Assembly: GCF_022836875.1 (NCBI RefSeq)
Contig: NZ_CP090376.1
Location: forward strand, 124,001-188,000
Origin: Flavobacterium enshiense
GTDB taxonomy: Bacteria; Bacteroidota; Bacteroidia; Flavobacteriales; Flavobacteriaceae
Reading direction: 5' to 3'
DNA: 64,000 bases
Position 1 is the stretch's first letter. The number at the start of each line of letters is the position of its first letter. Shown piece after piece: positions 1 through 64,000 of the stretch. Under the pieces are notes generated by a model that was given only the letters and a program-made list of their open reading frames with translations, searched no databases and was not told where the DNA came from. The translations under genes and the position numbers were made by a program.

Positions 1-568
1 CATTATCAAAGGTGCCGAAACTGTATGGATTGATGGGCCTTTGACCACTGCTGTAAAAGAAGGCGCTATCCTCTACCTTGATGAAGTTGCTGAAGCACGT
101 CCTGACGTAATTGTAGCCATACACTCGCTGACAGATCACCGCAGGGAACTTTTTATAGATAAACTGGGCGAGACCATTAAAGCTCATGATAATTTCATGC
201 TAGTTGCGTCTTTTAATCCGGGATATCAAAGAGGATTTAAAGAACTAAAACCTTCGACAAGACAACGTTTCGTAGCCATTTCATTTGATTATCCTGAAGC
301 TAAAATTGAATCGGAAATCCTGATTAAAGAAACTAATATCGATTCTGAATCTGCAAAAAGACTGGTAGTTATCGGCAACAAAATCAGAAATCTGACCGAG
401 TTAGGTTTGACGGAAACTGTTTCAACCCGATTATTGGTAGATGCTTCAAAACTTATTCACAGTGGATTACCAAAAAGACTTTCTGTATATGCAGCCGTCA
501 TTGAACCATTGACAGATGACCCGCAAACGCTGGAAGCGCTAAAAGACCTCTGCGATTTAGTGATTTAA
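1..568 (+). CDS. norQ: NorQ/CbbQ-type MoxR AAA+ ATPase (5' truncated)
   Basis: The reading frame is open from base 2 and continues off the left edge, so only about 188 C-terminal residues are visible. They contain the Walker B strand AILYLDEVAEA, a sensor-1 Asn in ASFNPGYQ and the Arg-finger region KPSTRQRFV. All are typical of the CbbQ/NirQ/NorQ/GvpN branch of MoxR ATPases, and the Walker A part lies outside the window. Such ATPases work with a VWA partner to activate metalloenzymes, here presumably the nitric oxide reductase or a related oxidase. The next gene encodes exactly such a VWA partner (NorD type) 64 nt downstream, which supports the NorQ name over a generic MoxR call. Confidence 0.88.
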   Translation, partial: IIKGAETVWIDGPLTTAVKEGAILYLDEVAEARPDVIVAIHSLTDHRRELFIDKLGETIKAHDNFMLVASFNPGYQRGFKELKPSTRQRFVAISFDYPEAKIESEILIKETNIDSESAKRLVVIGNKIRNLTELGLTETVSTRLLVDASKLIHSGLPKRLSVYAAVIEPLTDDPQTLEALKDLCDLVI

Positions 569-632
569 TTCACTATGCAGAAAAGCAGCAGTCCATTTAG
601 GATTGCAAATTACAAATCTAAAATTACACAAA

Positions 633-2408
633 ATGGGATTTGAGATAGATGAATATATAGTGGAGAAATTTTTCAAGCATTTGAAAAAGAGAAAAAAAAT
701 AGATCCCGAGACAGAAGCCCGACGAATCACTTTGGAAAAAATCAGGCCAAAACTCACCATTCTTGCCAGAGCACTTACGGGAAAAGCAATAGAAATTTTT
801 CCAGCTGAAAGAGAAGGAGGTTACAAAAACAACAATTTTTTCCTTCCGGTATCATTTGCCGAACTTCCTTCCCTGACTGAAAATCATGATTTTTATGTAT
901 TTCGGGTTTTATACTTAAGCATTCAGCAACAACTAAATTTAAACTGGCCTCCCGGCGAAAAAGAATCAGATCTTGATATATCCCGTCAAAAGGCGATAGT
1001 CAGTTCTTCCCAGGTAATAAAAATATTGCTTAAAGAATTTCCTTCAGCAGAAAAAACATACCAGAAAACCCGGGAACATTTTATACAAATAGCTGAAAAC
1101 AGTGACGAACCGGATTTTACTTTCCTATACGGAAAATGGATGAAGAATGACTTTGTCAGTGATTCGGAAGACGTACTTCAAAACTTCTCCGACAAGACCA
1201 AATCGGCCGACAAAAACCAGCCCACCACTACCGTAAAATCGAAAGCAGTTGAAGAGGTAAATATTGCCCAACTGGATAAAAAACAACAGGAAGACTATGT
1301 GCTTCTTCACAACTTTGAAAAAGTTGAAACGGCAGAAGAGTTTAACGGCACCTGGCGCGATTTTGACGGAACAGACGAACTGGAAGATCACCAGGATGCC
1401 CTTGACGAACTGAACATGAAACACACCGTTCGTGTTGACGACACAGCCCATTCGGTTTATCAGGCTGATTTTATCGAAAATGCTTCTGTTTCAGAAAGTG
1501 CCGAAGTTGATGCCAGCGGACTGCATTTCACTTATGATGAATGGGATTATGGCAAACGCATTTACAAAGAAAATTTCTGTAAGGTCTACCCTAAACTGCA
1601 ACAAACATCGGATCCTGTTTACTATAAAAACACCATTTCGAACAACGCTTCCACTTTGATGGGGCTGCGAAAAATGCTTACTTCCGTTAATAATAAAATA
1701 CAACAACAAAAACGCCAAACCCAAGGTAACGAATTCGACATTGATTCCATAACTGATTTGTATGTGGATGTGCATTCCAAACGAACACCAACCGAGAAGG
1801 TTTACATTGCAAACAGAAAAAAAGAAAAAGATTTATCAATTTTAATCCTGCTCGACATAAGTCTGTCGAGCGACAGTTATGCCGGCGGCAACAGGGTTAT
1901 TGATGTTGAAAAGGAAGTTTCAATCCTTTTTGGCGAAATCCTGAATGAGTTCAACATCGATTTTTCCATCGACAGTTTTTATTCTAAAACCCGCAATTTC
2001 TCGACCTATCTCACACTCAAGGATTTTGACGAAAACTGGAATACTGCCAAACACAAAATCGGAGCTGTGGAGCCATGCGGCTATACCCGAATCGGGGCCG
2101 CACTGCGCCATGCCGGAGCAAGACTTGAAAAAAGAAGCACCAAAAACAAATGGATCATACTTCTTTCGGATGGTAAGCCGAACGATTATGACAAATACGA
2201 AGGGAAATACGGAATCAGTGACATAAAACAGGCACTGCGCGAACTTAATTCTAAAAACATCAATTCGTATGCATTGGCCATTGAAGCCCAGGCTCAGTAC
2301 TACCTGCCACAAATGTTTGGGCAAAACCATTATCAAATACTTACAACTCCCAGAGAATTACTGCAGTCGATGGTAAAACTCTACGACAAAATCAAAAATC
2401 AGAAATAA
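633..2408 (+). CDS. norD: NorD-type VWA domain protein (nitric oxide reductase activation)
   Basis: A 591-residue protein from the ATG at 633; a TTG 30 nt upstream in the same frame is less likely to be the start. The long N-terminal half is charged and unrecognised. The C-terminal third is a von Willebrand A domain whose MIDAS motif DISLS starts near residue 408, followed by the characteristic LLSDGKPNDYDKYEG stretch and a final LYDKI helix, as in NorD. NorD and NorQ form a chaperone pair that inserts or activates the non-haem iron centre of NO reductase. It follows norQ and is followed after 4 nt by the hemerythrin/PAS gene, so translation is probably coupled. The norCB structural genes are 6 kb further on. 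Confidence 0.9.
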   Translation: MGFEIDEYIVEKFFKHLKKRKKIDPETEARRITLEKIRPKLTILARALTGKAIEIFPAEREGGYKNNNFFLPVSFAELPSLTENHDFYVFRVLYLSIQQQLNLNWPPGEKESDLDISRQKAIVSSSQVIKILLKEFPSAEKTYQKTREHFIQIAENSDEPDFTFLYGKWMKNDFVSDSEDVLQNFSDKTKSADKNQPTTTVKSKAVEEVNIAQLDKKQQEDYVLLHNFEKVETAEEFNGTWRDFDGTDELEDHQDALDELNMKHTVRVDDTAHSVYQADFIENASVSESAEVDASGLHFTYDEWDYGKRIYKENFCKVYPKLQQTSDPVYYKNTISNNASTLMGLRKMLTSVNNKIQQQKRQTQGNEFDIDSITDLYVDVHSKRTPTEKVYIANRKKEKDLSILILLDISLSSDSYAGGNRVIDVEKEVSILFGEILNEFNIDFSIDSFYSKTRNFSTYLTLKDFDENWNTAKHKIGAVEPCGYTRIGAALRHAGARLEKRSTKNKWIILLSDGKPNDYDKYEGKYGISDIKQALRELNSKNINSYALAIEAQAQYYLPQMFGQNHYQILTTPRELLQSMVKLYDKIKNQK

Positions 2409-2412
2409 AATC

Positions 2413-3390
2413 ATGCAACCAACAATAAACCAAGATCCAAAATTCGCTACACTTCCTGAAGGACATCCGGTACAGATCTATTTTGAAGAACGCGATTTAA
2501 TCAAAACGCTTTTAGCAGAATTATTATCAACAGATGCCACAGAAGACTTTCAGAAATACTTCAACGTATTCAATCATTTATGTACTATTGAGAAGCGATT
2601 TGCCCGAAAAGAGAATCAGCTGTTCCCCTTTTTAGAAAAACGGCACTGGACAGGCCCTTCCAAAGGCATGTGGTCTTTCCATGATAATTTGAGAGATCAG
2701 ATTCGTCTGATTAAATACTATATCAAAACTCAGAATGCACCAAAAATAAATGAAAACACTAAATATCTGGTTGACGGAATATATCGACTGATGCATGTTG
2801 AAGAAAATACTTTATTCCCCAATGCTTTAGCTATTTTAGAAGAGAACGACTGGATTGAAATGCGTTCCGGAGAAGAAGAAATTGGCTGGATGTTATCCCG
2901 TGTACCTGCACCATTTCCGCAGCAAACGACAGACATTAGGAATATTGAAGTCAAAGAACCAATTACAGACAGTAAACATGGTAATTCCCATCATTTTGAC
3001 GAAGGGTATATGACCGTCGAGCAAGTCAATCTTCTTTTCAGAACCATCCCGGCCGATTTAACTTATGTAGATGAAAACGACAAGGTAATATTTTACAATC
3101 GCGGCGAAGAAAGGGTTTTCCCGAGAAGTGCCGGTATCATTGGCCGTGAAGTCAAATTTTGCCATCCTCCAAAAAGCGTGGGAACCGTACTGCAAATACT
3201 GGAAGAGTTCAGAAAAGGCACAAAAAGCGAAGCTTCTTTTTGGATAAATTATAAAGAACGGCTGATCTACATCCGCTATTTTGCAGTACGAGACGACAAA
3301 CAAAATTACAGGGGTGTTATTGAGATGTCACAGGACATCACCGACATGAAAACCATCGAAGGCGAAAAAAGACTTCTAGAGTGGAAGTAA
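2413..3390 (+). CDS. DUF438-like hemerythrin plus PAS domain protein
   Basis: A 325-residue soluble protein. Residues of about 20-160 form an HHE/hemerythrin-type helical bundle with candidate iron ligands in ENQLFPFLEK, WSFHDNLRDQ and HVEENTLFPNAL. Residues of about 205-315 form a PAS domain ending in the typical FRGVIEMSQDIT-like strand (here YRGVIEMSQDITDM). The order hemerythrin then PAS matches the DUF438 family. A di-iron centre plus a PAS sensor suggests binding or sensing of O2 or NO. It has no kinase, HTH or GGDEF output domain, so its partner is unknown. It begins 4 nt after norD and is clearly part of the nor accessory operon. Confidence 0.82.
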   Translation: MQPTINQDPKFATLPEGHPVQIYFEERDLIKTLLAELLSTDATEDFQKYFNVFNHLCTIEKRFARKENQLFPFLEKRHWTGPSKGMWSFHDNLRDQIRLIKYYIKTQNAPKINENTKYLVDGIYRLMHVEENTLFPNALAILEENDWIEMRSGEEEIGWMLSRVPAPFPQQTTDIRNIEVKEPITDSKHGNSHHFDEGYMTVEQVNLLFRTIPADLTYVDENDKVIFYNRGEERVFPRSAGIIGREVKFCHPPKSVGTVLQILEEFRKGTKSEASFWINYKERLIYIRYFAVRDDKQNYRGVIEMSQDITDMKTIEGEKRLLEWK

Positions 3391-3435
3391 GATTCCGGGC
3401 AATAAATAAAGGTTCAAACTTTACAACTGATTATC

Positions 3436-4119
3436 ATGGTTCAAAAAAATTCACGGAAAAACAAAAACCTCCTGATTTTTGGTATTTCCCCAGCATTCAT
3501 CCTCCTTCTGTGCAGCTTTATTATTGCAAAGCATAGTCATGAAATAAAAACCCCCGACGATGCGCTGGCCGAATTAAAGTACGGAAACAGCCGTTTTCTG
3601 GACAAACAAACCGTCAACAGCGATTTCCATGCCCAAATTCAGGCGACAAAAGACGGGCAGCATCCGCATTCATTCATTTTAGGATGTGTAGATTCACGCG
3701 TCCCGCCGGAAATCATTTTTGACCAAAAAATCGGAAACATTTTCGTATCCCGTGTGGCAGGAAACATTGAAGATGACCATATTTTGGGGAGTATGGAATT
3801 TGCCACTAAACTCAAGGGCACTAAACTCATAGTTGTTTTAGGACATACGCACTGTGGAGCGGTATCCGGAGCCATGGCCAATGTTGAGTTGGAACACCTC
3901 ACGCAGTTGACCAACCAGATAAAACCGGCCATCAATAAGCATGAAACCTATCCTCTTCCCCATTATATGACAGATGAAACAGCCCGGAAAAACATTCGCC
4001 TGACCATCAAACGCATTTTGGAAAAAAGCCAAACGCTTCGTCAGCAATCGGAAAAAGGCGAAATCAAAATCGTTGGCGCTTACTACGACATCGCGACGGG
4101 CGAGGTGATTTTCATATAA
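3436..4119 (+). CDS. beta-class carbonic anhydrase, exported
   Basis: A 227-residue beta-carbonic anhydrase. The zinc ligands are C84 (in GCVDSR, with the catalytic Asp86-Arg88 dyad), H137 and C140 (in GHTHCGA). Residues 11-31 form a hydrophobic segment after a basic start, so the enzyme is probably exported or anchored facing the periplasm. It interconverts CO2 and bicarbonate. It lies between the hemerythrin/PAS gene and the oxidase-like genes in one strand-consistent cluster. Its role there is unclear; local pH buffering around proton-consuming NO and N2O reduction is only a guess. Confidence 0.9.
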   Translation: MVQKNSRKNKNLLIFGISPAFILLLCSFIIAKHSHEIKTPDDALAELKYGNSRFLDKQTVNSDFHAQIQATKDGQHPHSFILGCVDSRVPPEIIFDQKIGNIFVSRVAGNIEDDHILGSMEFATKLKGTKLIVVLGHTHCGAVSGAMANVELEHLTQLTNQIKPAINKHETYPLPHYMTDETARKNIRLTIKRILEKSQTLRQQSEKGEIKIVGAYYDIATGEVIFI

Positions 4120-4141
4120 AGCAACTTATACAATCTTAAAA

Positions 4142-4723
4142 ATGAAAACGGCAGAAATCAATCACAGCAACTTTTTTTATCCGCCGGGAGGTATCCTGAT
4201 GTGGATCATTATTTTCCTGGAGCTCATTACTTTCGGGATGGCACTTGTTGCATTTGTATTCTACGGAAAGGAACAGCCGGAGGTTTTCCACGATTCCAGA
4301 ATGCAGCTCAACACAACTTTGGGCACTTTAAATACCGCTTTCCTTCTTACCAGCGGTTATTTTATGGCTCGGGCTGTCCAAAAATTCAAAGACAATAATC
4401 TGGCAAAAGCCTCACTTTTTTTCAAATTATCGTTTTTGGGAGGATTCCTTTTCTTAATTGTAAAAGGATTTGAATATTATCACAAAATTGAAATGGGAAT
4501 TTCCATAGAGACTAACCTTTTTTACAGTTTCTACTGGCTTGTTACCGGTTTTCATCTCATCCACGTTATCGTCGGTTTGGTCATTTTAATGTTGACACAT
4601 TACGGTATGATGAAAAAAAATTCGGACACCTCAACAGAAGATGTTGAAGCCTGTGCCGCCTTCTGGCATATGTGCGACTTAATTTGGTTATTGGTATTCC
4701 CAACCCTTTATTTACTTTTCTAA
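4142..4723 (+). CDS. norE: NorE-type haem-copper oxidase subunit III-like protein
   Basis: A 193-residue membrane protein with about five hydrophobic segments. It matches the short cytochrome c oxidase subunit III family: an N-terminal FYPPGGILMWIIIFLELITF segment, then TLGTLNTAFLLTSGYFM and GFHLIHVIVGLVIL, ending with the WHMCDLIWLLVFPTLYLL helix. Short subunit III proteins of this kind beside norQ/norD are called NorE and support NO reductase activity without being catalytic. The gene is followed after 2 nt by a small norF-like gene, the usual norE-norF order. A true terminal oxidase subunit is unlikely because no subunit I or II gene is adjacent. Confidence 0.85.
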   Translation: MKTAEINHSNFFYPPGGILMWIIIFLELITFGMALVAFVFYGKEQPEVFHDSRMQLNTTLGTLNTAFLLTSGYFMARAVQKFKDNNLAKASLFFKLSFLGGFLFLIVKGFEYYHKIEMGISIETNLFYSFYWLVTGFHLIHVIVGLVILMLTHYGMMKKNSDTSTEDVEACAAFWHMCDLIWLLVFPTLYLLF

Positions 4724-4725
4724 TA

Positions 4726-4971
4726 ATGAAAAATCCGCTCACCCTTTGTTATAGCCTTTTAATCTTTTTGACGATTACGGCCGCCATCCTATCAAATTCT
4801 GTAACTGTATCAGGACTCCTTATCAGTCTGATCATGGGAATATCGTTTATTAAATTCTACTTGGTAGCTTTTAATTTCATGGAATTGAAAAAAGCGAATC
4901 TTACGTGGAAAATCGCACTTCTTTTTGTTGTGGCGATTACGATATTACCAATTGTTCTGATAAGTTTCTAA
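4726..4971 (+). CDS. norF: NorF-like / cytochrome c oxidase subunit IV-like small membrane protein
   Basis: The ATG at 4726, 2 nt after the norE stop, gives 81 residues with three hydrophobic helices and the motif FIKFYLVAFNFMELKKA. That motif is typical of the COX4_pro/NorF family, where the pattern is RxxLvxxhFMeLr. It is the last gene of the nor accessory operon and is followed by a strong terminator hairpin. The function of NorF is poorly defined; it is thought to help assemble or stabilise NO reductase. Confidence 0.8.
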   Translation: MKNPLTLCYSLLIFLTITAAILSNSVTVSGLLISLIMGISFIKFYLVAFNFMELKKANLTWKIALLFVVAITILPIVLISF

Positions 4972-5100
4972 GCCGCATTCAAAAGTGATTCTGAGTATTG
5001 TTGACCAGCAATCGTCTCATTTTGGATCGTCAACACCTCCTGAAAGTTTTTGACAGCGGCTTAATTAGCAATTAATTTTTGTTTTTTTTTGTAGTTAATA

Positions 5101-5139
5101 AAAATGGGGAAGCTATTTAATTTTGCTTCCCCATTTTTC
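5101..5139. terminator. bidirectional intrinsic terminator
   Basis: A 13-bp stem (AAAATGGGGAAGC pairing with GCTTCCCCATTTT) encloses an 11-nt AT loop and has A-tracts on one side and T-tracts on the other. It sits between the convergent norF and Rrf2 genes and can stop transcription from both sides. Confidence 0.88.
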
Positions 5140-5188
5140 CTTATCGAAAAGATAATATCCCTTTATCAAAATCTTCAATATCTTAAAT

Positions 5189-5623
5189 TTAATACCTTAA
5201 AAAAGTATCTCCCGATTTAATTCCCAAAGCTAACTCCTCCAAAGTAGTATTTTCAAGCATTGCCGTCAGCTTTTCTTTGATAAACTTAAATTTATTGTGT
5301 ACTGGGCAAGGATGTTCTTCTGAACAATGACTCAATCCTAACCCGCAGCCGGTAAAAACATCATCCCCGTCTATAGCTGTCACAATTTGGGACAGTTTTA
5401 TTTTATTCAAATTCTCTGCAGGTATTTCAAAACCACCGCCAACTCCTTTAACCGAACAGATAATATCATTCTTAACTAAAATTTGTAAAATTTTTGCAGT
5501 AAATGCCTGGGGAGAATCAATCTTTTCTGCAATGTCTTTTATCCCTGCCCTTTTATTGTGTAAAGATTCTGAAGCTATGAAAATAACCGCCCTAATCCCG
5601 TATTTGCATGTTTTTGAAAACAT
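5189..5623 (-). CDS. Rrf2 family transcriptional regulator with Cys triad
   Basis: A 144-residue Rrf2 protein: an N-terminal winged helix-turn-helix (MFSKTCKYGIRAVIFIA, then the recognition helix around QAFTAKILQILVK), the VGGGFEI wing, and three cysteines C93, C100 and C106 in a CX6CX5C pattern. The triad is where IscR, NsrR and RsrR bind an Fe-S cluster, so the protein could sense NO, oxygen or iron-sulfur status. Its position beside nor genes and a Crp/Fnr regulator favours an NsrR-like NO sensor, but the exact Cys spacing differs from both NsrR and IscR. It is transcribed away from the Crp/Fnr gene across a 433-nt intergenic region. Confidence 0.88.
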   Translation of the reverse strand: MFSKTCKYGIRAVIFIASESLHNKRAGIKDIAEKIDSPQAFTAKILQILVKNDIICSVKGVGGGFEIPAENLNKIKLSQIVTAIDGDDVFTGCGLGLSHCSEEHPCPVHNKFKFIKEKLTAMLENTTLEELALGIKSGDTFLRY

Positions 5624-6056
5624 AATTACATTATTTTTAAAATTCGAATATGTATAAATCCATTAAAGGTAAGAAATAAAGATTGCTTCTGTCTTTTTAA
5701 ACAAAATCATAAAAACAGCATCCAACCAATCACAAAAAATGATTAGCAATTTATAAAAAACTTTAAGATTAAATCACAAAAAACAAACGTCTCAATCACA
5801 AGCCCGGTTTTGCGACAAAAACTCCTTATCTTCATTTGAAAATCGAACTATTAAAAAAGTATAATAACTAACACCTTTCGGATTTTAAACACTAATCAAC
5901 TCACAACCAATAATGTAAGTATAACGCTTAAAAATTTCATTTCCAATGCTGATTTATATCATATTTTCTTTATATTTACTATAATAAATTTGTAAATAAT
6001 GTAAAAATACCGACCAAGACCACCTTTATTAACCACAAAATATTTCCCGTAAAAAT
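5624..6056. promoter_or_regulatory. 433-nt divergent regulatory region between Rrf2 and Crp/Fnr genes
   Basis: No coding sequence is seen here. The region is very AT-rich. Candidate elements are a -7-like TAAATTTG at 5985-5992 for the Crp/Fnr gene, a TACCTTTA on the minus strand (5671-5664) for the Rrf2 gene, and an inverted repeat AATCA-N7-TGATT at 5728-5744. No copy of the TTATGA-N6-TCATAA box found elsewhere in the island was seen. Autoregulation by the Rrf2 protein is possible but unproven. Confidence 0.4.
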
Positions 6057-6647
6057 ATGCTTGTAGACATCGATTTACTCTTCACATGGGGTGCAATAGC
6101 GAAAGAATATAAGAAAGGTGAAGTTATTTTCAGAGAAAATAATCAGGCCAATTTTTATTATCAAATAGCTGAAGGAATAGTCAGGATGTTTAATGCTAAT
6201 GATGACGGAAAAGAATTCACCCAAGGTTATTTTTATAGCGGGCAAAGTTTTGGCGAGCCTCCCTTATTCATCAATGAAAGTTATCCCTCTACTGCCACGG
6301 CATTCCAGGATTGTACCATCATAAAATTATCAAAAGACAAATTTTTGAAGATTTTGGAAGAATATCCATGCGTACAAAAAGATTTTTTAAATCTGATGTG
6401 CCAAAGAATCCACTCGAAAGCGAAAACTTCAAAGGATATTATAAACCAAAAACCGGAATTCAGGATCATGGCTTTTCTGAATGACTACAAAAAAAGCAAA
6501 AAAAATCTCGAAAAAGAACTTATACCATTTACAAGGCAGGAGATTGCCAATTTTACAGGACTGCGCGTAGAAACTGTTATAAGAGCTTTATCCAAAATGA
6601 ACCAATGCGAAAAAGTTGAAATAGTAAACCATAAAATTTATTTCTAA
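6057..6647 (+). CDS. Crp/Fnr family transcriptional regulator
   Basis: A 196-residue regulator with a cyclic-nucleotide-binding-type beta roll (residues about 15-115, including FREN, GYFYSGQSFGEPPLF) and a C-terminal helix-turn-helix with TRQEIANFTGLRVETVIRALSKM-like content at about 165-190. There is no N-terminal Cys cluster, so it is not an Fe-S FNR; a haem/NO-sensing DNR-like or ligand-free type is possible. The recognition helix keeps the Glu and Arg (V-E-T-V-I-R) that in CRP and FNR contact the TGA half-site. That fits the TGA-N6-TCA palindromes found in this island. It overlaps the next gene by one base (TAATG), so the two are co-translated. Confidence 0.9.
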   Translation: MLVDIDLLFTWGAIAKEYKKGEVIFRENNQANFYYQIAEGIVRMFNANDDGKEFTQGYFYSGQSFGEPPLFINESYPSTATAFQDCTIIKLSKDKFLKILEEYPCVQKDFLNLMCQRIHSKAKTSKDIINQKPEFRIMAFLNDYKKSKKNLEKELIPFTRQEIANFTGLRVETVIRALSKMNQCEKVEIVNHKIYF

Positions 6648-7894
6648 TGTATTTCAACAGCAAATTTTGGTTAAAAATCTCATTGATAAACTTACTTATC
6701 GTTGCCTCCGTAGGTCTCTTGATGCGATATAAAATAGGTTTTGAATTCCCCCACTTCGATCAAAAAAGCCTCCAGCATTCCCACTCGCATTTTGCCTTTG
6801 CCGGCTGGATAAGTCATACGCTGATTGTCTTGATGATTGCTTTTTTAGAAAAAAGGACCAGATATACTGATAAAGAGACACTCAGTTTCTCCAAATACAA
6901 TAAGATAATTGTCTCCAATTTACTTTGTTCCTATGGGATGCTGATATCCTTCATTTACCAGGGATACGGGCCAATTTCAATTTTCTTTTCCACTGCAACG
7001 ATACTTATTTTCTACATTTTCAGTTACCATTTCATCAAAGATTTAAGGCAAATAAATCCGGACAATCTTTCCAAAAAATGGTTCACCGCCGCTATATTTT
7101 TCAACATCATTTCTTCATTAGGAACTTTTGCTTTGGCCTATATGATGATGACAAAAAGCATCCAGCAGGACATGTATCTTGCATCTATTTATTACTATTT
7201 GCATTTTCAGTATAACGGATGGTTTTTCTTTGCCTGCATGGGATTATTTTATGATTTTATCGACATAAAAAAAGAAAACAATGCATTTTTCAACACCACA
7301 TTTTATTTGTTTTTCGTGGCGTGCATCCCGGCTTATTTTCTTTCGACACTTTGGATGAAACTGCCTCTAGGAGTTTACATAATTACAATTCTTTCGGCCC
7401 TTATCCAAGTATATGCTTGGTTCCGATTTCTGTCCATACTAGTAAAAACCAAACTTCATATACTAAAAAACAACCTGCCTGTTTTTCGTTGGATAATCCT
7501 TTTCATTGGATTTGCAACAAGCTTAAAGTTACTGCTCCAATTAGGATCGACAATCCCTTCCCTGAGTAAGCTGGCTTTTGGTTTCAGGCCAATTGTAATT
7601 GCCTATTTACACTTGGTCCTTCTTGCCATAATTTCATTATTCCTGTTGTTTTATATTTTCTCCAATAAATTCTTAGCTGTAAACAAAAAAATTATTCAAG
7701 GCGTGATTATTTTTTCAACAGGTGTATTATTAAATGAGACCGTGCTTGCCATTCAAGGTATTGCATCATTCAGCTACACTTTAATCCCTGGCATAAATGA
7801 AACCCTTTTCGGGGTCTCGATCATAATGGTTTTAGGAATCATCTTTATAATGGTTCATTCTTTACAAAAAGTCAAAAACGAGTCTGTTTTATGA
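6647..7894 (+). CDS. polytopic membrane protein with oxidase/NnrS-like histidine motifs
   Basis: A 415-residue protein with about 11-12 hydrophobic helices and no family I can name with certainty. Three helices carry conserved-looking histidines: HSHSHFAFAGWISH near residue 45, YYLHFQYNGWFFF near residue 185, and AYLHLVLLAIISL near residue 320. Similar His-in-helix patterns occur in subunit I of haem-copper oxidases and in the NnrS haem-copper proteins linked to NO tolerance. The helix number fits either group. It overlaps the Crp/Fnr gene by one base, and its last codons overlap an operator-like palindrome of the next gene. A role in NO handling or haem/copper signalling is an inference. Confidence 0.6.
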   Translation: MYFNSKFWLKISLINLLIVASVGLLMRYKIGFEFPHFDQKSLQHSHSHFAFAGWISHTLIVLMIAFLEKRTRYTDKETLSFSKYNKIIVSNLLCSYGMLISFIYQGYGPISIFFSTATILIFYIFSYHFIKDLRQINPDNLSKKWFTAAIFFNIISSLGTFALAYMMMTKSIQQDMYLASIYYYLHFQYNGWFFFACMGLFYDFIDIKKENNAFFNTTFYLFFVACIPAYFLSTLWMKLPLGVYIITILSALIQVYAWFRFLSILVKTKLHILKNNLPVFRWIILFIGFATSLKLLLQLGSTIPSLSKLAFGFRPIVIAYLHLVLLAIISLFLLFYIFSNKFLAVNKKIIQGVIIFSTGVLLNETVLAIQGIASFSYTLIPGINETLFGVSIIMVLGIIFIMVHSLQKVKNESVL

Positions 7895-7906
7895 TTACGC
7901 TCATAG
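7889..7906 (+). promoter_or_regulatory. Crp/Fnr-type operator (TTATGA-N6-TCATAG) before fasciclin gene
   Basis: The palindrome TTATGATTACGCTCATAG overlaps the stop codon of the upstream gene. Its centre lies 64.5 nt before the ATG at 7962 and exactly 29.5 nt before a -7-like TTACTTTA (7927-7934). That is the class II activator geometry shared with the other boxes in this island. Confidence 0.7.
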
Positions 7907-7961
7907 TAAAACAATCTAATAATCAGTTACTTTACAAGTACGAACCAAGTAATTTATTATT

Positions 7962-8513
7962 ATGAGAACAATCAAATTCTTTGTTTTAGCAGGTTTATTC
8001 ATGGCCATTGGGTGTAAAAAAACCGAAGAAGTCAAACCAGATGCTACTACTGAAGGCGCTACTACTGAAAGTGTCGGCCAATCCGGCGTAAAAGACGAAA
8101 CATCGGCGCCAAATATCGTACAAACAGCTGCCGGAAGTAAAGACTTCACAACTCTGGTTACAGCCGTAAAAGCAGCGGGCTTGGTAGATGCTCTGTCCAA
8201 CGCAGGTCCCTTTACCGTTTTTGCTCCGACAAATGCGGCTTTTGACAAACTTCCCAAGGGAACAGTGGAAGATTTGTTAAAACCGGAAAACAAAGACAAA
8301 TTAAAAGGTATTTTAGAATATCATACTTATGTAGGTTCTTTAAAAACAGACTATATGAGCGACGGACAGTCATTTGAAATGGTTTCGGGCGGCAAAGTAA
8401 ATATCACGAAACAAGGAGATAAAACTTTAGTAAACGGCTCCGAAATCACCACCTCCATTGAAACATCGAATGGGATCATACATGTAATTGGTGATGTTCT
8501 GAGTCAGAAATAG
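7962..8513 (+). CDS. fasciclin (FAS1) domain lipoprotein
   Basis: A 183-residue exported protein. A signal peptide ends in a lipobox (MAIGC, Cys at residue 18), followed by a low-complexity Thr/Glu/Ser linker and one FAS1 domain (residues about 50-182) with the typical H1 motif GPFTVFAPTNAAFDKLP and H2 region TSNGIIHVIGDVL. FAS1 domains usually mediate adhesion or protein contacts at the cell surface. Here it sits alone between the Crp/Fnr pair and norCB, with its own Crp/Fnr-type box. It therefore appears to be co-regulated with denitrification genes even though no enzymatic role is evident. Confidence 0.9.
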   Translation: MRTIKFFVLAGLFMAIGCKKTEEVKPDATTEGATTESVGQSGVKDETSAPNIVQTAAGSKDFTTLVTAVKAAGLVDALSNAGPFTVFAPTNAAFDKLPKGTVEDLLKPENKDKLKGILEYHTYVGSLKTDYMSDGQSFEMVSGGKVNITKQGDKTLVNGSEITTSIETSNGIIHVIGDVLSQK

Positions 8514-8545
8514 GTTATTATTAATTCGACCACTTCCACGGAAGC

Positions 8546-8583
8546 AAAAAAGCGTAAACAAAAAAGTGTTTACGCTTTTTTTG
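8546..8583 (+). terminator. intrinsic terminator after fasciclin gene
   Basis: AAAAAAGCGTAAACA pairs with TGTTTACGCTTTTTT around a short A-rich loop, giving a stem followed by a T-tract. It ends the fasciclin transcript just before the norC operator begins at 8581. Confidence 0.88.
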
Positions 8584-8598
8584 TGATTGCAATCATAA
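8581..8598 (+). promoter_or_regulatory. Crp/Fnr-type operator (TTGTGA-N6-TCATAA) before norC
   Basis: The palindrome TTGTGATTGCAATCATAA is centred 63.5 nt before the norC ATG and 29.5 nt before a -7-like TCAATTTG (8619-8626). It has one mismatch to the island consensus (G for A in the left arm). Confidence 0.75.
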
Positions 8599-8652
8599 GG
8601 TATTCATGGAATAATAATTCAATTTGTAATGTAATATTCAAATTGCTTTGCT

Positions 8653-9084
8653 ATGAAACACTACCAAAAATATTCCATCCTTTTACTGTGTCTCTTATCT
8701 GTTTTTCTTGTTTACAATTGTATTTTATACACTTCTGATTCGGATTTTGGCGAGGTGCATTTGTCAAAAAAAGCAATCGAAGGCGAAAATATATGGCTTA
8801 AAAACAACTGTAATTCCTGCCACCAAATTTATGGGCTTGGCGGATACCTCGGTCCGGATTTAACCAACGCCTACTCACGAATCTCCAACGAAGATTATCT
8901 CAAAGCCATGTTTAACAGTGGTGCGAAAGCTATGCCTAAATTTAATTTTAACGAGGAAGAACGGAATCAGTTGGCCCAATTCCTAAAAGAAATCGACCAA
9001 ACTGGTTTTTATCCTAATCTACAGGCGAACTCCAAAAACAATGGTTGGGTGACCATTAAATATAAAGATCAACATTATGAATAA
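8653..9084 (+). CDS. norC: NorC-type membrane-anchored cytochrome c
   Basis: A 143-residue protein with an N-terminal membrane anchor (residues about 8-27) and one c-type haem site, C53-N-S-C56-H57, followed by GLGGYLGPDLTN and a probable axial Met94 in KAMPKFNF. This is the layout of NorC, the electron-donating subunit of cytochrome c-dependent NO reductase. The ATG at 8653 is preceded by the Crp/Fnr-type box. The gene overlaps norB by 8 nt, so the two subunits are translationally coupled. Confidence 0.93.
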   Translation: MKHYQKYSILLLCLLSVFLVYNCILYTSDSDFGEVHLSKKAIEGENIWLKNNCNSCHQIYGLGGYLGPDLTNAYSRISNEDYLKAMFNSGAKAMPKFNFNEEERNQLAQFLKEIDQTGFYPNLQANSKNNGWVTIKYKDQHYE

Positions 9085-10408
9085 CACCAAAAAATACGCA
9101 TTCCTGTTTATCGGCACCGGACTAATTTCATTACTTCTCGGTTTGCTTTGCGGCCTACTGGCTGGATTTCAATACATCGTCCCGGATTTCATCAAAGAAA
9201 CATTACCTTTTAACTCGTTACGCCCATTACATACTTTGTTTGTCGTTTCCTGGATCCTGTTATCCTCACTGGGAGGAATTTACTATTACCTGAACCAAAA
9301 TCCGGAAATCAAATTTTTCAACCATCAGCTGGTTCAGTGGCATTTCTGGCTCTTTCTGCTAACTGGAATTGGAATTACAATTTCTTATATAACTCATAAT
9401 TTCGGTGGAAAAGAGTATCTTGAATTCCCAGCCTATTTTTATTTCCCAATTATTGTCGGATGGATTTTTTTAGGCATTAATTATTTCAAAACCATGCTTC
9501 CTAATTTCAAAACCTGGCCGGTGTACTACTGGATGTGGGGAACAGGAATAGTTTTTATGATCTTTCATTTCACCGAAGCGCATTTGTGGCTGCTTTCCTC
9601 TTTCAGGGATAATTTTCTCCGAAACTTTGCCATTCAGTGGAAAGCCGGAGGTTCCTATGTTGGTGCCTGGAATCAATTGGTATATGGAACCGCTTTGTTT
9701 GTAATGTCAAAAATCAGCAATGATGAAAGTTATGCCAAATCAAAAAAAGCTTTTTTCTTTTACTTTTTAGGATTAACCAATTTGATGTTTGGCTGGGCAC
9801 ATCACATTTACATAGTACCAACAAGTCCGTGGATCAGATATGTTGCCTACTCCATCAGCATGACCGAATGGATCATCCTATTCTCAATCATCTATGACTG
9901 GAAAAAAAATCTTGGTAAAGAAAAAAAGAAAGCCAATTTTATTGCCTACCAATTCATGATTTTAGCCGATTTCTGGGTGTTTTTAAATATTATCCTAGCC
10001 TTATTGATTTCCATACCGTCGATAAACCTTTTCACGCACGGAACACACATAACAGTGGCCCATTCTATGGGAACAACCATCGGGATAAACACACTTATAT
10101 TGTTTTCATCAATAACGTACATTCTTGAAAAAGAATTCATGTTTACCGCAACCGTACTTTTAAAAATAAAACAGGGAATCAAAATTTTCCATGTTTCTTT
10201 TATCTGTTTCTGGATTACTTTATTGGTTTTGGGAGTTAAAAAAGGGCATTGGACATATTTCAGCCAAAATATTTCTTTTGGAACATTTCAGAATTCAATG
10301 CATTGGATTTATGCCCTTTTCGTGCTGTTCGGATTCGGGTTACTTATGGGTTTATACCTCATCTCCTTTAAACTTCTGAATTTAATACGCGACAAATTCA
10401 GAACATGA
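9077..10408 (+). CDS. norB: NorB-like haem-copper reductase subunit I (divergent ligand set)
   Basis: A 443-residue protein with about 12 transmembrane helices, of the haem-copper oxidase superfamily. Candidate ligands are H52 (RPLHTLF, low-spin haem), H169 (EAHLWLL), H242-H243 (GWAHHIY) and H329 (ITVAHSMG). Pairing with NorC makes NO reduction (2 NO to N2O) the likely reaction. It departs from the textbook NorB. The canonical HLWVEG glutamate is replaced (HLWLLS, with a Glu at 167 instead), and the His expected two residues after H329 is Met331. It may therefore belong to a separate NO reductase lineage. The stop codon lies inside the operator of the next gene. Confidence 0.85.
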   Translation: MNNTKKYAFLFIGTGLISLLLGLLCGLLAGFQYIVPDFIKETLPFNSLRPLHTLFVVSWILLSSLGGIYYYLNQNPEIKFFNHQLVQWHFWLFLLTGIGITISYITHNFGGKEYLEFPAYFYFPIIVGWIFLGINYFKTMLPNFKTWPVYYWMWGTGIVFMIFHFTEAHLWLLSSFRDNFLRNFAIQWKAGGSYVGAWNQLVYGTALFVMSKISNDESYAKSKKAFFFYFLGLTNLMFGWAHHIYIVPTSPWIRYVAYSISMTEWIILFSIIYDWKKNLGKEKKKANFIAYQFMILADFWVFLNIILALLISIPSINLFTHGTHITVAHSMGTTIGINTLILFSSITYILEKEFMFTATVLLKIKQGIKIFHVSFICFWITLLVLGVKKGHWTYFSQNISFGTFQNSMHWIYALFVLFGFGLLMGLYLISFKLLNLIRDKFRT

Positions 10409-10420
10409 CTTTTATCAACT
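10403..10420 (+). promoter_or_regulatory. Crp/Fnr-type operator (weaker) before the 603-residue gene
   Basis: ACATGACTTTTATCAACT keeps the TGA-C-N4-A-TCA core of the island boxes but not the outer bases, and it overlaps the norB stop codon. Its centre is 60.5 nt before the ATG at 10472 and exactly 29.5 nt before a -7-like AATCTTTG (10441-10448). The exact spacing is the main support. Confidence 0.5.
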
Positions 10421-10471
10421 TTTAAGTGTTGATATTTTACAATCTTTGAAGCATTAAACAATTACAAACGA

Positions 10472-12283
10472 ATGAAAACAAAACAGTTACATACTTTTCA
10501 CATACCGGTAATGGGACTGTCCTACACCATTGACAGCCCTATCCGAGTGGCTCATTACGGCATTTCCTCAGTAATAGCTATTACCGATGATGAAATTCTC
10601 GAAAAATTAAGAGCTTTCTATTGTGATAAATTCAATATCCCTTATCTGGAAATAACACAAAAAACCATTGACTACAGGGCAAAAAGAATTACGGCCTATC
10701 TGAACATGGTTAATGATACAGTAAAAGAAAAGTTTCAGAACTTTAAAAGCGAGTTGCTCGAAAATAAAACGACTCTGGAAAATTTCATATCCCTTTTGCC
10801 CAATACTTCCGATTTAAAGATCAACCTGGAAAAGGTAATGAATGAAGGAAGTGCCATTAAGAAAAACATTCAAAATTTTCTTGAAGACTATTTCTCTCCC
10901 GGTAGTATTGATGTCAACATCATGACAAAAGTGGACAAGGACAATTATGAAAATGATGTCCAATTACCGGTTGAGTTCAATGATGCCCATGCCTCACTAA
11001 GAGGATTTGCACAGAGTGAACTGAATTCATCGGTTGTGTTTTCGGCCGGAATGAATCCAAGATTATTCAGCTACATTGAAAATTTCAAGGATTTCTTCCC
11101 GGATACGCACGGCAAACTGAAAAAGAAGATTATTCTAAAAGTCAGCGACTACCGTTCCGCTTTGATTCAGGGTAATTTCCTTGCTAAAAAAGGACTTTGG
11201 GTTTCCGAATACCGAATTGAATCGGGATTAAATTGCGGTGGTCATGCTTTTGCCACAGACGGTTTTTTAATGGGACCCATTTTGGAAGAATTCAAAGAGA
11301 AAAAAGATCAATTGATCCAATCGGCACATGAACTTTTGATCAAAGCATTAACACTGAAAGAGCTGTATGTACCAACAGAACCAATGGAGCTGAAAATCAC
11401 CGCTCAGGGAGGCATCGGAACTGCTGAAGAGCATGACTTTTTACTCGAACATTACAATCTGGATTCCGTTGGTTGGGGGTCGCCTTTTTTATTGGTTCCC
11501 GAAGCAACTTCTCTTGACAAAGAAACTAGAAATATATTGGCCAAAGCCAAAGAAGACGATTTTTATCTAAGCAATATTTCGCCATTGGGTGTCCCTTTTA
11601 ATTCCGTAAAGGGCGTATCCAATGATTTTTGGAAACAAAAAAGAATCGATCAGAATAAAGCCGGCAGCTCCTGCCCTAAAAGATTGTTGGCCTTAAACAA
11701 AGAATATGATCACAAAGGCCTTTGCACTGCCTCCAAAAAATTTCAGGATATCAAACTGGATGAGTTAAAAGCCTTTGAAAAAGATTTGCTGCCTTCAGAA
11801 ATTGATAAAAGAAAAAATGCTATTACTGAAAAATCATGTCTGTGCGTAGGTTTGGTAAATGCTGCCTATCTGGAAAACAATATCGAGATTAAAGGGCAAC
11901 AGCAGGGTGTTGTTATTTGCCCGGGGCCAAATCTGGCGTATTTTGACAAAGAAGTATCATTAGCCGAAATGGTTCGTCACATTTACGGAAACGGGAATAT
12001 CATTACTGATAAAAACCGTCCGCATGTATTTGTGAAAGAATTAAAAATGTATGTGGAATACCTAAAAAAAGAGATCAATGACTTTTCCGGAGAAATAACA
12101 GCGGGCCAGACAAAAAAATGGAATTCGTTTAAAACCAATCTTCTGGCAGGAATCGATTATTATCAAAATCTTTTTTCGTCGACGAAATACTTTAAGTCTG
12201 TCCAGCAGGATGTTCAGCAACAGTTGACACAATACAGGAAAGAGCTGGCTCAAATAGAAGTTTTCACTTTAGAAATGGCTTAA
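10472..12283 (+). CDS. uncharacterised 603-residue Cys-containing protein, denitrification-linked
   Basis: A large soluble protein with no signal peptide or membrane segment. I do not recognise a named family. The middle (residues about 240-380) resembles a flavin-type TIM-barrel region: GLNCGGHAFATDG, ITAQGGIGTAEEHDFLL and VGWGSPFLLVPEAT are reminiscent of nitronate monooxygenase-like folds. The C-terminal half carries cysteines at 401, 418, 456, 458 and 483 (SSCPKR, GLCTAS, KSCLCVGL, VICPGP) that could hold an Fe-S cluster. The last 80 residues look helical. It follows norCB with a weak Crp/Fnr-type box at the standard distance, so a redox function in the NO response is plausible but inferred. 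Confidence 0.6.
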   Translation: MKTKQLHTFHIPVMGLSYTIDSPIRVAHYGISSVIAITDDEILEKLRAFYCDKFNIPYLEITQKTIDYRAKRITAYLNMVNDTVKEKFQNFKSELLENKTTLENFISLLPNTSDLKINLEKVMNEGSAIKKNIQNFLEDYFSPGSIDVNIMTKVDKDNYENDVQLPVEFNDAHASLRGFAQSELNSSVVFSAGMNPRLFSYIENFKDFFPDTHGKLKKKIILKVSDYRSALIQGNFLAKKGLWVSEYRIESGLNCGGHAFATDGFLMGPILEEFKEKKDQLIQSAHELLIKALTLKELYVPTEPMELKITAQGGIGTAEEHDFLLEHYNLDSVGWGSPFLLVPEATSLDKETRNILAKAKEDDFYLSNISPLGVPFNSVKGVSNDFWKQKRIDQNKAGSSCPKRLLALNKEYDHKGLCTASKKFQDIKLDELKAFEKDLLPSEIDKRKNAITEKSCLCVGLVNAAYLENNIEIKGQQQGVVICPGPNLAYFDKEVSLAEMVRHIYGNGNIITDKNRPHVFVKELKMYVEYLKKEINDFSGEITAGQTKKWNSFKTNLLAGIDYYQNLFSSTKYFKSVQQDVQQQLTQYRKELAQIEVFTLEMA

Positions 12284-12297
12284 AAAACCATTTAAAA

Positions 12298-12396
12298 TCA
12301 CCTGAAAACGAATCGGATATTTGGTAAAGAAAGCAATTCTGAGGGCTTTATCGCCTGGGAAGAAAACAACTTCCCAGGCGTTTCTTTTCTATAATC
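12298..12396 (-). pseudogene. decayed fragment of the nrdG 3' end
   Basis: Read on the minus strand, this stretch encodes KETPGKLFSSQAIKPSEL followed by LSLPNIRFVFR and a stop. It matches the last 31 residues of the intact NrdG at 14249-14926 (KETLGKLSSSYAIKPAEL, DSLPNIQFVLR) at about 22 positions, with no upstream reading frame. It is therefore a remnant of an old nrdG copy or of a duplication that now flanks the delta-60-repeat gene. It has been reshaped into a terminator (12352-12390). The rest of the 309-nt gap (12397-12592) shows nothing recognisable. Confidence 0.8.
12352..12390 (+). terminator. intrinsic terminator built from the nrdG remnant
   Basis: CGCCTGGGAAG pairs perfectly over 11 bp with CTTCCCAGGCG around a 7-nt loop, followed by TTTCTTTTCT. 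It ends the 603-residue gene. The same positions in intact nrdG (about 14310-14340) form only an imperfect 8/11 stem. Confidence 0.85.
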
Positions 12397-12592
12397 TAAG
12401 TGATACAAAAAAAGAGACCGCTTCACGCATCGTGAAACAGCCTTTTCTATATAAAAAAACACTTTCCTGCTTTATAACGAGACCCTGTTAGCTAAATCCT
12501 TCAACCATATAAAACCGGACTCACTTCTTCATTTTCAATCTTTTATAATTATTGAAAGAAAAAATCGTAACGCACATAACGGTTTCTCTGCT

Positions 12593-13996
12593 TTATTTTT
12601 TTAAAACCTTACTGACAAAAATACCTTTCTCGGTTTTAATTTTCAATAGATACAGACCATTACTTAAATCTGAAACATTTATCTGATTGCTAACAAGTAC
12701 ACCAGTGTTAATAGTTTTTCCCAATAAATCAAAAATTTCAAATTCGTTAGTGCCAATTTCATCAGGGATGCTTAAATACAAAACTTCTTTAACCGGATTA
12801 GGATAGAAAGTAAAGGCTTTTGTCTCAAACTCATTTGAAGATAATACTGTACTGTTTATGCGAGCCATATTATTTCTTTGGACTCCATTATATTGCGAAA
12901 ACGCTCCCGCAATAATGATTTTTCCATCAGGCTGTGTAATTATTTTTGAAACATAATTCATGGAAACTAAATCAGGTCCGGTTCCTCCATTAAAGGATTG
13001 ATCTAATGTTCCATCAGGATTTAATCGCGCAATATGATTTACCGGGATACCATCAAAAGTTGTAAAGCTGCCAGCAATTATTATTTTATCATCCGATTGC
13101 AAACCTGATCTGAAATAATATATCTCATCCACAAAATCGACAACACCGGAATGAAAATTCGCATCATATGAACCATCATTATTTAAACCATAAAAAGGAT
13201 TAAAGAAAGGCTCAGGATCCCAACTCCAATCCTCACATAAACTTTGGGTAGTTATAACCATTTTTCCGCTACTTTTTAAATGCAAAGCGCTGTATCGGCA
13301 CATACCGCTTTGATTAAAACCATAATCTAGAGACCAATCAGAATTAAGTCTAACAAGAGTCCCAAGATTAATTAAAATTTGATCATCATAGCGTAGATAA
13401 GCCAAAATTTTACCATCCGGAAGTAATTTTATATTTGATATTTGTTTGGCCGGAACCTTAAAAGAAATACCGGTATCTAATGTCCCATCCGTATTTAGCC
13501 TTACCATACGGTTAACATTTGAACCGTTGTACATTGAAAAGCCACCGGAAATTATAATTTTACCATCGGGTTGTAGTGCCAAAGCATTTATAGAACCATT
13601 TGCTCCGTTTAAAGTCTTAAAACTTTCATCTAATGAGCCATCGGGCTTCAATCTATAAATCCTACCGGATGCCGGATAACCATCTTGTGGCACATGACTA
13701 TGGATAACTAATATTTTGCCATCAGCTTGTATTGCACCAAAAGAAAACTCTCCTTCACCAAGCGCACTATTAAAGCCAGTATCCAATGATCCGTCACTGT
13801 TTAAACGCGAAATCCAATTGCCCGGAAATGCTGAGTAACCTTCAACAGTAAGTATTTTCCCGTCGGGCTGCAGCAATAAATCATCAATAACTCCCCTAAC
13901 TCCAGTAGGGTTAAAGCTAAGATCCAAGGAACCGTCCTGTCCCAAACCAATTAATGAAGTAAAAACTGTAATGAATAAAAAGATAATTTTTCTCAT
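12593..13996 (-). CDS. delta-60 repeat protein with T9SS type A sorting domain
   Basis: A 467-residue secreted protein. A signal peptide (MRKIIFLFITVFTSLIGLGQ) is followed by about seven repeats of roughly 55 residues with the pattern LQPDGKIIIxGxF... RLNxDGSLDxxFN, the delta-60 repeat that forms beta-propeller-like folds. The C-terminal 80 residues are a type IX secretion sorting domain (FTFYPNPVKEVLYLSI, IFDLLGK, LSNGLYLLKI, SKVLKK). It should be exported through the Gld/Spr system whose core genes lie at 33-38 kb and end up at the surface or in the medium. It sits between nrdG and an nrdG remnant, so it was probably inserted into that spot. Confidence 0.9.
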   Translation of the reverse strand: MRKIIFLFITVFTSLIGLGQDGSLDLSFNPTGVRGVIDDLLLQPDGKILTVEGYSAFPGNWISRLNSDGSLDTGFNSALGEGEFSFGAIQADGKILVIHSHVPQDGYPASGRIYRLKPDGSLDESFKTLNGANGSINALALQPDGKIIISGGFSMYNGSNVNRMVRLNTDGTLDTGISFKVPAKQISNIKLLPDGKILAYLRYDDQILINLGTLVRLNSDWSLDYGFNQSGMCRYSALHLKSSGKMVITTQSLCEDWSWDPEPFFNPFYGLNNDGSYDANFHSGVVDFVDEIYYFRSGLQSDDKIIIAGSFTTFDGIPVNHIARLNPDGTLDQSFNGGTGPDLVSMNYVSKIITQPDGKIIIAGAFSQYNGVQRNNMARINSTVLSSNEFETKAFTFYPNPVKEVLYLSIPDEIGTNEFEIFDLLGKTINTGVLVSNQINVSDLSNGLYLLKIKTEKGIFVSKVLKK

Positions 13997-14248
13997 AATG
14001 CTAATTTTAAAAATTAAACAATCAGGAAAAATTTGAGGTATATAAAGTTACGAAATAACACGTTATACTCTTAATAACCAATCGAAAACAAAAAACCGGA
14101 ATTAAATTTCTTGAGCAATTTGCTTAAATAATAATGCAGTGATACTTACCGGGTAAACGTGACAAAGAAAGCGTTGAAGAAGTTTGAAGAAATTGCTTCG
14201 TCTCAGGATGACAAACCTGGTGTTAACACAAGTGCAATAAGGCTAAAT

Positions 14249-14926
14249 TTACCTCAAAACAAATTGAATATTTGGTAAAGAATCTAATTCTGCCGGCTTT
14301 ATCGCATAGGAAGAAGAAAGCTTTCCAAGCGTTTCTTTATCATTTCTAAATCCCTGGACATAAAAATTTCCCTCATATCCTTTACTATCCAAATAGTGAA
14401 TCATTTTATTTAAATCGACAGATGCCAGCAAGTCGGAATGACAAGTTGTTCTTACTTCAAAGGCTACTTTTGAATTCAGCAGCAACTGCAGCGACTGTTC
14501 AAAAGGAGAAAACAGATCCGACACAGTAATCATTTGATATTTATCATCCAAAGCTTTAAAATCGAGCGCAACATAATCAATAAGATTCTCTTCTACAAGC
14601 TGCCTTAAAATTTTTGGACTGGAACCGTTGGTATCTATTTTAATCAGATAGCCCATGTTTTTAATTACTTTAATCTGTTCCTGAATGTTCTTATGAATCA
14701 AACATTCACCTCCGCTAAAAACAACAGCATCCAGCAATCCTCTTCTGGTATCTAAAAAAGAAATTGCTTCAGAAAAGAGAACTCGTCCCTTTCCTAAAAC
14801 AATTTCGGGGTTATAACAATATAAACATCTCATATTACAGCCCGCATACCAAAATATGCAAGCTGATTTACCGGGATAATCCAACAGCGTAAACGGAGTA
14901 ATATCAGAAATAGGTTTGCTTAACAT
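14249..14926 (-). CDS. nrdG: anaerobic ribonucleotide reductase activating protein (radical SAM)
   Basis: A 225-residue radical SAM enzyme with the CX3CX2C cluster motif in AGCNMRCLYCYNPE near residue 30, plus the glycine-rich SAM site FSGGECLIHKN. It resembles the larger NrdG type that also matches pyruvate-formate-lyase activases. It generates the glycyl radical on the anaerobic ribonucleotide reductase. Its start overlaps the end of the small glycyl-radical gene by 7 nt, so activase and substrate subunit are made together as the end of the ric-nrdD operon. Confidence 0.92.
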   Translation of the reverse strand: MLSKPISDITPFTLLDYPGKSACIFWYAGCNMRCLYCYNPEIVLGKGRVLFSEAISFLDTRRGLLDAVVFSGGECLIHKNIQEQIKVIKNMGYLIKIDTNGSSPKILRQLVEENLIDYVALDFKALDDKYQMITVSDLFSPFEQSLQLLLNSKVAFEVRTTCHSDLLASVDLNKMIHYLDSKGYEGNFYVQGFRNDKETLGKLSSSYAIKPAELDSLPNIQFVLR

Positions 14927-15084
14927 CCACCTTCTTTAAAATACGTGCGCTGTTTATGTTCACCTTTTTTTCCGATATTAAAACTTTCTACGGGACGGTG
15001 ATACCCCATTACACGCGTATAAACCAGGCATTTCGTCCTTAAACCCTGATTCTCCTCTAAAATTTGGTCGGTTTTAGTTTTCAT
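14920..15084 (-). CDS. separate glycyl-radical subunit of anaerobic ribonucleotide reductase
   Basis: A 54-residue protein from the ATG at 15084, 7 nt after the nrdD stop. It contains YTRVMGYHRPVESFNIGKK, which matches the C-terminal glycyl-radical loop of NrdD (RVxGY), with Gly27 as the predicted radical site. NrdD normally carries this loop at its own C terminus, but the large gene here ends just after its zinc-binding cysteines. The enzyme is therefore encoded in two parts. The reading frame differs from nrdD. An in-frame TTG at 15108 overlaps the end of nrdD, so ribosomal frameshifting is an alternative to a separate start. Confidence 0.8.
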   Translation of the reverse strand: MKTKTDQILEENQGLRTKCLVYTRVMGYHRPVESFNIGKKGEHKQRTYFKEGGC

Positions 15085-15091
15085 AGTTATT

Positions 15092-17182
15092 CTAATTTTG
15101 GTTTTCAATTATTATTTCATCGCACTTTGGACAATACTCATGTTCGCCGTTTAGATAACCGTGTTTCGGACATATGCTAAACACCGGAGTAACCGTTATA
15201 TAAGGCAGCTTGAATTTCGTCAAAACGGTTTTTACAAAGTTTTTACAAGCTTCAGAAGAACTGATTCTTTCATTCATGTACAAATGCAGTACAGTACCTC
15301 CGGTATATTTGCATTGCAATTCATCCTGCATCAAAAGAGCTTCAAAAGGGTCCCTTGTATAGTCCACCGGAATTTGGGAACTGTTGGTATAGTATATGTT
15401 TTCACCAACACCTGCCTGAAGAATTTCCGGAAAACGTTTTTTGTCTTCTTTGGCAAAACGATAGGTAGTTCCTTCTGCAGGAGTTGCTTCAAGATTGTAC
15501 AGATTTCCGGTTTCCTCCTGAAATTCTTTCATTCGTTTACGGATATGATCTAAAATTTCAGTGCAGAAATCACTCCCGAAAACCGTCGTAATATCTTCTG
15601 TATCATTCGTAAAATTCCGAATCATTTCATTCATTCCGTTTACACCAATCGTAGAAAAATGGTTTCTGAAGTGCGGAAGATATCTTTTCGTATAAGGATA
15701 CAATCCTCTGTCATACATATCCTGAATAAAAGCTCTTTTTTTCTCCAAAGTGGATTTGGCTATTTCCATCAACTTATCCAATTCATCAAAAAGCTCTTCT
15801 TTTTCTCCTTTGAACAGATAACCCAATCGAGCCATGTTTATGGTTACAACACCAATGCTTCCGGTCATTTCGGCGCTACCAAAAAGTCCGTTGCCTCGTT
15901 TCAGCAATTCTCTTAAATCCAATTGCAAACGGCAGCACATACTGCGCACGGCATTAGGTTTATAAGCATTAGGATTTTCTACCTGATTGCCGTTTTCATC
16001 TAATACATACTGGCTGCCAATGAAATTCTGAAAATACGACGACCCGATTTTGGCAGTATTCTCAAACAACAGATTGGTATTCTCACCATTCCAGTCAAAA
16101 TCCTCTGTAATATTCACGGTTGGGATTGGAAAAGTAAATGGCTGTCCGTTGGCATCCCCTTCGGTCATAACCGTATAGTACGCTTTGTTGATCAGATCCA
16201 TTTCAGCCTGAAAATGTTCATAACGCATTTCGGCTACATCCGTCACACCTCTTTCTTTGGCACGTTTCAGAATCGTTTCATCCTTACAGCTTACAAACAG
16301 ATGTTGGTCATTTTTAGTCGGAATTTGTTCTTTTAAATCTTCGGGAACTACCCAGTCCAGGGTAATATTGGTAAACGGCGATTGACCCCAACGGGCTGGC
16401 ACGTTCAGATTGTAAACAAAACTCCGTATGGCTTTTAAAACATCGTCAAAGGTCAAATTATCTTTAAAAACATATGGTGCTAAATACGTATCAAAAGAAC
16501 TGAATGCCTGAGCCCCGGCCCATTCACTCTGCAATATCCCAAGGAAATTGGCCATTTGCCCCAATGCCTCCCTGAAGTGTGACGGAGCTTTGCTCTCTAC
16601 TCTTCCCCGAACGCCGTTGAAACCTTCATTAAGCAATACACGCAAACTCCATCCCGCGCAATAACCCGTCAGGCAGTCCAAATCGTGAATATGTATGTCG
16701 CCGTTTCTGTGCGCATAGCCCTCTTCTTTGGAATACACTTTATCCAACCAGTAATTGGCTATTATTTTACCGGCTACATTATTGACCAGGCCAGCATTGG
16801 AAAAAGAAGTATTGGCATTGGCATTAATTCTCCAGTCGGTTTGCGACGTATATTCCTCAATGGTTTGCGAACTGTCTACATAAGTGGTGTCGTCATTCAA
16901 TCCCTGAACGTGTTCCCGTTGCAGTTTTCGGGTATGGCGATACAGCATAAAGGAACGCATCACTTCAAAATATCCTCTTTCAAAAAACAGTTTTTCGATA
17001 ACATCCTGAATTTCTTCAACAGCCCAAACATCACTGTATGGCATGGTGGCCATTACATCCTCAAAAACACGTTCGTCATACGGAATTGAAACACTGGCAA
17101 AACTTTTTTCTATGGCGTCCTTGATTTTAAAATCCTCAAACGGTTTATAATCGCCATTTCTTTTGATAACATATCTTTCCAT
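15092..17182 (-). CDS. nrdD: anaerobic ribonucleoside-triphosphate reductase, catalytic part
   Basis: A 696-residue class III ribonucleotide reductase. An N-terminal ATP-cone (MERYVIKRNGDYKPFEDFKI, residues 1-90) is followed by the NrdD barrel with HIHDLDCLTGYCAGWSL, RWGQSPFTNITLDW, MCCRLQLDL and SIGVVTINMARLGYL. The C terminus has zinc-type cysteines in SICPKHGYLNG and EYCPKCDE. It makes dNTPs without oxygen. It lacks the usual C-terminal glycyl-radical loop, which is supplied by the next small gene. It starts 28 nt after ric with no terminator between, so DNA precursor synthesis is tied to the NO/anaerobic operon. Confidence 0.93.
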   Translation of the reverse strand: MERYVIKRNGDYKPFEDFKIKDAIEKSFASVSIPYDERVFEDVMATMPYSDVWAVEEIQDVIEKLFFERGYFEVMRSFMLYRHTRKLQREHVQGLNDDTTYVDSSQTIEEYTSQTDWRINANANTSFSNAGLVNNVAGKIIANYWLDKVYSKEEGYAHRNGDIHIHDLDCLTGYCAGWSLRVLLNEGFNGVRGRVESKAPSHFREALGQMANFLGILQSEWAGAQAFSSFDTYLAPYVFKDNLTFDDVLKAIRSFVYNLNVPARWGQSPFTNITLDWVVPEDLKEQIPTKNDQHLFVSCKDETILKRAKERGVTDVAEMRYEHFQAEMDLINKAYYTVMTEGDANGQPFTFPIPTVNITEDFDWNGENTNLLFENTAKIGSSYFQNFIGSQYVLDENGNQVENPNAYKPNAVRSMCCRLQLDLRELLKRGNGLFGSAEMTGSIGVVTINMARLGYLFKGEKEELFDELDKLMEIAKSTLEKKRAFIQDMYDRGLYPYTKRYLPHFRNHFSTIGVNGMNEMIRNFTNDTEDITTVFGSDFCTEILDHIRKRMKEFQEETGNLYNLEATPAEGTTYRFAKEDKKRFPEILQAGVGENIYYTNSSQIPVDYTRDPFEALLMQDELQCKYTGGTVLHLYMNERISSSEACKNFVKTVLTKFKLPYITVTPVFSICPKHGYLNGEHEYCPKCDEIIIENQN

Positions 17183-17210
17183 TTTTTAGGCTTTTTATGT
17201 TATACAGGGG

Positions 17211-17936
17211 CTATAAAACCGTAAATTTTTGTTCCAATTCTTTTGCTTTGTGAAAAAGAATGTTGTTTTCCAAATGGATATGTTTGTGTAAGTCCTTCTC
17301 AAAATCCTCGAGCATGGCAAAAGTCACTCTATAGGTATTACATCCATCGGCCGGAGGTGTATAATTATTGGCCAGTTTAGAAATTCTTCTCAAACGTTCT
17401 CCTTCACTGTCATGTTCATCCATCATCATAGCAATCGGATTATATACACTCCCAAAATGCGGTTGTTCGATCTGGGTATTTTTCTGTAATGAATCGCACA
17501 TTTTTTTGATAAATGGAAACAGTACCAATTCTTCTTTTTTCATATGTTGGGCTAAAGCTCCGGCAGTGATTTGAAAAAGAGAATTAATTTCAAAAAGTTC
17601 AGGATGTTGCTCCCCATGGACTTTACACAATTTATCTAAAAATGTCAGCAACACTGGTGTTTTTTCTTCCACATAACGGTGATGTACTTTTTCGATATAA
17701 TCGATCAATAAATCTGCAGGCCAAGATTTATAATCTATATTAGCATCATCTTTCTGATTGAAAACCTCGTTGATCTCATTTTCCAATTCTGAATGATCAA
17801 GTCCTTTTTTTTCACAGACTTCACTTAAAGTACGATGCCCTTTACAGCAAAAATCAATGCCGTATTTTGAAAAAACAGCAGCTGTTCTAAAATCCTGAGC
17901 TACAAATTCACCAATTGTATTTTCTTGTGTTTTCAT
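17211..17936 (-). CDS. ric: iron-sulfur cluster repair di-iron protein (RIC/ScdA/YtfE)
   Basis: A 241-residue protein with the N-terminal DUF542/ScdA_N domain (AQDFRTAAVFSKYGIDFCCKGH, residues about 13-35) and a C-terminal hemerythrin domain. Its His/Glu ligands are seen in HHRYVEEK, EQHPELFEIN, HMKKEELVLFPF, MMDEHDSEGE and HKHIHLENNILF. RIC proteins repair Fe-S clusters damaged by NO or oxidants and release NO-bound iron. It is the first gene of the ric-nrdD-nrdG operon. Its ATG is 61.5 nt from the centre of the Crp/Fnr-type palindrome shared with nadA, consistent with induction under denitrifying conditions. Confidence 0.95.
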   Translation of the reverse strand: MKTQENTIGEFVAQDFRTAAVFSKYGIDFCCKGHRTLSEVCEKKGLDHSELENEINEVFNQKDDANIDYKSWPADLLIDYIEKVHHRYVEEKTPVLLTFLDKLCKVHGEQHPELFEINSLFQITAGALAQHMKKEELVLFPFIKKMCDSLQKNTQIEQPHFGSVYNPIAMMMDEHDSEGERLRRISKLANNYTPPADGCNTYRVTFAMLEDFEKDLHKHIHLENNILFHKAKELEQKFTVL

Positions 17937-17988
17937 AATATTTCTTTTTAATGTTTATACAATATTACATTGATAAGCAAGCCTGATT

Positions 17989-18006
17989 ATATGACTTAAA
18001 TCATAT
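17989..18006. promoter_or_regulatory. shared Crp/Fnr-type operator between ric and nadA
   Basis: The perfect palindrome ATATGACTTAAATCATAT lies in the divergent ric-nadA region. Toward nadA its centre is 29.5 nt before GTACTTTG (18027-18034). Toward ric it is 30.5 nt before TAATATTG (17967-17960). Both match the spacing of the other boxes, so one site can serve both promoters. Confidence 0.75.
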
Positions 18007-18052
18007 GCAAAAACTTTTAACCTCGCGTACTTTGTACTTTATTACAAACAAT

Positions 18053-18982
18053 ATGAACGCATTACAGAATCAAATAATCGAACTGAAAAAGAAAAAAAAC
18101 GCCGTCCTGTTGGCTCATTATTATCAGCGTCCGGAAATTCAGGAAATAGCCGATTATGTTGGAGACAGTCTTGGGTTATCGCAGGAAGCCAAAAAAACAG
18201 ATGCAGATATTATCTTATTTGCCGGCGTACATTTTATGGCCGAAACCGCCAAAATCTTAAACCCATCAAAAAGGGTATTGCTTCCCGATTTAGAAGCCGG
18301 TTGTTCTTTAGCCGAATCCTGTCCTCCATCTGATTTTGAAAAATTCATACAGGCGCATCCGGATCACCTTGTCATTACTTATGTCAACTGTTCCGCTGAG
18401 ATTAAAGCTTTGAGTGATGTTGTCTGTACTTCTTCCAACGCTGAAAAAATAGTACGATCTGTCCCTGAAGACACTCCGATAATTTTTGCTCCGGATAAAA
18501 ATCTCGGCAGGCACATCATCCAAAAAACAGGCAGAAACATGGTTTTGTGGGATGGCTCCTGTGTGGTACACGAAGCTTTTTCCTTAGACAAATTAATCGC
18601 CCTATACAAAGAACATCCAGATGCCGAAATCATTGCACATCCCGAATCGGAATCCCATATACTGAAAACAGCAAATTTCATAGGCTCGACCGCCGAAATG
18701 ATAAAATATGTAGGAGAAAGTCCGAATGATAAATTCATCATTGCCACCGAAGCCGGAATTTTACATAAAATGCAGCAGGAAGTACCTCAAAAAACGCTTA
18801 TACCTGCCCCAACAAATGAAAACAACACTTGTGCTTGCAGCGAATGCGGTTTTATGAAAATGAATACCCTGCAAAAGGTATATGATTGCCTGCTAAACGA
18901 AACCCCTGAGATCGAACTACCGGAAAAACTAATAGAGAAAGCGTTAGTTCCCATTGAACGAATGTTAGAATTATCAAGATAA
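18053..18982 (+). CDS. nadA: quinolinate synthase NadA
   Basis: A 309-residue Fe-S enzyme from the ATG at 18053. An upstream in-frame ATG at 18005 is rejected because the promoter -7 element lies between the two. It condenses iminoaspartate and dihydroxyacetone phosphate to quinolinate in NAD synthesis. Family motifs are [45 protein letters not shown] and the C-terminal cluster cysteines in [13 protein letters not shown]. Its stop codon shares a base with the nadB start (TAATG). The 4Fe-4S cluster is NO- and oxygen-sensitive, which may explain the shared operator with the repair gene ric. Confidence 0.95.
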
Positions 18983-20535
18983 TGACACAGACCAATTACT
19001 TAGTCATCGGTTCGGGAATTGCCGGATTGACATTTGCTTTAAAAATTGCCGATCGTTTCCCCAACAGATCCGTGACCATTGTGACCAAATCGAATGCAGA
19101 TGAAAGCAATACAAAATATGCTCAGGGCGGAATTGCTGTGGTTATTGACAAAGTAGCCGACAATTTTAAAAAACACATTGAGGATACCCTAATCTGCGGT
19201 GATGGATTGTGTGATCAAAAAGTTGTTGAAATGGTAGTCACCGATGGTCCGAAAAGACTAAAGGAATTAATCAGTTGGGGAGCCAAATTTGACCTGAATG
19301 AACAAGGAAACTTAGATTTAGGAAGGGAAGGCGGACATTCCACAAACAGGGTGGTTCATCATAAAGATCAAACGGGTTATGAAATTGAAAGAGCCATTTT
19401 AGCGAAAGTGTATAAAACTAAAAATATACAGATTCTGGATTACCATTTTGCTTTCGAATTGATTACCAAAAATAACCGTTGTTTTGGTGCTTATGCCTTA
19501 AACGAAAAAACGAATGAGATAATCCCTTTATTATCCGATTACACTTTATTGGCAACAGGCGGAATCGGGCAGATCTATGGCCATACCACAAATCCCGCAA
19601 TAGCTACGGGCGATGGAATTGCAATGGCAAAAAGAGCAAATGCCAAAATTACCGACATGGAGTTTATCCAGTTTCATCCAACGGCTTTGTATAATGAAAA
19701 CCTGAGTTCTACCTTTTTAATTTCGGAAGCCGTAAGGGGATTTGGTGGCATTCTCAGAACCAAAGACGGCATTCCCTTTATGTCAGATTATGATGCCAGG
19801 GGTGATTTGGCTTCCAGGGATATTGTCTCGCAAAGCATAGAAAACGAATTAAAAAAATCGGGGGATGATTGTGTGTATCTTGATTGTACGCATCTTGAGA
19901 TAAATGCTTTTATCAAACATTTCCCTATGATTTACAGTCGATGCAAAGAGGCCGGAATTGATATTGAAAAGAACTGGATTCCGGTGGTTCCGGCACAACA
20001 TTATCTGTGCGGAGGAATTTCCGTTGATCTGAACGGACAAACATCCTTAGAAAATTTATTTGCCTGTGGCGAATGCTCTCGAACAGGTTTGCACGGCGCC
20101 AATCGACTGGCATCTAACTCGCTTTTAGAAGCCATTGTTTATTCAGACAGAATATATAAATATCTGGAAAAAGTCAGCACAACAGATAGCGGCACAACTT
20201 ACTTCCCCGGAAAAAAGAAAAATAACGATAAAAAATTGGATCAATTCTATCTTTCCAATATTAAGAACGAATTGCAAAATACAATGCGTAAAAACGCAGG
20301 TATCACCAGAAACGATACCGATTTGGAAAAAACCAAAAACAAACTGGAAAAGTGGCGATTAGAATTATTAAAGTTGGAAAACCAAATTCTGGTTACTAAA
20401 GAATTCTACGAATTAAAAAACATGATAACGGTTAGTTTACTGATAGTGACGCAATCTATGTCGAGAAAAGAAAATCGTGGCGGGTTTATTAAATTTGATA
20501 CTTTACAGACCTCCTATTCTCACCAGACTCCCTAA
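18982..20535 (+). CDS. nadB: L-aspartate oxidase NadB
   Basis: A 517-residue FAD protein: the dinucleotide-binding motif GSGIAGLTFALKI at the N terminus, NTKYAQGGIAV, GREGGHSTNRVVHHKDQTG, FIQFHPTAL, HYLCGGISVD and GLHGANRLASNS, followed by a C-terminal helical domain. It oxidises aspartate to iminoaspartate for NadA and can use fumarate when oxygen is absent, so NAD synthesis continues anaerobically. It overlaps nadA by one base. Its last 33 nt overlap the convergent CopD-like gene, and the C terminus (ENRGGFIKFDTLQ) deviates from the usual SRGLHYxxDYP ending. Confidence 0.95.
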   Translation: MTQTNYLVIGSGIAGLTFALKIADRFPNRSVTIVTKSNADESNTKYAQGGIAVVIDKVADNFKKHIEDTLICGDGLCDQKVVEMVVTDGPKRLKELISWGAKFDLNEQGNLDLGREGGHSTNRVVHHKDQTGYEIERAILAKVYKTKNIQILDYHFAFELITKNNRCFGAYALNEKTNEIIPLLSDYTLLATGGIGQIYGHTTNPAIATGDGIAMAKRANAKITDMEFIQFHPTALYNENLSSTFLISEAVRGFGGILRTKDGIPFMSDYDARGDLASRDIVSQSIENELKKSGDDCVYLDCTHLEINAFIKHFPMIYSRCKEAGIDIEKNWIPVVPAQHYLCGGISVDLNGQTSLENLFACGECSRTGLHGANRLASNSLLEAIVYSDRIYKYLEKVSTTDSGTTYFPGKKKNNDKKLDQFYLSNIKNELQNTMRKNAGITRNDTDLEKTKNKLEKWRLELLKLENQILVTKEFYELKNMITVSLLIVTQSMSRKENRGGFIKFDTLQTSYSHQTP

Positions 20536-20946
20536 AATAAGTAAGACTACACCAATCACTGTTACCGTAATAATCAGAAAACCAGCAGGAAGTAATCTAT
20601 CTGATTTCAACTTTGGAAACACAAAAATGTCTGCAGTGATTGCCATTACCATTGTGGTTAAAAGTAAAATCAATTTTGTAGAAACTACTTTTTCAATAGC
20701 ATTTGAAAAGGAAAACCATTTAGTGAAAGTTACATCAAAATCGTAAGCCATCATAATTCCGGTAATTACCAGAATCAGGAGTGAAGGCAATCCGACAGGT
20801 TCAAATTTACCTTTAAAGTTTTTTAAAATTGAGGCATCTCTCTTTTTTATCGCCTCGGGCAAAAAACGAATCGACAAAAACAAATGTCCCCCAACCCATA
20901 TTGAGGCTGCCAATAAATGCAAAACCAAAAGAATGTGATGCCTCAT
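20503..20946 (-). CDS. CopD-like small membrane protein
   Basis: A 147-residue protein with four hydrophobic helices. The first carries HHILLVLHLLAASIWVGGHLF, the histidine pattern seen in CopD and related membrane cytochrome/copper proteins. It overlaps the truncated haemoglobin gene by 4 nt and is the last gene of the nos operon. A role in copper or haem transfer linked to NosZ maturation or to the haemoglobin is plausible but unproven. Confidence 0.65.
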   Translation of the reverse strand: MRHHILLVLHLLAASIWVGGHLFLSIRFLPEAIKKRDASILKNFKGKFEPVGLPSLLILVITGIMMAYDFDVTFTKWFSFSNAIEKVVSTKLILLLTTMVMAITADIFVFPKLKSDRLLPAGFLIITVTVIGVVLLILGSLVRIGGL

Positions 20947-21317
20947 TGCGACAAAGTTTTATACATCATAGCCGAAGCAATATTCGCGGCTCTATTTTTG
21001 ATTTCCTCCGCCTTTTCTCCCTCGAATAACGAATCGACCGTTTGGGTAAATAATTGAACCCAATGATCAAAGTGTGATTTATTCATTGTACTTTTTTGAT
21101 GAAGTTCTTTGTGCTTTTGCATGGGATTCCCCTCATAATTGCCGGCAAAAAACAAAATATTTTCCCAGAAATTGTACATTTTCGGCAGATGGGTTTCCCA
21201 ATTCACTTTGGCTACATCATTAAACAGATAGCCGATGACCTCGTCCTGTTTTACCGAATCATAAAACGTATCAACTATTTTTTTGATGTCTTCTCTATGC
21301 CTGATATCAGTTTTCAT
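20943..21317 (-). CDS. group III truncated haemoglobin
   Basis: A 124-residue single-domain globin of the group III (P) truncated type: an N-terminal IVDTFYDSVKQDEVIGYLFN helix pair, WETHLPKMYNFWENILFF, the proximal region HKELH, and WVQLFTQTVDSLFEG. Such globins bind O2 or NO in other bacteria. The gene lies 18 nt after nosY and overlaps the CopD-like gene, so it appears to be an extra module of the nos operon that could scavenge or sense NO. Confidence 0.88.
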   Translation of the reverse strand: MKTDIRHREDIKKIVDTFYDSVKQDEVIGYLFNDVAKVNWETHLPKMYNFWENILFFAGNYEGNPMQKHKELHQKSTMNKSHFDHWVQLFTQTVDSLFEGEKAEEIKNRAANIASAMMYKTLSQ

Positions 21318-21335
21318 TATTATATCTTGTAAAAA

Positions 21336-22103
21336 CTATAAATCTTTATGCTTAAATTTTCTCAATGAAATAAAAAACGGAACGATTCCCCAAAGAAACA
21401 GCAATATAAAAGAAGCTGCCAACCCCCATGAGGTTCCGAAAAAATCTTTGAAAATAGCCCCTGTATAACCCATCATAGCCGAAACATCGAGTTGCAGTAA
21501 TATTAATATCCTGGCCAGATCGATCGGACTCAACGCAGACAGAAACACCATCGATTTTTCAATTGGGTAATCCGCTAACTGAAACAACAGAAACAAAACC
21601 AATCCGTCGAACAACAAAGCAAAAAACAACCATTGCATAATTGCAATCCCAATTCCCTTAGCCTTATCCCTGGTCAAAATTGAACTTAAAAATGCCAGTC
21701 CGACAAATATTACCGTAATTAAGCTGCCAACTACAATCATCATAAAACCAGTGACATCCGGCGCATATAAAAGCAGCGGAATACCGGCGCCAATAAGAAA
21801 AGCCAAAACCATGGACAAAGACAGTCCGGCAAACAAACTTTTCCAGATTTTATCCCTGGTGACGGGTTGTCCTAAAAGCAATTCGACAAACTCTGCACTG
21901 TTGTAAATATAAATGGTTGAAAAAAGTATCGACACCAGAGGCACGGTAAACAATATCACATTTAGAATCGTAAGTAATCCTTTGGAAGAAGTATCTTCAA
22001 GGGCAAAGGAACTCCAAGATAGTGCCGCCAAAATAATGGTGTAAACCAATACAATTTTGTTCCTCACTATATCGTGTAAAATAATACTAATCAACCTTTT
22101 CAT
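21336..22103 (-). CDS. nosY: NosY, ABC transporter permease for NosZ maturation
   Basis: A 255-residue integral membrane protein with about six helices, of the ABC-2 permease family. It includes the NosY-like segment NSAEFVELLLGQPVTRDKIW and a SPIDLARILILLQLDVSAMMGYTGA segment. With the ATPase NosF it forms the transporter needed to assemble the copper centre of nitrous oxide reductase. It overlaps nosF by 17 nt, indicating tight coupling. Confidence 0.93.
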   Translation of the reverse strand: MKRLISIILHDIVRNKIVLVYTIILAALSWSSFALEDTSSKGLLTILNVILFTVPLVSILFSTIYIYNSAEFVELLLGQPVTRDKIWKSLFAGLSLSMVLAFLIGAGIPLLLYAPDVTGFMMIVVGSLITVIFVGLAFLSSILTRDKAKGIGIAIMQWLFFALLFDGLVLFLLFQLADYPIEKSMVFLSALSPIDLARILILLQLDVSAMMGYTGAIFKDFFGTSWGLAASFILLFLWGIVPFFISLRKFKHKDL

Positions 22104-22809
22104 GCTGCTTTTTCTTTAATATTTTGGCTATGGCTTTTGATATCTTATCTACCTGAATCTCTTCCTTCAGGTCAGCTACTTTTTTATGGAAACAGACTTC
22201 GCCTTCCTGAACAAAAATGATTTCCGTAATCAGTTCATCCAATTCACTTAACAAATGGGAGGTAATCAGAATCAGTTTCCCTTTTTCTTTTTCCCTGATA
22301 ATTTTCTCTTTTAAAATTTCAGAAGCAAGCGGATCAAGACCTGCAGTAGGTTCATCCAATATCAAAACATCGGGATTAAATAAAAAAGCCAAAACAGCAC
22401 TTACTTTTTGAGTAGTTCCGCCGGAAAGAGTCCGCATTTTTTTATCAAACATTTTCTCTAATTCGAAACTTTTCATCAATTCATCATCGATGTCGGCATC
22501 ATGGTTTCGAATCTGTTTAATCATGTCCACGATCTGTCCGATAGTCATATTATCAGGATATCTTCCAATCTGAGGCATATAACCAATTTTTTCCCTATAG
22601 CGGTAATCCCCAAAAACAGACTTTCCTTCAAATTCGATTTCGCCACTGTCCGGCAAAACCATTCCGAGAATCGACTTAATCAGTGTGGTTTTTCCGCAGC
22701 CATTAGGGCCAACCAAGGCAATACATTCACCTTTTTGAAAGGATAAGGAAACGTTTTTCAGCACCTCTAATTTCCCGAATTTTTTATAGCAATTTTTAAT
22801 TTCGATCAT
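22087..22809 (-). CDS. nosF: NosF, ABC transporter ATPase
   Basis: A 240-residue ABC ATPase with Walker A GPNGCGKTT, Q-loop region IGYMPQIGRYP, signature LSGGTTQK, Walker B VLILDEPTAGLD and the H-loop ITSHLLSE. The IGYMPQ and TAGLDP features are typical of NosF. It powers NosY in the NosDFY complex. It overlaps nosD by 4 nt upstream and nosY by 17 nt downstream. Confidence 0.94.
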   Translation of the reverse strand: MIEIKNCYKKFGKLEVLKNVSLSFQKGECIALVGPNGCGKTTLIKSILGMVLPDSGEIEFEGKSVFGDYRYREKIGYMPQIGRYPDNMTIGQIVDMIKQIRNHDADIDDELMKSFELEKMFDKKMRTLSGGTTQKVSAVLAFLFNPDVLILDEPTAGLDPLASEILKEKIIREKEKGKLILITSHLLSELDELITEIIFVQEGEVCFHKKVADLKEEIQVDKISKAIAKILKKKQHEKVD

Positions 22810-24041
22810 AGTGGTAAGGAATGCATTAGTGGGGTTTTATCAACAAAATTCTCGGGCGTTATACTGGGAAGGACCTTCTCTGATTTGTCTAAAAGCGTTA
22901 TCATAAAACTTCTGAACAGTAACATAGCGGATGGCGTATTCTCGGTAAGAACTGCAAACAAACTCAGTGGATGATAAGGAACATCTCCGACATTATCCCT
23001 ATTAAGATCGTACCCCTCATATTTATCCCAATAATTACTGTTAAAGGTATTGAGCACCAAGCTGCCATTAGTACTGATATCAAAGGTATTCCCCAAAAAA
23101 TTGTTTTGAGTAATTACATTGTCCATGCAACTAGCCTGAATTTTCATCCCCCAACCATTTGCGCTGAACACGTTCTTTTCAACTTTAATTCTCGAAGTCC
23201 CTTCCATATAAATCCCTGAAGTATTCTTGCTGAATGTATTTTTAAAAATATAGCTGTCTGATATTTCCTTGAGTAATAATCCGTAGGCCGAATCGCCCCA
23301 GTTTTGTTCAAAATGATTATTAATCATCTTTACGTTCTTGGTAAACATTACGGCTACTCCTGCCCCGTTACCTTTAAAAACATTGCCGACATACGAATCA
23401 TCATTTGAAAACATGAAATGCAGGCCATAACGAATGTTGTTATTTGAAATATTCTTTTGGATTAAGGACTCGGTGACAAATTCAAAATAAATTCCGTCGC
23501 GGTGCCCCATTATTTTATTCCCGATTATTTTCAGATTATTGCTTTTCCAGCAGTGGATTCCGTTTCCGATAAGCTGTTCGCCTTTTCCGTAGGCCCGGAG
23601 ATTATTGTTTCTTATAATGCAGTTCGTAGAATTCTGCAGATAAATCCCAAAGAAATTATTGTCAAGGATATTATTCTCGATAACCACATTTTTTTGGTCA
23701 TACACTTTAATTCCACAAGGATCTTCAAGCGATGCATGACCGGAATTTATAATTTTAAATCCTTTGACCGTAACATAATCAGCATTAACCGATAAAACTT
23801 CAACCTTGTGTTTTCCGTCAAGGATCGGATAATTTTTTCCAATGAAGGTGACTTTTTTATCTATTCGGATATTTCCTTCACTGTAATACCCACCATCTAC
23901 AATGATAGTATCGCCATCTGAGGCTATTTCCAACGCTTTTTTAATTTTTTTAATAGCTGAATTTTTCCCAACGGTAATCACTTTGGCATTACCCAAACAG
24001 ATAAAACCGATCAAGAATAGAATCGATAACAGTTTTTTCAT
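22806..24041 (-). CDS. nosD: NosD, periplasmic copper-delivery beta-helix protein
   Basis: A 411-residue protein with a signal peptide (MKKLLSILFLIGFICLGNA) and a long series of about 22-residue NN/DN repeats (VIENNILDNNFFGIYLQNS, IRNNNL, NNIRYGLHFMFSND) that form a right-handed parallel beta-helix of the CASH/NosD type. NosD accepts copper from NosL and works with NosFY to build the CuZ site of NosZ. It overlaps nosL and nosF by 4 nt each, so the maturation genes are one translational unit. Confidence 0.94.
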   Translation of the reverse strand: MKKLLSILFLIGFICLGNAKVITVGKNSAIKKIKKALEIASDGDTIIVDGGYYSEGNIRIDKKVTFIGKNYPILDGKHKVEVLSVNADYVTVKGFKIINSGHASLEDPCGIKVYDQKNVVIENNILDNNFFGIYLQNSTNCIIRNNNLRAYGKGEQLIGNGIHCWKSNNLKIIGNKIMGHRDGIYFEFVTESLIQKNISNNNIRYGLHFMFSNDDSYVGNVFKGNGAGVAVMFTKNVKMINNHFEQNWGDSAYGLLLKEISDSYIFKNTFSKNTSGIYMEGTSRIKVEKNVFSANGWGMKIQASCMDNVITQNNFLGNTFDISTNGSLVLNTFNSNYWDKYEGYDLNRDNVGDVPYHPLSLFAVLTENTPSAMLLFRSFMITLLDKSEKVLPSITPENFVDKTPLMHSLPL

Positions 24042-24466
24042 TTGATAGACGAATATACCTCGCTCCAGGTCATTGATACAGCATTGTACTTTTGCTGAAA
24101 TTCATTTTGTTCTTTGCTGTTAGTAAAGGCTGCAAAATTACCCCCCATAGGTGATTTAATAATTCCGCCTTTGACGTAAAAACATTTCTCTGCAGGAATC
24201 AGTTTATTTTCTTTTGTATAATCTCCAACATAGTGCGACTTGTAAGGAACAGTTGTGTTTGTCTTGGCATAGGAAATCATACATAGCAAATCATCAAACT
24301 TATAGACCCTTCCTTTTTGTGTAATTAATTCGGCGCCAAATTTCCCGTTTGAAATTGTCATTTTACAAAAATCACAATGATCGGAATTCAGTTTTATCTC
24401 TTCCGGCCCATTACTCCCGCAAGCCGATAACAATAAAGCCATGACAAAAAACAAGTACTTCCCCAT
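24038..24466 (-). CDS. nosL: NosL, copper chaperone lipoprotein
   Basis: A 142-residue lipoprotein (lipobox LLSAC) with the NosL motif HCDFCKMTISNGKFGAELIT and later VYKFDDLLCMI and GGNFAAFTNSKE. NosL binds Cu(I) through the conserved Cys/Met residues and hands it to NosD. It is separated by 1 nt from the upstream membrane protein and overlaps nosD by 4 nt. Confidence 0.94.
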   Translation of the reverse strand: MGKYLFFVMALLLSACGSNGPEEIKLNSDHCDFCKMTISNGKFGAELITQKGRVYKFDDLLCMISYAKTNTTVPYKSHYVGDYTKENKLIPAEKCFYVKGGIIKSPMGGNFAAFTNSKEQNEFQQKYNAVSMTWSEVYSSIK

Positions 24467-24467
24467 C

Positions 24468-25046
24468 TTATTTCCTGAATTTAAATTCTTTTAATACAAT
24501 CATAATTAACAGTAAAGCAGAACCCCCAAGCATCCACCCTCCGGTATCAGGAATCGAATATGCCGCAAAATTCAACAATTGTTTATATCCCAATAAGGGT
24601 GGCTGATAGGCCATTCCTGGCACTTTGATGGCTGCATTAGGATCCAAATTATGACCATATTCATAGTTCCACCGATAAAAATCGGCAGCTGAAATAATAA
24701 TAAAAAGCATGTACGTTATAAAAAATCCAAGTACCGCTTTTCGTTTGGCAATAAATATTAAAACGAATGATACAAGGGCAAAAGCTCCGAAAATATATGG
24801 CAAAACTGAAAATTCGAAAAAGTTTTCGGTATGTAGTGTTGCCATTCCGATATAATGGTTTAACCCATTGATAACATCCACATCCCCTCCTATTTTGTTT
24901 GGATACAGTTGCAGTACTAATCCTTCGGGATATTGGGGAGCATCGAGCTCAATTCTCCATAATGGCACAAACAAAGATCCTGCAAATAAAGCTGCAACCA
25001 TTAAAAGCAACACTTTTGACGAATTAGAAATTTTTGTTGTTTCCAT
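24468..25046 (-). CDS. membrane protein of the nos operon (possible NosB)
   Basis: A 192-residue protein with about five hydrophobic helices. The first periplasmic-type loop contains PLWRIELDAPQYPEGLVLQL and HYIGMATLHTENF. A second loop carries FYRWNYEYGHNLDPNAAIKV. The His and Met residues in the loops are suggestive of copper contacts. Proteins of this kind are found next to nosZ in clade II nos clusters and are sometimes called NosB. It lies between nosZ and nosL, separated from nosZ by the inverted-repeat element. Its exact role is unknown. Confidence 0.75.
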   Translation of the reverse strand: METTKISNSSKVLLLMVAALFAGSLFVPLWRIELDAPQYPEGLVLQLYPNKIGGDVDVINGLNHYIGMATLHTENFFEFSVLPYIFGAFALVSFVLIFIAKRKAVLGFFITYMLFIIISAADFYRWNYEYGHNLDPNAAIKVPGMAYQPPLLGYKQLLNFAAYSIPDTGGWMLGGSALLLIMIVLKEFKFRK

Positions 25047-25058
25047 ACTATAAAAAAA

Positions 25059-25173
25059 AGAAACTGTCCAAAAATTACAACATTGTCATTTTGAAATTTC
25101 CTTAAATCGGCATTCAAATTAAACCTGTTGTTTTTCTGCTTGAAAAGAGAAAATAAATTTTGGACAGTTTCTT
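25059..25173. repeat. 115-bp element bounded by 19-bp inverted repeats (terminator or MITE remnant)
   Basis: AAGAAACTGTCCAAAAATT at 25059-25077 pairs with AAATTTTGGACAGTTTCTT at 25155-25173 (18 of 19 positions) around a 77-nt AT-rich interior. On the minus strand the second arm is followed by a run of eight T, so it could act as a partial terminator after nosZ. The ACTGTCCAAAA-type ends also resemble inverted repeats of IS elements, so a miniature transposable element is an alternative. No clear target-site duplication is visible. Confidence 0.6.
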
Positions 25174-25186
25174 ATGTTAGGTTATT

Positions 25187-27160
25187 TTAAATTTTTGGCT
25201 GGTTAGTACCGACGCTCCATGTGAGCGGCACACTGCTTCCTGCAGGTGATACGCGTACATATCCTGACATTTCCTGGTGCAGGGCACTACAGAAATCCGT
25301 ACAATACATTGGGAAAATTCCAACTCTGTCCGGCACCCACTTCAATGTAGTGGTTTCTCCCGGCATGATTAACAATTCCGCATTGTTGGCTCCTTTAATA
25401 GAAAATCCGTGAGGCACATCCCAATCCTGTTCAAGATTGGTAATATGGAAATATACTTCGTCACCCATTTTAATTCCTTCGATGTTATCAGGAGCAAAGT
25501 GAGAACGGATAGAAGTCATATAAACATGAACCTTATTCCCCTGCCGTACAACTTTTGCCTCTTTTTCTCCTTTTGCCGCAAAAGGATGGTTATTCTCTGC
25601 AATCTTATAGAATTTATACTGACCATTATTTCTAATTAAATCTGCAGGCGCAGCTTGTGCATAATGAGGTTCACCGATAGTTGGAAAATCCAAGATAAGC
25701 CGCATTTTATCTCCGCTGATATCATAAATCTGAGCCGATTGTGCCAGCTCCGGTCCGGTTGGCAAATATCGGTCTTTAGTGATTTTGTTATAGGCTATCA
25801 TGTATTTTCCAAATGGTTTTTTAGAATCGCCGCCTGGAACACATAAGTGTCCAACAGAGTAATAGGTAGGTACCCTGTCTAAAACTTTTAATGATTTGAT
25901 ATCCCATTTTACAACTTCAGAAGAAACAAACATAGAGGTATATGCATTTCCTTTTGCATCAAATTCTGTGTGTAATGGTCCTAAACCTGGTTTTTTAACT
26001 TCCCCATGCAATGCTGCTTCATATTTTACAACCGAAATACCGCTATAATCTCCGTCAAATTGCTTATTGGTAATTGCCGATTGCAATTTATCAAAACTGA
26101 AAACCGGTATCAAAGCAGCTAATTTTCCTGATCCTACTATGTATTCCCCTGTAGGATCAACATCACATCCGTGAGGGGATTTTGGACAAGGAATCATATA
26201 ACAGATATCTTTTAAGGCAGTCGCATCAAGCACAAGAACTTCATTTTTCGTTTCAGAAGTTGCAGTATGAGTTTTTTCATCCCATTTGTTATGTACATAT
26301 TTTACAGATTGCTTTTTAGCTTTACCGGCTTTGACATATTCCTCAGCTTTTTTCCAATTTACTGCCATGATAAAATCCTTATCCTTTTGAGAAGCGTTCA
26401 CTTCCAATAAAGTATTGGCTTGTTCCGTATTATAACAAGAGAAAAACATCCATCCGTGTGATTTTCCTTTTCCGGCATGTGATAAGTCAAAATTCACCCC
26501 TGGGGTAACAATTTGAAAAGCCAAATCCATTTCTCCTTCTTTACCAACTTTTACAAAACTGATATGTCCTTTAAAATTTTGTTTATAGGTATTTATAGGC
26601 ACATCACCGTCGACATAATCACCGGGAACACTAAAACGGGTACCGGCTACCACATACTCAGTATTTTCAGTAATAAAAGGTGAAGAATGATTCCCGCCAA
26701 CATTTGGTAACTCAATTATTTCAGCAGTTTTAAATGTTTTAAGATCAACGCGGGCAATACGAGGAGTATTGTTAGCATTTGCAAAAACCCAACGTCCGTC
26801 AACTTCGCCATTTGTCTGTGACATTTCTGTATGGTGTAAATCATCCCAAGGTACAAATCCGTGGGAGGTATTTAACATCGGTTTCGTTTCTTCGCTATAT
26901 CCCCATCCTTTTTCAGGATCAACGGAAAACACAGGTATTACCCTGAATAATCTTCCACTCGGCAAACCGTAAACACTAAGCTGTCCGCTAAATCCACCGG
27001 AAACAAAGTTGTAAAACTCATCGTACTTCCCTGGCGCAACATACGCTTTTTGAGCTGCATCACCACTCACTGCGTCCCCTGAATCTTTAGGTTTACAGGA
27101 AGTAAAAAGCATACTCCCTACTGCAATCACAAAGATTGACTGTATAAATTTATTTTTCAT
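25187..27160 (-). CDS. nosZ: nitrous oxide reductase NosZ, clade II lipoprotein type
   Basis: A 657-residue copper enzyme that reduces N2O to N2. The CuZ histidines are visible in DDLHHTEMS, GGNHSSPF, PKSPHGCDVDPTG, LGPLHTEFD, YSVGHLCVPGG and IGEPHYAQ. The C-terminal cupredoxin domain has the CuA motif YCTDFCSALHQEMSGYV. The signal peptide ends in a lipobox (LFTSC, Cys22) with no twin-arginine motif. Export is therefore Sec-dependent with lipid anchoring, typical of clade II enzymes in Bacteroidota. It follows a cytochrome c lipoprotein that may deliver electrons. The length and all ligand motifs look intact. Confidence 0.97.
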   Translation of the reverse strand: MKNKFIQSIFVIAVGSMLFTSCKPKDSGDAVSGDAAQKAYVAPGKYDEFYNFVSGGFSGQLSVYGLPSGRLFRVIPVFSVDPEKGWGYSEETKPMLNTSHGFVPWDDLHHTEMSQTNGEVDGRWVFANANNTPRIARVDLKTFKTAEIIELPNVGGNHSSPFITENTEYVVAGTRFSVPGDYVDGDVPINTYKQNFKGHISFVKVGKEGEMDLAFQIVTPGVNFDLSHAGKGKSHGWMFFSCYNTEQANTLLEVNASQKDKDFIMAVNWKKAEEYVKAGKAKKQSVKYVHNKWDEKTHTATSETKNEVLVLDATALKDICYMIPCPKSPHGCDVDPTGEYIVGSGKLAALIPVFSFDKLQSAITNKQFDGDYSGISVVKYEAALHGEVKKPGLGPLHTEFDAKGNAYTSMFVSSEVVKWDIKSLKVLDRVPTYYSVGHLCVPGGDSKKPFGKYMIAYNKITKDRYLPTGPELAQSAQIYDISGDKMRLILDFPTIGEPHYAQAAPADLIRNNGQYKFYKIAENNHPFAAKGEKEAKVVRQGNKVHVYMTSIRSHFAPDNIEGIKMGDEVYFHITNLEQDWDVPHGFSIKGANNAELLIMPGETTTLKWVPDRVGIFPMYCTDFCSALHQEMSGYVRVSPAGSSVPLTWSVGTNQPKI

Positions 27161-27180
27161 AGTGATTTGAATTAAAAAAA

Positions 27181-27213
27181 GAAAATCGCAGCGCTTATCC
27201 CAATGCGATTTTC
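27181..27213 (-). terminator. hairpin between cytochrome c and nosZ (attenuator)
   Basis: AAAATCGCA pairs with TGCGATTTT around a 13-nt loop. On the transcribed (minus) strand it is followed by CTTTTTTT. It may partly terminate or stabilise the cytochrome c transcript ahead of nosZ, which has no separate operator of its own. Confidence 0.65.
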
Positions 27214-27221
27214 ATATTGTT

Positions 27222-27731
27222 TTATTTTACTCCGTCGTTTTTTCTCATGTATTCAAGAATATTTCTTGCTTCAGCATCACTAAGTCCTTGATTTGGCATA
27301 CGGACCAAACAAATTTCTAATTGTGCCTGAACCGCAGGGTCTTTATCAATCATAGGGTCCGGATTCGTGATAAAATTCATGATCCATTCAGGTTTACGAC
27401 GAGTAGTCACATCTTTCCATCCCGGGCCAACGAGTTTTTCGTCGGTAAGTTTATGACATGAGGTACATTTTACTCCTGCTGCTTTTTCTCCTTCAGTAGC
27501 CATAGCCTGATCCAGTTTTGCTCCCAGATCTACTTTATCATATTTACCTTCCCCTCGATGAGGATCATATTTTTCAGCATCGGTTGCAGCCGAAGATGTT
27601 TCAGTTGAAGATGGCTCAGATGAAGGTGTTTCCGTTGTAGGTTTTGAAAAATCATCCCCTGAACTTTCTTTTTTCCCACAAGAGACGAATAATAAAATTG
27701 TTAGTGCAAAAATTGATGATAATCTTTTCAT
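27222..27731 (-). CDS. c-type cytochrome lipoprotein, first gene of the nos operon
   Basis: A 169-residue protein with a lipobox (LFVSC), a Ser/Thr/Glu-rich linker (residues about 20-55) and a single-haem cytochrome c domain: CTSCHKLTDEKLVGPGWKDV, then axial Met in CLVRMPNQGLSDAEARNIL. It probably passes electrons to NosZ at the outer face of a membrane, since both proteins are lipid-anchored. The ATG is 62.5 nt from the centre of the Crp/Fnr-type box at 27785. Confidence 0.9.
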   Translation of the reverse strand: MKRLSSIFALTILLFVSCGKKESSGDDFSKPTTETPSSEPSSTETSSAATDAEKYDPHRGEGKYDKVDLGAKLDQAMATEGEKAAGVKCTSCHKLTDEKLVGPGWKDVTTRRKPEWIMNFITNPDPMIDKDPAVQAQLEICLVRMPNQGLSDAEARNILEYMRKNDGVK

Positions 27732-27784
27732 GATAATACGATTTAAGATGTTAAGACGAATTTACTTATATCTCCAATTTTATT

Positions 27785-27802
27785 TTATGACCGTAATCAT
27801 AA
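27785..27802 (-). promoter_or_regulatory. Crp/Fnr-type operator (TTATGA-N6-TCATAA) before the nos operon
   Basis: The palindrome TTATGACCGTAATCATAA has two perfect 6-bp arms. On the minus strand its centre is 29.5 nt before a -7-like TAAATTCG (27764-27757) and 62.5 nt before the cytochrome c start. It is the best match to the island consensus. Confidence 0.8.
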
Positions 27803-27915
27803 GTCAAAAATCACGAAAAGCGAATGGCTTTCATACTTACAGAAATATCAAATAACATTTATAAGAATCGTTTAAGCTTCAGAAAAACAATGATTTACTT
27901 TTGTGTATTTTTTCT

Positions 27916-27923
27916 TATATTTG
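27916..27923 (+). promoter_or_regulatory. -7 promoter element for the DUF1761 gene
   Basis: TATATTTG matches the Bacteroidota -7 consensus TAnnTTTG and lies 24 nt before the ATG at 27948. No well-spaced TTG -33 element is seen. Confidence 0.5.
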
Positions 27924-27947
27924 AGCATAACGCAAAAAAAAATATTT

Positions 27948-28436
27948 ATGAAATTTAACTTCGTAGCTGTGCTGGTGGCTTCACTAGTCACTTTACTTAT
28001 TGGATTTATATGGTACAACCCTAAAGTTTTCGGAACGATCTGGATGAATGAATCCGGGATGACCGAAGAAAAGGCCAAACAGGGCAACATGCTTAAAATT
28101 TTCGGACTGACCATTTTCTATTCCTTGATGCTTTCCTTGGCTGTTCCCAGTTTAGTAGTCCACCAGATGGGAGCATTATCCATGGTAGGCGGATTTGCAT
28201 TTGCTGATAAAGCACTTCCTTCTTACGCAGCTTTCATAGCCGATTACGGAGACGCTTTCCGCTCGTTCAAACACGGAGCACTTCACGGATTTACATCAGG
28301 ATTATTTTTAGCACTACCAATTACCGCAATCAATGCTTTATTCGAGCAAAAATCATGGAAGTACATTTTGATTAACGCCGGATATTGGATTGTTTCCCTA
28401 ACTATCATGGGCTCAATCATCTGTGGATGGAAATAA
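27948..28436 (+). CDS. DUF1761 membrane protein
   Basis: A 162-residue protein with four hydrophobic helices, starting at the ATG after the -7 element rather than at an in-frame start 45 nt upstream. The opening segment VLVASLVTLLIGFIWYNPKVFGTIWMNESG is broadly like that of DUF1761 proteins (F-W-Y-p-lFG--W). The function of the family is unknown. It stands between the nos operon and a perfect terminator. Confidence 0.8.
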   Translation: MKFNFVAVLVASLVTLLIGFIWYNPKVFGTIWMNESGMTEEKAKQGNMLKIFGLTIFYSLMLSLAVPSLVVHQMGALSMVGGFAFADKALPSYAAFIADYGDAFRSFKHGALHGFTSGLFLALPITAINALFEQKSWKYILINAGYWIVSLTIMGSIICGWK

Positions 28437-28459
28437 AAATTAACATTTAATTATAGCGC

Positions 28460-28497
28460 AATCGCTCTACTTTTGTACTTGTAGAGCGATTTTTTTC
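28460..28497 (+). terminator. intrinsic terminator after the DUF1761 gene, overlapping a -7 element
   Basis: AATCGCTCTAC pairs with GTAGAGCGATT (11 bp, loop TTTTGTACTT), followed by a T-run. The left arm and loop also spell TACTTTTG (28468-28475), a perfect TAnnTTTG -7 element 25 nt before the next gene's GTG start. Confidence 0.88.
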
Positions 28498-28500
28498 TTT

Positions 28501-29649
28501 GTGAAGCAGTCTTATCATTATAAAATCTATTCCTCTGTAAAAGAACTCCCCAACACTTGGGATGAATTGTCTGTATCGAATATTTTTCTTTCGGTGGACT
28601 ATCTGAAAGTAATGGACCATTCGGCACCAAAGAATATGACTTGCCATTACATCGGCTTATTTAAAGATAGTGAACTGATAGGCATAGCGCTTTCTCAGTT
28701 TCTCGACCTGAATCTGGTGGATTCTTTTGGAGAACGCGATAATTGCATCAAAACTTCGGTTCGTAATTTTGTATTCCGAAACTTCACTTCACACGTTTTG
28801 TTCATGGGAAACAACATGCTTACGGGGCAAAACGCTTTCATTTTCTCCGAAGAGCTGAAACCTAAAGAAGGCATAAAATTATTGCACAATGCAGCTGAGG
28901 AACTTAAAAACCGTTTTAAAAAACAAGGCAAAAAAATTCACCTGACCACTTTCAAGGATTTTTTCACCCATGAAAAACCCATTTTGGAAGCGCCCGAATT
29001 CGGATCTTTTTACAAGTTCTCGACCCAACCCAACATGATTTTTTCGATAGCGGAAAGCTGGAAATCGGAAGACGATTATGTTAGTGCGCTGAGTAAAAAA
29101 TACCGCGACCAGTACAAAAGGGCCCATAAGAAATTAAACGGAGTTGAAAAACGAAAAATGAGCCTGACAGAAATTGAGCAACACAATACGACGATTAACT
29201 TCCTCTATCGAAATGTGGCCAAAAATGCTCCTTTCAATACTTTCTTTTTAGCGGAAAATCATTTTTATGAACTCAAAAAGCACCTGGGTCACAACTTCCT
29301 TTTTTATGGCTATTTTTTGGAAGACAAACTGATCGGTTTCAACACCCTGATTAAAAACGGGAATACCATTGACACGTATTTTTTGGGGTATGATGACGAA
29401 CATCAAAGGGAAATGATGGTATATCTGAACATGCTGTACGACATGATCAAATATTCGATCAAGAAACAATTCAAAGAAATTATTTTCGCCAGAACTGCTT
29501 TGGAAATCAAAAGTTCCGTGGGTGCCAAACCTAATGAAATGGTAGGCTTCATGCAACATTCCAACCCACTGATCAACCGTTATGTCGGAAAGATTTTCAA
29601 ATCGTTGGAACCCGAAACCATTTGGCAGGAACGGAATCCGTTTAAATGA
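28501..29649 (+). CDS. FemAB/GNAT-like acyltransferase-fold protein
   Basis: A 382-residue soluble protein starting with GTG at 28501; no ATG exists before residue 38 and the first residues are family-like. Two GNAT-type halves are suggested by its strands, including HYIGLFKDSELIGIALSQ, YRDQYKRAHKKLNG, FLFYGYFLEDKLIGFNTLIK and IIFARTALEIKSSVGAKP. It looks like the peptidoglycan-recognition/FemAB-like GNAT group (COG3146-like). The substrate is unknown. It appears to be transcribed alone. Confidence 0.65.
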   Translation: MKQSYHYKIYSSVKELPNTWDELSVSNIFLSVDYLKVMDHSAPKNMTCHYIGLFKDSELIGIALSQFLDLNLVDSFGERDNCIKTSVRNFVFRNFTSHVLFMGNNMLTGQNAFIFSEELKPKEGIKLLHNAAEELKNRFKKQGKKIHLTTFKDFFTHEKPILEAPEFGSFYKFSTQPNMIFSIAESWKSEDDYVSALSKKYRDQYKRAHKKLNGVEKRKMSLTEIEQHNTTINFLYRNVAKNAPFNTFFLAENHFYELKKHLGHNFLFYGYFLEDKLIGFNTLIKNGNTIDTYFLGYDDEHQREMMVYLNMLYDMIKYSIKKQFKEIIFARTALEIKSSVGAKPNEMVGFMQHSNPLINRYVGKIFKSLEPETIWQERNPFK

Positions 29650-29875
29650 TTTTAGTTTCTTATCTATAAAGAGAAAGGGATAAGGGAAAAGAGACAAGGT
29701 AAAAAGCTCAAAGAATACCCCAAGTGATTAACTAACCCCGATGGACGCGGCATCCTTTTCTAACGGTCATTTAGGCTCTCGAAATGATGGTGAGAAAAGA
29801 TAAAGTGTCCCGATAGCTATCAGGAAGCGGGAAAAGGGCTTATTCTCTTCCCGAACCATTCGCTTCAAAAATTAT

Positions 29876-31780
29876 TTAAAGAGCATCAATTTCGCCTTGT
29901 ACTTTTTCCCAGTCTTCCAACAACTGATCTAAATCTTTCTTTTTCTTCTCGTAGGCTGCAAAAAATTTCGCATCTTCAATGTGCTTGTCGTAATTGGACG
30001 CTAAGGCTTTGTCGTCGTTTTGAATGTCTTTTTCCAACTGTTGAATCTGACTTTCTATTTTACTTAATCGGTTTTGCAGCGATTTGTTTTTTTTCTGCTC
30101 TTCGTAGGAAAGTGATTTGTCTTGCTTTTGGGTTTCCTTCACCACATCTTTCTTTTCTACTTCACGCATATTTTCCAATTTGCGTTGCTCTAAGAAGAAG
30201 TTGATATCCCCCAGATATTCTTTGATTTTCTGATCCTTGAATTCGTAAACGATGTTTGACATCCCCTGAAGGAAATCACGGTCGTGAGACACCAGCAACA
30301 AAGTCCCTTCGTATTGCTGTAAAGCGGCTTTTAAGACGTTTTTAGATTTAATATCCAAGTGATTCGTCGGCTCATCCATCACAAGCACGTTTATCGGCTG
30401 TAACAACAATTTACAAAGCGCCAAACGGTTTCGTTCGCCTCCGGAAAGCACTTTAACTTTTTTCTCCACATCGTCGCCACGGAACAGGAATGAACCTAGC
30501 ATATCGCGCACTTTCGAACGATTGGAGTCGGTTGCGGCTTCCACCATAGTTTCCAATAAGGTGATTTCTCCGTCCAGATATTCCGCCTGATTTTGTGCAA
30601 AATACCCCAGCTGCACGTTGTGACCTAATTTGATACTTCCACCGTATTCGAATTCGTTTACGATAGCTTTCATGAATGTGGATTTTCCCTGACCGTTCTG
30701 ACCCACGAAAGCGATTTTGCTTCCGCGTTCCACCAACAGGTTAATATCTTTCAAAATGGTCTTCTCGCCGTAAGCCTTGGTTACCTGTTCGGCTTCAACC
30801 ACCACACGTCCGGGTGTAACGGAAACCGGGAACGAAATATTCATTACCGAATTATCGTCTTCATCTACTTCGATTCGCTCCACTTTATCCAATTTCTTGA
30901 TTAAGGATTGCGCCATCGAAGCTTTGGAAGCTTTGGCGCGGAATTTCTCAATCAGCTTTTCAGTGTCTTCTATTTTCTTAGCCTGATTTTTTTGGGTAGC
31001 CAATTGTTTTTCGCGGATTTCCTGACGCAGCACTAAATATTCCGTGTACGGCTTATTGAAATCATATGCCTTACCCAGAGATATCTCAATGGTTCTGTTG
31101 GTCACGTTATCCAGGAACATTTTGTCGTGGGAAACTATTACTACAACCCCCGGGAAGGTGCGCAGGAAACTTTCCAGCCAGATGATACTTTCGATATCCA
31201 AGTGGTTCGTCGGCTCATCCAATAACAATATATCGTTGCTTTGAAGCAATAATTTAGCCAGTTCGATACGCATTCTCCAACCACCCGAAAAAGTATCAGT
31301 CTGATTGTTGAATTCTTCACGTTTGAAACCAAGTCCCAAAAGGATTTTTTCGGTTTCGCCTACGTAATTGTAACCGCCTAAAATTTCATAATGATGGGTA
31401 ACGTCGCCTAGTTGCTCAATCAGTTCAGAATATTCGGCACTTTCATAATCGGTTCTTGTGGCCAGCTGATGGTTGATTTCGTCGATTTTAAATTCGGCTA
31501 GTTTGATTTCTTCGAAAGCCTGATAGGCTTCTTCCAAAACCGTTCTGCCTTTCACAAAGTCAATATCCTGACGCAGGAAACCAATCTTCACTTCTTTTTC
31601 AGTCGCAATACTTCCGGAATCCGGCTGCAAATCACGAGACAAAATTTTAAGCATGGTTGATTTTCCGGCTCCGTTTTTTCCAACAAGACCTACTCTATCA
31701 CCCGAACCTAATCGAAAAGTTACTTCCTCAAACAAATATGTTCCCCCGAAAGAAACCGATAAATTGTGAATATTAAGCAT
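29876..31780 (-). CDS. ABC-F family ATPase
   Basis: A 634-residue protein with two ABC domains and no membrane segment: Walker A GLVGKNGAGKST and AFVGQNGQGKST, signatures FSGGWRMRIEL and LSGGERNRLAL, Walker B ILLLDEPTNHLD and VLVMDEPTNHLD. A charged linker joins the domains, and a C-terminal coiled coil (residues about 560-634) follows, as in Uup/YdiF-type ABC-F proteins. They act on ribosomes or, for Uup, in DNA-related processes. The 226-nt gap on its 3' side contains only a CCCGATAGCTATC-type palindrome and a weak hairpin. Confidence 0.92.
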   Translation of the reverse strand: MLNIHNLSVSFGGTYLFEEVTFRLGSGDRVGLVGKNGAGKSTMLKILSRDLQPDSGSIATEKEVKIGFLRQDIDFVKGRTVLEEAYQAFEEIKLAEFKIDEINHQLATRTDYESAEYSELIEQLGDVTHHYEILGGYNYVGETEKILLGLGFKREEFNNQTDTFSGGWRMRIELAKLLLQSNDILLLDEPTNHLDIESIIWLESFLRTFPGVVVIVSHDKMFLDNVTNRTIEISLGKAYDFNKPYTEYLVLRQEIREKQLATQKNQAKKIEDTEKLIEKFRAKASKASMAQSLIKKLDKVERIEVDEDDNSVMNISFPVSVTPGRVVVEAEQVTKAYGEKTILKDINLLVERGSKIAFVGQNGQGKSTFMKAIVNEFEYGGSIKLGHNVQLGYFAQNQAEYLDGEITLLETMVEAATDSNRSKVRDMLGSFLFRGDDVEKKVKVLSGGERNRLALCKLLLQPINVLVMDEPTNHLDIKSKNVLKAALQQYEGTLLLVSHDRDFLQGMSNIVYEFKDQKIKEYLGDINFFLEQRKLENMREVEKKDVVKETQKQDKSLSYEEQKKNKSLQNRLSKIESQIQQLEKDIQNDDKALASNYDKHIEDAKFFAAYEKKKKDLDQLLEDWEKVQGEIDAL

Positions 31781-31844
31781 ATTATATAGCTAATGTTACC
31801 CGGTAAATTCTCAAATGAATTACCTTTACATAAATTTTTTGCAA

Positions 31845-32231
31845 ATGTTAAAAAAAGGATCCAAACTAAACAGCATTTTAACAGGAAGTTGTCCAAAATG
31901 TCAGGAAGAGAGCATGTATTCTGACAAAAATCCATACCATTTATCGAATACACTCAAAATGAATGAGACTTGCAGTCATTGCGGAACCCGATATAAAATC
32001 GAACCTTCTTTTTTTTATGGCGCTATGTATGTAAGTTATGGTGTTGGAATTGCGTTTGGTGTTGCCGCATTTATAATCAGTCGTATATTTTTGGGCACTA
32101 ATCTCAAAACCTCTTTCATTGCTATCATTGCAACCTTAGTCGGTTTCATGCCGGTCATCATGCGATTATCAAGAAACATCTGGATAAACATTTTCATCCA
32201 TTACGACAAGGACTGGAAAAACAGAATGTGA
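31845..32231 (+). CDS. DUF983 protein (zinc ribbon plus two helices)
   Basis: A 128-residue protein from the ATG at 31845; an earlier in-frame start at 31815 would place the promoter-like TACCTTTA (31821-31828) inside the gene. It has paired CxxC motifs (GSCPKCQEESMY and TCSHCGTRY) and two hydrophobic helices (about 60-105), the DUF983 layout. Function unknown. Its stop is directly adjacent to that of the convergent oxidoreductase gene. Confidence 0.85.
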   Translation: MLKKGSKLNSILTGSCPKCQEESMYSDKNPYHLSNTLKMNETCSHCGTRYKIEPSFFYGAMYVSYGVGIAFGVAAFIISRIFLGTNLKTSFIAIIATLVGFMPVIMRLSRNIWINIFIHYDKDWKNRM

Positions 32232-33281
32232 CTATTTTTTCTTTTTGTTGAATCGCTTAATGTCGATTTGTATGTCGAGCGGCACTTGATTTTCGATATG
32301 ATTGAATAATTCCCTTGCTAAAAAAGGGCCTAACATCACCCCACGTGTACCAAGTCCGTTAAGAATGTGCAATCTATTGAATTCTGCATGGGTTCCCACC
32401 AATGGACGACGGTCATTTACCGTTGGGCGAACACCTGCAAAATGATCCACAATTTCGAAATCGCATTCAATCAATTCTTTCAGATTATCAATTAGTTCTT
32501 TTTTCGCTTCTTCTGTTGGCGTATCAGTTTTATCATCCCAATTGTAGGTTGCACCAACTTTAAACAAATCATTTCCAATTGGCAGAATAAAAATACTCGA
32601 CTTTAAAACCACATCGAGATTCAAATCAGGAGCTTTAATAATCAACAACTCCCCTTTCGTACCATCCAATGGCAATTGATTGAAATATGGATTGTGCTGC
32701 AAACCGAAACCTTCTGCAAAAATGATATGCTTAGCCTCTATACCTTTATACTTTACCGAATCTTCAAGAAAAGTTATTGCTGAATATTCAAAAGTTTCAT
32801 TTAAAAACAAGTTGTTTTTTTGGAGGTACTCAGCATACGAACTAATAAAAACAGCGGTATCGACATACCCCGTATGCAGCACTTCACCAAATCCAAAATC
32901 AGATGAAATCGATTTATATTGTTTTTGAATAATCCGTGTAGAAAGAAAAGGAGACAGCGTTGGTTTATCTGCCGCCTGAAACCAATTGTTCTGCTCTTCT
33001 ATGGATGCAAATTTACGATAGACAGGTATTTTATAATCGAAGGCCACATTAAGTCGATCTTCAATTTTAGCGTAAAAAGGTAGCCCATACTCCAATTGTT
33101 GCTTCGCTTGCCATACCTGACTAAAACGTTTTAAAATTACAGGATTATACAATCCTCCAGCCACTTTGGATGATGAGGAAGAGAAATCCTCCACAACAAT
33201 AAAAGACTTCCCGTTTTGAAAGGCAGTTTCGGCAAAACATATCCCGGCTATACCGGCACCAACAATTAAATAATCTATCAT
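32232..33281 (-). CDS. FAD-dependent oxidoreductase (DAO family)
   Basis: A 349-residue flavoprotein with an N-terminal Rossmann motif (DYLIVGAGIAGICFAE) and a C-terminal FAD-binding motif (FAGVRPTVNDRRPLVGTH, HILNGLGTRGVMLGPFLA) typical of D-amino-acid/glycine oxidase-like enzymes. The substrate cannot be told from sequence. It follows gldN on the same strand but is separated from it by a strong terminator, so it is not part of the gld operon. Confidence 0.85.
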   Translation of the reverse strand: MIDYLIVGAGIAGICFAETAFQNGKSFIVVEDFSSSSSKVAGGLYNPVILKRFSQVWQAKQQLEYGLPFYAKIEDRLNVAFDYKIPVYRKFASIEEQNNWFQAADKPTLSPFLSTRIIQKQYKSISSDFGFGEVLHTGYVDTAVFISSYAEYLQKNNLFLNETFEYSAITFLEDSVKYKGIEAKHIIFAEGFGLQHNPYFNQLPLDGTKGELLIIKAPDLNLDVVLKSSIFILPIGNDLFKVGATYNWDDKTDTPTEEAKKELIDNLKELIECDFEIVDHFAGVRPTVNDRRPLVGTHAEFNRLHILNGLGTRGVMLGPFLARELFNHIENQVPLDIQIDIKRFNKKKK

Positions 33282-33293
33282 ACTGCAAAAATA

Positions 33294-33325
33294 AAAAACT
33301 CTTACCGTAATGGTAAGAGTTTTTA
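33294..33325 (-). terminator. intrinsic terminator of the gldKLMN operon
   Basis: AAAAACTCTTACC pairs with GGTAAGAGTTTTT around a 5-nt loop, 13 bp in total, with T-runs on the gldN 3' side. Confidence 0.92.
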
Positions 33326-33347
33326 TATTATTAAAAAGAATTTACTA

Positions 33348-34325
33348 CTAGTAGTTCCACATATCCTGTTCGAAGTTGCGGATTTTCTCTTTTACTCGCT
33401 CAGATTCTAATAACTGCATCTGTGAGTTTTCTTTCATATAATCTTCAATTCTTCTATCTCCGTAAACATTCTCCTCTTTGTAGACCACAGCGCTGAAACG
33501 ACGTGCATTTAACAAATGATCGAAGGTAAGCGGCATAGCTGAATTCTTATCATTGAAAGCTTTGGCTTCATGTAATACATCTCTGACTGAAGGGAAGTAA
33601 ATCCAAAACATTTCGATTACGTCGGCATTGTCATTTCCAATTTCTCTCGCTTCCGGAGCTACTGGACAAATACCCAACATTCTGTATTTCAATTCACCTT
33701 GTCTTTTATCAAAGTACCAGTATCCTTTAATTTTATACCCAGAAACATCCTGTCCTGTCAACTCTCTTTTATCAATAAACTGAGGGTCCAAAACTTTTGT
33801 AGGTGTCCCAGGAACGGTTTCAGTTACCCACTTTCCATCAACTTTTTTTCTTACAGTTTTAGCTTTCGGGAAGTAATCATCATAATAAGTATTAATCTCA
33901 TCACGACCTGCCTGAGTAGTATCGATGTAAGTAAAAGAAGATGACATATCTTTAAGTGTCTTCTTAGTAGTGAAATAATCATCGCTATACACTTCCGTGA
34001 TTCTGCCCGTTCTAATTCCTTTCAAAAGAACATCAAATAAAGAACGTCTGTCGCTACCGATGTTTACCGAATCAATTGGATAGTACAATGGAAAATTAAC
34101 TCTCTCATCAAGATCAATGATTTCCCAAATAGCCTTACCCATAAGGATGTCACGATCGTGTACATACCCGTAAGGTAGCGGTTTATCGTTATCGGCATTC
34201 ATTTGCGCAGCAGTTTTCTTTCCTATTTCACTAGGAGTTTTTGCATTCAGCAAGTTAGACTGTGCGAATGATGCATAGCTTCCTGCTAATGCAAAAAAGA
34301 CTACTAAATAATTTCTCAATTTCAT
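33348..34325 (-). CDS. gldN: gliding motility / type IX secretion protein GldN
   Basis: A 325-residue periplasmic protein with a signal peptide (ending around SYASFAQ). Family features include PLPYGYVHDRDILMGKAIWEIIDL, GKAIWEIIDLDERVNFPLYY and the C-terminal KENSQMQLLESERVKEKIRN. GldN forms the ring-shaped core of the T9SS with GldK under the outer membrane. It is last in the gldK-gldL-gldM-gldN order seen across Bacteroidota. Confidence 0.95.
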   Translation of the reverse strand: MKLRNYLVVFFALAGSYASFAQSNLLNAKTPSEIGKKTAAQMNADNDKPLPYGYVHDRDILMGKAIWEIIDLDERVNFPLYYPIDSVNIGSDRRSLFDVLLKGIRTGRITEVYSDDYFTTKKTLKDMSSSFTYIDTTQAGRDEINTYYDDYFPKAKTVRKKVDGKWVTETVPGTPTKVLDPQFIDKRELTGQDVSGYKIKGYWYFDKRQGELKYRMLGICPVAPEAREIGNDNADVIEMFWIYFPSVRDVLHEAKAFNDKNSAMPLTFDHLLNARRFSAVVYKEENVYGDRRIEDYMKENSQMQLLESERVKEKIRNFEQDMWNY

Positions 34326-34366
34326 GTTCTAAAATTAAAGTTATTTAAGTTACTGTACTTAAATGA

Positions 34367-35917
34367 TTATTTTATTTCGTATACTACTGGAGCAACTCTA
34401 GGAGGTATAATTCCAGAAACTCCAATGATTTTAGTTTTGATATCAGAGATAGTGATAACATCACCTCTTCCTGCTTTAGCCATCGCAGCTTTACACCTAG
34501 CATCAACTCTGTCTCCGTTTACAATAACCGCAGCCTGACCAGGAGCTTTTAATGTAAACTGTGTTACTTGATACTGCAAGTCATATGCAAAATCTTCAAG
34601 CTTAGCAGTTATCTGAGAAACCTCTAATCTAGACTTAGCTCCTGAAGCAGTACCTGTTTGTCCACCAATAGCACCCATTGGAGGAGGGATATTTTTAATA
34701 CGGAACGCTTTTTTGTCCATTACAGTCTTACCATCAGGTAATTTACCTGTAACAGTAACCGTAACCTCACTACCTGAACCTGGTGTCAAGTTGTACTGAC
34801 CTGGCTTACCAGCTCTAGCTAAACCTGGAGCAGAAGCATTTACTTTATCATCAGAAATACCAGCAAATGAAATTGTCATTGGGTTAGCTAACCCTCTATA
34901 CACAACGTTCATTTTATCAGCAGAGATATTAGCTGAGTTTGGTCTTGGTACTACAACATATTTTTCTTTGAACTCAACTGGGATAGATTTTCCATCTTCG
35001 ATAAATGTAAATTTACCAGAGATTTCTTTTTCACCTACACCACCAGCAGTTGCATTGAATACTGCCTGACCGTTTTCAATTTTCGAGCTAGCTCCGTTTA
35101 CGTTGAAAGAGTTTGGAACTGTAGACTCGTCATAACGACCTAATACTACTTTTCCTTTTACAGCCTCTCCTTGGAAAACTACAGATTTTTCGAATACAAC
35201 GATTGCTTTGTAGTTTGACATTGAAGCCGCTTGAGCTGTAGTGTTACCAATTAAAGCATTGTAAATATCTTGCTCTGTTTTTTTGATATCACTTTGGATA
35301 GCTGATAATTTTGTTAATGAAGCTACTGCCGGGAAACCTTTGAAGTGGTAGTCTAAAAACAATTTAGTAACACCTTCTTTGTCTTTCACATCAGCTGTAC
35401 TGAATTTACCATTAACATCTTTAAGAATCGGTTGGAATTTCACGTCTTTTCCGATTACACCAGCGATACCATTTTTGAATTTATCAAACTGTGCGATGAT
35501 TTCTTTTCCTTTTTTAGAATAACCATCACCACTAAACCAAGCCTCATCAATTTTATCACCTTTATCCATTGACTCATATGGTAATTTACCATCTGCTTCT
35601 TTTTCAATATCTTTAGTGATCTCATTTTTTAAGCCCTGGATATAATCGTTAAATTCTTTAACAATAGGCTTGATTTCTTTTGCCTTTGCAAATGGAGCAC
35701 CGAACTGCGCAGCATTCTCTCCAGCTTTACTCTCTAATTGACCATATAAACTTCCGTTATATTCGTCTGAGAATTTATTAACGCCTTCGAATTTTTCATT
35801 CATCAAACCGAAAGCCGTTAGTACTTCTTTTGACATGTTTAATGCCAACATCGCGATGAAAACCAAGTACATTAGGTTAATCATCTTCTGTCTAGGACTT
35901 AATTTTCCTCCTGCCAT
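34367..35917 (-). CDS. gldM: type IX secretion motor protein GldM
   Basis: A 516-residue protein with a single N-terminal membrane helix (MINLMYLVFIAMLALNMSKEVLTAF) and a long periplasmic part with four beta-rich domains ending in ISDIKTKIIGVSGIIPPRV. GldM with GldL forms the proton-driven motor of the T9SS and spans the periplasm to reach GldKN. It lies 47 nt downstream of gldL. Confidence 0.96.
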   Translation of the reverse strand: MAGGKLSPRQKMINLMYLVFIAMLALNMSKEVLTAFGLMNEKFEGVNKFSDEYNGSLYGQLESKAGENAAQFGAPFAKAKEIKPIVKEFNDYIQGLKNEITKDIEKEADGKLPYESMDKGDKIDEAWFSGDGYSKKGKEIIAQFDKFKNGIAGVIGKDVKFQPILKDVNGKFSTADVKDKEGVTKLFLDYHFKGFPAVASLTKLSAIQSDIKKTEQDIYNALIGNTTAQAASMSNYKAIVVFEKSVVFQGEAVKGKVVLGRYDESTVPNSFNVNGASSKIENGQAVFNATAGGVGEKEISGKFTFIEDGKSIPVEFKEKYVVVPRPNSANISADKMNVVYRGLANPMTISFAGISDDKVNASAPGLARAGKPGQYNLTPGSGSEVTVTVTGKLPDGKTVMDKKAFRIKNIPPPMGAIGGQTGTASGAKSRLEVSQITAKLEDFAYDLQYQVTQFTLKAPGQAAVIVNGDRVDARCKAAMAKAGRGDVITISDIKTKIIGVSGIIPPRVAPVVYEIK

Positions 35918-35964
35918 TTTCTAATTAGTTTTTTAAAAAAATAAGTTAATAATTTTGAAACTAA

Positions 35965-36600
35965 TTAGCCTCTGTTACTCATTGCAGAAAGCATTCCGCC
36001 ATATACATTATTTAAAGAAGATAAATTTGCAGTCAATGATTGCATTTGATCTTTTAATTTCAAGTTGTTCTCAGCAACTTCTTTGTTGATTTCAGCATTA
36101 CGAGTAGCGCTATCCAACTGCATTTTGTACATACCGTTTAAAGTCTCCAACTGCGTAGCAGCTAAGCCCATTTCTTCAGCATATTTCTTTTGTGAAGCGA
36201 TAGCATCAACTGTAGGAGCCATGTTTTTAGCAGCACCTTCGAAGTTTTTAATACTGTTTCCTAAACTAGCCATTAACGCACCGTCAATTTTAGCTTCTTT
36301 CAACATGTTGTCTAATTTCTGAGATAACAAACCTTGAGCTTCTGTTGGGTTTTCAACTTTCTTTGCTTCTCTCTTTTTAGCCTCTCCACCTGCTAATTCA
36401 GGGTAAACTAAAGTCCAATCTAATTCTGTTTCTGTTTCGAAAGCTGACAATCCAAAGATTAATGCCTCAGTTCCCAAACCAATGATAAGGAATGTACCCG
36501 CTCCCGGCCAGTGCATAATTTTAAATAATGCTCCGATAATTACTACTGCTGCCCCCATACCGTAGGCAAAACTCATCACTTTTTTTGGTAATACTGCCAT
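35965..36600 (-). CDS. gldL: type IX secretion motor protein GldL
   Basis: A 211-residue inner membrane protein with two N-terminal helices (VMSFAYGMGAAVVIIGALFKIMHW and AGTFLIIGLGTEALIFGLSAF), including the conserved Lys/Glu-type charged residues used in proton coupling, and a long helical cytoplasmic tail. It pairs with GldM as the energy-transducing motor. Confidence 0.96.
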   Translation of the reverse strand: MAVLPKKVMSFAYGMGAAVVIIGALFKIMHWPGAGTFLIIGLGTEALIFGLSAFETETELDWTLVYPELAGGEAKKREAKKVENPTEAQGLLSQKLDNMLKEAKIDGALMASLGNSIKNFEGAAKNMAPTVDAIASQKKYAEEMGLAATQLETLNGMYKMQLDSATRNAEINKEVAENNLKLKDQMQSLTANLSSLNNVYGGMLSAMSNRG

Positions 36601-36650
36601 AATAAAAAATTTTAGTTAGTTAAGTTAATATAAAAATTGGTTAATTTTTC

Positions 36651-38051
36651 TTATTGCTGATTTCTAGTGTTACTTGTTCCCATGTAATCCTGAACCGTTC
36701 TGAATCCGATATATGATCTTGCAGAATCTGCATATTCATAATCACGTGTACTCACTTGCAAGAAATAAGCAACATCTTTCCAAGAACCACCACGTGTTAC
36801 TTTACGCATATTAGACAAATCCGGAACATTCGGGTTCATTGTAGACACATACTCATAAGCAGCAGGATCATACGAAGAATCAGTCCACTCAGCTACGTTA
36901 CCAGACATGTTATACAAATGGTATTCATTAGGCTCATAAGACTTAGCTTCTACTGTATACAAAGCACCGTCTGCTGCGTAATCTCCACGATTTGGCTTAA
37001 AGTTCGCCAAGAAACATCCTCTATCATTTTTAGCATAAGGACCTCCCCAAGGATATGTTCCAGACTCCAGACCTCCTCTTGCAGAATATTCCCACTCTGC
37101 CTCTGTTGGCAAACGGAATGAATTCACCTGATCTCTTCCTTTTTTCTTTTTGATATAAGAGTTCTTATTCATAGTTCTCCAAGCACAGAACGCTTTAGCT
37201 TGCTTCCAAGACACCCCAACTACAGGATAATCCCCATAAGCCTGGTGCCAAAAATAATCATTATGCATCGGCTCATTATAAGAATAAGCGAAGTCTTTAA
37301 TCCAAACTGTAGTATCAGGATAAATCTCAACATTTTCAGTTTTCATATACTTACTTCTCTTTGTTCTGCTACTTCCAACAGTTTTATCTTTCGCCGCAGC
37401 CTGAATATCCATCCAAGTATAACGGAATTTCAATTTAGAAACATCAAAAGTTCTCAATCCGTTATACGACTCAGTAGCCGGTAAATACAATGAATCCATT
37501 ACCTCTACATAATACTCATCTGGATATTTTTGAACATCATTATGCAATTTTACTTTTCTATTCAAACGTCTTCCCGCATAAGGATCTTCATCTGTACCTA
37601 CACTATAGTAGTTCTCATACATATATTTATCATATGCAGACATTTTAGTAGGATCTTGATCTTTAAAAGCAAAATCTCCGATACTACCACCTTTTCCACC
37701 GTTAGCCCCAGGCTTCTGACCTTGTTCATCAGCAAGAATAGCCAATCTTGTTCTGGTAATTGAATCTTTCACCCATTCCACAAACTGACGGTATTCGCTA
37801 TTTGTAATTTCCGTCTCATCCATATAGAACGAACGTACAGTAACAGTTTTAGTAGGCGCATCCTGAACATTAGCTAAATCATCATCTGATTTACCCATTA
37901 TAAATGCACCTCCCGGAACCAAAGTCATACCAAACGGCTTCTCAGGATGCCATTTTCTTCCTTTTACTCCTACTAGTTCACCTCTGTCGTTTTTATGACA
38001 ACTACTAAAGAACAATGAAACAAGTGCTGTAAACGCAATGAACTTCTTCAT
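36651..38051 (-). CDS. gldK: type IX secretion lipoprotein GldK (FGE-sulfatase fold)
   Basis: A 466-residue lipoprotein (lipobox FFSSC) with a formylglycine-generating-enzyme/SUMF1-type domain: LVPGGAFIMGKSD, FYMDETEITNSEYRQFVEW, PVVGVSWKQAKAFCAWR, RLPTEAEWEYSARGG, MSGNVAEWTDSSYD, KVTRGGSWKDVAY and GFRTVQDYMG. It builds the outer-membrane ring of the T9SS with GldN. It is first in the gldKLMN operon and has its own promoter candidate upstream. Confidence 0.96.
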   Translation of the reverse strand: MKKFIAFTALVSLFFSSCHKNDRGELVGVKGRKWHPEKPFGMTLVPGGAFIMGKSDDDLANVQDAPTKTVTVRSFYMDETEITNSEYRQFVEWVKDSITRTRLAILADEQGQKPGANGGKGGSIGDFAFKDQDPTKMSAYDKYMYENYYSVGTDEDPYAGRRLNRKVKLHNDVQKYPDEYYVEVMDSLYLPATESYNGLRTFDVSKLKFRYTWMDIQAAAKDKTVGSSRTKRSKYMKTENVEIYPDTTVWIKDFAYSYNEPMHNDYFWHQAYGDYPVVGVSWKQAKAFCAWRTMNKNSYIKKKKGRDQVNSFRLPTEAEWEYSARGGLESGTYPWGGPYAKNDRGCFLANFKPNRGDYAADGALYTVEAKSYEPNEYHLYNMSGNVAEWTDSSYDPAAYEYVSTMNPNVPDLSNMRKVTRGGSWKDVAYFLQVSTRDYEYADSARSYIGFRTVQDYMGTSNTRNQQ

Positions 38052-38090
38052 ATAAATCTTGGGTTAATTATATATTACATTTTAAGGGCG

Positions 38091-38121
38091 TAAACCTATT
38101 TATTTATTTTTTAAAAAGCAA
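38091..38121 (-). promoter_or_regulatory. promoter of gldKLMN
   Basis: On the minus strand TTG (38121-38119), a 20-nt spacer and TAGGTTTA (38098-38091) fit the Bacteroidota TTG-N17-23-TAnnTTTG pattern with one mismatch, about 40 nt before the gldK start. Confidence 0.55.
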
Positions 38122-38191
38122 TTTTTTTTTAAAAAAAACTTAAAAAAAACATTTTGTCACAAAACAGACAGGTTTATCGCATTTTTATTGA

Positions 38192-39340
38192 TTATACTAA
38201 ATTTTTCTTTTGAGCTTTCCACCATCTCTCAGGTATTTCCTGATCGATAGCACCCAAATAATCTTCATATGTACATGGTAATAACGTACTTCTTCTTAAT
38301 TTATTGTTAATACCAGATAAAAAAGGTATTTCAATCCACCAACGCTCGGTTTTGTCGCTTTTAAAGAAAATCAACTCCTCATCTTCAAGAGGCACTATGT
38401 ATTTCAAATAATCTTCTTTAGCACCAAATGGATATTCTTTGGAACGATAATGATACCCTTCTATAAAATACCATAAAACCTGAGCAATCAATACTGACTC
38501 CTTTTCAGAACCATTATGATTAAAAACTCCAAACGATGTTACCTTATCGCTTATTCCGGAGTAGCGCGAAAGTACACAAATTTCTTTTCCATTAAATCCA
38601 TTGGGATTAAATTTCACAAAATTTCCCGAATCTGCTGATTTTACCGAGGTTAAATCAATGGAAACCAAGTCCGCATCCCTAAAAACAGGCTCAGCTATAG
38701 CTGAATTATTACAAATTTCCCCTAATCGGTAAGCATCAAAATACAATTTCTCAATTAAATCGATTTCTTCCTGTGAATTGAAATAGGTCTGATATCCAAT
38801 ATTACTGTAATTGAACAGATTAGAAGGCTCTTCGACAATCATACCTGACAAGAAGGAATTGGCCGGCAATCCGTCCTCCTTTGCAAAATCAAATTTACTG
38901 TCTACAGAAACCACATTCACCATTTGTTCCAACTGATCATAAGCGCGGTACATTGCATAGGTCAAATCCTGTGATCCACCAATAACAATTGGCACAACCC
39001 TATTCTTTATCAAATGTGCCACCGCATTTTTCAACACATAATAAGTGTCTTCCAATGAATTTCCCGGAACAATATTTCCCAAATCCACAATCTGCGATTC
39101 CCAGTTTCCGGGAAACAGACTGTAAAACTCTTTTCGGACATGGGTTAAATCAACATCATAATTCCCTTCACCCAAACCACGACTATCCGTCACACCGATG
39201 ATTGCAATGGATGCTTTTTCAATATTCGGAAAATCGGTTTCGGAGTGAAACACAACTTTCCTACCCAAAGCCTGACTGCTCAAACCTTGAACAAATTCAA
39301 AAAAATCAGAATCCAGTGGCTGAAAAAAATCAAATACCAT
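38192..39340 (-). CDS. ureohydrolase-fold protein with degenerate metal site
   Basis: A 382-residue protein of the arginase/formimidoylglutamase superfamily judged by its core (IAIIGVTDSRG, PIVIGGSQDLTYAMYRAY, VNVVSVDSKFDF, LVSIDLTSVKSAD). The Mn-binding residues are largely gone: GGxH is GGSQ, DAHxD is DSKFD, and DxDxxDP is DLTSVKSAD. It is therefore unlikely to be an active ureohydrolase. It begins 2 nt after topA and lies upstream of gldK, so a structural or T9SS-linked role is possible. Confidence 0.78.
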   Translation of the reverse strand: MVFDFFQPLDSDFFEFVQGLSSQALGRKVVFHSETDFPNIEKASIAIIGVTDSRGLGEGNYDVDLTHVRKEFYSLFPGNWESQIVDLGNIVPGNSLEDTYYVLKNAVAHLIKNRVVPIVIGGSQDLTYAMYRAYDQLEQMVNVVSVDSKFDFAKEDGLPANSFLSGMIVEEPSNLFNYSNIGYQTYFNSQEEIDLIEKLYFDAYRLGEICNNSAIAEPVFRDADLVSIDLTSVKSADSGNFVKFNPNGFNGKEICVLSRYSGISDKVTSFGVFNHNGSEKESVLIAQVLWYFIEGYHYRSKEYPFGAKEDYLKYIVPLEDEELIFFKSDKTERWWIEIPFLSGINNKLRRSTLLPCTYEDYLGAIDQEIPERWWKAQKKNLV

Positions 39341-39342
39341 AT

Positions 39343-41844
39343 TTATTTCTTTTTAGCAGGTGCTTTTTTAGTTGTTGTTTTTTTGGCTGCAGTTTTCTTC
39401 GCTGGAGCTTTTTTCTCGATTAACTCTTTCACTTGCTCCAACGTCATTGCCGCCGCATCTACATCTTTGCTTAATTCGATTTTGATTTTTCCTTTGATAA
39501 TTACCGAACGGCCCCATCGTGCTTTTTCAACGACAATACCCTCAGCCTCCCAATTATGGATAACCTTATCGATATTCTTTTGCAATTTATCTTCAATCAA
39601 TTCTTCCACATCCGACTGCGAAAGATTATCAAAATTATATTTCTTACTTACATTGATAAACAAACCGCTCCATTTAATAAAAGGCCCGAAACGACCAACC
39701 CCCTTTTGAACCGGCTCATTCTTATAGGTAGCGATTGGCGCATCTGCTTTTGCCTTTTCATCAATCAGCTCCTGAGCTCTTTCCATGGTAACATCCAACG
39801 GATCTTCGCCTTTTGGTAAAGAAATAAAGACACTTCCGTGACGCACATACGGCCCAAAACGTCCATTACTTACTTCTACTTCTTCTCCTATATATGTACC
39901 CAATACTTTTGGAAGCAAAAACAAATTCAATGCTTCTTCTAAAGTGATACTACCAATATTCTGCTCAGTACGTAAACTTGCGAATTGTTTGTTCTCATCA
40001 TCGGCTTCTCCAATCTGTGCCATCGGCCCGAATTTACCCAAACGAACACTCACCTGCTTACCTGTTTTCGGGTCCGTACCTAAAATACGTTCTCCACTTT
40101 CTCTTTCGGCATTTTCTTCAACATTCTTAACAGTCGGATGGAAATGATTATAAAAATCGTTCATCATTTGAGCCCATTCGATATTCCCTTCTGCAATTTC
40201 GTCAAAATCCTGCTCCACTTTCGCCGTGAAATTATAATCCAGGATCGTCTCAAAATTCTTAACTAAAAAGTCCGTTACGATGGTTCCGATATCTGTTGGC
40301 ACCAATTTTCCTTTATCCGATCCGGTATTTTCTTTCAGTGATTTCTCCCCCACTTTTCCGGATTGAAGTGTCAATTGCGTATAATTTCGTTCCTGACCTT
40401 CCAGGTTTCCTTTCTCTACATATTGTCTGTTGATGATAGTAGAAATAGTTGGTGCATAAGTTGACGGACGACCAATACCAAGCTCTTCTAATTTCTTAAC
40501 CAAAGATGCTTCTGTGTAACGGGCAGCCGGACGCGTATATCGTTCCGTTGCCGTTATATAATTATTTTGAAGCCTTTCATTCACTTTCACAGCCGGCAAC
40601 ATTCCTTCCTGTTCTTCTTCATCTTCATCATGGCCTTCCAAATACACTTTCAGGAATCCTTCAAATTTGATGACCTCACCGGTTGCAACGAAAAGTTCAC
40701 TGTGATTATTGGCTTCGATTTTAACATTGGTACGCTCCAATTCCGCATCACTCATTTGGGATGCCAAAGTTCTTTTCCAGATCAAATCATATAAACGCGC
40801 CTGATCACGATCGATATTCACCGTATGACGTGACATGTCGGTCGGACGAATTGCCTCGTGGGCTTCCTGCGCTCCTTTACTTTTGTTAGCAAACGTTCTT
40901 GGCTTGGAGAATTCTTTTCCATAGAAAGAAACAATTTCAGCCTGAGCCGCATCCATAGCTTCTTTGGAAAGGTTCACACTGTCCGTTCTCATATAAGTAA
41001 TAAGTCCGGCCTCATACAAACGCTGTGCCAACTGCATGGTGATTCCAACAGGCAAGTACAATTTACGAGCCGCTTCCTGTTGCAAAGTCGATGTCGTAAA
41101 TGGAGCCGCCGGAGTTTTTTTGGTAGGCTTGGTTTCTAAATCCGCTACCTTATATATAGAACCGATATTCTGATTCAGAAAATCTTCGGCTTCTTTTTTC
41201 GTATTGAAGTTCTTTGGCAATTTCGCTTTAAACGTTTTACCTGCTTCGTTGGCAAATTCCGCCACAACTGAATACGAGGCTACCGCTTTAAAGTTCTGAA
41301 TTTCACGTTCGCGTTCCACTATCAATCGAACCGCTACCGATTGCACACGACCTGCCGACAAGCCGCCTTTGATCTTGCGCCATAAAACCGGTGACAATTC
41401 ATAACCCACCAAACGGTCCAACACCCTTCTGGCCTGTTGTGCATTTACCAAATTATAATCGATTCCTCTTGGGTTTTCGATTGCTTTTTGAATCGCGGTT
41501 TTTGTGATTTCGTGAAAAACGATACGTTTGGTTTTACTCGGATCCAATTTTAATTCTTCCGCCAAGTGCCATGAAATAGCCTCTCCCTCGCGGTCCTCAT
41601 CGGAAGCCAACCAAACCGTGTCTGCAGCTTTAGATAACGTTTTCAATTTGCTCACCAAGGCTTTTTTATCCGGAGAAACTTCGTACTTCGGTTTAAATCC
41701 ATTCTCAACATCCACACCTATTTCTTTAGACGGCAAGTCTGCAATATGCCCATAACTGGACTCTACCTGATACTCGCTCCCTAAAAACTTTTCTATGGTT
41801 TTCGCCTTTGCCGGTGACTCAACGATCACTAAATTCTTTGCCAT
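39343..41844 (-). CDS. topA: DNA topoisomerase I
   Basis: An 833-residue type IA topoisomerase: an N-terminal TOPRIM (KNLVIVESPAKAKTIEKFLG, ASDEDREGEAISWHL), the catalytic Tyr in LITYMRTDSVNLS, RVQSVAVRLIVEREREI, GIGRPSTYAPTISTI, then repeated C-terminal zinc-ribbon-like domains (KFGPMAQIG, RFGPYVRHG, GRFGPFIKWS). The last 30 residues are a Lys/Ala-rich tail (KKAPAKKTAAKK type) that may bind DNA. It relaxes negatively supercoiled DNA. The 284-nt gap on its 5' side holds only the glpD promoter. Confidence 0.96.
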   Translation of the reverse strand: MAKNLVIVESPAKAKTIEKFLGSEYQVESSYGHIADLPSKEIGVDVENGFKPKYEVSPDKKALVSKLKTLSKAADTVWLASDEDREGEAISWHLAEELKLDPSKTKRIVFHEITKTAIQKAIENPRGIDYNLVNAQQARRVLDRLVGYELSPVLWRKIKGGLSAGRVQSVAVRLIVEREREIQNFKAVASYSVVAEFANEAGKTFKAKLPKNFNTKKEAEDFLNQNIGSIYKVADLETKPTKKTPAAPFTTSTLQQEAARKLYLPVGITMQLAQRLYEAGLITYMRTDSVNLSKEAMDAAQAEIVSFYGKEFSKPRTFANKSKGAQEAHEAIRPTDMSRHTVNIDRDQARLYDLIWKRTLASQMSDAELERTNVKIEANNHSELFVATGEVIKFEGFLKVYLEGHDEDEEEQEGMLPAVKVNERLQNNYITATERYTRPAARYTEASLVKKLEELGIGRPSTYAPTISTIINRQYVEKGNLEGQERNYTQLTLQSGKVGEKSLKENTGSDKGKLVPTDIGTIVTDFLVKNFETILDYNFTAKVEQDFDEIAEGNIEWAQMMNDFYNHFHPTVKNVEENAERESGERILGTDPKTGKQVSVRLGKFGPMAQIGEADDENKQFASLRTEQNIGSITLEEALNLFLLPKVLGTYIGEEVEVSNGRFGPYVRHGSVFISLPKGEDPLDVTMERAQELIDEKAKADAPIATYKNEPVQKGVGRFGPFIKWSGLFINVSKKYNFDNLSQSDVEELIEDKLQKNIDKVIHNWEAEGIVVEKARWGRSVIIKGKIKIELSKDVDAAAMTLEQVKELIEKKAPAKKTAAKKTTTKKAPAKKK

Positions 41845-42068
41845 TTACTTTTTATTTATCCCGCAAAAGTATAGGATTTTTTTAAATATCACGTTTTTGA
41901 AATTTTAAAAGCAATTTTTGTCGATTAAAAACCCCGAAGGATGACTCCACTTGTACACAAAAAAGAAACCCTCCATTAATTAACAACAACACCATTTCGA
42001 AAGTTATACCTATATATATAATCAATATTACGGTTGATAAACACTTAAAAATAATTTCTCCTATTTCA

Positions 42069-42098
42069 TTGCACATCAAACAGCAAATTTGTACTTTG
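42069..42098 (+). promoter_or_regulatory. promoter of glpD
   Basis: TTG (42069-42071), a 19-nt spacer and GTACTTTG (42091-42098), one mismatch from TAnnTTTG, 30 nt before the glpD ATG. Confidence 0.55.
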
Positions 42099-42128
42099 TT
42101 AACACCTCAAAACAATTAATCCCTTTTA

Positions 42129-43697
42129 ATGAATCGAGAAGAGCAGTTATCCAAATTAAAACAAAACCCGGAATGGGATGTTATCATTATAGGTGGTGGT
42201 GCTTCCGGATTGGGAATTGCGCTCGATTCAGCAAGCAGGGGCTACAAAACTGTTTTGGTTGAAGCGGTTGATTTTGCCAAAGGCACCTCCAGCAGAAGCA
42301 CAAAATTAGCTCATGGAGGAATTCGTTACTTAGAACAACTAGATATTGCTCTAATACGCGAAGCCTTGAAAGAAAGGGAACTAATGCTAAAAAATGCCGG
42401 TCATCTGGTAAAAAGTCAGGCATTTGTCATTCCGGTATACAGTCGTCTTAATGGTTATTATTTCTCCACAGGCTTAAAAATATACGACTTACTGGCCGGC
42501 AGCACATGTTTTGGAAGTTCCCAATCGATATCCAAAGAAAAAACAATCGAATTACTACCGACAATAGCACAAAAAGGTTTGCAAAGCGGTATTCTTTATC
42601 ATGATGGCCAGTTTGACGACGCTCTTTACGCTATAAATCTTGCCCGTACCGCCATTGAAAAAGGAGCATGTCTTTTAAATTACGCCAAAGCCTTCGACAT
42701 CCTAAAAAACAATGAAAATCAAATTTCAGGCATCACAATAGAGGATCAGGAAACTGGAGAAAAATATGATCTGAAAGGCAAAGCAGTAATCAATGCAACC
42801 GGAGTATTTACGAATGACATCATGAGTCTGGACAGTTCAAGAAACAAAAAGTTCGTTATTCCGAGCCAAGGAATTCACCTGGTTTTTGACAAATCATTCC
42901 TACCTAGTGAAAACGCACTCTTAATTCCGAAAACCCGAGACGGCAGAGTACTTTTTATGGTACCTTGGCATGATAAAGTAATTGTAGGCACAACAGACAC
43001 TCCTGTTGATGAACCAAGCTTAGAACCCAAACCATTAGAAACAGAAATCAATTTCATTCTGGAAACGGCTCAGAATTTTTTATCAAAAAAACCACAACGA
43101 AGCGATGTCCTGTCTGTTTTTGCAGGATTAAGACCTTTGGCTTTACCAAAAAAAGAAGGGCAAGACCCGAAAGAAATATCCAGAAACCATCAGATTATTG
43201 TTTCTGACTCGGGTCTAATTTCAGTTATTGGAGGCAAATGGACGACGTATCGCAAAATTGCTGAAGACGTAGTAGACAAAGTAATCGAGATTCACCATTT
43301 ACCAAAAACTGAATGTAAAACCCGAAACATTGCGATTCACGGTCACACAACCGTTACAGAATCCGAACGGAAAAATCACTTGTCTGTTTATGGTACAGAT
43401 ATTTCGGAACTTTTAAAATTACAGGAAACCGAACCTGAGCTAAAGGAAAAACTACACCCCGATTATCCTAATACTTTATCAGAGGTGGTTTGGTCCATAC
43501 GAAACGAAATGGCCAGAACGGTGGAAGATATTTTAGCAAGACGGCTCCGGCTGCTTTTTTTAGACGCCCAAGCTGCTATCGAATGTACTGAAAAAGTCGC
43601 CAGCCTCTTATCGAAAGAACTAGGCAAAAACGCTGACTGGGAACAAAAACAAATTGCCGACTTTAAAAAAGTAGCGCAAGGTTATCTCCCACACTAA
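42129..43697 (+). CDS. glpD: glycerol-3-phosphate dehydrogenase
   Basis: A 522-residue FAD enzyme: the dinucleotide motif IIIGGGASGLGIALDSASRG, then SSRSTKLAHGGIRYLEQ, and an active-site region GKWTTYRKIAEDVVD. A C-terminal DAO_C domain includes EVVWSIRNEMARTVEDILARR. It oxidises sn-glycerol 3-phosphate to DHAP and passes electrons to the quinone pool. It appears monocistronic. Confidence 0.94.
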   Translation: MNREEQLSKLKQNPEWDVIIIGGGASGLGIALDSASRGYKTVLVEAVDFAKGTSSRSTKLAHGGIRYLEQLDIALIREALKERELMLKNAGHLVKSQAFVIPVYSRLNGYYFSTGLKIYDLLAGSTCFGSSQSISKEKTIELLPTIAQKGLQSGILYHDGQFDDALYAINLARTAIEKGACLLNYAKAFDILKNNENQISGITIEDQETGEKYDLKGKAVINATGVFTNDIMSLDSSRNKKFVIPSQGIHLVFDKSFLPSENALLIPKTRDGRVLFMVPWHDKVIVGTTDTPVDEPSLEPKPLETEINFILETAQNFLSKKPQRSDVLSVFAGLRPLALPKKEGQDPKEISRNHQIIVSDSGLISVIGGKWTTYRKIAEDVVDKVIEIHHLPKTECKTRNIAIHGHTTVTESERKNHLSVYGTDISELLKLQETEPELKEKLHPDYPNTLSEVVWSIRNEMARTVEDILARRLRLLFLDAQAAIECTEKVASLLSKELGKNADWEQKQIADFKKVAQGYLPH

Positions 43698-43794
43698 ACA
43701 CTTCAATAGAGAACCATTATACGGTGCCCTAACTACAGCTTTAAAGCAATCAAATAACAAGCTCCCAAAACTTTTGTTAAACAAATCTGACATC

Positions 43795-43826
43795 TTGTCA
43801 GAAAATAAAATTTAGTGCTATCTTTG
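43795..43826 (+). promoter_or_regulatory. promoter of miaB
   Basis: A consensus match: TTG (43795-43797), a 21-nt spacer and TATCTTTG (43819-43826), 29 nt before the ATG. Confidence 0.75.
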
Positions 43827-43855
43827 CCCTAAGATTTTACACTTTTAAGTGCTTT

Positions 43856-45307
43856 ATGGAAAAGGAAATTGATGAGAAGAAACAAGGTACGAGCCTGGTT
43901 TTAGAACAAAAAGAAGAGAATACTAAGAAACTTTTTATTGAAAGTTACGGTTGTGCGATGAATTTTTCGGACAGTGAAATCGTAGCTTCCATATTAACAG
44001 AACAAGGTTACAACACCACCCAAAATCTGGAAGAAGCCGATTTGGTTTTGGTGAATACCTGTTCAATACGTGATAAAGCAGAACAAACTGTTCGCAAACG
44101 TCTGGAAAAATACAATGCCGTAAAACGCAGTATCAACCCAGGCATGAAAGTGGGCGTTTTGGGTTGTATGGCCGAACGTTTGAAAAGCCAGTTTCTTGAA
44201 GAAGAAAAAATTGTAGACATGGTTGTAGGACCTGATGCCTACAAGGATCTACCAAATCTTTTGAAAGAAGTAGAAGAAGGACGCGATGCCATCAACGTAA
44301 TTTTATCGAAAGACGAAACCTATGGAGACATTTCACCGGTACGTTTACAAAGTAACGGCATCAATGCCTTTGTTTCCATCACGCGAGGATGCGACAATAT
44401 GTGCACATTCTGTGTAGTTCCTTTTACCCGCGGTCGTGAACGTAGTCGTGAACCGCAATCGATTTTGGAGGAAATCAAAGATCTGTGGGAAAGAGGCTTT
44501 AAAGAAATTACGCTTTTGGGTCAGAACGTAGACAGCTACCTTTGGTATGGAGGCGGACTGAAAAAAGATTTTGAAAAAGCTACTGAGATGCAAAAAGCAA
44601 CCGCAGTGGATTTTGCACAATTATTAGACATGTGCGCCATTCAGTTCCCGAAAATGCGTTTCCGTTTTTCGACTTCGAATCCGCAGGACATGCACGAAGA
44701 AGTATTGCATATTATTGCAAAACACGACAATATCTGCAATTACATCCACTTACCGGTACAATCGGGAAGTACACGTATATTACAAGAAATGAACCGTCAG
44801 CATACCCGAGAAGAGTACATGGCTTTGGTAGATAAAATCAAGGCGATTATCCCGGGATGTTCGATTTCACAAGATATGATTACCGGTTTCCCTACAGAAA
44901 CCGAAGAAGATCACCAGGACACTTTAAGCCTGATGGAATATGTTGAATACGATTTCGGATATATGTTCGCTTATTCCGAAAGACCAGGAACGCTGGCTGC
45001 CAGAAAAATGGAGGACGATGTCCCTGAAGAAGTTAAAAAACGTCGCTTACAGGAAGTGGTTGATTTACAACAGGAATTAAGCCAGAGAAGAACCTCGCGT
45101 TTCTTAAACCAAACCGTAGAAGTCTTAATCGAAAAAGAATCAAAACGATCGGATGCGCATTGGAGCGGAAGAAACTCCGAAAACGTGGTGACCGTTTTTC
45201 CTAAGGGCGATTACAAACCAGGTGATTTTGTATTGGTAAAAGTAAACGATTGTACTACTGCTACCCTAATTGGTGAAGCAGTCGGATATTCAAACATGCA
45301 GAACTAA
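43856..45307 (+). CDS. miaB: tRNA-2-methylthio-N6-dimethylallyladenosine synthase MiaB
   Basis: A 483-residue radical SAM methylthiotransferase: an N-terminal UPF0004 domain with cluster cysteines (ESYGCAMNFSDSEI, NTCSIRDKAE, LGCMAERL), the radical SAM motif TRGCDNMCTFCVVPFTRGRERSR-type region near residue 180, and a C-terminal TRAM domain ending near EAVGYS. It modifies A37 of tRNAs reading UNN codons. The first 20 residues form an extra charged extension. The sigma-54 activator gene follows 45 nt later. Confidence 0.96.
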   Translation: MEKEIDEKKQGTSLVLEQKEENTKKLFIESYGCAMNFSDSEIVASILTEQGYNTTQNLEEADLVLVNTCSIRDKAEQTVRKRLEKYNAVKRSINPGMKVGVLGCMAERLKSQFLEEEKIVDMVVGPDAYKDLPNLLKEVEEGRDAINVILSKDETYGDISPVRLQSNGINAFVSITRGCDNMCTFCVVPFTRGRERSREPQSILEEIKDLWERGFKEITLLGQNVDSYLWYGGGLKKDFEKATEMQKATAVDFAQLLDMCAIQFPKMRFRFSTSNPQDMHEEVLHIIAKHDNICNYIHLPVQSGSTRILQEMNRQHTREEYMALVDKIKAIIPGCSISQDMITGFPTETEEDHQDTLSLMEYVEYDFGYMFAYSERPGTLAARKMEDDVPEEVKKRRLQEVVDLQQELSQRRTSRFLNQTVEVLIEKESKRSDAHWSGRNSENVVTVFPKGDYKPGDFVLVKVNDCTTATLIGEAVGYSNMQN

Positions 45308-45352
45308 ATTGTTCAACAAAACAGAGGTTGCTTCGCAAACCCGCAACAAAAA

Positions 45353-46621
45353 ATGGAATCAGTTCAAGCCATAAAACAGCGATTTGAGATTATCGGGAAC
45401 GACCCAAAACTCAACCGTGCGATTGAAAAAGCCATTCAGGTCGCCCCAACCGATATTTCAGTATTGGTTACCGGTGAAAGTGGTGTGGGTAAAGAAAGTA
45501 TTCCAAAAATAATACATTCCCTTTCGCACCGAAAACACGGAAAATACATCGCAGTAAACTGTGGAGCCATTCCGGAAGGAACTATCGACAGTGAATTGTT
45601 CGGACACGAAAAAGGGTCTTTTACAGGAGCAACAGGAACCCGTGAAGGATATTTTGAAGTTGCGGACGGCGGAACCATCTTTTTGGATGAAGTGGGAGAA
45701 TTACCTTTAACCACGCAAGTGCGCTTATTGCGTGTTTTGGAAAATGGCGAATTCATCAAAGTTGGTTCTTCCCAAGTACAAAAAACCAATGTACGTATCG
45801 TGGCAGCAACCAATGTCAACATGTTTGACGCAATCGAAAAAGGAAAATTCCGCGAAGACTTATACTATCGTTTAAGCACGGTAGAAATCATGCTGCCGCC
45901 GTTACGCGAAAGAGAAGATGATATTCATTTATTGTTCCGGAAATTCGCTTCGGATTTCGCACATAAATACAAAATGCCACCCATCAAACTGGACGACAAC
46001 GCCATACAGTATCTGACAAAATACCGTTGGGGCGGAAATATCCGTCAGTTGCGAAATGCAGCCGAACAGATATCTGTTTTGGAAACCAACAGAGACATTA
46101 CGCTGAGAACACTTCAAACCTATTTACCGGCAGAAGGAAGCACTTTGCCGTCGGTAATCGGGACTAAAAAATCGGAAAGCGATTTCAGTTCGGAACGCGA
46201 GATTTTGTACAAAATCCTTTTCGATATGAAAAGTGACCTAAATGACCTGAAAAAGCTCACACTGGAACTGATGCAGAGCGGTAATGCCAAAAACGTTCAG
46301 GAAACAAACAAGAATCTAATTCAACGCATTTACGGACAAAAAGAAGAAAGCGAAGTCCCGTTTGAAGAACCTTCTTTAACGGCATTCCCGGTACAAAGTC
46401 AAAATCTTCAGGAAGAATTTGAAGATGAGGATGACGACGACCAGAATTATCTTTTTGCCGAAACCGTAGAAGAAGAAGATTCGCTTCGTTTGGACGAAAA
46501 AGAGATAGAACTTATTAAAAAAGCGTTGGAGCGAAACAAAGGAAAACGAAAAGCTGCTGCGGATGAATTGGGAATTTCGGAAAGAACATTGTATCGAAAA
46601 ATAAAACAATTCGATTTATAA
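45353..46621 (+). CDS. sigma-54-dependent transcriptional activator without receiver domain
   Basis: A 422-residue protein that begins directly with the AAA+ domain: Walker A VTGESGVGKES, the sigma-54 contact loop GSFTGA (usually GAFTGA), Walker B GGTIFLDEVGELP, the arginine-finger region FREDLYYRLS and WGGNIRQLRNAAEQ. A Fis-type HTH (GKRKAAADELGISERTLYRKIK) lies at the C terminus after an acidic linker. No phosphoreceiver or ligand domain precedes the AAA+ module, so control must come through a partner or expression. It is followed after 22 nt by lptE. Confidence 0.93.
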   Translation: MESVQAIKQRFEIIGNDPKLNRAIEKAIQVAPTDISVLVTGESGVGKESIPKIIHSLSHRKHGKYIAVNCGAIPEGTIDSELFGHEKGSFTGATGTREGYFEVADGGTIFLDEVGELPLTTQVRLLRVLENGEFIKVGSSQVQKTNVRIVAATNVNMFDAIEKGKFREDLYYRLSTVEIMLPPLREREDDIHLLFRKFASDFAHKYKMPPIKLDDNAIQYLTKYRWGGNIRQLRNAAEQISVLETNRDITLRTLQTYLPAEGSTLPSVIGTKKSESDFSSEREILYKILFDMKSDLNDLKKLTLELMQSGNAKNVQETNKNLIQRIYGQKEESEVPFEEPSLTAFPVQSQNLQEEFEDEDDDDQNYLFAETVEEEDSLRLDEKEIELIKKALERNKGKRKAAADELGISERTLYRKIKQFDL

Positions 46622-46643
46622 TAAATTTGGATTTTAAAATCAG

Positions 46644-47147
46644 ATGAAACATTTACAATATATCATTGCCGTTGTCACATTGTTTATTTTAAGCAGTTGC
46701 TCGGTTTACAACTTTACCGGAACGGGAAAAATTGACGCTAAAACCTTTCAGGTAAATTACTTTCAGAACAATGCATCGCTAATTGAACCCGGAATTGAAC
46801 GTACATTTACGATAAAACTTCAGGAGTTACTGCAAAACCAAACCAATCTGAATCTAACAAATACGGGAGGCGATTTGGTTTATGAAGGCGAGATCAAAGA
46901 ATACCGAATCACACCAATGACCGCAACAGCCGATCAGCAGGCGGCTCAAAACCGGCTTACCATCTCGGTAAACGTACGTTTTACAAACAAGAAAAATCCG
47001 GATGATGATTTCGAAAAACCGTTTTCATTTTACTATGATTTCCCTGCAAACGAACAATTGGTAGGAGCTAATTTGACAGAGGCGCTGGATGCTATTTTTG
47101 ATAGGATTACTCAGGATATCTTCAATGCTTCATTAGCAAAATGGTAA
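46644..47147 (+). CDS. lptE: LptE family LPS-assembly lipoprotein
   Basis: A 167-residue lipoprotein (lipobox ILSSC followed by SVYNFTGTGKIDAKTFQV) of the Bacteroidota LptE type. The start YxFTG and the later SVNVRFTNKKNPDDDFEKPFS are family-like. It plugs the LptD barrel during lipopolysaccharide export at the outer membrane. Its position after the sigma-54 activator and before the TPR-like gene and secG is a common flavobacterial arrangement. Confidence 0.85.
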   Translation: MKHLQYIIAVVTLFILSSCSVYNFTGTGKIDAKTFQVNYFQNNASLIEPGIERTFTIKLQELLQNQTNLNLTNTGGDLVYEGEIKEYRITPMTATADQQAAQNRLTISVNVRFTNKKNPDDDFEKPFSFYYDFPANEQLVGANLTEALDAIFDRITQDIFNASLAKW

Positions 47148-47220
47148 TTTTTTAAATAATTCTACCGGAAGTATTTGAATAAATCCATAAATTGTCCCTT
47201 ATAAAACTCAAAACTGTATT

Positions 47221-48099
47221 TTGAACGTAAACGATTTAACATACCTGATTAATAAACCCGACAGTTTGAACGGACAGGAAACCTCTGAACTGGAAACGGT
47301 TCTAAGTGAATTCCCGTATTTTCAGCCGGTCAGAGCCATCCTTCTCAAGGGGCTTTACAATCAGAAAAGTTTCCGTTACAATCAGGAATTGAAAAAAACA
47401 GCTGCTTATACGGCAGACCGAAGTGTTTTATTTGAGTTTATCACTTCAGAAAATTTCGTTTCCATACAGAAAGCTTTCCTGGAAGAAAAAGAAGCGGCCA
47501 TCAATGATATTATTGTCAACCAATACAAAATTGTTATTCCGCAAGCGATAGAAGTTCAGCTTAAAGCGAACCCGCTGGAACAATCCATTCTTTCCTCCAT
47601 TCAGATTGCAGAACCGGAAAAAACTGCAGAAACAGTTTTGACCAAACCAATTCCTACCGAAGAAAAAGTACCGGAGACAATTGAGGAAAAACTTGAACTA
47701 GGAAAACCGTTAGAATTCTCTGCTCAGGAAAAACATTCGTTCCAGGAATGGCTGCAATTGGCAAAAGTTACACCAATTAACAGAGAAGAGGAGCCAAAAG
47801 AAACGGAAGCAGACGACGAAAAAAAGAAAAAATCAGAACTGATTGATAAGTTTATAGAAAGCAATCCGAAAATAGTTGCGGTTAAAAATGCTGTCATAAA
47901 CCCTGTAAACATTGAGAAATCTTCACAGGATAACTCCTATTTAATGACCGAAACTTTAGCCAAAGTATATCTTGAACAGAAAAAATATCAGAAAGCAATT
48001 CAAGCTTATGAAATTTTAATTTTGAAATATCCAGAAAAAAGTAGTTTCTTTGCAGACCGTATTTCGGATATTAGACTTTTACAACAAAATAATAATTAA
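47221..48099 (+). CDS. conserved protein with C-terminal tetratricopeptide-like repeat
   Basis: A 292-residue soluble protein. The start is taken as the TTG at 47221 because the N-terminal segment NVNDLTYLINKPDSL is well formed and no ATG lies nearby. The N-terminal part (about 1-110) is helical. The middle is rich in Glu and Lys and likely disordered. The last 45 residues (AKVYLEQKKYQKAIQAYEIL, KYPEKSSFFADRI) form a TPR-like hairpin. No enzymatic motif is seen. It ends 11 nt before secG. Confidence 0.7.
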   Translation: MNVNDLTYLINKPDSLNGQETSELETVLSEFPYFQPVRAILLKGLYNQKSFRYNQELKKTAAYTADRSVLFEFITSENFVSIQKAFLEEKEAAINDIIVNQYKIVIPQAIEVQLKANPLEQSILSSIQIAEPEKTAETVLTKPIPTEEKVPETIEEKLELGKPLEFSAQEKHSFQEWLQLAKVTPINREEEPKETEADDEKKKKSELIDKFIESNPKIVAVKNAVINPVNIEKSSQDNSYLMTETLAKVYLEQKKYQKAIQAYEILILKYPEKSSFFADRISDIRLLQQNNN

Positions 48100-48110
48100 A
48101 GAATTATAAT

Positions 48111-48500
48111 ATGTTTTCAATTTTTTTAGTGTTAATCACAATCGTATGTTTTTTACTTGTAGTGGTAGTTATGGTTCAAAATCCTAAAGGAGGAGGATTA
48201 TCTTCTTCTATCGGAGGATCACAAATGATTGGTGGTGTACAAAAAACAAATGATTTCCTTGATAAAAGTACTTGGACATTAGCTGGTTTATTAATCGCTT
48301 TAATCTTATTATCAAGTTTAAGCTTCACTGGAAACTTAGGTGACAATGCTTCAAAAATCATTGACAACAGTGCTACTGCTCCGGCTGCAACTCCAGCTCC
48401 GGCTGCACCTGCAACTCCAGAAGCTGCAAAACAAGAAACTGCTCCGGCTGCAACTGATGCTGCTCAACCGGCTGCCGCAACAGAAGAAGCTACAAAATAA
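48111..48500 (+). CDS. secG: preprotein translocase subunit SecG
   Basis: A 129-residue protein with two hydrophobic helices flanking the conserved VMVQNPKGGGLSSSIGG loop, the SecG signature. The second helix is followed by an Ala/Pro/Thr-rich tail (residues about 85-129) common in Bacteroidota SecG. It assists SecYE in export. A clear terminator follows. Confidence 0.95.
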   Translation: MFSIFLVLITIVCFLLVVVVMVQNPKGGGLSSSIGGSQMIGGVQKTNDFLDKSTWTLAGLLIALILLSSLSFTGNLGDNASKIIDNSATAPAATPAPAAPATPEAAKQETAPAATDAAQPAAATEEATK

Positions 48501-48519
48501 TTTTCTACAAAATACTTTT

Positions 48520-48552
48520 AAAATGCCAGCATGTCAGTGCTGGCATTTTTTA
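48520..48552 (+). terminator. intrinsic terminator after secG
   Basis: AAAATGCCAGCA pairs with TGCTGGCATTTT around a short loop and is followed by T-rich sequence. Confidence 0.88.
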
Positions 48553-48579
48553 TTTAGTAAATTTGTCAGTTTTAAAGCC

Positions 48580-48595
48580 TTGGCATAATTTCTGA
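48580..48595 (+). promoter_or_regulatory. sigma-54-like promoter candidate before groES
   Basis: TTGGCATAATTTCTGA resembles the -24/-12 pattern TTGGCAC-N5-TTGC: the -24 GG is kept, and at -12 the G is kept but the C is replaced by A. It lies 45 nt before the groES ATG. No TAnnTTTG element is seen in this leader. Confidence 0.35.
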
Positions 48596-48640
48596 AAAAA
48601 GGAAAACCATCAAAATTAATAACACATAAAAAATATAATT

Positions 48641-48916
48641 ATGGCATTAACCATTAAACCACTTTCAGACCGCGTTCTTGTAGAACCAATGGCAGCAGAA
48701 ACACAAACTGCCTCTGGAATCTTCATCCCAGACACTGCAAAAGAAAAACCTCAAAAAGGGACAGTAGTAGCAGTTGGAAACGGAACAAAAGACCACACCA
48801 TGACTGTAAAAGTAGGCGATACTGTTTTGTACGGAAAATATGCCGGAACCGATTTGAAATTTGAAGGCAAAGATTACCTTATCATGCGTGAAGACGACAT
48901 TCTTGCGATCATCTAA
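48641..48916 (+). CDS. groES: co-chaperonin GroES
   Basis: A 91-residue protein with the GroES fold features [12 protein letters not shown], the mobile loop [28 protein letters not shown] and the terminal [13 protein letters not shown]. It caps GroEL during protein folding. groEL follows after 65 nt. Confidence 0.97.
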
Positions 48917-48978
48917 TCCAAAAATCAAAATAAACTACAGCGTCAGTAAACTGGCGAAACAAATCAACAAATAAATAA

Positions 48979-50613
<1,635 letters not shown>

Positions 50614-50637
50614 TCTTTTTTTTAAAATATTTCCCAC

Positions 50638-50676
50638 AAAAAAACTGCCTGAAAAAAAATTCAGGCAGTTTTTTTA
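50638..50676 (+). terminator. intrinsic terminator after groEL
   Basis: AAAAAACTGCCTGAA pairs with TTCAGGCAGTTTTTT around an A-loop and is followed by T-rich sequence. A decayed copy lies at about 53240-53275. Confidence 0.9.
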
Positions 50677-50704
50677 TATCTTAGTCATTCAAATCTTACA
50701 AAGA

Positions 50705-53152
50705 ATGAACTTAAAAAAATTAGCTTTTTTAATTATAGCCCTGACATTACAAAACTTAGTTTTTTCACAAGCAGAAACAGGTCCGAGTAATGAAAAAACA
50801 ATCGATGCACTAACGGAGTATTTCAAACTGGACAGAGAAAACATCCATCTTCACCTTAACAAAAACATTTTTTTAACCAGCGACGAAATCTGGTTCAAGG
50901 GTTACATCATAGAAAAGAAAAGCAAAAAAGGGTATTTACCCACTTCAAATGTCCACATTGCCCTGCTTGACGAAAAAGGAACCAAACTAAAAACCTATCT
51001 ATTTTATGCTGATAAAAGTGTTTTTGAAGGAAACATCAAAATTGACAACAGTTTAAGTACCGGAACCTATTACCTTCAGGTATACACAAACTACATGAAT
51101 AATTTCGCGGAAGATGAGTCTTCGGTTTTCGAATTTAAAATTATCAATCCGGAAGACGGCAAAACAATCACCGGTACAAATACAATCAACTACAACACCG
51201 TAATTACGGAATTCTTCCCCGAGAGCAACATCTTTTTGGAAGGAACATCCAACACTGTTGCCATAAGGATTACCGATTGCAACGGAAACGGTCTAAGTGT
51301 AAAGGATGGAAAAATTGTCGATTCTCAAGGAATTACGATTACAAATTTCAACACAAATGAATTGGGTTACGGCAAATTTGAAATCGTTCAGACAAAAAAC
51401 ACATTATACAAGGCTGTCTTTAAAATTAAAGATACTAAAACCGAGAAATTTTTACCAACACCATCAAATTTGGGAATAGCGTTTTCGACTGACAATTACA
51501 CTTTAGAAGACAAAACCACCTTAAAGATAAGAACAAATACGAACAGCCTGGCCGTATACAAGAACGAACCTTTTACGCTTGTTGTCCAACAAGACAATTA
51601 CAGTTCTTTTTTTCCTTTTACACTCGAAGAAAGGAGTACAGAACAACCATTTACTTTATCGAATGAATACTTAAAACCAGGAATCAATGCGCTGTATCTG
51701 CTGGATAAAAGCAATAAAAAAATTGCTGAAAGAATACTCTTTAAACCGTCAAATTTTGACCACAACATCGACCTGAAAGTTATTCGGAAACAAAATGATT
51801 CCATTCTTATCGGCGGGAGCAGCAAAATTCTGTCAGGCACACTTAGTATTTCTGTTGTACCACACGACACCAAGTCCTTAACTGGCAAGAAAACAATATA
51901 CAGTTCCTTATTGTTAGACAACCAGTTAAGCAAAGAAACAACAAAAGGAAATAATTATCTTTCTGATTTTTCAAAAAAGAAACACTACGAACTGGACACT
52001 TATCTAATATGTCAAAAATCGAAATACGATTGGCAAAAAATCCTGAGCACACCACCTAAGGAAAAATTTGATTTTGACAGCGGATTAACCATTAAGGGAA
52101 CCATTAATATTCCGGTAAAAAATAAAGCATCTAAAGTTCAGATGACTTCGCTAATTTCCGCTTTGAATGAAAACTCATTAATCAATGACAAAAACGAATT
52201 TTATTTTAAAAACATTTTGGTTTCGGATTCAACCGTGCTACATTTTTCCCTTTTGGACAAAAAAAACCGACGCATAGAACTAAAATCAGCCGCTAAGGTT
52301 TTAAACAACAATAGAACCTTCATCAAGCCATTTAAAACAACACAAAACAACTGTCCGGAAACAACAACAAACAACACTCAAAATTCAGATTTTCACTTTC
52401 CGAAAATTGCAAAAGCCATTCAACTGGATACCATCTCAATCGAAACCAAGGAGAAAAAAATTAAACTTACAAACCTGAAAAAGTTTAATAATTCCATGGC
52501 AAAAGCCTATAAAATTACTGAGGCAGATGACAACAGAGACGTCCTGCAGTTTATAGTAGCTAATGGTTATGATGTTACCATCGGAAAACCCGCAAAGGTC
52601 GACAGCGTTGCATTGGCGAAGGAAGCTGCTAAAGGCAACCTTGCTTCTGCCCAAGGACTCACCGTAAGAATCCTCAACAGGCGACCATCCTCCTTTTTAG
52701 CAACTAGAGCCCCCCTTATTTATATAGACGACTCACCAATTACTGATTTCAGCTGGTTATTGAACTACAGTTTAAGCAGGGTTGATGAGATCTATATAAA
52801 TAAAAGCGGTTACGGAGGGGGTATGGAGGCTCATAACGGTATAATCCGAATTTATACAAAAAAAACATTTAGCAAAAATATAGACCCAAGAATCAGTTCA
52901 CAATCGCTCCTGGTTAAAAACGGTTTTGAAAAACCTAAACAATTTACGAATCCTAAATATACCAGCTATAGCGACGAGGGATTTATGGATTTTGGAACAA
53001 TTCATTGGGAGCCAAACATCACAACCGATGAAAATGGAATCTTTAAATTCTCCTTCCCTAATTACAACCAAAAAACAGTAACAGTAGTCATCGAAGGTAT
53101 AGCTTCAGACGGACAACTAATTTCAGAAACAACGAGTATTGAAATCCCGTAA
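50705..53152 (+). CDS. large exported MG2/plug-domain surface protein (copy 1)
   Basis: An 815-residue protein with a signal peptide (MNLKKLAFLIIALTLQNLVFSQ). The N-terminal half resembles a macroglobulin MG2-type module (FLTSDEIWFKGYIIEKK, LSTGTYYLQVYTNYMN). Near residues 660-720 is a TonB-plug-like segment (PLIYIDDSPITDF, LSRVDEIYINKSGYGGG, HNGIIRIYTKK). The C terminus returns to a beta-sandwich (FKFSFPNYNQKTVTVVIEGIA). No TonB barrel follows. Such proteins occur in Bacteroidota outer-membrane systems, but their function is not known. It is the parent of the tandem copy that follows. Confidence 0.8.
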   Translation: MNLKKLAFLIIALTLQNLVFSQAETGPSNEKTIDALTEYFKLDRENIHLHLNKNIFLTSDEIWFKGYIIEKKSKKGYLPTSNVHIALLDEKGTKLKTYLFYADKSVFEGNIKIDNSLSTGTYYLQVYTNYMNNFAEDESSVFEFKIINPEDGKTITGTNTINYNTVITEFFPESNIFLEGTSNTVAIRITDCNGNGLSVKDGKIVDSQGITITNFNTNELGYGKFEIVQTKNTLYKAVFKIKDTKTEKFLPTPSNLGIAFSTDNYTLEDKTTLKIRTNTNSLAVYKNEPFTLVVQQDNYSSFFPFTLEERSTEQPFTLSNEYLKPGINALYLLDKSNKKIAERILFKPSNFDHNIDLKVIRKQNDSILIGGSSKILSGTLSISVVPHDTKSLTGKKTIYSSLLLDNQLSKETTKGNNYLSDFSKKKHYELDTYLICQKSKYDWQKILSTPPKEKFDFDSGLTIKGTINIPVKNKASKVQMTSLISALNENSLINDKNEFYFKNILVSDSTVLHFSLLDKKNRRIELKSAAKVLNNNRTFIKPFKTTQNNCPETTTNNTQNSDFHFPKIAKAIQLDTISIETKEKKIKLTNLKKFNNSMAKAYKITEADDNRDVLQFIVANGYDVTIGKPAKVDSVALAKEAAKGNLASAQGLTVRILNRRPSSFLATRAPLIYIDDSPITDFSWLLNYSLSRVDEIYINKSGYGGGMEAHNGIIRIYTKKTFSKNIDPRISSQSLLVKNGFEKPKQFTNPKYTSYSDEGFMDFGTIHWEPNITTDENGIFKFSFPNYNQKTVTVVIEGIASDGQLISETTSIEIP

Positions 53153-53185
53153 ATTCAATTTGAAACAGGAATTAGGTTGAAAATA

Positions 53186-53311
53186 AGGAAGCGGGATGCC
53201 AGCTATGATGTAATGTTCTAAAAAAACATATAAACAACTAAAAAACTACCAGATTTTTCTTTCAGGCAGTTTTTTTTTTTCAATATCTTCGCCGTTTAAA
53301 CTTTACAAAGA
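53186..53311 (+). repeat. duplicated groEL 3' end and terminator region
   Basis: AGGAAGCGGGATGCCAGCTA at 53186-53205 and the following TGATGTAAT mirror the groEL end at 50586-50614 (GGAATGCCGGGTATGATGTAAT). After it comes a decayed terminator and then a leader ending ACAAAGAATGAAC, identical to that of copy 1. This marks the junction of a tandem duplication whose unit ran from the end of groEL through copy 1. Confidence 0.88.
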
Positions 53312-55691
53312 ATGAACTTAAAAAAATTAGTCTATTTAATTATTGCCCTTACAGTACAAAACTTAGTTTTTTCACAAGCTGAAATAAACCAAAGCCATGA
53401 AAAAATAAACGATGCCCTTACCGAGTATTTCAAACTGGACAGAGAAAATATCCATCTCCATCTTAACAAGAATATTTTTTTAACCAGCGACGAAATCTGG
53501 TTCAAAGGGTACATTATAGAAAAGAAAAACAAAAAGCCTTATTTTTTGACTTCCAATGTTCTCATCTCCTTGCTTGACGACAAAGGAAATAAAATCAAAA
53601 AATACTTATTTTATGCCGAAAACAGTATTTTCGAAGGAAACATCAAGCTTGACGAAAACATAAGTACGGGTAAATACTACCTGGAGGTTTTCACAAACTA
53701 CATGAACAATTTCTCCGAAAACGAATCATCTGTTTTCGAACTTAAAATCATCAATCCGAAAGACGGAAAAACATTCCCCGACACGAGAATAGTGAATTTG
53801 AGCACGATAAAGACGGAATTCTTCCCTGAGGGAAATGTGTTTTTAGAGGGCACATCAAACACAATAGCTGTTAAAATCAGCGATTGCAACGGAAACGGCA
53901 TAAGTGTAAAAGACGGGGAAATAGTAAATTCCAAAGGTGAAACCATAACAAACTTCAGCACTAACTCATTAGGTTATGGCAAATTTGAAATCCTCCAAAC
54001 AAAAAGCGAATTATATAAAGCCGTTTTCAAAATTAACGATGTTAAAACAGAAGAAAAACTGCCTTTCCCGGAGGTTAACGGAATTACTTTTTCAGCCAAC
54101 AATTACACTTTTGAAAATAAGACTACATTAAAAATAAAAACCAACAGCAACAGTTTGGCCCAATACAAAAACGAACCTTTAACACTTATAATCCAGCAAG
54201 ACGATTACAGTTCGTATGTTCCTTTTTCATTTAAAGACGACAATACCGAGCAATTATTGGCTTTGCCAAATGAAAATTTATTGAACGGAATCAATACACT
54301 CTATCTGGTTGACAAAAACCATAAAAAAATTGCCGAAAGAATACTATACAAACCGTTGAAGTTCGACCGAAATATAGATCTTAAAGTTCTAAGAAAACAA
54401 AACGATTCGATTGTAATCAGCGGAACAAGTACAATTCTTTCGGGAACATTGAGTGTATCTGTTTTACCGGAAGGCACCAAATCCTTAACCGAAAAGAAAA
54501 CCATATACAACTCCTTTTTACTTGACAACCAGCTAAGCGAAAAATCACCGGACGGCAATCAACTGCTTTCCAATTTCTCTAAAAGAAAACATTATGAACT
54601 GGACACCTATTTAATGTGTCAAAAATCAAAGTACAATTGGCAGACAATGCTAAGCTCTTCTCCTCAAAAGAAATTTGATTTTGACAACGGGCTTACCTTT
54701 AAGGGAACTATTAATATCCCGGTAAAAGATAGGGATTCCAAAGTAGAGATAAACTCCTTAACATCGGGATTAAGCGAATTTTCGCCAATCAACGAGAAAA
54801 ACGAGTTTTATTTTAAAAACATTTTGGTTTCCGATTCAACCTTAGTACATTTTTCCCTTCTGGACAAAAAAAAACCAACGTATCGAACTAAAATCAGCCG
54901 CTCAGGTCTTAAACAACAATAGGACTTTCATAAAACCTTTTAAAATAACACAAAACAACTGTCCGGAAATAGGTGCAAGCAAACCTGAAAATTCAAATTT
55001 TCATTTTCCGAAAATTGCAAAGGCCATCCAATTGGACACTATTACAATCGGAGCGAAGGATAAAAAACCTAAGCTTACAAACCTGAAACGTTTTAATAAT
55101 GCCATGGCAAAGGGATATAAAATAACGGATGCGGATGCTAGTAGAGACGTCCTGCAGTTTATAGCGGCAAATGGTTATGATGTATCCATTCAGGGTCTCG
55201 ACGTAAAGATCCTCGGAAGGAGGTCGACTTCCTTTTTGGGAAGCAAAAGTCCTGTTGTTTTCTTAGACGACACGCCTCTACCTGATTTTAGCTTTCTGTT
55301 GGGCTATAGTATGAGCAGAGTTGATGAGATTTACATCAATAAAAGCGGTTACGGAGGAGGTGCGGAAGCTCACAATGGAATAATCCGGATTTACACCAAA
55401 AAAACGTTTGGAGGACCTGGAAGAACAAAAATCAATTCGCAATCGTTCCTGGTTAAAAATGGTTTTGAGAAACTTAAACTTTTTGCTAATCCTAAATATA
55501 CCAGCTACAGCGATGAAGGATTCACGGATTTCGGAACAATTCACTGGGAGCCTAATGTGGAAACCGATGAAAAAGGAATTTTCAAATTCTCGATCCCTAA
55601 TTACTACGTGAAAACAGTAAAAGTAGTCATCGAAGGTATAGCCACAGACGGACAGATAATCTCCGAAACAAAAATTATCGAAATCCCCTAA
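53312..55691 (+). pseudogene. second copy of the MG2/plug surface protein, frameshifted
   Basis: Closely related to copy 1 from the signal peptide on, but the frame breaks in a run of nine A at 54866-54874 where copy 1 has eight. The upstream part (53312-54922, 536 residues) then ends in an unrelated tail. The downstream part (a frame at 55032-55691) continues the copy-1 homology with the plug-like region and the same C terminus. Removing one A restores a protein of about 792 residues. It also lacks the roughly 21-residue Lys/Ala insertion of copy 1 near residue 640. Phase variation, transcriptional slippage or a sequencing error are possible. Confidence 0.85.
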
Positions 55692-55696
55692 AAAGT

Positions 55697-55728
55697 AAAG
55701 CCGTTCAGAAATCCTGAACGGCTTTTTC
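55697..55728 (+). terminator. intrinsic terminator after the second surface-protein copy
   Basis: AAAGCCGTTCAG pairs with CTGAACGGCTTT around a 5-nt loop and is followed by TTC and T-rich sequence. Confidence 0.9.
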
Positions 55729-56005
55729 TTTAATTAATTATAACTAACTCAACCTTTTAATTAAAACAAACTTATATTATGTCACTGCAGTTCCTTTTTG
55801 GTCACTTAAAGTCAACTACCAATTAACGCCACATAATAAAATCTCATTGCTTCATTCAATCGATCGTGATTGGCATGGTAAACATACACATAAGCTACTA
55901 ACGTAGTTTTTTCGATTAAATTGTGTTTAGTTGAACATATAAAACAGCACCTTTTATAAAAATCAAAAAACCAGCATCTTACGGAAGTTATATATTAGTT
56001 CAATA

Positions 56006-56037
56006 AAAAAGCCGACTCGCAATTCAGTCGGCTTTTG
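56006..56037 (-). terminator. intrinsic terminator of the HMA/TonB receptor operon
   Basis: AAAAGCCGACT pairs with AGTCGGCTTTT around an 8-nt loop; on the minus strand the stem is followed by a T-run. Confidence 0.88.
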
Positions 56038-56042
56038 TTCTA

Positions 56043-56381
56043 TTATCTATCGTATTGACAGCAGGTATGAAGATTATTGTATGAATCTTCAGGTGCTTTT
56101 ACATCTTTAGTATCGTGTCCCGCTTTGGCGATGGATTTTTCTACGTCTTCCAAAGAACACTTCTGTTCGTTGAACACCAAATGCAAAACCTGATCGTCTG
56201 AGTGCCAAACCGCCGATTTTACTCCGACAACAGAATAAGCTGCTTTTTCGATACGTTTTTTACACATATCACAATTTCCTTTTACTTCCACATCCGCTTT
56301 AGCGTTTTTGTTCTTTTTTTCCTGTGCTTGGGCTGTAAATCCGAAAAAGGAAATCAGCAGTATTACAATAATATTTTTCAT
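56043..56381 (-). CDS. periplasmic heavy-metal-associated (HMA) domain protein
   Basis: A 112-residue exported protein (signal peptide ending FTAQAQ) with one HMA domain: the metal motif GNCDMCKKRIEKAAYSVVGV and the fold end LEDVEKSIAKAGHDT. A C-terminal LHTCCQYDR adds two more cysteines. It likely binds copper or a similar soft metal in the periplasm. It lies 27 nt downstream of the TonB receptor gene. Confidence 0.88.
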   Translation of the reverse strand: MKNIIVILLISFFGFTAQAQEKKNKNAKADVEVKGNCDMCKKRIEKAAYSVVGVKSAVWHSDDQVLHLVFNEQKCSLEDVEKSIAKAGHDTKDVKAPEDSYNNLHTCCQYDR

Positions 56382-56408
56382 GAAAATTTAAGTTTAGCTG
56401 TTTATTAT

Positions 56409-58655
56409 CTATTTAACTTTAAATCGGATTCCGGCATAATACATCTGTCCGAAAACCGGTGCGTATATCATTGAACTGTCAAAATACGGGCCAAAAGGAT
56501 CCTCCGCACCTAAAATAGCATTTTTTTGTTTGTAATTCCCAATATTTTCACCCCCCACATACATCTCAAACACACTGGAGAAAGTTCGCGTTACCTGAGC
56601 ATTCATTACCGAAAACGGATTTGAATACGGGTTCAGTTTATACGGCTCCGGATTGGTTGACGTATTTGGCAAACGCTGTTTCCCCATCCAGTTATAGGTA
56701 AAATCAAATTTCCATTGCTGTCCTTTTTCCTTGATGTGGGTTTCGTAGGCCAGATTGGTAAAGAAACGATGTTTTGCCTGCAATGGACGGTCCAATGTTC
56801 CTGTCAGATAGTCGGTTTGAATATCATAAAACTTATAGGCGGTACGAACCGAAAAATGTGTCATTAAATCCACATTGAAATCGATTTGCAAACTGTTCGC
56901 ATATGATTTTCCATCTAAATTATGAAAAACTACGGCCTGTGGACTGAAATCCACATCCACCACGGCCTGATTTTGAAAATCCGTTCTGTAGTAATCTAAA
57001 GTTACTTCAGCCTTTTTACCAAGCAGTTGAAAGCCTTGTGTGAAACTCACCCCATAATTCCACGCAATTTCGGGATCCAAACCATAGATTTTTCCATTTG
57101 CATTAATAACCGAAAAAGCTCTGGAACTCGCAAAAAGGTTTTGATTTTCAGCAAAAATATTGGCACTGCGCTTTCCTCTTCCCGCAGATGCACGCAACAC
57201 GGCTTTTTCCCATGGATTGTAGCGCACGTGAAGTCTCGGGGTAAAAAATGCTCCTAAACGATTATGTAAATCGAAACGGGCTCCAGCCACCAAGCTAAAA
57301 TTATCGGTATTATCGTAAGTATATTCAAAAAACGCTCCCAGGGAATTATCTCTTCGACTGACGTCCATCGGCAAACCTACCGTCACAAATTCGTTGTAAT
57401 CATCTGATGTGAAATTCAAACCCGTAGCAAATTTATTTAATGTATTACTGATGATGGAATTATAAATCACATTCGAATAAAAACTGTTCTGCTGAATATT
57501 GTATTGGTTTAAACCGAAATAGGATTTCTGACTATGATAGTTATATGCGTTTTGAAAACCGATGCTCTTCCATGGCATATCCGGAAAAACATAACCTATT
57601 TTTGAAGAAACATCCACTTTATCGGTATTGATTTCGGAACCCCAGTGGTTCGTTGTTCCTTTATCCGTATCGGGATCAAAATCAACCTGACCCGCTTGCT
57701 TTTCGTCTCTCATGTAACGCACATTCAAAAAGCTCACCCAACCATTTTCCAGATCGTTGTACTGCCAGCGGTTCATCAAGTTAATTTGTTTTCCCAAAGG
57801 ATTGTCTAAAAACATATCATCATTCATATCCTTTTTAGACACACGGGTACTACCATGAACGAAAAGACTGCTGCTTAATTTATCTGTAAACTTTTTGTTG
57901 AGATGTGTATTCAGCTCAAAACGGCTGTCGGTCGATCCATAAGCATTCAGATAAAACGGAATGTCGTTTGCGGGCTTTAACAACTCGGTATTGATTTGTC
58001 CCGAAATGCTCTCATACCCATTCACCACACTCCCTGCTCCTTTTGTTATCTGGATACTTTCCACCCATGTCCCTGGAATAAACGATAGTCCGTATGCCTG
58101 AGAGGCTCCTCGAACCGAAGGAATATTTTCTTCTGCAATCAAGATGTACGGACTGGTTAAGCCCAGCATTTTGATTTGCTTGCTTCCAGAAACGGCATCA
58201 GAGAAATTTACATCGATGGACGGATTGGTTTCAAAACTTTCGGAAAGGTTGCAACACGCCGCTTTGAGCAATTCTTTGCTGCTCATAGTGGTTACGTTAG
58301 CCGTTTTTACATACGACTTTTGAAGCGAGTTTCGTTTGGTCGTTACTACAACCTCATCCAGACTTTTTCTCTTACTGGGTTGAAGTTGCACCTTGATCTC
58401 TTTTGGCTCATGAACCATAAGGGAAACACTTTGATATCCCACATAACTCACGGTTATTTCATGGCTTCCCGGATTCATCGGCAAACTGAAAAATCCTTTT
58501 TCGTCGGTCGTTGCTCCTTTATCGGTATCTTTCCATACGATGGAAGCGCCGGGCAAAGGATTATTTTTTTCGTCGGTTACGGTACCCGACACATTTTCCT
58601 GAGCTAACGCAATATTGGCTGTCAGCATAAGGAAAATCATAATATATTTATACAT
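56409..58655 (-). CDS. TonB-dependent receptor, probable metal uptake
   Basis: A 748-residue outer membrane receptor: a signal peptide, a carboxypeptidase-regulatory-like domain (VSGTVTDEKNNPLPGASIVW), a TonB-box-like region (LDEVVVTTKR), a plug with LLKAACCNLSESFETNPSID and GAGSVVNGYESISGQIN, and a long beta-barrel ending in GQMYYAGIRFKVK. The Cys-Cys pair in the plug and the neighbouring HMA and HYC_CC_PP genes suggest transport of copper or another soft metal rather than a glycan. No SusD gene is adjacent. Confidence 0.9.
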   Translation of the reverse strand: MYKYIMIFLMLTANIALAQENVSGTVTDEKNNPLPGASIVWKDTDKGATTDEKGFFSLPMNPGSHEITVSYVGYQSVSLMVHEPKEIKVQLQPSKRKSLDEVVVTTKRNSLQKSYVKTANVTTMSSKELLKAACCNLSESFETNPSIDVNFSDAVSGSKQIKMLGLTSPYILIAEENIPSVRGASQAYGLSFIPGTWVESIQITKGAGSVVNGYESISGQINTELLKPANDIPFYLNAYGSTDSRFELNTHLNKKFTDKLSSSLFVHGSTRVSKKDMNDDMFLDNPLGKQINLMNRWQYNDLENGWVSFLNVRYMRDEKQAGQVDFDPDTDKGTTNHWGSEINTDKVDVSSKIGYVFPDMPWKSIGFQNAYNYHSQKSYFGLNQYNIQQNSFYSNVIYNSIISNTLNKFATGLNFTSDDYNEFVTVGLPMDVSRRDNSLGAFFEYTYDNTDNFSLVAGARFDLHNRLGAFFTPRLHVRYNPWEKAVLRASAGRGKRSANIFAENQNLFASSRAFSVINANGKIYGLDPEIAWNYGVSFTQGFQLLGKKAEVTLDYYRTDFQNQAVVDVDFSPQAVVFHNLDGKSYANSLQIDFNVDLMTHFSVRTAYKFYDIQTDYLTGTLDRPLQAKHRFFTNLAYETHIKEKGQQWKFDFTYNWMGKQRLPNTSTNPEPYKLNPYSNPFSVMNAQVTRTFSSVFEMYVGGENIGNYKQKNAILGAEDPFGPYFDSSMIYAPVFGQMYYAGIRFKVK

Positions 58656-58717
58656 GATTTTGATTTTAATGTTTCAATAGAAGTTTACTCCGATTAAATC
58701 GGAAAATCGGAAAAACA

Positions 58718-59152
58718 TTAAAATCTGTCGTAGAAAAGATACTGGCAATAGAGTTTGTAGAGTGGCGGAGCATTACTGTCGCAATAAAACGAAGGAGCAT
58801 CACTTTTCAATTTAATTTCTTCAAAATCAACAGGTACTTCCGGCGCTTTCCATCCTTCTACAAAAGTAAAAGCACCTAAATCTAACTGAAAACTTTTTAC
58901 GATAACCTCATCGGAAATCGTTTTTTTCAAATCGACCTTACTGTTGGAACAACAACTGTCGTGTTCGTCCGTAGAAGCACAGCATGTCTCTTGCTTTTCA
59001 ATTTTCTTTACTTCACAAGGCTCCGATTTTTTATAATCCAATGAAATTTCAGCCAGATCTCCGCCGCAATAATGCACATTGAACGCCAGTCCGACATTGG
59101 AAACCAAGATCAGCAGCGCTAAAACGAAACTAATGTGCTTATTTATTTTCAT
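58718..59152 (-). CDS. HYC_CC_PP family exported protein
   Basis: A 144-residue exported protein with the three family marks: VHYCGG near residue 27, Cys-Cys pairs (ETCCAS, DSCCSN) near residues 57-69, and a terminal NAPPLYKLYCQYLF. The clustered cysteines suggest metal binding. It is upstream of and co-directional with the TonB receptor. The function of the family is unproven. Confidence 0.8.
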   Translation of the reverse strand: MKINKHISFVLALLILVSNVGLAFNVHYCGGDLAEISLDYKKSEPCEVKKIEKQETCCASTDEHDSCCSNSKVDLKKTISDEVIVKSFQLDLGAFTFVEGWKAPEVPVDFEEIKLKSDAPSFYCDSNAPPLYKLYCQYLFYDRF

Positions 59153-59210
59153 TTTGTTAAAATCTGACCAAAATTAACTCTTTTTTTCAATTTCAAAACA
59201 CAATTTACTG

Positions 59211-60569
59211 TTAATTGATTTCAACTGTCTGCCCCTGATAAGGTATCTCACAATTAATGGCGTAACGCGTTTCGATTTTTTCCTTCAAAGCTACTAAGGC
59301 TTCCGTTTCGCCATGAACCAGAAAAACGGTCTGAGGTTTTTCATCCAGCTCCGACAACCAATTCAACAAATCATCCTGATCACCATGTGCAGACAGCCCT
59401 TCTATTTCGACTATTTTGGCTTCTACGGGATAATACTTCCCATACATTTTAATCTCTTTCTCACCATCCAACAGTTTTCTTCCACGTGTTCCTTCTGCCT
59501 GATAGCCAACAATTATAACTGTCGTTTCCGGACGTATTATATACCGCTCCAGATAACTCAAAACGCGACCGCCTGTAACCATCCCACTCGCGGCAATTAC
59601 CACTTTGGGCTGATCATCATAAATTGCGGCAATAGTATCTTCATAGTCCGTTATCATGGAAAAAACGGCGCACATCTCCTGACATTCGTCTGACCTTAAT
59701 TTGTGCCATTCCCGGTTATCTTCAAAAATATCTATCACCTTAACCCCCATCGGCGTATCAATGATATAAGGCATCTCCGGAATCTCGCCTGCTTTTTTAA
59801 GCTGCCAGATCAAATACATGATCGCTTGGGCACGTTCGACGGCAAAACTTGGAATGACAACATTTCCACCTTTCTCAAAAGTTTCGTTGATAGCCTGCTT
59901 CAATTCTTCTTTAGGATCATTATCAGGATGCAGCTTATCGCCATAGGTACTCTCCAAAAAAACATAGTCTCCCTCTTTCGGTTTTACGGGAGCATACATC
60001 AGGTCGTCGTTATCCCTTCCGATATCGCCTGAAAAAACAAGTCGTTTGCCTTCTATAAACAATTCAATGGAACAGGCGCCCAATATATGTCCGGCTGAAA
60101 AATAGCGGGCTGAAATTTCGGCATCCACATCAAAAAAAGTATCCGGTTTTATCACCCTAAAAAAAGGCAGAACTTCCTCGGCCTCCTCAACCGTATACAA
60201 AGGTTCGGCAGGATTATGTTTGGAATAATGTTCCTTATTGGCCTTTTCCGCTTCTTCCTCTTGTATTTTCGCGCTGTCCATCAAAATCAGTCGGGTAATG
60301 GCTTTTGTCGGACTGGTACAGAAAATCTTCCCTTCGAAACCCTGTCTGATTAACAACGGAAGCCAACCGCAATGATCCAAATGCCCATGGGTAAGTAATA
60401 CAAAATCAATGGTTGACGGTAAAATCGGCAGCGGTTCCCAATTAAGTTGCCGCACTTCCCTATTCCCCTGAAACATACCACAGTCAACTAAAATACGAAT
60501 CCCTTTTGATTCTATTAAGGTTTTGGAACCGGTTACTGTCCCGGCTGCTCCTAAAAACTGAATTTTCAT
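59211..60569 (-). CDS. MBL-fold beta-CASP hydrolase (RNA-processing type)
   Basis: A 452-residue metallo-beta-lactamase protein: LLTHGHLDHCGWLP (HxHxDH), GHILGACSIEL, FSGDIGRDNDDL, then beta-CASP motifs (VIPSFAVERAQ, VVIAASGMVTGGRVLSYLE) and the C-terminal RBD-like LSAHGDQDDLLNWLS. This is the YSH1/CPSF-like group, probable ribonucleases. It lies 3 nt downstream of the ATP-cone gene. Confidence 0.92.
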   Translation of the reverse strand: MKIQFLGAAGTVTGSKTLIESKGIRILVDCGMFQGNREVRQLNWEPLPILPSTIDFVLLTHGHLDHCGWLPLLIRQGFEGKIFCTSPTKAITRLILMDSAKIQEEEAEKANKEHYSKHNPAEPLYTVEEAEEVLPFFRVIKPDTFFDVDAEISARYFSAGHILGACSIELFIEGKRLVFSGDIGRDNDDLMYAPVKPKEGDYVFLESTYGDKLHPDNDPKEELKQAINETFEKGGNVVIPSFAVERAQAIMYLIWQLKKAGEIPEMPYIIDTPMGVKVIDIFEDNREWHKLRSDECQEMCAVFSMITDYEDTIAAIYDDQPKVVIAASGMVTGGRVLSYLERYIIRPETTVIIVGYQAEGTRGRKLLDGEKEIKMYGKYYPVEAKIVEIEGLSAHGDQDDLLNWLSELDEKPQTVFLVHGETEALVALKEKIETRYAINCEIPYQGQTVEIN

Positions 60570-60572
60570 GGT

Positions 60573-61430
60573 TTAGTCATTAAAAATAGAACTATTGTCG
60601 CCTATGTATTCGCACAATTCGGAAGCTTCCCTGATAATGTTTTTAATCCTTTTGTAATTGATACCGATATCCGACAACAATTTACTGTTATTGACTAAAT
60701 CAGAAGCCAAAAGCACATCCTGAATGAGCAGTTTTTCTTTCTCAAATTGAGTCAGCGTGGTCAGACAGGTTACCGGATACAAACCGTTTTCCTCAATTTT
60801 ATATTTCAGACATTCCTTAACCGGAAAATCCCAGCTGATCAATTTCAGGTTGGAACATTCGCCGAAATCAATTGCTTCGGAAGTAAAACGATTGTTGGTT
60901 ATGACCCAGCATTTACTGATGGTATCCTCCTGACTGAAAACCGGATGGGTTTTTCCCTTTAAATCGTTGAAACGCGAGAGGATATACATCGGGATTTTTA
61001 CATCGGATTTAATTTCGTTGCTACCGTGAAACTTGCATTCAACCATAGCAATGACATTCCCTTTTTTTACCATCACGTCAATTTCGTGGGAAACGCAATT
61101 CCCTTCGAGAATCACGTTGGTTTTAGCTTCAAAACCTTCCGTACGGAACAACATGGCTATGTATTTCTCAAAAAAGAACCCTGCAGGGCCTAAAGCCTGA
61201 ACTGCTGTTTTCAGATTGTATCTTGCCGCATGGGCTTTCGAAGTTTTTTTGAGCAGCTGAAATGCCATTTTGTAAATCTTACGCGTTGGCATACCATCAT
61301 AAATCTCCCTTTCGATGATGCTCAGGATATCTTCGATTTTTTCATTTGTGGCACCGGAAAGTACAAGAGAATTACGGAGTTTATCCCGATCGAAATAAAC
61401 GATATCACCGGATTGTTTAACGACCTTCAT
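60573..61430 (-). CDS. ATP-cone plus Mrr-like endonuclease-fold protein
   Basis: A 285-residue protein with an N-terminal ATP-cone (VKQSGDIVYFDRDKLRNSLV, residues 1-85) followed by a PD-(D/E)XK-type restriction-endonuclease core with HEIDVMVKKGNVIAMVECKF (Asp then E-x-K). ATP-cones normally regulate ribonucleotide reductases. Their use in front of a nuclease-like domain suggests nucleotide-controlled DNA or RNA cleavage. It is coupled to the beta-CASP gene. Confidence 0.82.
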   Translation of the reverse strand: MKVVKQSGDIVYFDRDKLRNSLVLSGATNEKIEDILSIIEREIYDGMPTRKIYKMAFQLLKKTSKAHAARYNLKTAVQALGPAGFFFEKYIAMLFRTEGFEAKTNVILEGNCVSHEIDVMVKKGNVIAMVECKFHGSNEIKSDVKIPMYILSRFNDLKGKTHPVFSQEDTISKCWVITNNRFTSEAIDFGECSNLKLISWDFPVKECLKYKIEENGLYPVTCLTTLTQFEKEKLLIQDVLLASDLVNNSKLLSDIGINYKRIKNIIREASELCEYIGDNSSIFND

Positions 61431-61464
61431 AAACTAAATCATTTGTTTAAAGGTACGAATTTTT

Positions 61465-61908
61465 TCAGAAGTTTTTTTTCTGATAATAAATGGCCGGAAG
61501 AAAAACTATCAAAAACAATGGCTGAATTAAAAAACGTCTGATATAAAACAACAGCATGAAATCGGCTTTTTCAGAATAACTTAAAAGACTGAAAAACGAA
61601 ACCATCAGCACAACAAATAAAAGGAGATATAAAACGGTTATGAATTTTGTCAGCTGAATATCTTTAAACACAACATAAATCGCAGCTAATGAAATTGCCG
61701 AATTCAGAAAATAGCGAAAAAACAATCCAAAAAACAACGATACAGAATTGTATTCCGGCAATTCAGCTCCCTGATAGTCTTCTTTAAAAAAAGCCAGGAA
61801 AGGATCGTAAAACAAATCCTGCTCAAACAAGCGAATCATCGCCAAAAGCACAACCAAAACAAGAACCCAAAGGATTTTACCTTTATTTCTCAGCACCTCT
61901 TTGAGCAT
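61465..61908 (-). CDS. exosortase F-associated membrane protein
   Basis: A 147-residue membrane protein from the ATG at 61908, with about four helices and the motif RLFEQDLFYDPFLAFFKEDY, characteristic of the small partner found next to XrtF. It overlaps the xrtF end by 26 nt. Its role in the exosortase system is unknown. Confidence 0.8.
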   Translation of the reverse strand: MLKEVLRNKGKILWVLVLVVLLAMIRLFEQDLFYDPFLAFFKEDYQGAELPEYNSVSLFFGLFFRYFLNSAISLAAIYVVFKDIQLTKFITVLYLLLFVVLMVSFFSLLSYSEKADFMLLFYIRRFLIQPLFLIVFLPAIYYQKKNF

Positions 61909-62440
61909 AACCTGAAAATTTCTGAATCCATAAAACCCACAAAACAAAAACTACCGAATAGATAAACAACGGAAAAACAACACCATGCAATAAATGCTCA
62001 TATTGAGGCAGATCGTACAATGCCATGGCCAACAACGCTATCCGGAAAACATTGAGCACATGAATAATCAAACACCCAACCAGTATATACAGCATTGTCT
62101 TGAACCATTTGGAAGAAAAAGCAAATACAAAAGCCGCGAAAAGAATCATTACGCTTAAGGCATTACAGCCTTCTATGATACGTGCAACAAATTTTCCTTT
62201 GTAGATTAAATTCATGCACGGTTCTGAGACATTCTGTTCCGTTTTCACTTCCTTGCCCAAAAACCGCAAAATACCTTCAGACTGATGAGCTACCATACGG
62301 GTAAAACCGTCCACTTCGAAACGAGCTACATCATATTGACTGAGATATAATCGGTAGCCAATGGTCAGCAATGCATAAAGTGCAAAAAACTTTATCAGGA
62401 AAACAAAAAAAGGCTTGTATTGCAAAAAGAGATCTCTCAC
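61883..62440 (-). CDS. xrtF: exosortase F
   Basis: A 185-residue integral membrane protein with about six helices and the exosortase catalytic set: Cys in RIIEGCNALSVMILFAAF, Arg in HVLNVFRIALLAMAL and His in YEHLLHGVVFPL. A GTG at 62440 (or TTG at 62443) is taken as the start because the promoter lies just upstream at 62482-62455. The start upstream at 62482 would put the promoter inside the gene. Exosortases are thought to process sorting-signal proteins; no target protein was recognised in the window. Confidence 0.85.
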   Translation of the reverse strand: MRDLFLQYKPFFVFLIKFFALYALLTIGYRLYLSQYDVARFEVDGFTRMVAHQSEGILRFLGKEVKTEQNVSEPCMNLIYKGKFVARIIEGCNALSVMILFAAFVFAFSSKWFKTMLYILVGCLIIHVLNVFRIALLAMALYDLPQYEHLLHGVVFPLFIYSVVFVLWVLWIQKFSGYAQRGAEK

Positions 62441-62454
62441 CAAAATGATTTTAA

Positions 62455-62482
62455 CAAAAATATAAAAATAAAAAGAGCGCAA
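62455..62482 (-). promoter_or_regulatory. promoter of xrtF
   Basis: On the minus strand TTG (62482-62480), a 17-nt spacer and TATTTTTG (62462-62455) fit the consensus. The element ends about 12-15 nt before the proposed start codon, so the transcript would have an extremely short leader. Confidence 0.6.
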
Positions 62483-62487
62483 TTAAA

Positions 62488-62495
62488 TACTTTTG
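62488..62495 (+). promoter_or_regulatory. -7 element of the GAF/fRMsr gene
   Basis: TACTTTTG matches TAnnTTTG and lies 17 nt before the ATG at 62512, back to back with the xrtF promoter. No TTG at standard spacing is seen. Confidence 0.5.
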
Positions 62496-62511
62496 CTAAA
62501 AACCAAAAAAC

Positions 62512-62967
62512 ATGACATTTCAGGAATTACACCCCCAAGTTACCGAACTGCTTTCACAAAGCGGTGTTTCACGTGATGAAAAATTAAAAAATCTGTGCCG
62601 GTTATTAAGCGACACTATCAGCCACTATGACTGGGTTGGTTTTTATTTTGCCGATCACGAAACCAAGACATTGCATCTCGGGCCTTATGTTGGAGCCGAA
62701 ACCGACCATACCGTCATCCCGTTTGGAAAAGGGATCTGCGGACAAGTTGCCGAATCCAACGCTAACTTTGTCGTTCCCGACGTTAAAGCACAGGACAACT
62801 ACATAGCCTGCAGCCTTACGGTGAAATCTGAAATTGTCGTACCTCTCTTTGTTGATGGAAAAAACATAGGACAAATAGATATCGACAGTCATGTACTGGA
62901 TCCTTTCACAAAAGAAGACGAAACTTTTTTAGAATTTGTAAATCAGGAAGTTGCAAAACTTTTTTAG
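62512..62967 (+). CDS. GAF-domain free methionine-(R)-sulfoxide reductase-like protein
   Basis: A 151-residue single GAF domain with the fRMsr features: HYDWVGFYFAD, FGKGICGQVAES, VVPDVKAQDNYIACS and SEIVVPLFVDGKNIGQIDIDS. The cysteines in GKGICG and YIACS correspond to the catalytic pair. It reduces free oxidised methionine. It is co-oriented with rpsO. Confidence 0.88.
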   Translation: MTFQELHPQVTELLSQSGVSRDEKLKNLCRLLSDTISHYDWVGFYFADHETKTLHLGPYVGAETDHTVIPFGKGICGQVAESNANFVVPDVKAQDNYIACSLTVKSEIVVPLFVDGKNIGQIDIDSHVLDPFTKEDETFLEFVNQEVAKLF

Positions 62968-62982
62968 GCAAGTTTCGGCAAT

Positions 62983-63016
62983 TTGTTTGTGAGTTTAAAA
63001 AATAAAACTAACTTTG
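62983..63016 (+). promoter_or_regulatory. promoter of rpsO
   Basis: TTG (62983-62985 or 62987-62989), a 19-23-nt spacer and TAACTTTG (63009-63016), fitting the Bacteroidota consensus. Confidence 0.7.
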
Positions 63017-63023
63017 CACCCGT

Positions 63024-63040
63024 ATTGAGACTGTCTCAAT
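63024..63040 (+). promoter_or_regulatory. palindrome in the rpsO leader
   Basis: ATTGAGACTGTCTCAAT is a palindrome (8-bp arms, one central base) located at the predicted transcription start of rpsO. It could be an operator or a leader hairpin used for S15 autoregulation. Confidence 0.4.
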
Positions 63041-63070
63041 TTACATAATAATCATTTTAAAAATATTAGC

Positions 63071-63340
63071 ATGTACTTAACTAAAGAAGTTAAATCAGAA
63101 ATCTTCGCTAAACACGGAGGTGCTGCTGCCAACACTGGTTCTGCAGAAGGTCAAATCGCGTTATTCACATTCAGAATTTCTCACTTGACTGAGCACTTGA
63201 AAAAAAATCGTCACGATTTCAACACAGAGCGCTCACTAGTTTTATTGGTAGGTAAAAGAAGAAGTCTTCTTGACTACTTAAAGAAAAAAGATATCAACAG
63301 ATATCGTGCGATTATCAAAGAATTAAACATCAGAAAATAA
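63071..63340 (+). CDS. rpsO: 30S ribosomal protein S15
   Basis: An 89-residue S15 with the signature HLKKNRHDFNTERSLVLLVGKRR and the terminal DINRYRAIIKELNIRK. It binds 16S rRNA in the central domain. It is followed by a terminator and then pnp, the usual neighbour of rpsO. Confidence 0.97.
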   Translation: MYLTKEVKSEIFAKHGGAAANTGSAEGQIALFTFRISHLTEHLKKNRHDFNTERSLVLLVGKRRSLLDYLKKKDINRYRAIIKELNIRK

Positions 63341-63347
63341 TCATGAG

Positions 63348-63376
63348 AAGAGGTGCCTGCGCGCCTCTTTTTGTTT
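63348..63376 (+). terminator. intrinsic terminator after rpsO
   Basis: AGAGGTGC pairs with GCGCCTCT (one G-U) around a CTGC loop and is followed by TTTTTGTTTTG. Confidence 0.82.
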
Positions 63377-63488
63377 TGTACATTTAAAAAGAAAAAAGTT
63401 TGGTTTTTCATTGGGTATTAGACAACTACACACAACAACAACACAACAACTCAACTGACACCCATTGTTTAATTAAGAATTACATTTT

Positions 63489-64000
63489 ATGATTCCTAAA
63501 GTATTCCAAGAAATTATCGATTTAGGAGATGGAAGAAGCATCTCAATCGAAACAGGAAAATTAGCAAAACAAGCTGACGGCTCAGTAGTTGTTCGTATGG
63601 GCGACGCAATGTTATTAGCTACCGCGGTATCCGCTCGTACCTCCAATCCAGGAGTTGATTTTCTGCCGTTAACAGTAGATTACCGTGAAAAATTTGCTGC
63701 CGCAGGTCGTTTCCCAGGCGGTTTCTTTAAAAGAGAAGCTCGTCCGAGCGACAATGAAGTATTAACCATGCGTCTTGTTGACCGTGTGTTACGTCCGCTT
63801 TTCCCGGACGATTACCACGCAGAAACGCAGGTGATGATCCAGTTAATGTCACATGACGACAACATCATGCCGGATGCATTGGCCGGTTTGGCGGCTTCTG
63901 CAGCATTAGCCGTATCAGACATTCCTTTTTACAATTTGATTTCAGAAGTACGTGTAGCGCGTATCGACGGTAAATTTGTAATCAACCCGAGCAGAGAAGA
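63489..64000 (+). CDS. pnp: polynucleotide phosphorylase (3' truncated)
   Basis: The frame opens at the ATG at 63489 and runs off the window edge with 170 complete codons. The N-terminal RNase PH domain is visible: [63 protein letters not shown] and [19 protein letters not shown]. The enzyme degrades RNA phosphorolytically. The rpsO-pnp order is conserved in bacteria. Confidence 0.96.

Follow-up and report, generated by a model that had tools for sequence, protein, structure and literature searches.

The 64-kb stretch of DNA analyzed here, referred to as the window, holds a gene for a 196-residue Crp/Fnr-type regulator (6057..6647, plus strand; the 6057 protein) with the helix GLRVETVIR and no conserved cysteine. 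It shares the plus strand with a fasciclin-domain gene (PF02469; 7962..8513), a second norC/norB-like pair coding for a cytochrome c and a COX1-family protein (8653..10408), and a gene for a 603-residue protein of unnamed family (10472..12283). Further on lie ric, nrdD, and nrdG for Fe-S repair and anaerobic ribonucleotide reductase (14249..17936, minus strand), nadA and nadB (18053..20535, plus strand), and a run of genes containing a cytochrome c, the Sec-dependent nosZ, and nosD (22806..27731, minus strand). The nadA start was set at 18053, as only from about residue 17 onward does the longer ORF match the family. The COX1-family protein of the second pair is 22% identical to the NorB of the norCBQD operon. 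No family reached its cutoff for the 603-residue protein in searches with domain and family models. The best folds for its predicted model (mean pLDDT 61) are the enoyl reductase 4z38 (E 8.8e-4, TM 0.26 by query) and the nitronate monooxygenase 5lsm (E 5.8e-3, TM 0.18), both presumably TIM barrels; these matches were not firm enough to name the protein.

Boxes and promoter elements in the window

Five palindromes had been claimed upstream of these genes, and all are present, with the TGA at 7892, 8584, 10406, 17992, and 27788 (the last a plus-strand position); the starts given for them earlier (7889, 8581, 10403, 17989, and 27785) lie three bases 5' of the TGA. The best site in the window had been overlooked: the box TGATTTATATCA (5950..5961, plus strand) lies upstream of the regulator gene itself, with a perfect 6/6 -7 element, TAAATTTG (5985..5992, plus strand), 29.5 nt from its center. 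Matches to TAnnTTTG were scored over six fixed bases and distances taken from the box center to the first base of the element; 29.5 nt equals a gap of 23 between box and element. The fixed spacing described earlier is solid in four of its six cases. The boxes before the second norC (TGATTGCAATCA, 8584..8595, plus strand), the 603-residue gene (TGACTTTTATCA, 10406..10417, plus strand), and the cytochrome c-nosZ run (TGATTACGGTCA in the minus-strand reading, 27788..27799, minus strand) each have a 5/6 element at 29.5 nt (respectively TCAATTTG, 8619..8626, plus strand; AATCTTTG, 10441..10448, plus strand; and TAAATTCG, 27757..27764, minus strand). The box common to ric on the minus strand and nadA on the plus strand, TGACTTAAATCA (17992..18003, given without strand), has a 5/6 element at 30.5 nt on the ric side (TAATATTG, 17960..17967, minus strand). 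The other two elements are too weak to serve as independent evidence: that of nadA (GTACTTTG, 18027..18034, plus strand) scores 4/6, with 29.5 nt tied with 20.5, 30.5, and 37.5, and that of the fasciclin gene (TTACTTTA, 7927..7934, plus strand) scores 4/6 at both 29.5 and 30.5 nt. The fasciclin box (TGATTACGCTCA, 7892..7903, plus strand) is itself imperfect, with the C at the R position that had been noted, and it shares bases with the 6647 gene's stop codon.

A scan of the window for gaps of 22-24 returned five pairs having no more than a single mismatch each, together with the nadA pair with two, and every pair precedes a gene. Four cores lie entirely within the 6,207 intergenic nt of the window versus 0.21 expected, a count reached in 0 of 1000 first-order simulations. 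The arrangement of a TGAY and an RTCA half-site on either side of a four-base spacer is the dyad of an FNR/DNR-type regulon, imperfect at the fasciclin gene; the extended form TTGAY-N4-RTCAA has no match in the window.

Spacing and conservation across the genus

The bare core, with 288 sites in the 3.25-Mb genome versus 113 for the reversed pattern, is mostly background; its density alone was dropped as evidence, and discrimination comes only from spacing and conservation. The preference for a gap of 23 before TAnnTTTG is strong: this gap takes 9 of the 22 box-element pairs genome-wide, with 27 gaps allowed and about 0.4 for each of the others (binomial P about 4e-8), and 42 of the 132 pairs in eight relatives (P about 1e-27). 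Across 150 genomes of the genus there are 920 exact gap-23 pairs versus 24 with the reversed pattern. The primary-sigma promoters of F. psychrophilum have TAnnTTTG in common with those of the window, and its mapped starts place the element at -12 to -5 (PMC9723704). Because of this position and the gap of 23, the box center would fall at -41.5, which upholds the proposed class II geometry with starts taken from F. psychrophilum.

Conservation upstream of orthologues was counted within one genus, whose genomes do not count as independent of one another; certain species may also be represented twice among the loci. The exact core stands before the 603-residue gene in 77 of 80 upstreams, and a box is present at 30/30 nosZ loci examined, 39/49 regulator loci (counting that of the window; 36 of the 39 have the element at a gap of 23 or 24), 13/14 ric upstreams (elements reaching 5/6 in only 7 of the 13), 15/20 nadA upstreams, and 5/7 orthologues of the second norC. 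At norCBQD, 23 of 24 norC upstreams have a box, the remaining one being boxless and four of those with a box having no good element at gap 23. The fasciclin box was taken as unconserved on the exact core (1/21), a judgment reversed once one mismatch was allowed (18/21). Control genes have a box in 17/576 upstreams and a box with gap 23 in 2/576.

Boxes also precede nirK, norCBQD, the cbb3 oxidase cluster, the divergent region between the fixI-like gene and fnr, hemN, the flavohemoglobin gene hmp, and feoB. The core of the preliminary description is thereby borne out: boxes with class II geometry precede genes for denitrification, for Fe-S repair and anaerobic dNTP synthesis, and for NAD synthesis, and they are conserved in relatives. 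The sequence evidence makes it likely that an FNR/DNR-like anaerobic regulon operates here on Bacteroidota promoters, with the boxes as its class II activator sites and with an oxygen-type and a nos-linked regulator as their readers; the box resembles the switch for oxygen and nitric oxide that other bacteria have long been known to possess. The literature searched (titles and the starts of abstracts) describes no FNR/DNR box in Flavobacterium. In F. psychrophilum, genes for the cbb3 oxidase and heme synthesis go up under oxygen limitation, according to a report with no occurrence of Fnr or Crp in its main text (PMC9723704).

Among 231 boxes from eight orthologue groups, the base before TGA is mostly A, often C at the 603-residue and nadA genes, and in no case the outer T (TTGAY) of an FNR/DNR-type regulon. 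The TGTGA half-site of CRP/MalR-like boxes is likewise not seen, G preceding TGA in only 2 of the 231, both at the second norC, and alignment puts Val (6057 protein) or Thr (FNR-type protein, described below) at what we take to be the Arg180 position of CRP. With respiratory, NO, heme, and anaerobic genes as the targets, these features make it extremely improbable that the sites are carbon-responsive CRP/MalR-like boxes, a reading favored by the prediction of a carbon-sensing CRP/FNR homologue, assigned as MalR, in a Flavobacteriales MAG, for which its authors saw no sign that denitrification was under such control (PMC8510549).

Candidate readers of the box

The Glu/Arg pair attributed to the 6057 protein is confirmed in its helix (RVETVIR). 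The protein has a Crp/Fnr fold with the equivalents of Glu181 and Arg185 and is devoid of the FNR cysteine motif, as is characteristic of DNR/NnrR; no cysteine column of its orthologues exceeds 9/28. Eleven NCBIfam models match it, none reaching the cutoff for a curated Crp/Fnr-type family, and comparison with solved structures yields generic Crp/Fnr and cyclic-nucleotide-binding matches, the DNR structure 3dkw appearing only at E 6.6e-7. The genome encodes two more Crp/Fnr proteins in which this Glu..Arg pair is found. The first, a paralogue with an identical VETVIR helix (genome 417638), has downstream of it in relatives a box of its own and a gene for a small membrane protein. The second, an FNR-type protein (genome 1969449-1970126), is matched in 133 of the 150 genomes at E 1e-40 (two with an internal stop), and its six N-terminal and central cysteines are invariant in 29 of the 30 best-scoring readable loci. 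Aligned to the FNR structure, three of them fall on Cys20, Cys23, and Cys122, which we take to be ligands of FNR; Ser occupies the third ligand position, with another invariant Cys beyond it, and an Fe-S cluster in this protein is a guess because of that Ser.

The preliminary description had made the 6057 protein the reader of the boxes. Its gene lies inside the cluster, its helix has the Glu/Arg pair, the promoter of its gene carries the window's best box, and it co-occurs with nosZ: orthologues, defined by at least 52% identity, are found in 34 of the 150 genomes (own included, one partial match), nosZ also in 34, and 28 have both (Fisher 7e-19). However, the norC box is kept in 11 of the 12 norB genomes that lack the orthologue; five of these 12 carry the paralogue (lower matches at E 1e-20), and among the other seven, devoid of both, the box persists in six and is accompanied by a good gap-23 element in three. 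Only 19 of the 80 loci of the 603-residue gene have a 6057 match, in a search extending at most 10 kb to each side, and gap-23 promoters are common in the 62 genomes with neither VETVIR protein. Given also the two further proteins with the same pair, it is very unlikely that all boxes are read solely by the 6057 protein as the defining regulator of a single regulon. As a nor regulator it was rejected, that link being weaker than the one to nos (present in 12/24 norB genomes and in 1/13 with norB and no nosZ). It appears to be a specialist linked to nos, not the general regulator.

The mean number of gap-23 promoters per genome, uncorrected for genome size, is 2.1 without an FNR match (17 genomes, including many small or incomplete ones), 5.5 with FNR only (62), and 8.7 with the 6057 protein (34); three genomes with no FNR match nevertheless have five (G019) or six (G084 and G146). 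The FNR-type protein with its invariant cysteines is a likelier general reader than the 6057 protein. It might even read all sites alone, the 6057 protein and its paralogue binding other DNA or being FNR-controlled downstream regulators with separate targets. Its presence in 133 genomes and the box geometry in 62 genomes with no VETVIR protein are consistent with this, but the VETVIR and FNR-type helices have the same Glu..Arg pair, and a box variant at the nos, fasciclin, and regulator promoters tracks the 6057 protein, leaving sole reading by the FNR-type protein unlikely. Probably, the box is read by more than one regulator.

The variant that tracks the 6057 protein is near TTATGATTGYAATCATAA. 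In the form TATGATTNYANTCATA, it occurs at a mean of 2.12 places per genome with the 6057 protein (31/34 genomes), 0.86 with the paralogue only (22/37, where matches of 37-42% identity sharing a contig with nosZ in G020, G073, and G091 may be divergent orthologues), and 0.25 with neither (14/79, including the nosZ-bearing fragmented assemblies G059 and G063, whose regulator is perhaps unassembled). The reversed control gives 8, 17, and 16 matches in these classes; the 32 places in paralogue-only genomes are less than twofold above their 17. The exact variant has no match in the window's own genome. Since most of its occurrences are at the promoters of nos, the fasciclin gene, and the regulator, gene content alone could explain its co-occurrence with the 6057 protein. 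Telling the readers apart by the inner bases of the listed gap-23 boxes gave a trend only (T..A in 6/43, 5/60, and 3/47). The base adjoining the half-site is A in the fnr/fixI region (28/28) and at the 603-residue gene (77/78) and T at nos (30/30), with mixed promoters having T at the regulator (27/39), norC (18/23), ric (7/13), and nadA (6/15). We tentatively suggest, while leaning somewhat against it, a code of two layers sharing one promoter frame, in which this base picks the reader, TGAYA-nn-TRTCA serving the FNR-type protein and TGATT-nn-AATCA the VETVIR regulators. Under such a code, the task of the 6057 protein would be to activate N2O reduction specifically, apart from NO reduction, and it would represent a regulator type undescribed in Bacteroidota N2O reducers within the literature searched.

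Proposed mechanism and related systems

From the boxes, their fixed spacing, their conservation, and their co-occurrence with regulators, which are direct observations, we infer a scheme of binding, signals, activation, and assignment of readers to boxes. A Crp/Fnr dimer would bind TGAY-N4-RTCA centered at -41.5, usually flanked by A or C and most often as TATGAY-N4-RTCATA, and would contact RNA polymerase with the Bacteroidota primary sigma factor at the TAnnTTTG promoter. A fall in O2 or the presence of N-oxides would thereby turn on respiratory, NO-detoxifying, heme/iron, and oxygen-independent biosynthetic genes. One reader would be the genus-wide FNR-type protein with conserved cysteines, and the other the cysteine-poor VETVIR pair, that is, the nos-tied 6057 protein and its paralogue. 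Bacteroidota rank among the important carriers of clade II nosZ, and a defined box, a defined spacing, and three candidate readers would make the control of their N2O reduction by O2 and N-oxides directly testable and would demonstrate that TAnnTTTG promoters undergo class II activation.

Parallels may be drawn with several known systems, among them that of Dinoroseobacter shibae, an alphaproteobacterium. There, the O2-sensing FnrL and the Dnr proteins DnrD, DnrE, and DnrF act at one Fnr/Dnr site serving nirS and nosR2, a two-unit site that the ric/nadA box would parallel, and the regulon likewise includes cbb3, heme, and denitrification genes (PMC5398030). Unlike in D. shibae, the system described here has TAnnTTTG promoters, TATGAY-like half-sites, ric-nrdDG and nadAB as targets, and Ser at the third FNR ligand. 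DNR/NnrR regulons share with it Crp/Fnr proteins free of the FNR cysteine motif and denitrification targets, and their specificity was correlated with positions 180 and 181 (Rodionov et al. 2005, PMC1274295). The main text of that work does not name Flavobacter, Cytophaga, or Polaribacter, and its Bacteroides entries are HcpR2 with the common motif GTAAC-N4-GTTAC, which differs from the TGAY-N4-RTCA found here. HcpR of Porphyromonas and Bacteroides likewise belongs to the Crp/Fnr family and regulates the response of Bacteroidota to N-oxides (PMC12750200, PMC1274295), but its motifs are different and, for the majority of those genomes, hcp alone is predicted as a target (PMC1274295). In Nitrosophilus labii, too, Crp/Fnr genes lie beside denitrification clusters, and exact boxes at three units begin 48-49 nt ahead of the predicted start, which is a further similarity; the box is TTGA-N6-TCAA, however, and a negative effect on nosZ was inferred through correlation and path analysis (PMC11539149).

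Spacing of box and promoter element

The bare core of the box, TGAY-N4-RTCA, occurs 288 times in the 3.25-Mb one-contig genome of F. enshiense, so that density alone is weakly informative; the spacing to the -7 element, TAnnTTTG, is the decisive evidence beyond chance. A genome scan for boxes about 30 nt before such elements bore out the preference proposed in the preliminary description: of the 22 exact pairs at gaps of 10 to 36 nt, nine have a gap of 23 (29.5 nt from box centre to element), three a gap of 22 and one a gap of 24 (30.5 nt), and the remaining 24 gaps together account for nine. The reversed pattern, our control, gave five pairs in total over the same gaps. A scan of 39 relatives and our own genome included eight relatives with complete rows (one G039 row and 17 rows of G007, which is truncated, were left out), and their 132 rows contain 42 at gap 23, 17 at gap 24, and six at gap 22. 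Taken individually, G034 (1/10) and G022 (3/17), both among the eight, have little or no gap-23 peak; G022 also contains repeated sequence. With the gap fixed at 23, 150 genomes of the genus, which are not independent of each other, gave 920 pairs versus 24 for the reversed pattern; once the roughly 2.5-fold lower frequency of the bare reversed core is allowed for, the enrichment comes closer to 15-fold than to 38-fold. Several thresholds were set by us. Across the phylum, 84 of 198 genomes held a match; the top counts fall in the same family and order, other families within the class have fewer, and genomes beyond the class generally have none or one, apart from exceptions of up to six. According to Guerin et al. 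(PMC9723704), TAnnTTTG in F. psychrophilum spans -12 to -5 relative to mapped starts; a gap of 23 therefore sets the box centre at -41.5, in agreement with the class II position suggested earlier.

Boxes in the window and at orthologous genes

All five palindromes of the preliminary description were located, and the fixed spacing ascribed to them held in part. By matches to the six fixed positions of TAnnTTTG, the element scores 5/6 at 29.5 nt for norC, the 603-residue protein gene (10472-12283) and nos, and 5/6 at 30.5 nt for ric; for the fasciclin gene and nadA it reaches just 4/6, and other spacings tie. The best box of the window, TGATTTATATCA at 5950, had been overlooked; it lies upstream of 6057, the Crp/Fnr-type regulator gene (6057-6647), and is paired with a perfect element, TAAATTTG. 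Cores that are wholly intergenic number four in the window against 0.21 expected. Divergent from 6057 is an Rrf2-family regulator gene (5189-5623), whose product might impose additional control on the intervening region.

At orthologous loci, a set that includes our own genome and in which a species may be represented twice, an exact core was sought within 260 nt upstream. It precedes the 603-residue protein gene in 77 of 80 cases, 74 of which have gap 23 as a best or joint-best gap at 5/6 or better, and 6057 at 39 of 49 loci, with gap 23 or 24 in 36. It is likewise present upstream of ric in 13/14 (element 5/6 or better in seven), of nadA in 15/20 (gap 23 in eight), and of the second norC in 5/7. 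The nos box was found at all 30 loci examined from the 34 nosZ genomes (gap 23 in 23, gap 24 in seven). The norCBQD promoter is situated 2.3 kb ahead of the window start; a box is present in 23 of 24, and at gap 23 the element scores 5/6 or better in 16 of them, 4/6 in three, and is absent from four. The control was the other genes in the 80 loci of the 603-residue protein gene that have 60 nt or more of intergenic DNA upstream: 17 of 576 have a box and two a box with gap 23, in both cases before a gene resembling, by eye, the hemerythrin-PAS gene at window 2413. For the fasciclin gene, whose box is imperfect in this genome, 18 of 21 upstream regions have a box with no more than one mismatch: 14 share the C, three have the mirror-image mismatch instead and one is exact. 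The element reaches 5/6 in only two.

The 603-residue protein is 96% identical to a Flavobacterium enshiense orthologue, the nearest named among the 80 loci. It has many invariant residues and 7,999 scored homologues, of which the named ones are all "hypothetical protein". It matches no family of Pfam or NCBIfam at cut-off, and its fold is weakly similar to nitronate monooxygenase and enoyl reductase. The NorB-like protein of the second NorC/NorB-like pair (8653-10408) is 22% identical to NorB of norCBQD (genome 122291) and has matches in seven of the loci searched for orthologue upstreams.

Genes preceded by the box

Among the matches listed by a genome scan allowing one mismatch and gaps of 22 to 24 are boxes upstream of nirK (genome 116631), norC of norCBQD (121715), hemN (1985119), the flavohemoglobin gene hmp (2060754), and genes for ResB-like (2907635), Fer2/flavin reductase (768732), HlyD-like (2646044) and thioredoxin-reductase-like (1076711; match below the family cut-off) proteins. 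Others lie between the divergent fixI-like gene and fnr (1970161), at the cbb3 cluster (1972655; ccoN starts 240 nt downstream) and 309 nt before feoB (860031). Further genes are also preceded by boxes, and several one-mismatch matches within genes look like chance. In one study, the CRP/FNR homologue of a Flavobacteriales MAG was assigned to carbon sensing (PMC8510549); that the Flavobacterium regulon is of this type is very improbable, as its gene set argues otherwise. The norCBQD operon is cut by the window, in which positions 1-4971 hold norQ- and norD-like genes, the hemerythrin-PAS gene, a carbonic-anhydrase-like gene (by eye) and an oxidase-subunit-III-like gene.

Candidate readers of the box

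Of six cNMP-domain matches in the genome, three have by inspection Glu..Arg in the recognition helix: the 6057 protein (RVETVIR), a paralogue at 417638 with the same helix and 42% identity to it, and an FNR-type protein (1969449-1970126; TATESCIR). The last is present in 133 of the 150 genus genomes (E 1e-40), two copies having an internal stop, and all 29 orthologues read from its 30 best-scoring loci have the same six cysteines in the N-terminal and central parts. In an alignment with an FNR structure, three cysteines coincide with FNR ligands, and the position of the third ligand is occupied by Ser. No cysteine is conserved in 6057, where no column exceeds 9 of 28 orthologues. The rule on positions 180/181/185 comes from Rodionov et al. 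2005 (PMC1274295), in which the Bacteroides entries are HcpR2, with a different motif.

The earlier proposal that 6057 is the regulon's reader was not supported by comparison of genomes. Half of the 24 norB genomes lack a 6057 orthologue (52% identity or more), and the norC box is retained in 11 of these 12; the paralogue occurs in five of them and neither protein in the other seven, of which six keep the box, three of the six having a good gap-23 element as well. Raw gap-23 promoter counts, unadjusted for genome size or completeness, average 2.1 per genome with no FNR match (n = 17), 5.5 with FNR only (n = 62) and 8.7 with 6057 (n = 34). Box retention without 6057, together with the promoters of FNR-only genomes, argues that 6057 is not required for the box. 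A site common to O2-type and Dnr-type Crp/Fnr proteins is already known from Dinoroseobacter, where a single site also serves two operons (PMC5398030).

The 6057 orthologue itself tracks nosZ: each occurs in 34 of the 150 genomes and both in 28 (Fisher 7e-19), and 6057 is found in 12 of 24 norB genomes but in just one of the 13 without nosZ. The base following the half-site is T at nos (30/30) and A at fnr/fixI (28/28) and the 603-residue protein gene (77/78), and is mixed at the regulator, norC, ric and nadA promoters. The T..A variant TATGATTNYANTCATA averages 2.12 places per genome with 6057 (in 31/34 genomes), 0.86 with the paralogue only (22/37) and 0.25 with neither (14/79). Since its reversed pattern has 8, 17 and 16 matches respectively, genomes with 6057 have a clear excess, paralogue-only genomes a slight one and the rest none. 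This distribution suggests that the VETVIR proteins may read the T..A variant; two points count against this reading: TATGATTNYANTCATA finds no exact match in the host genome, and co-occurrence with 6057 is confounded by gene content. Of 19 TATGATTNYANTCATA loci inspected, two lie upstream of hmp-like genes, several others are without a good element, and in eight the box comes directly after the paralogue gene and leads, through a perfect element at gap 24, into a gene that encodes about 95 residues. The layout of these eight loci in relatives matches that at 417638-418600 of our genome, where the VETVIR paralogue gene is followed by a box and a 95-residue protein gene of no Pfam family.
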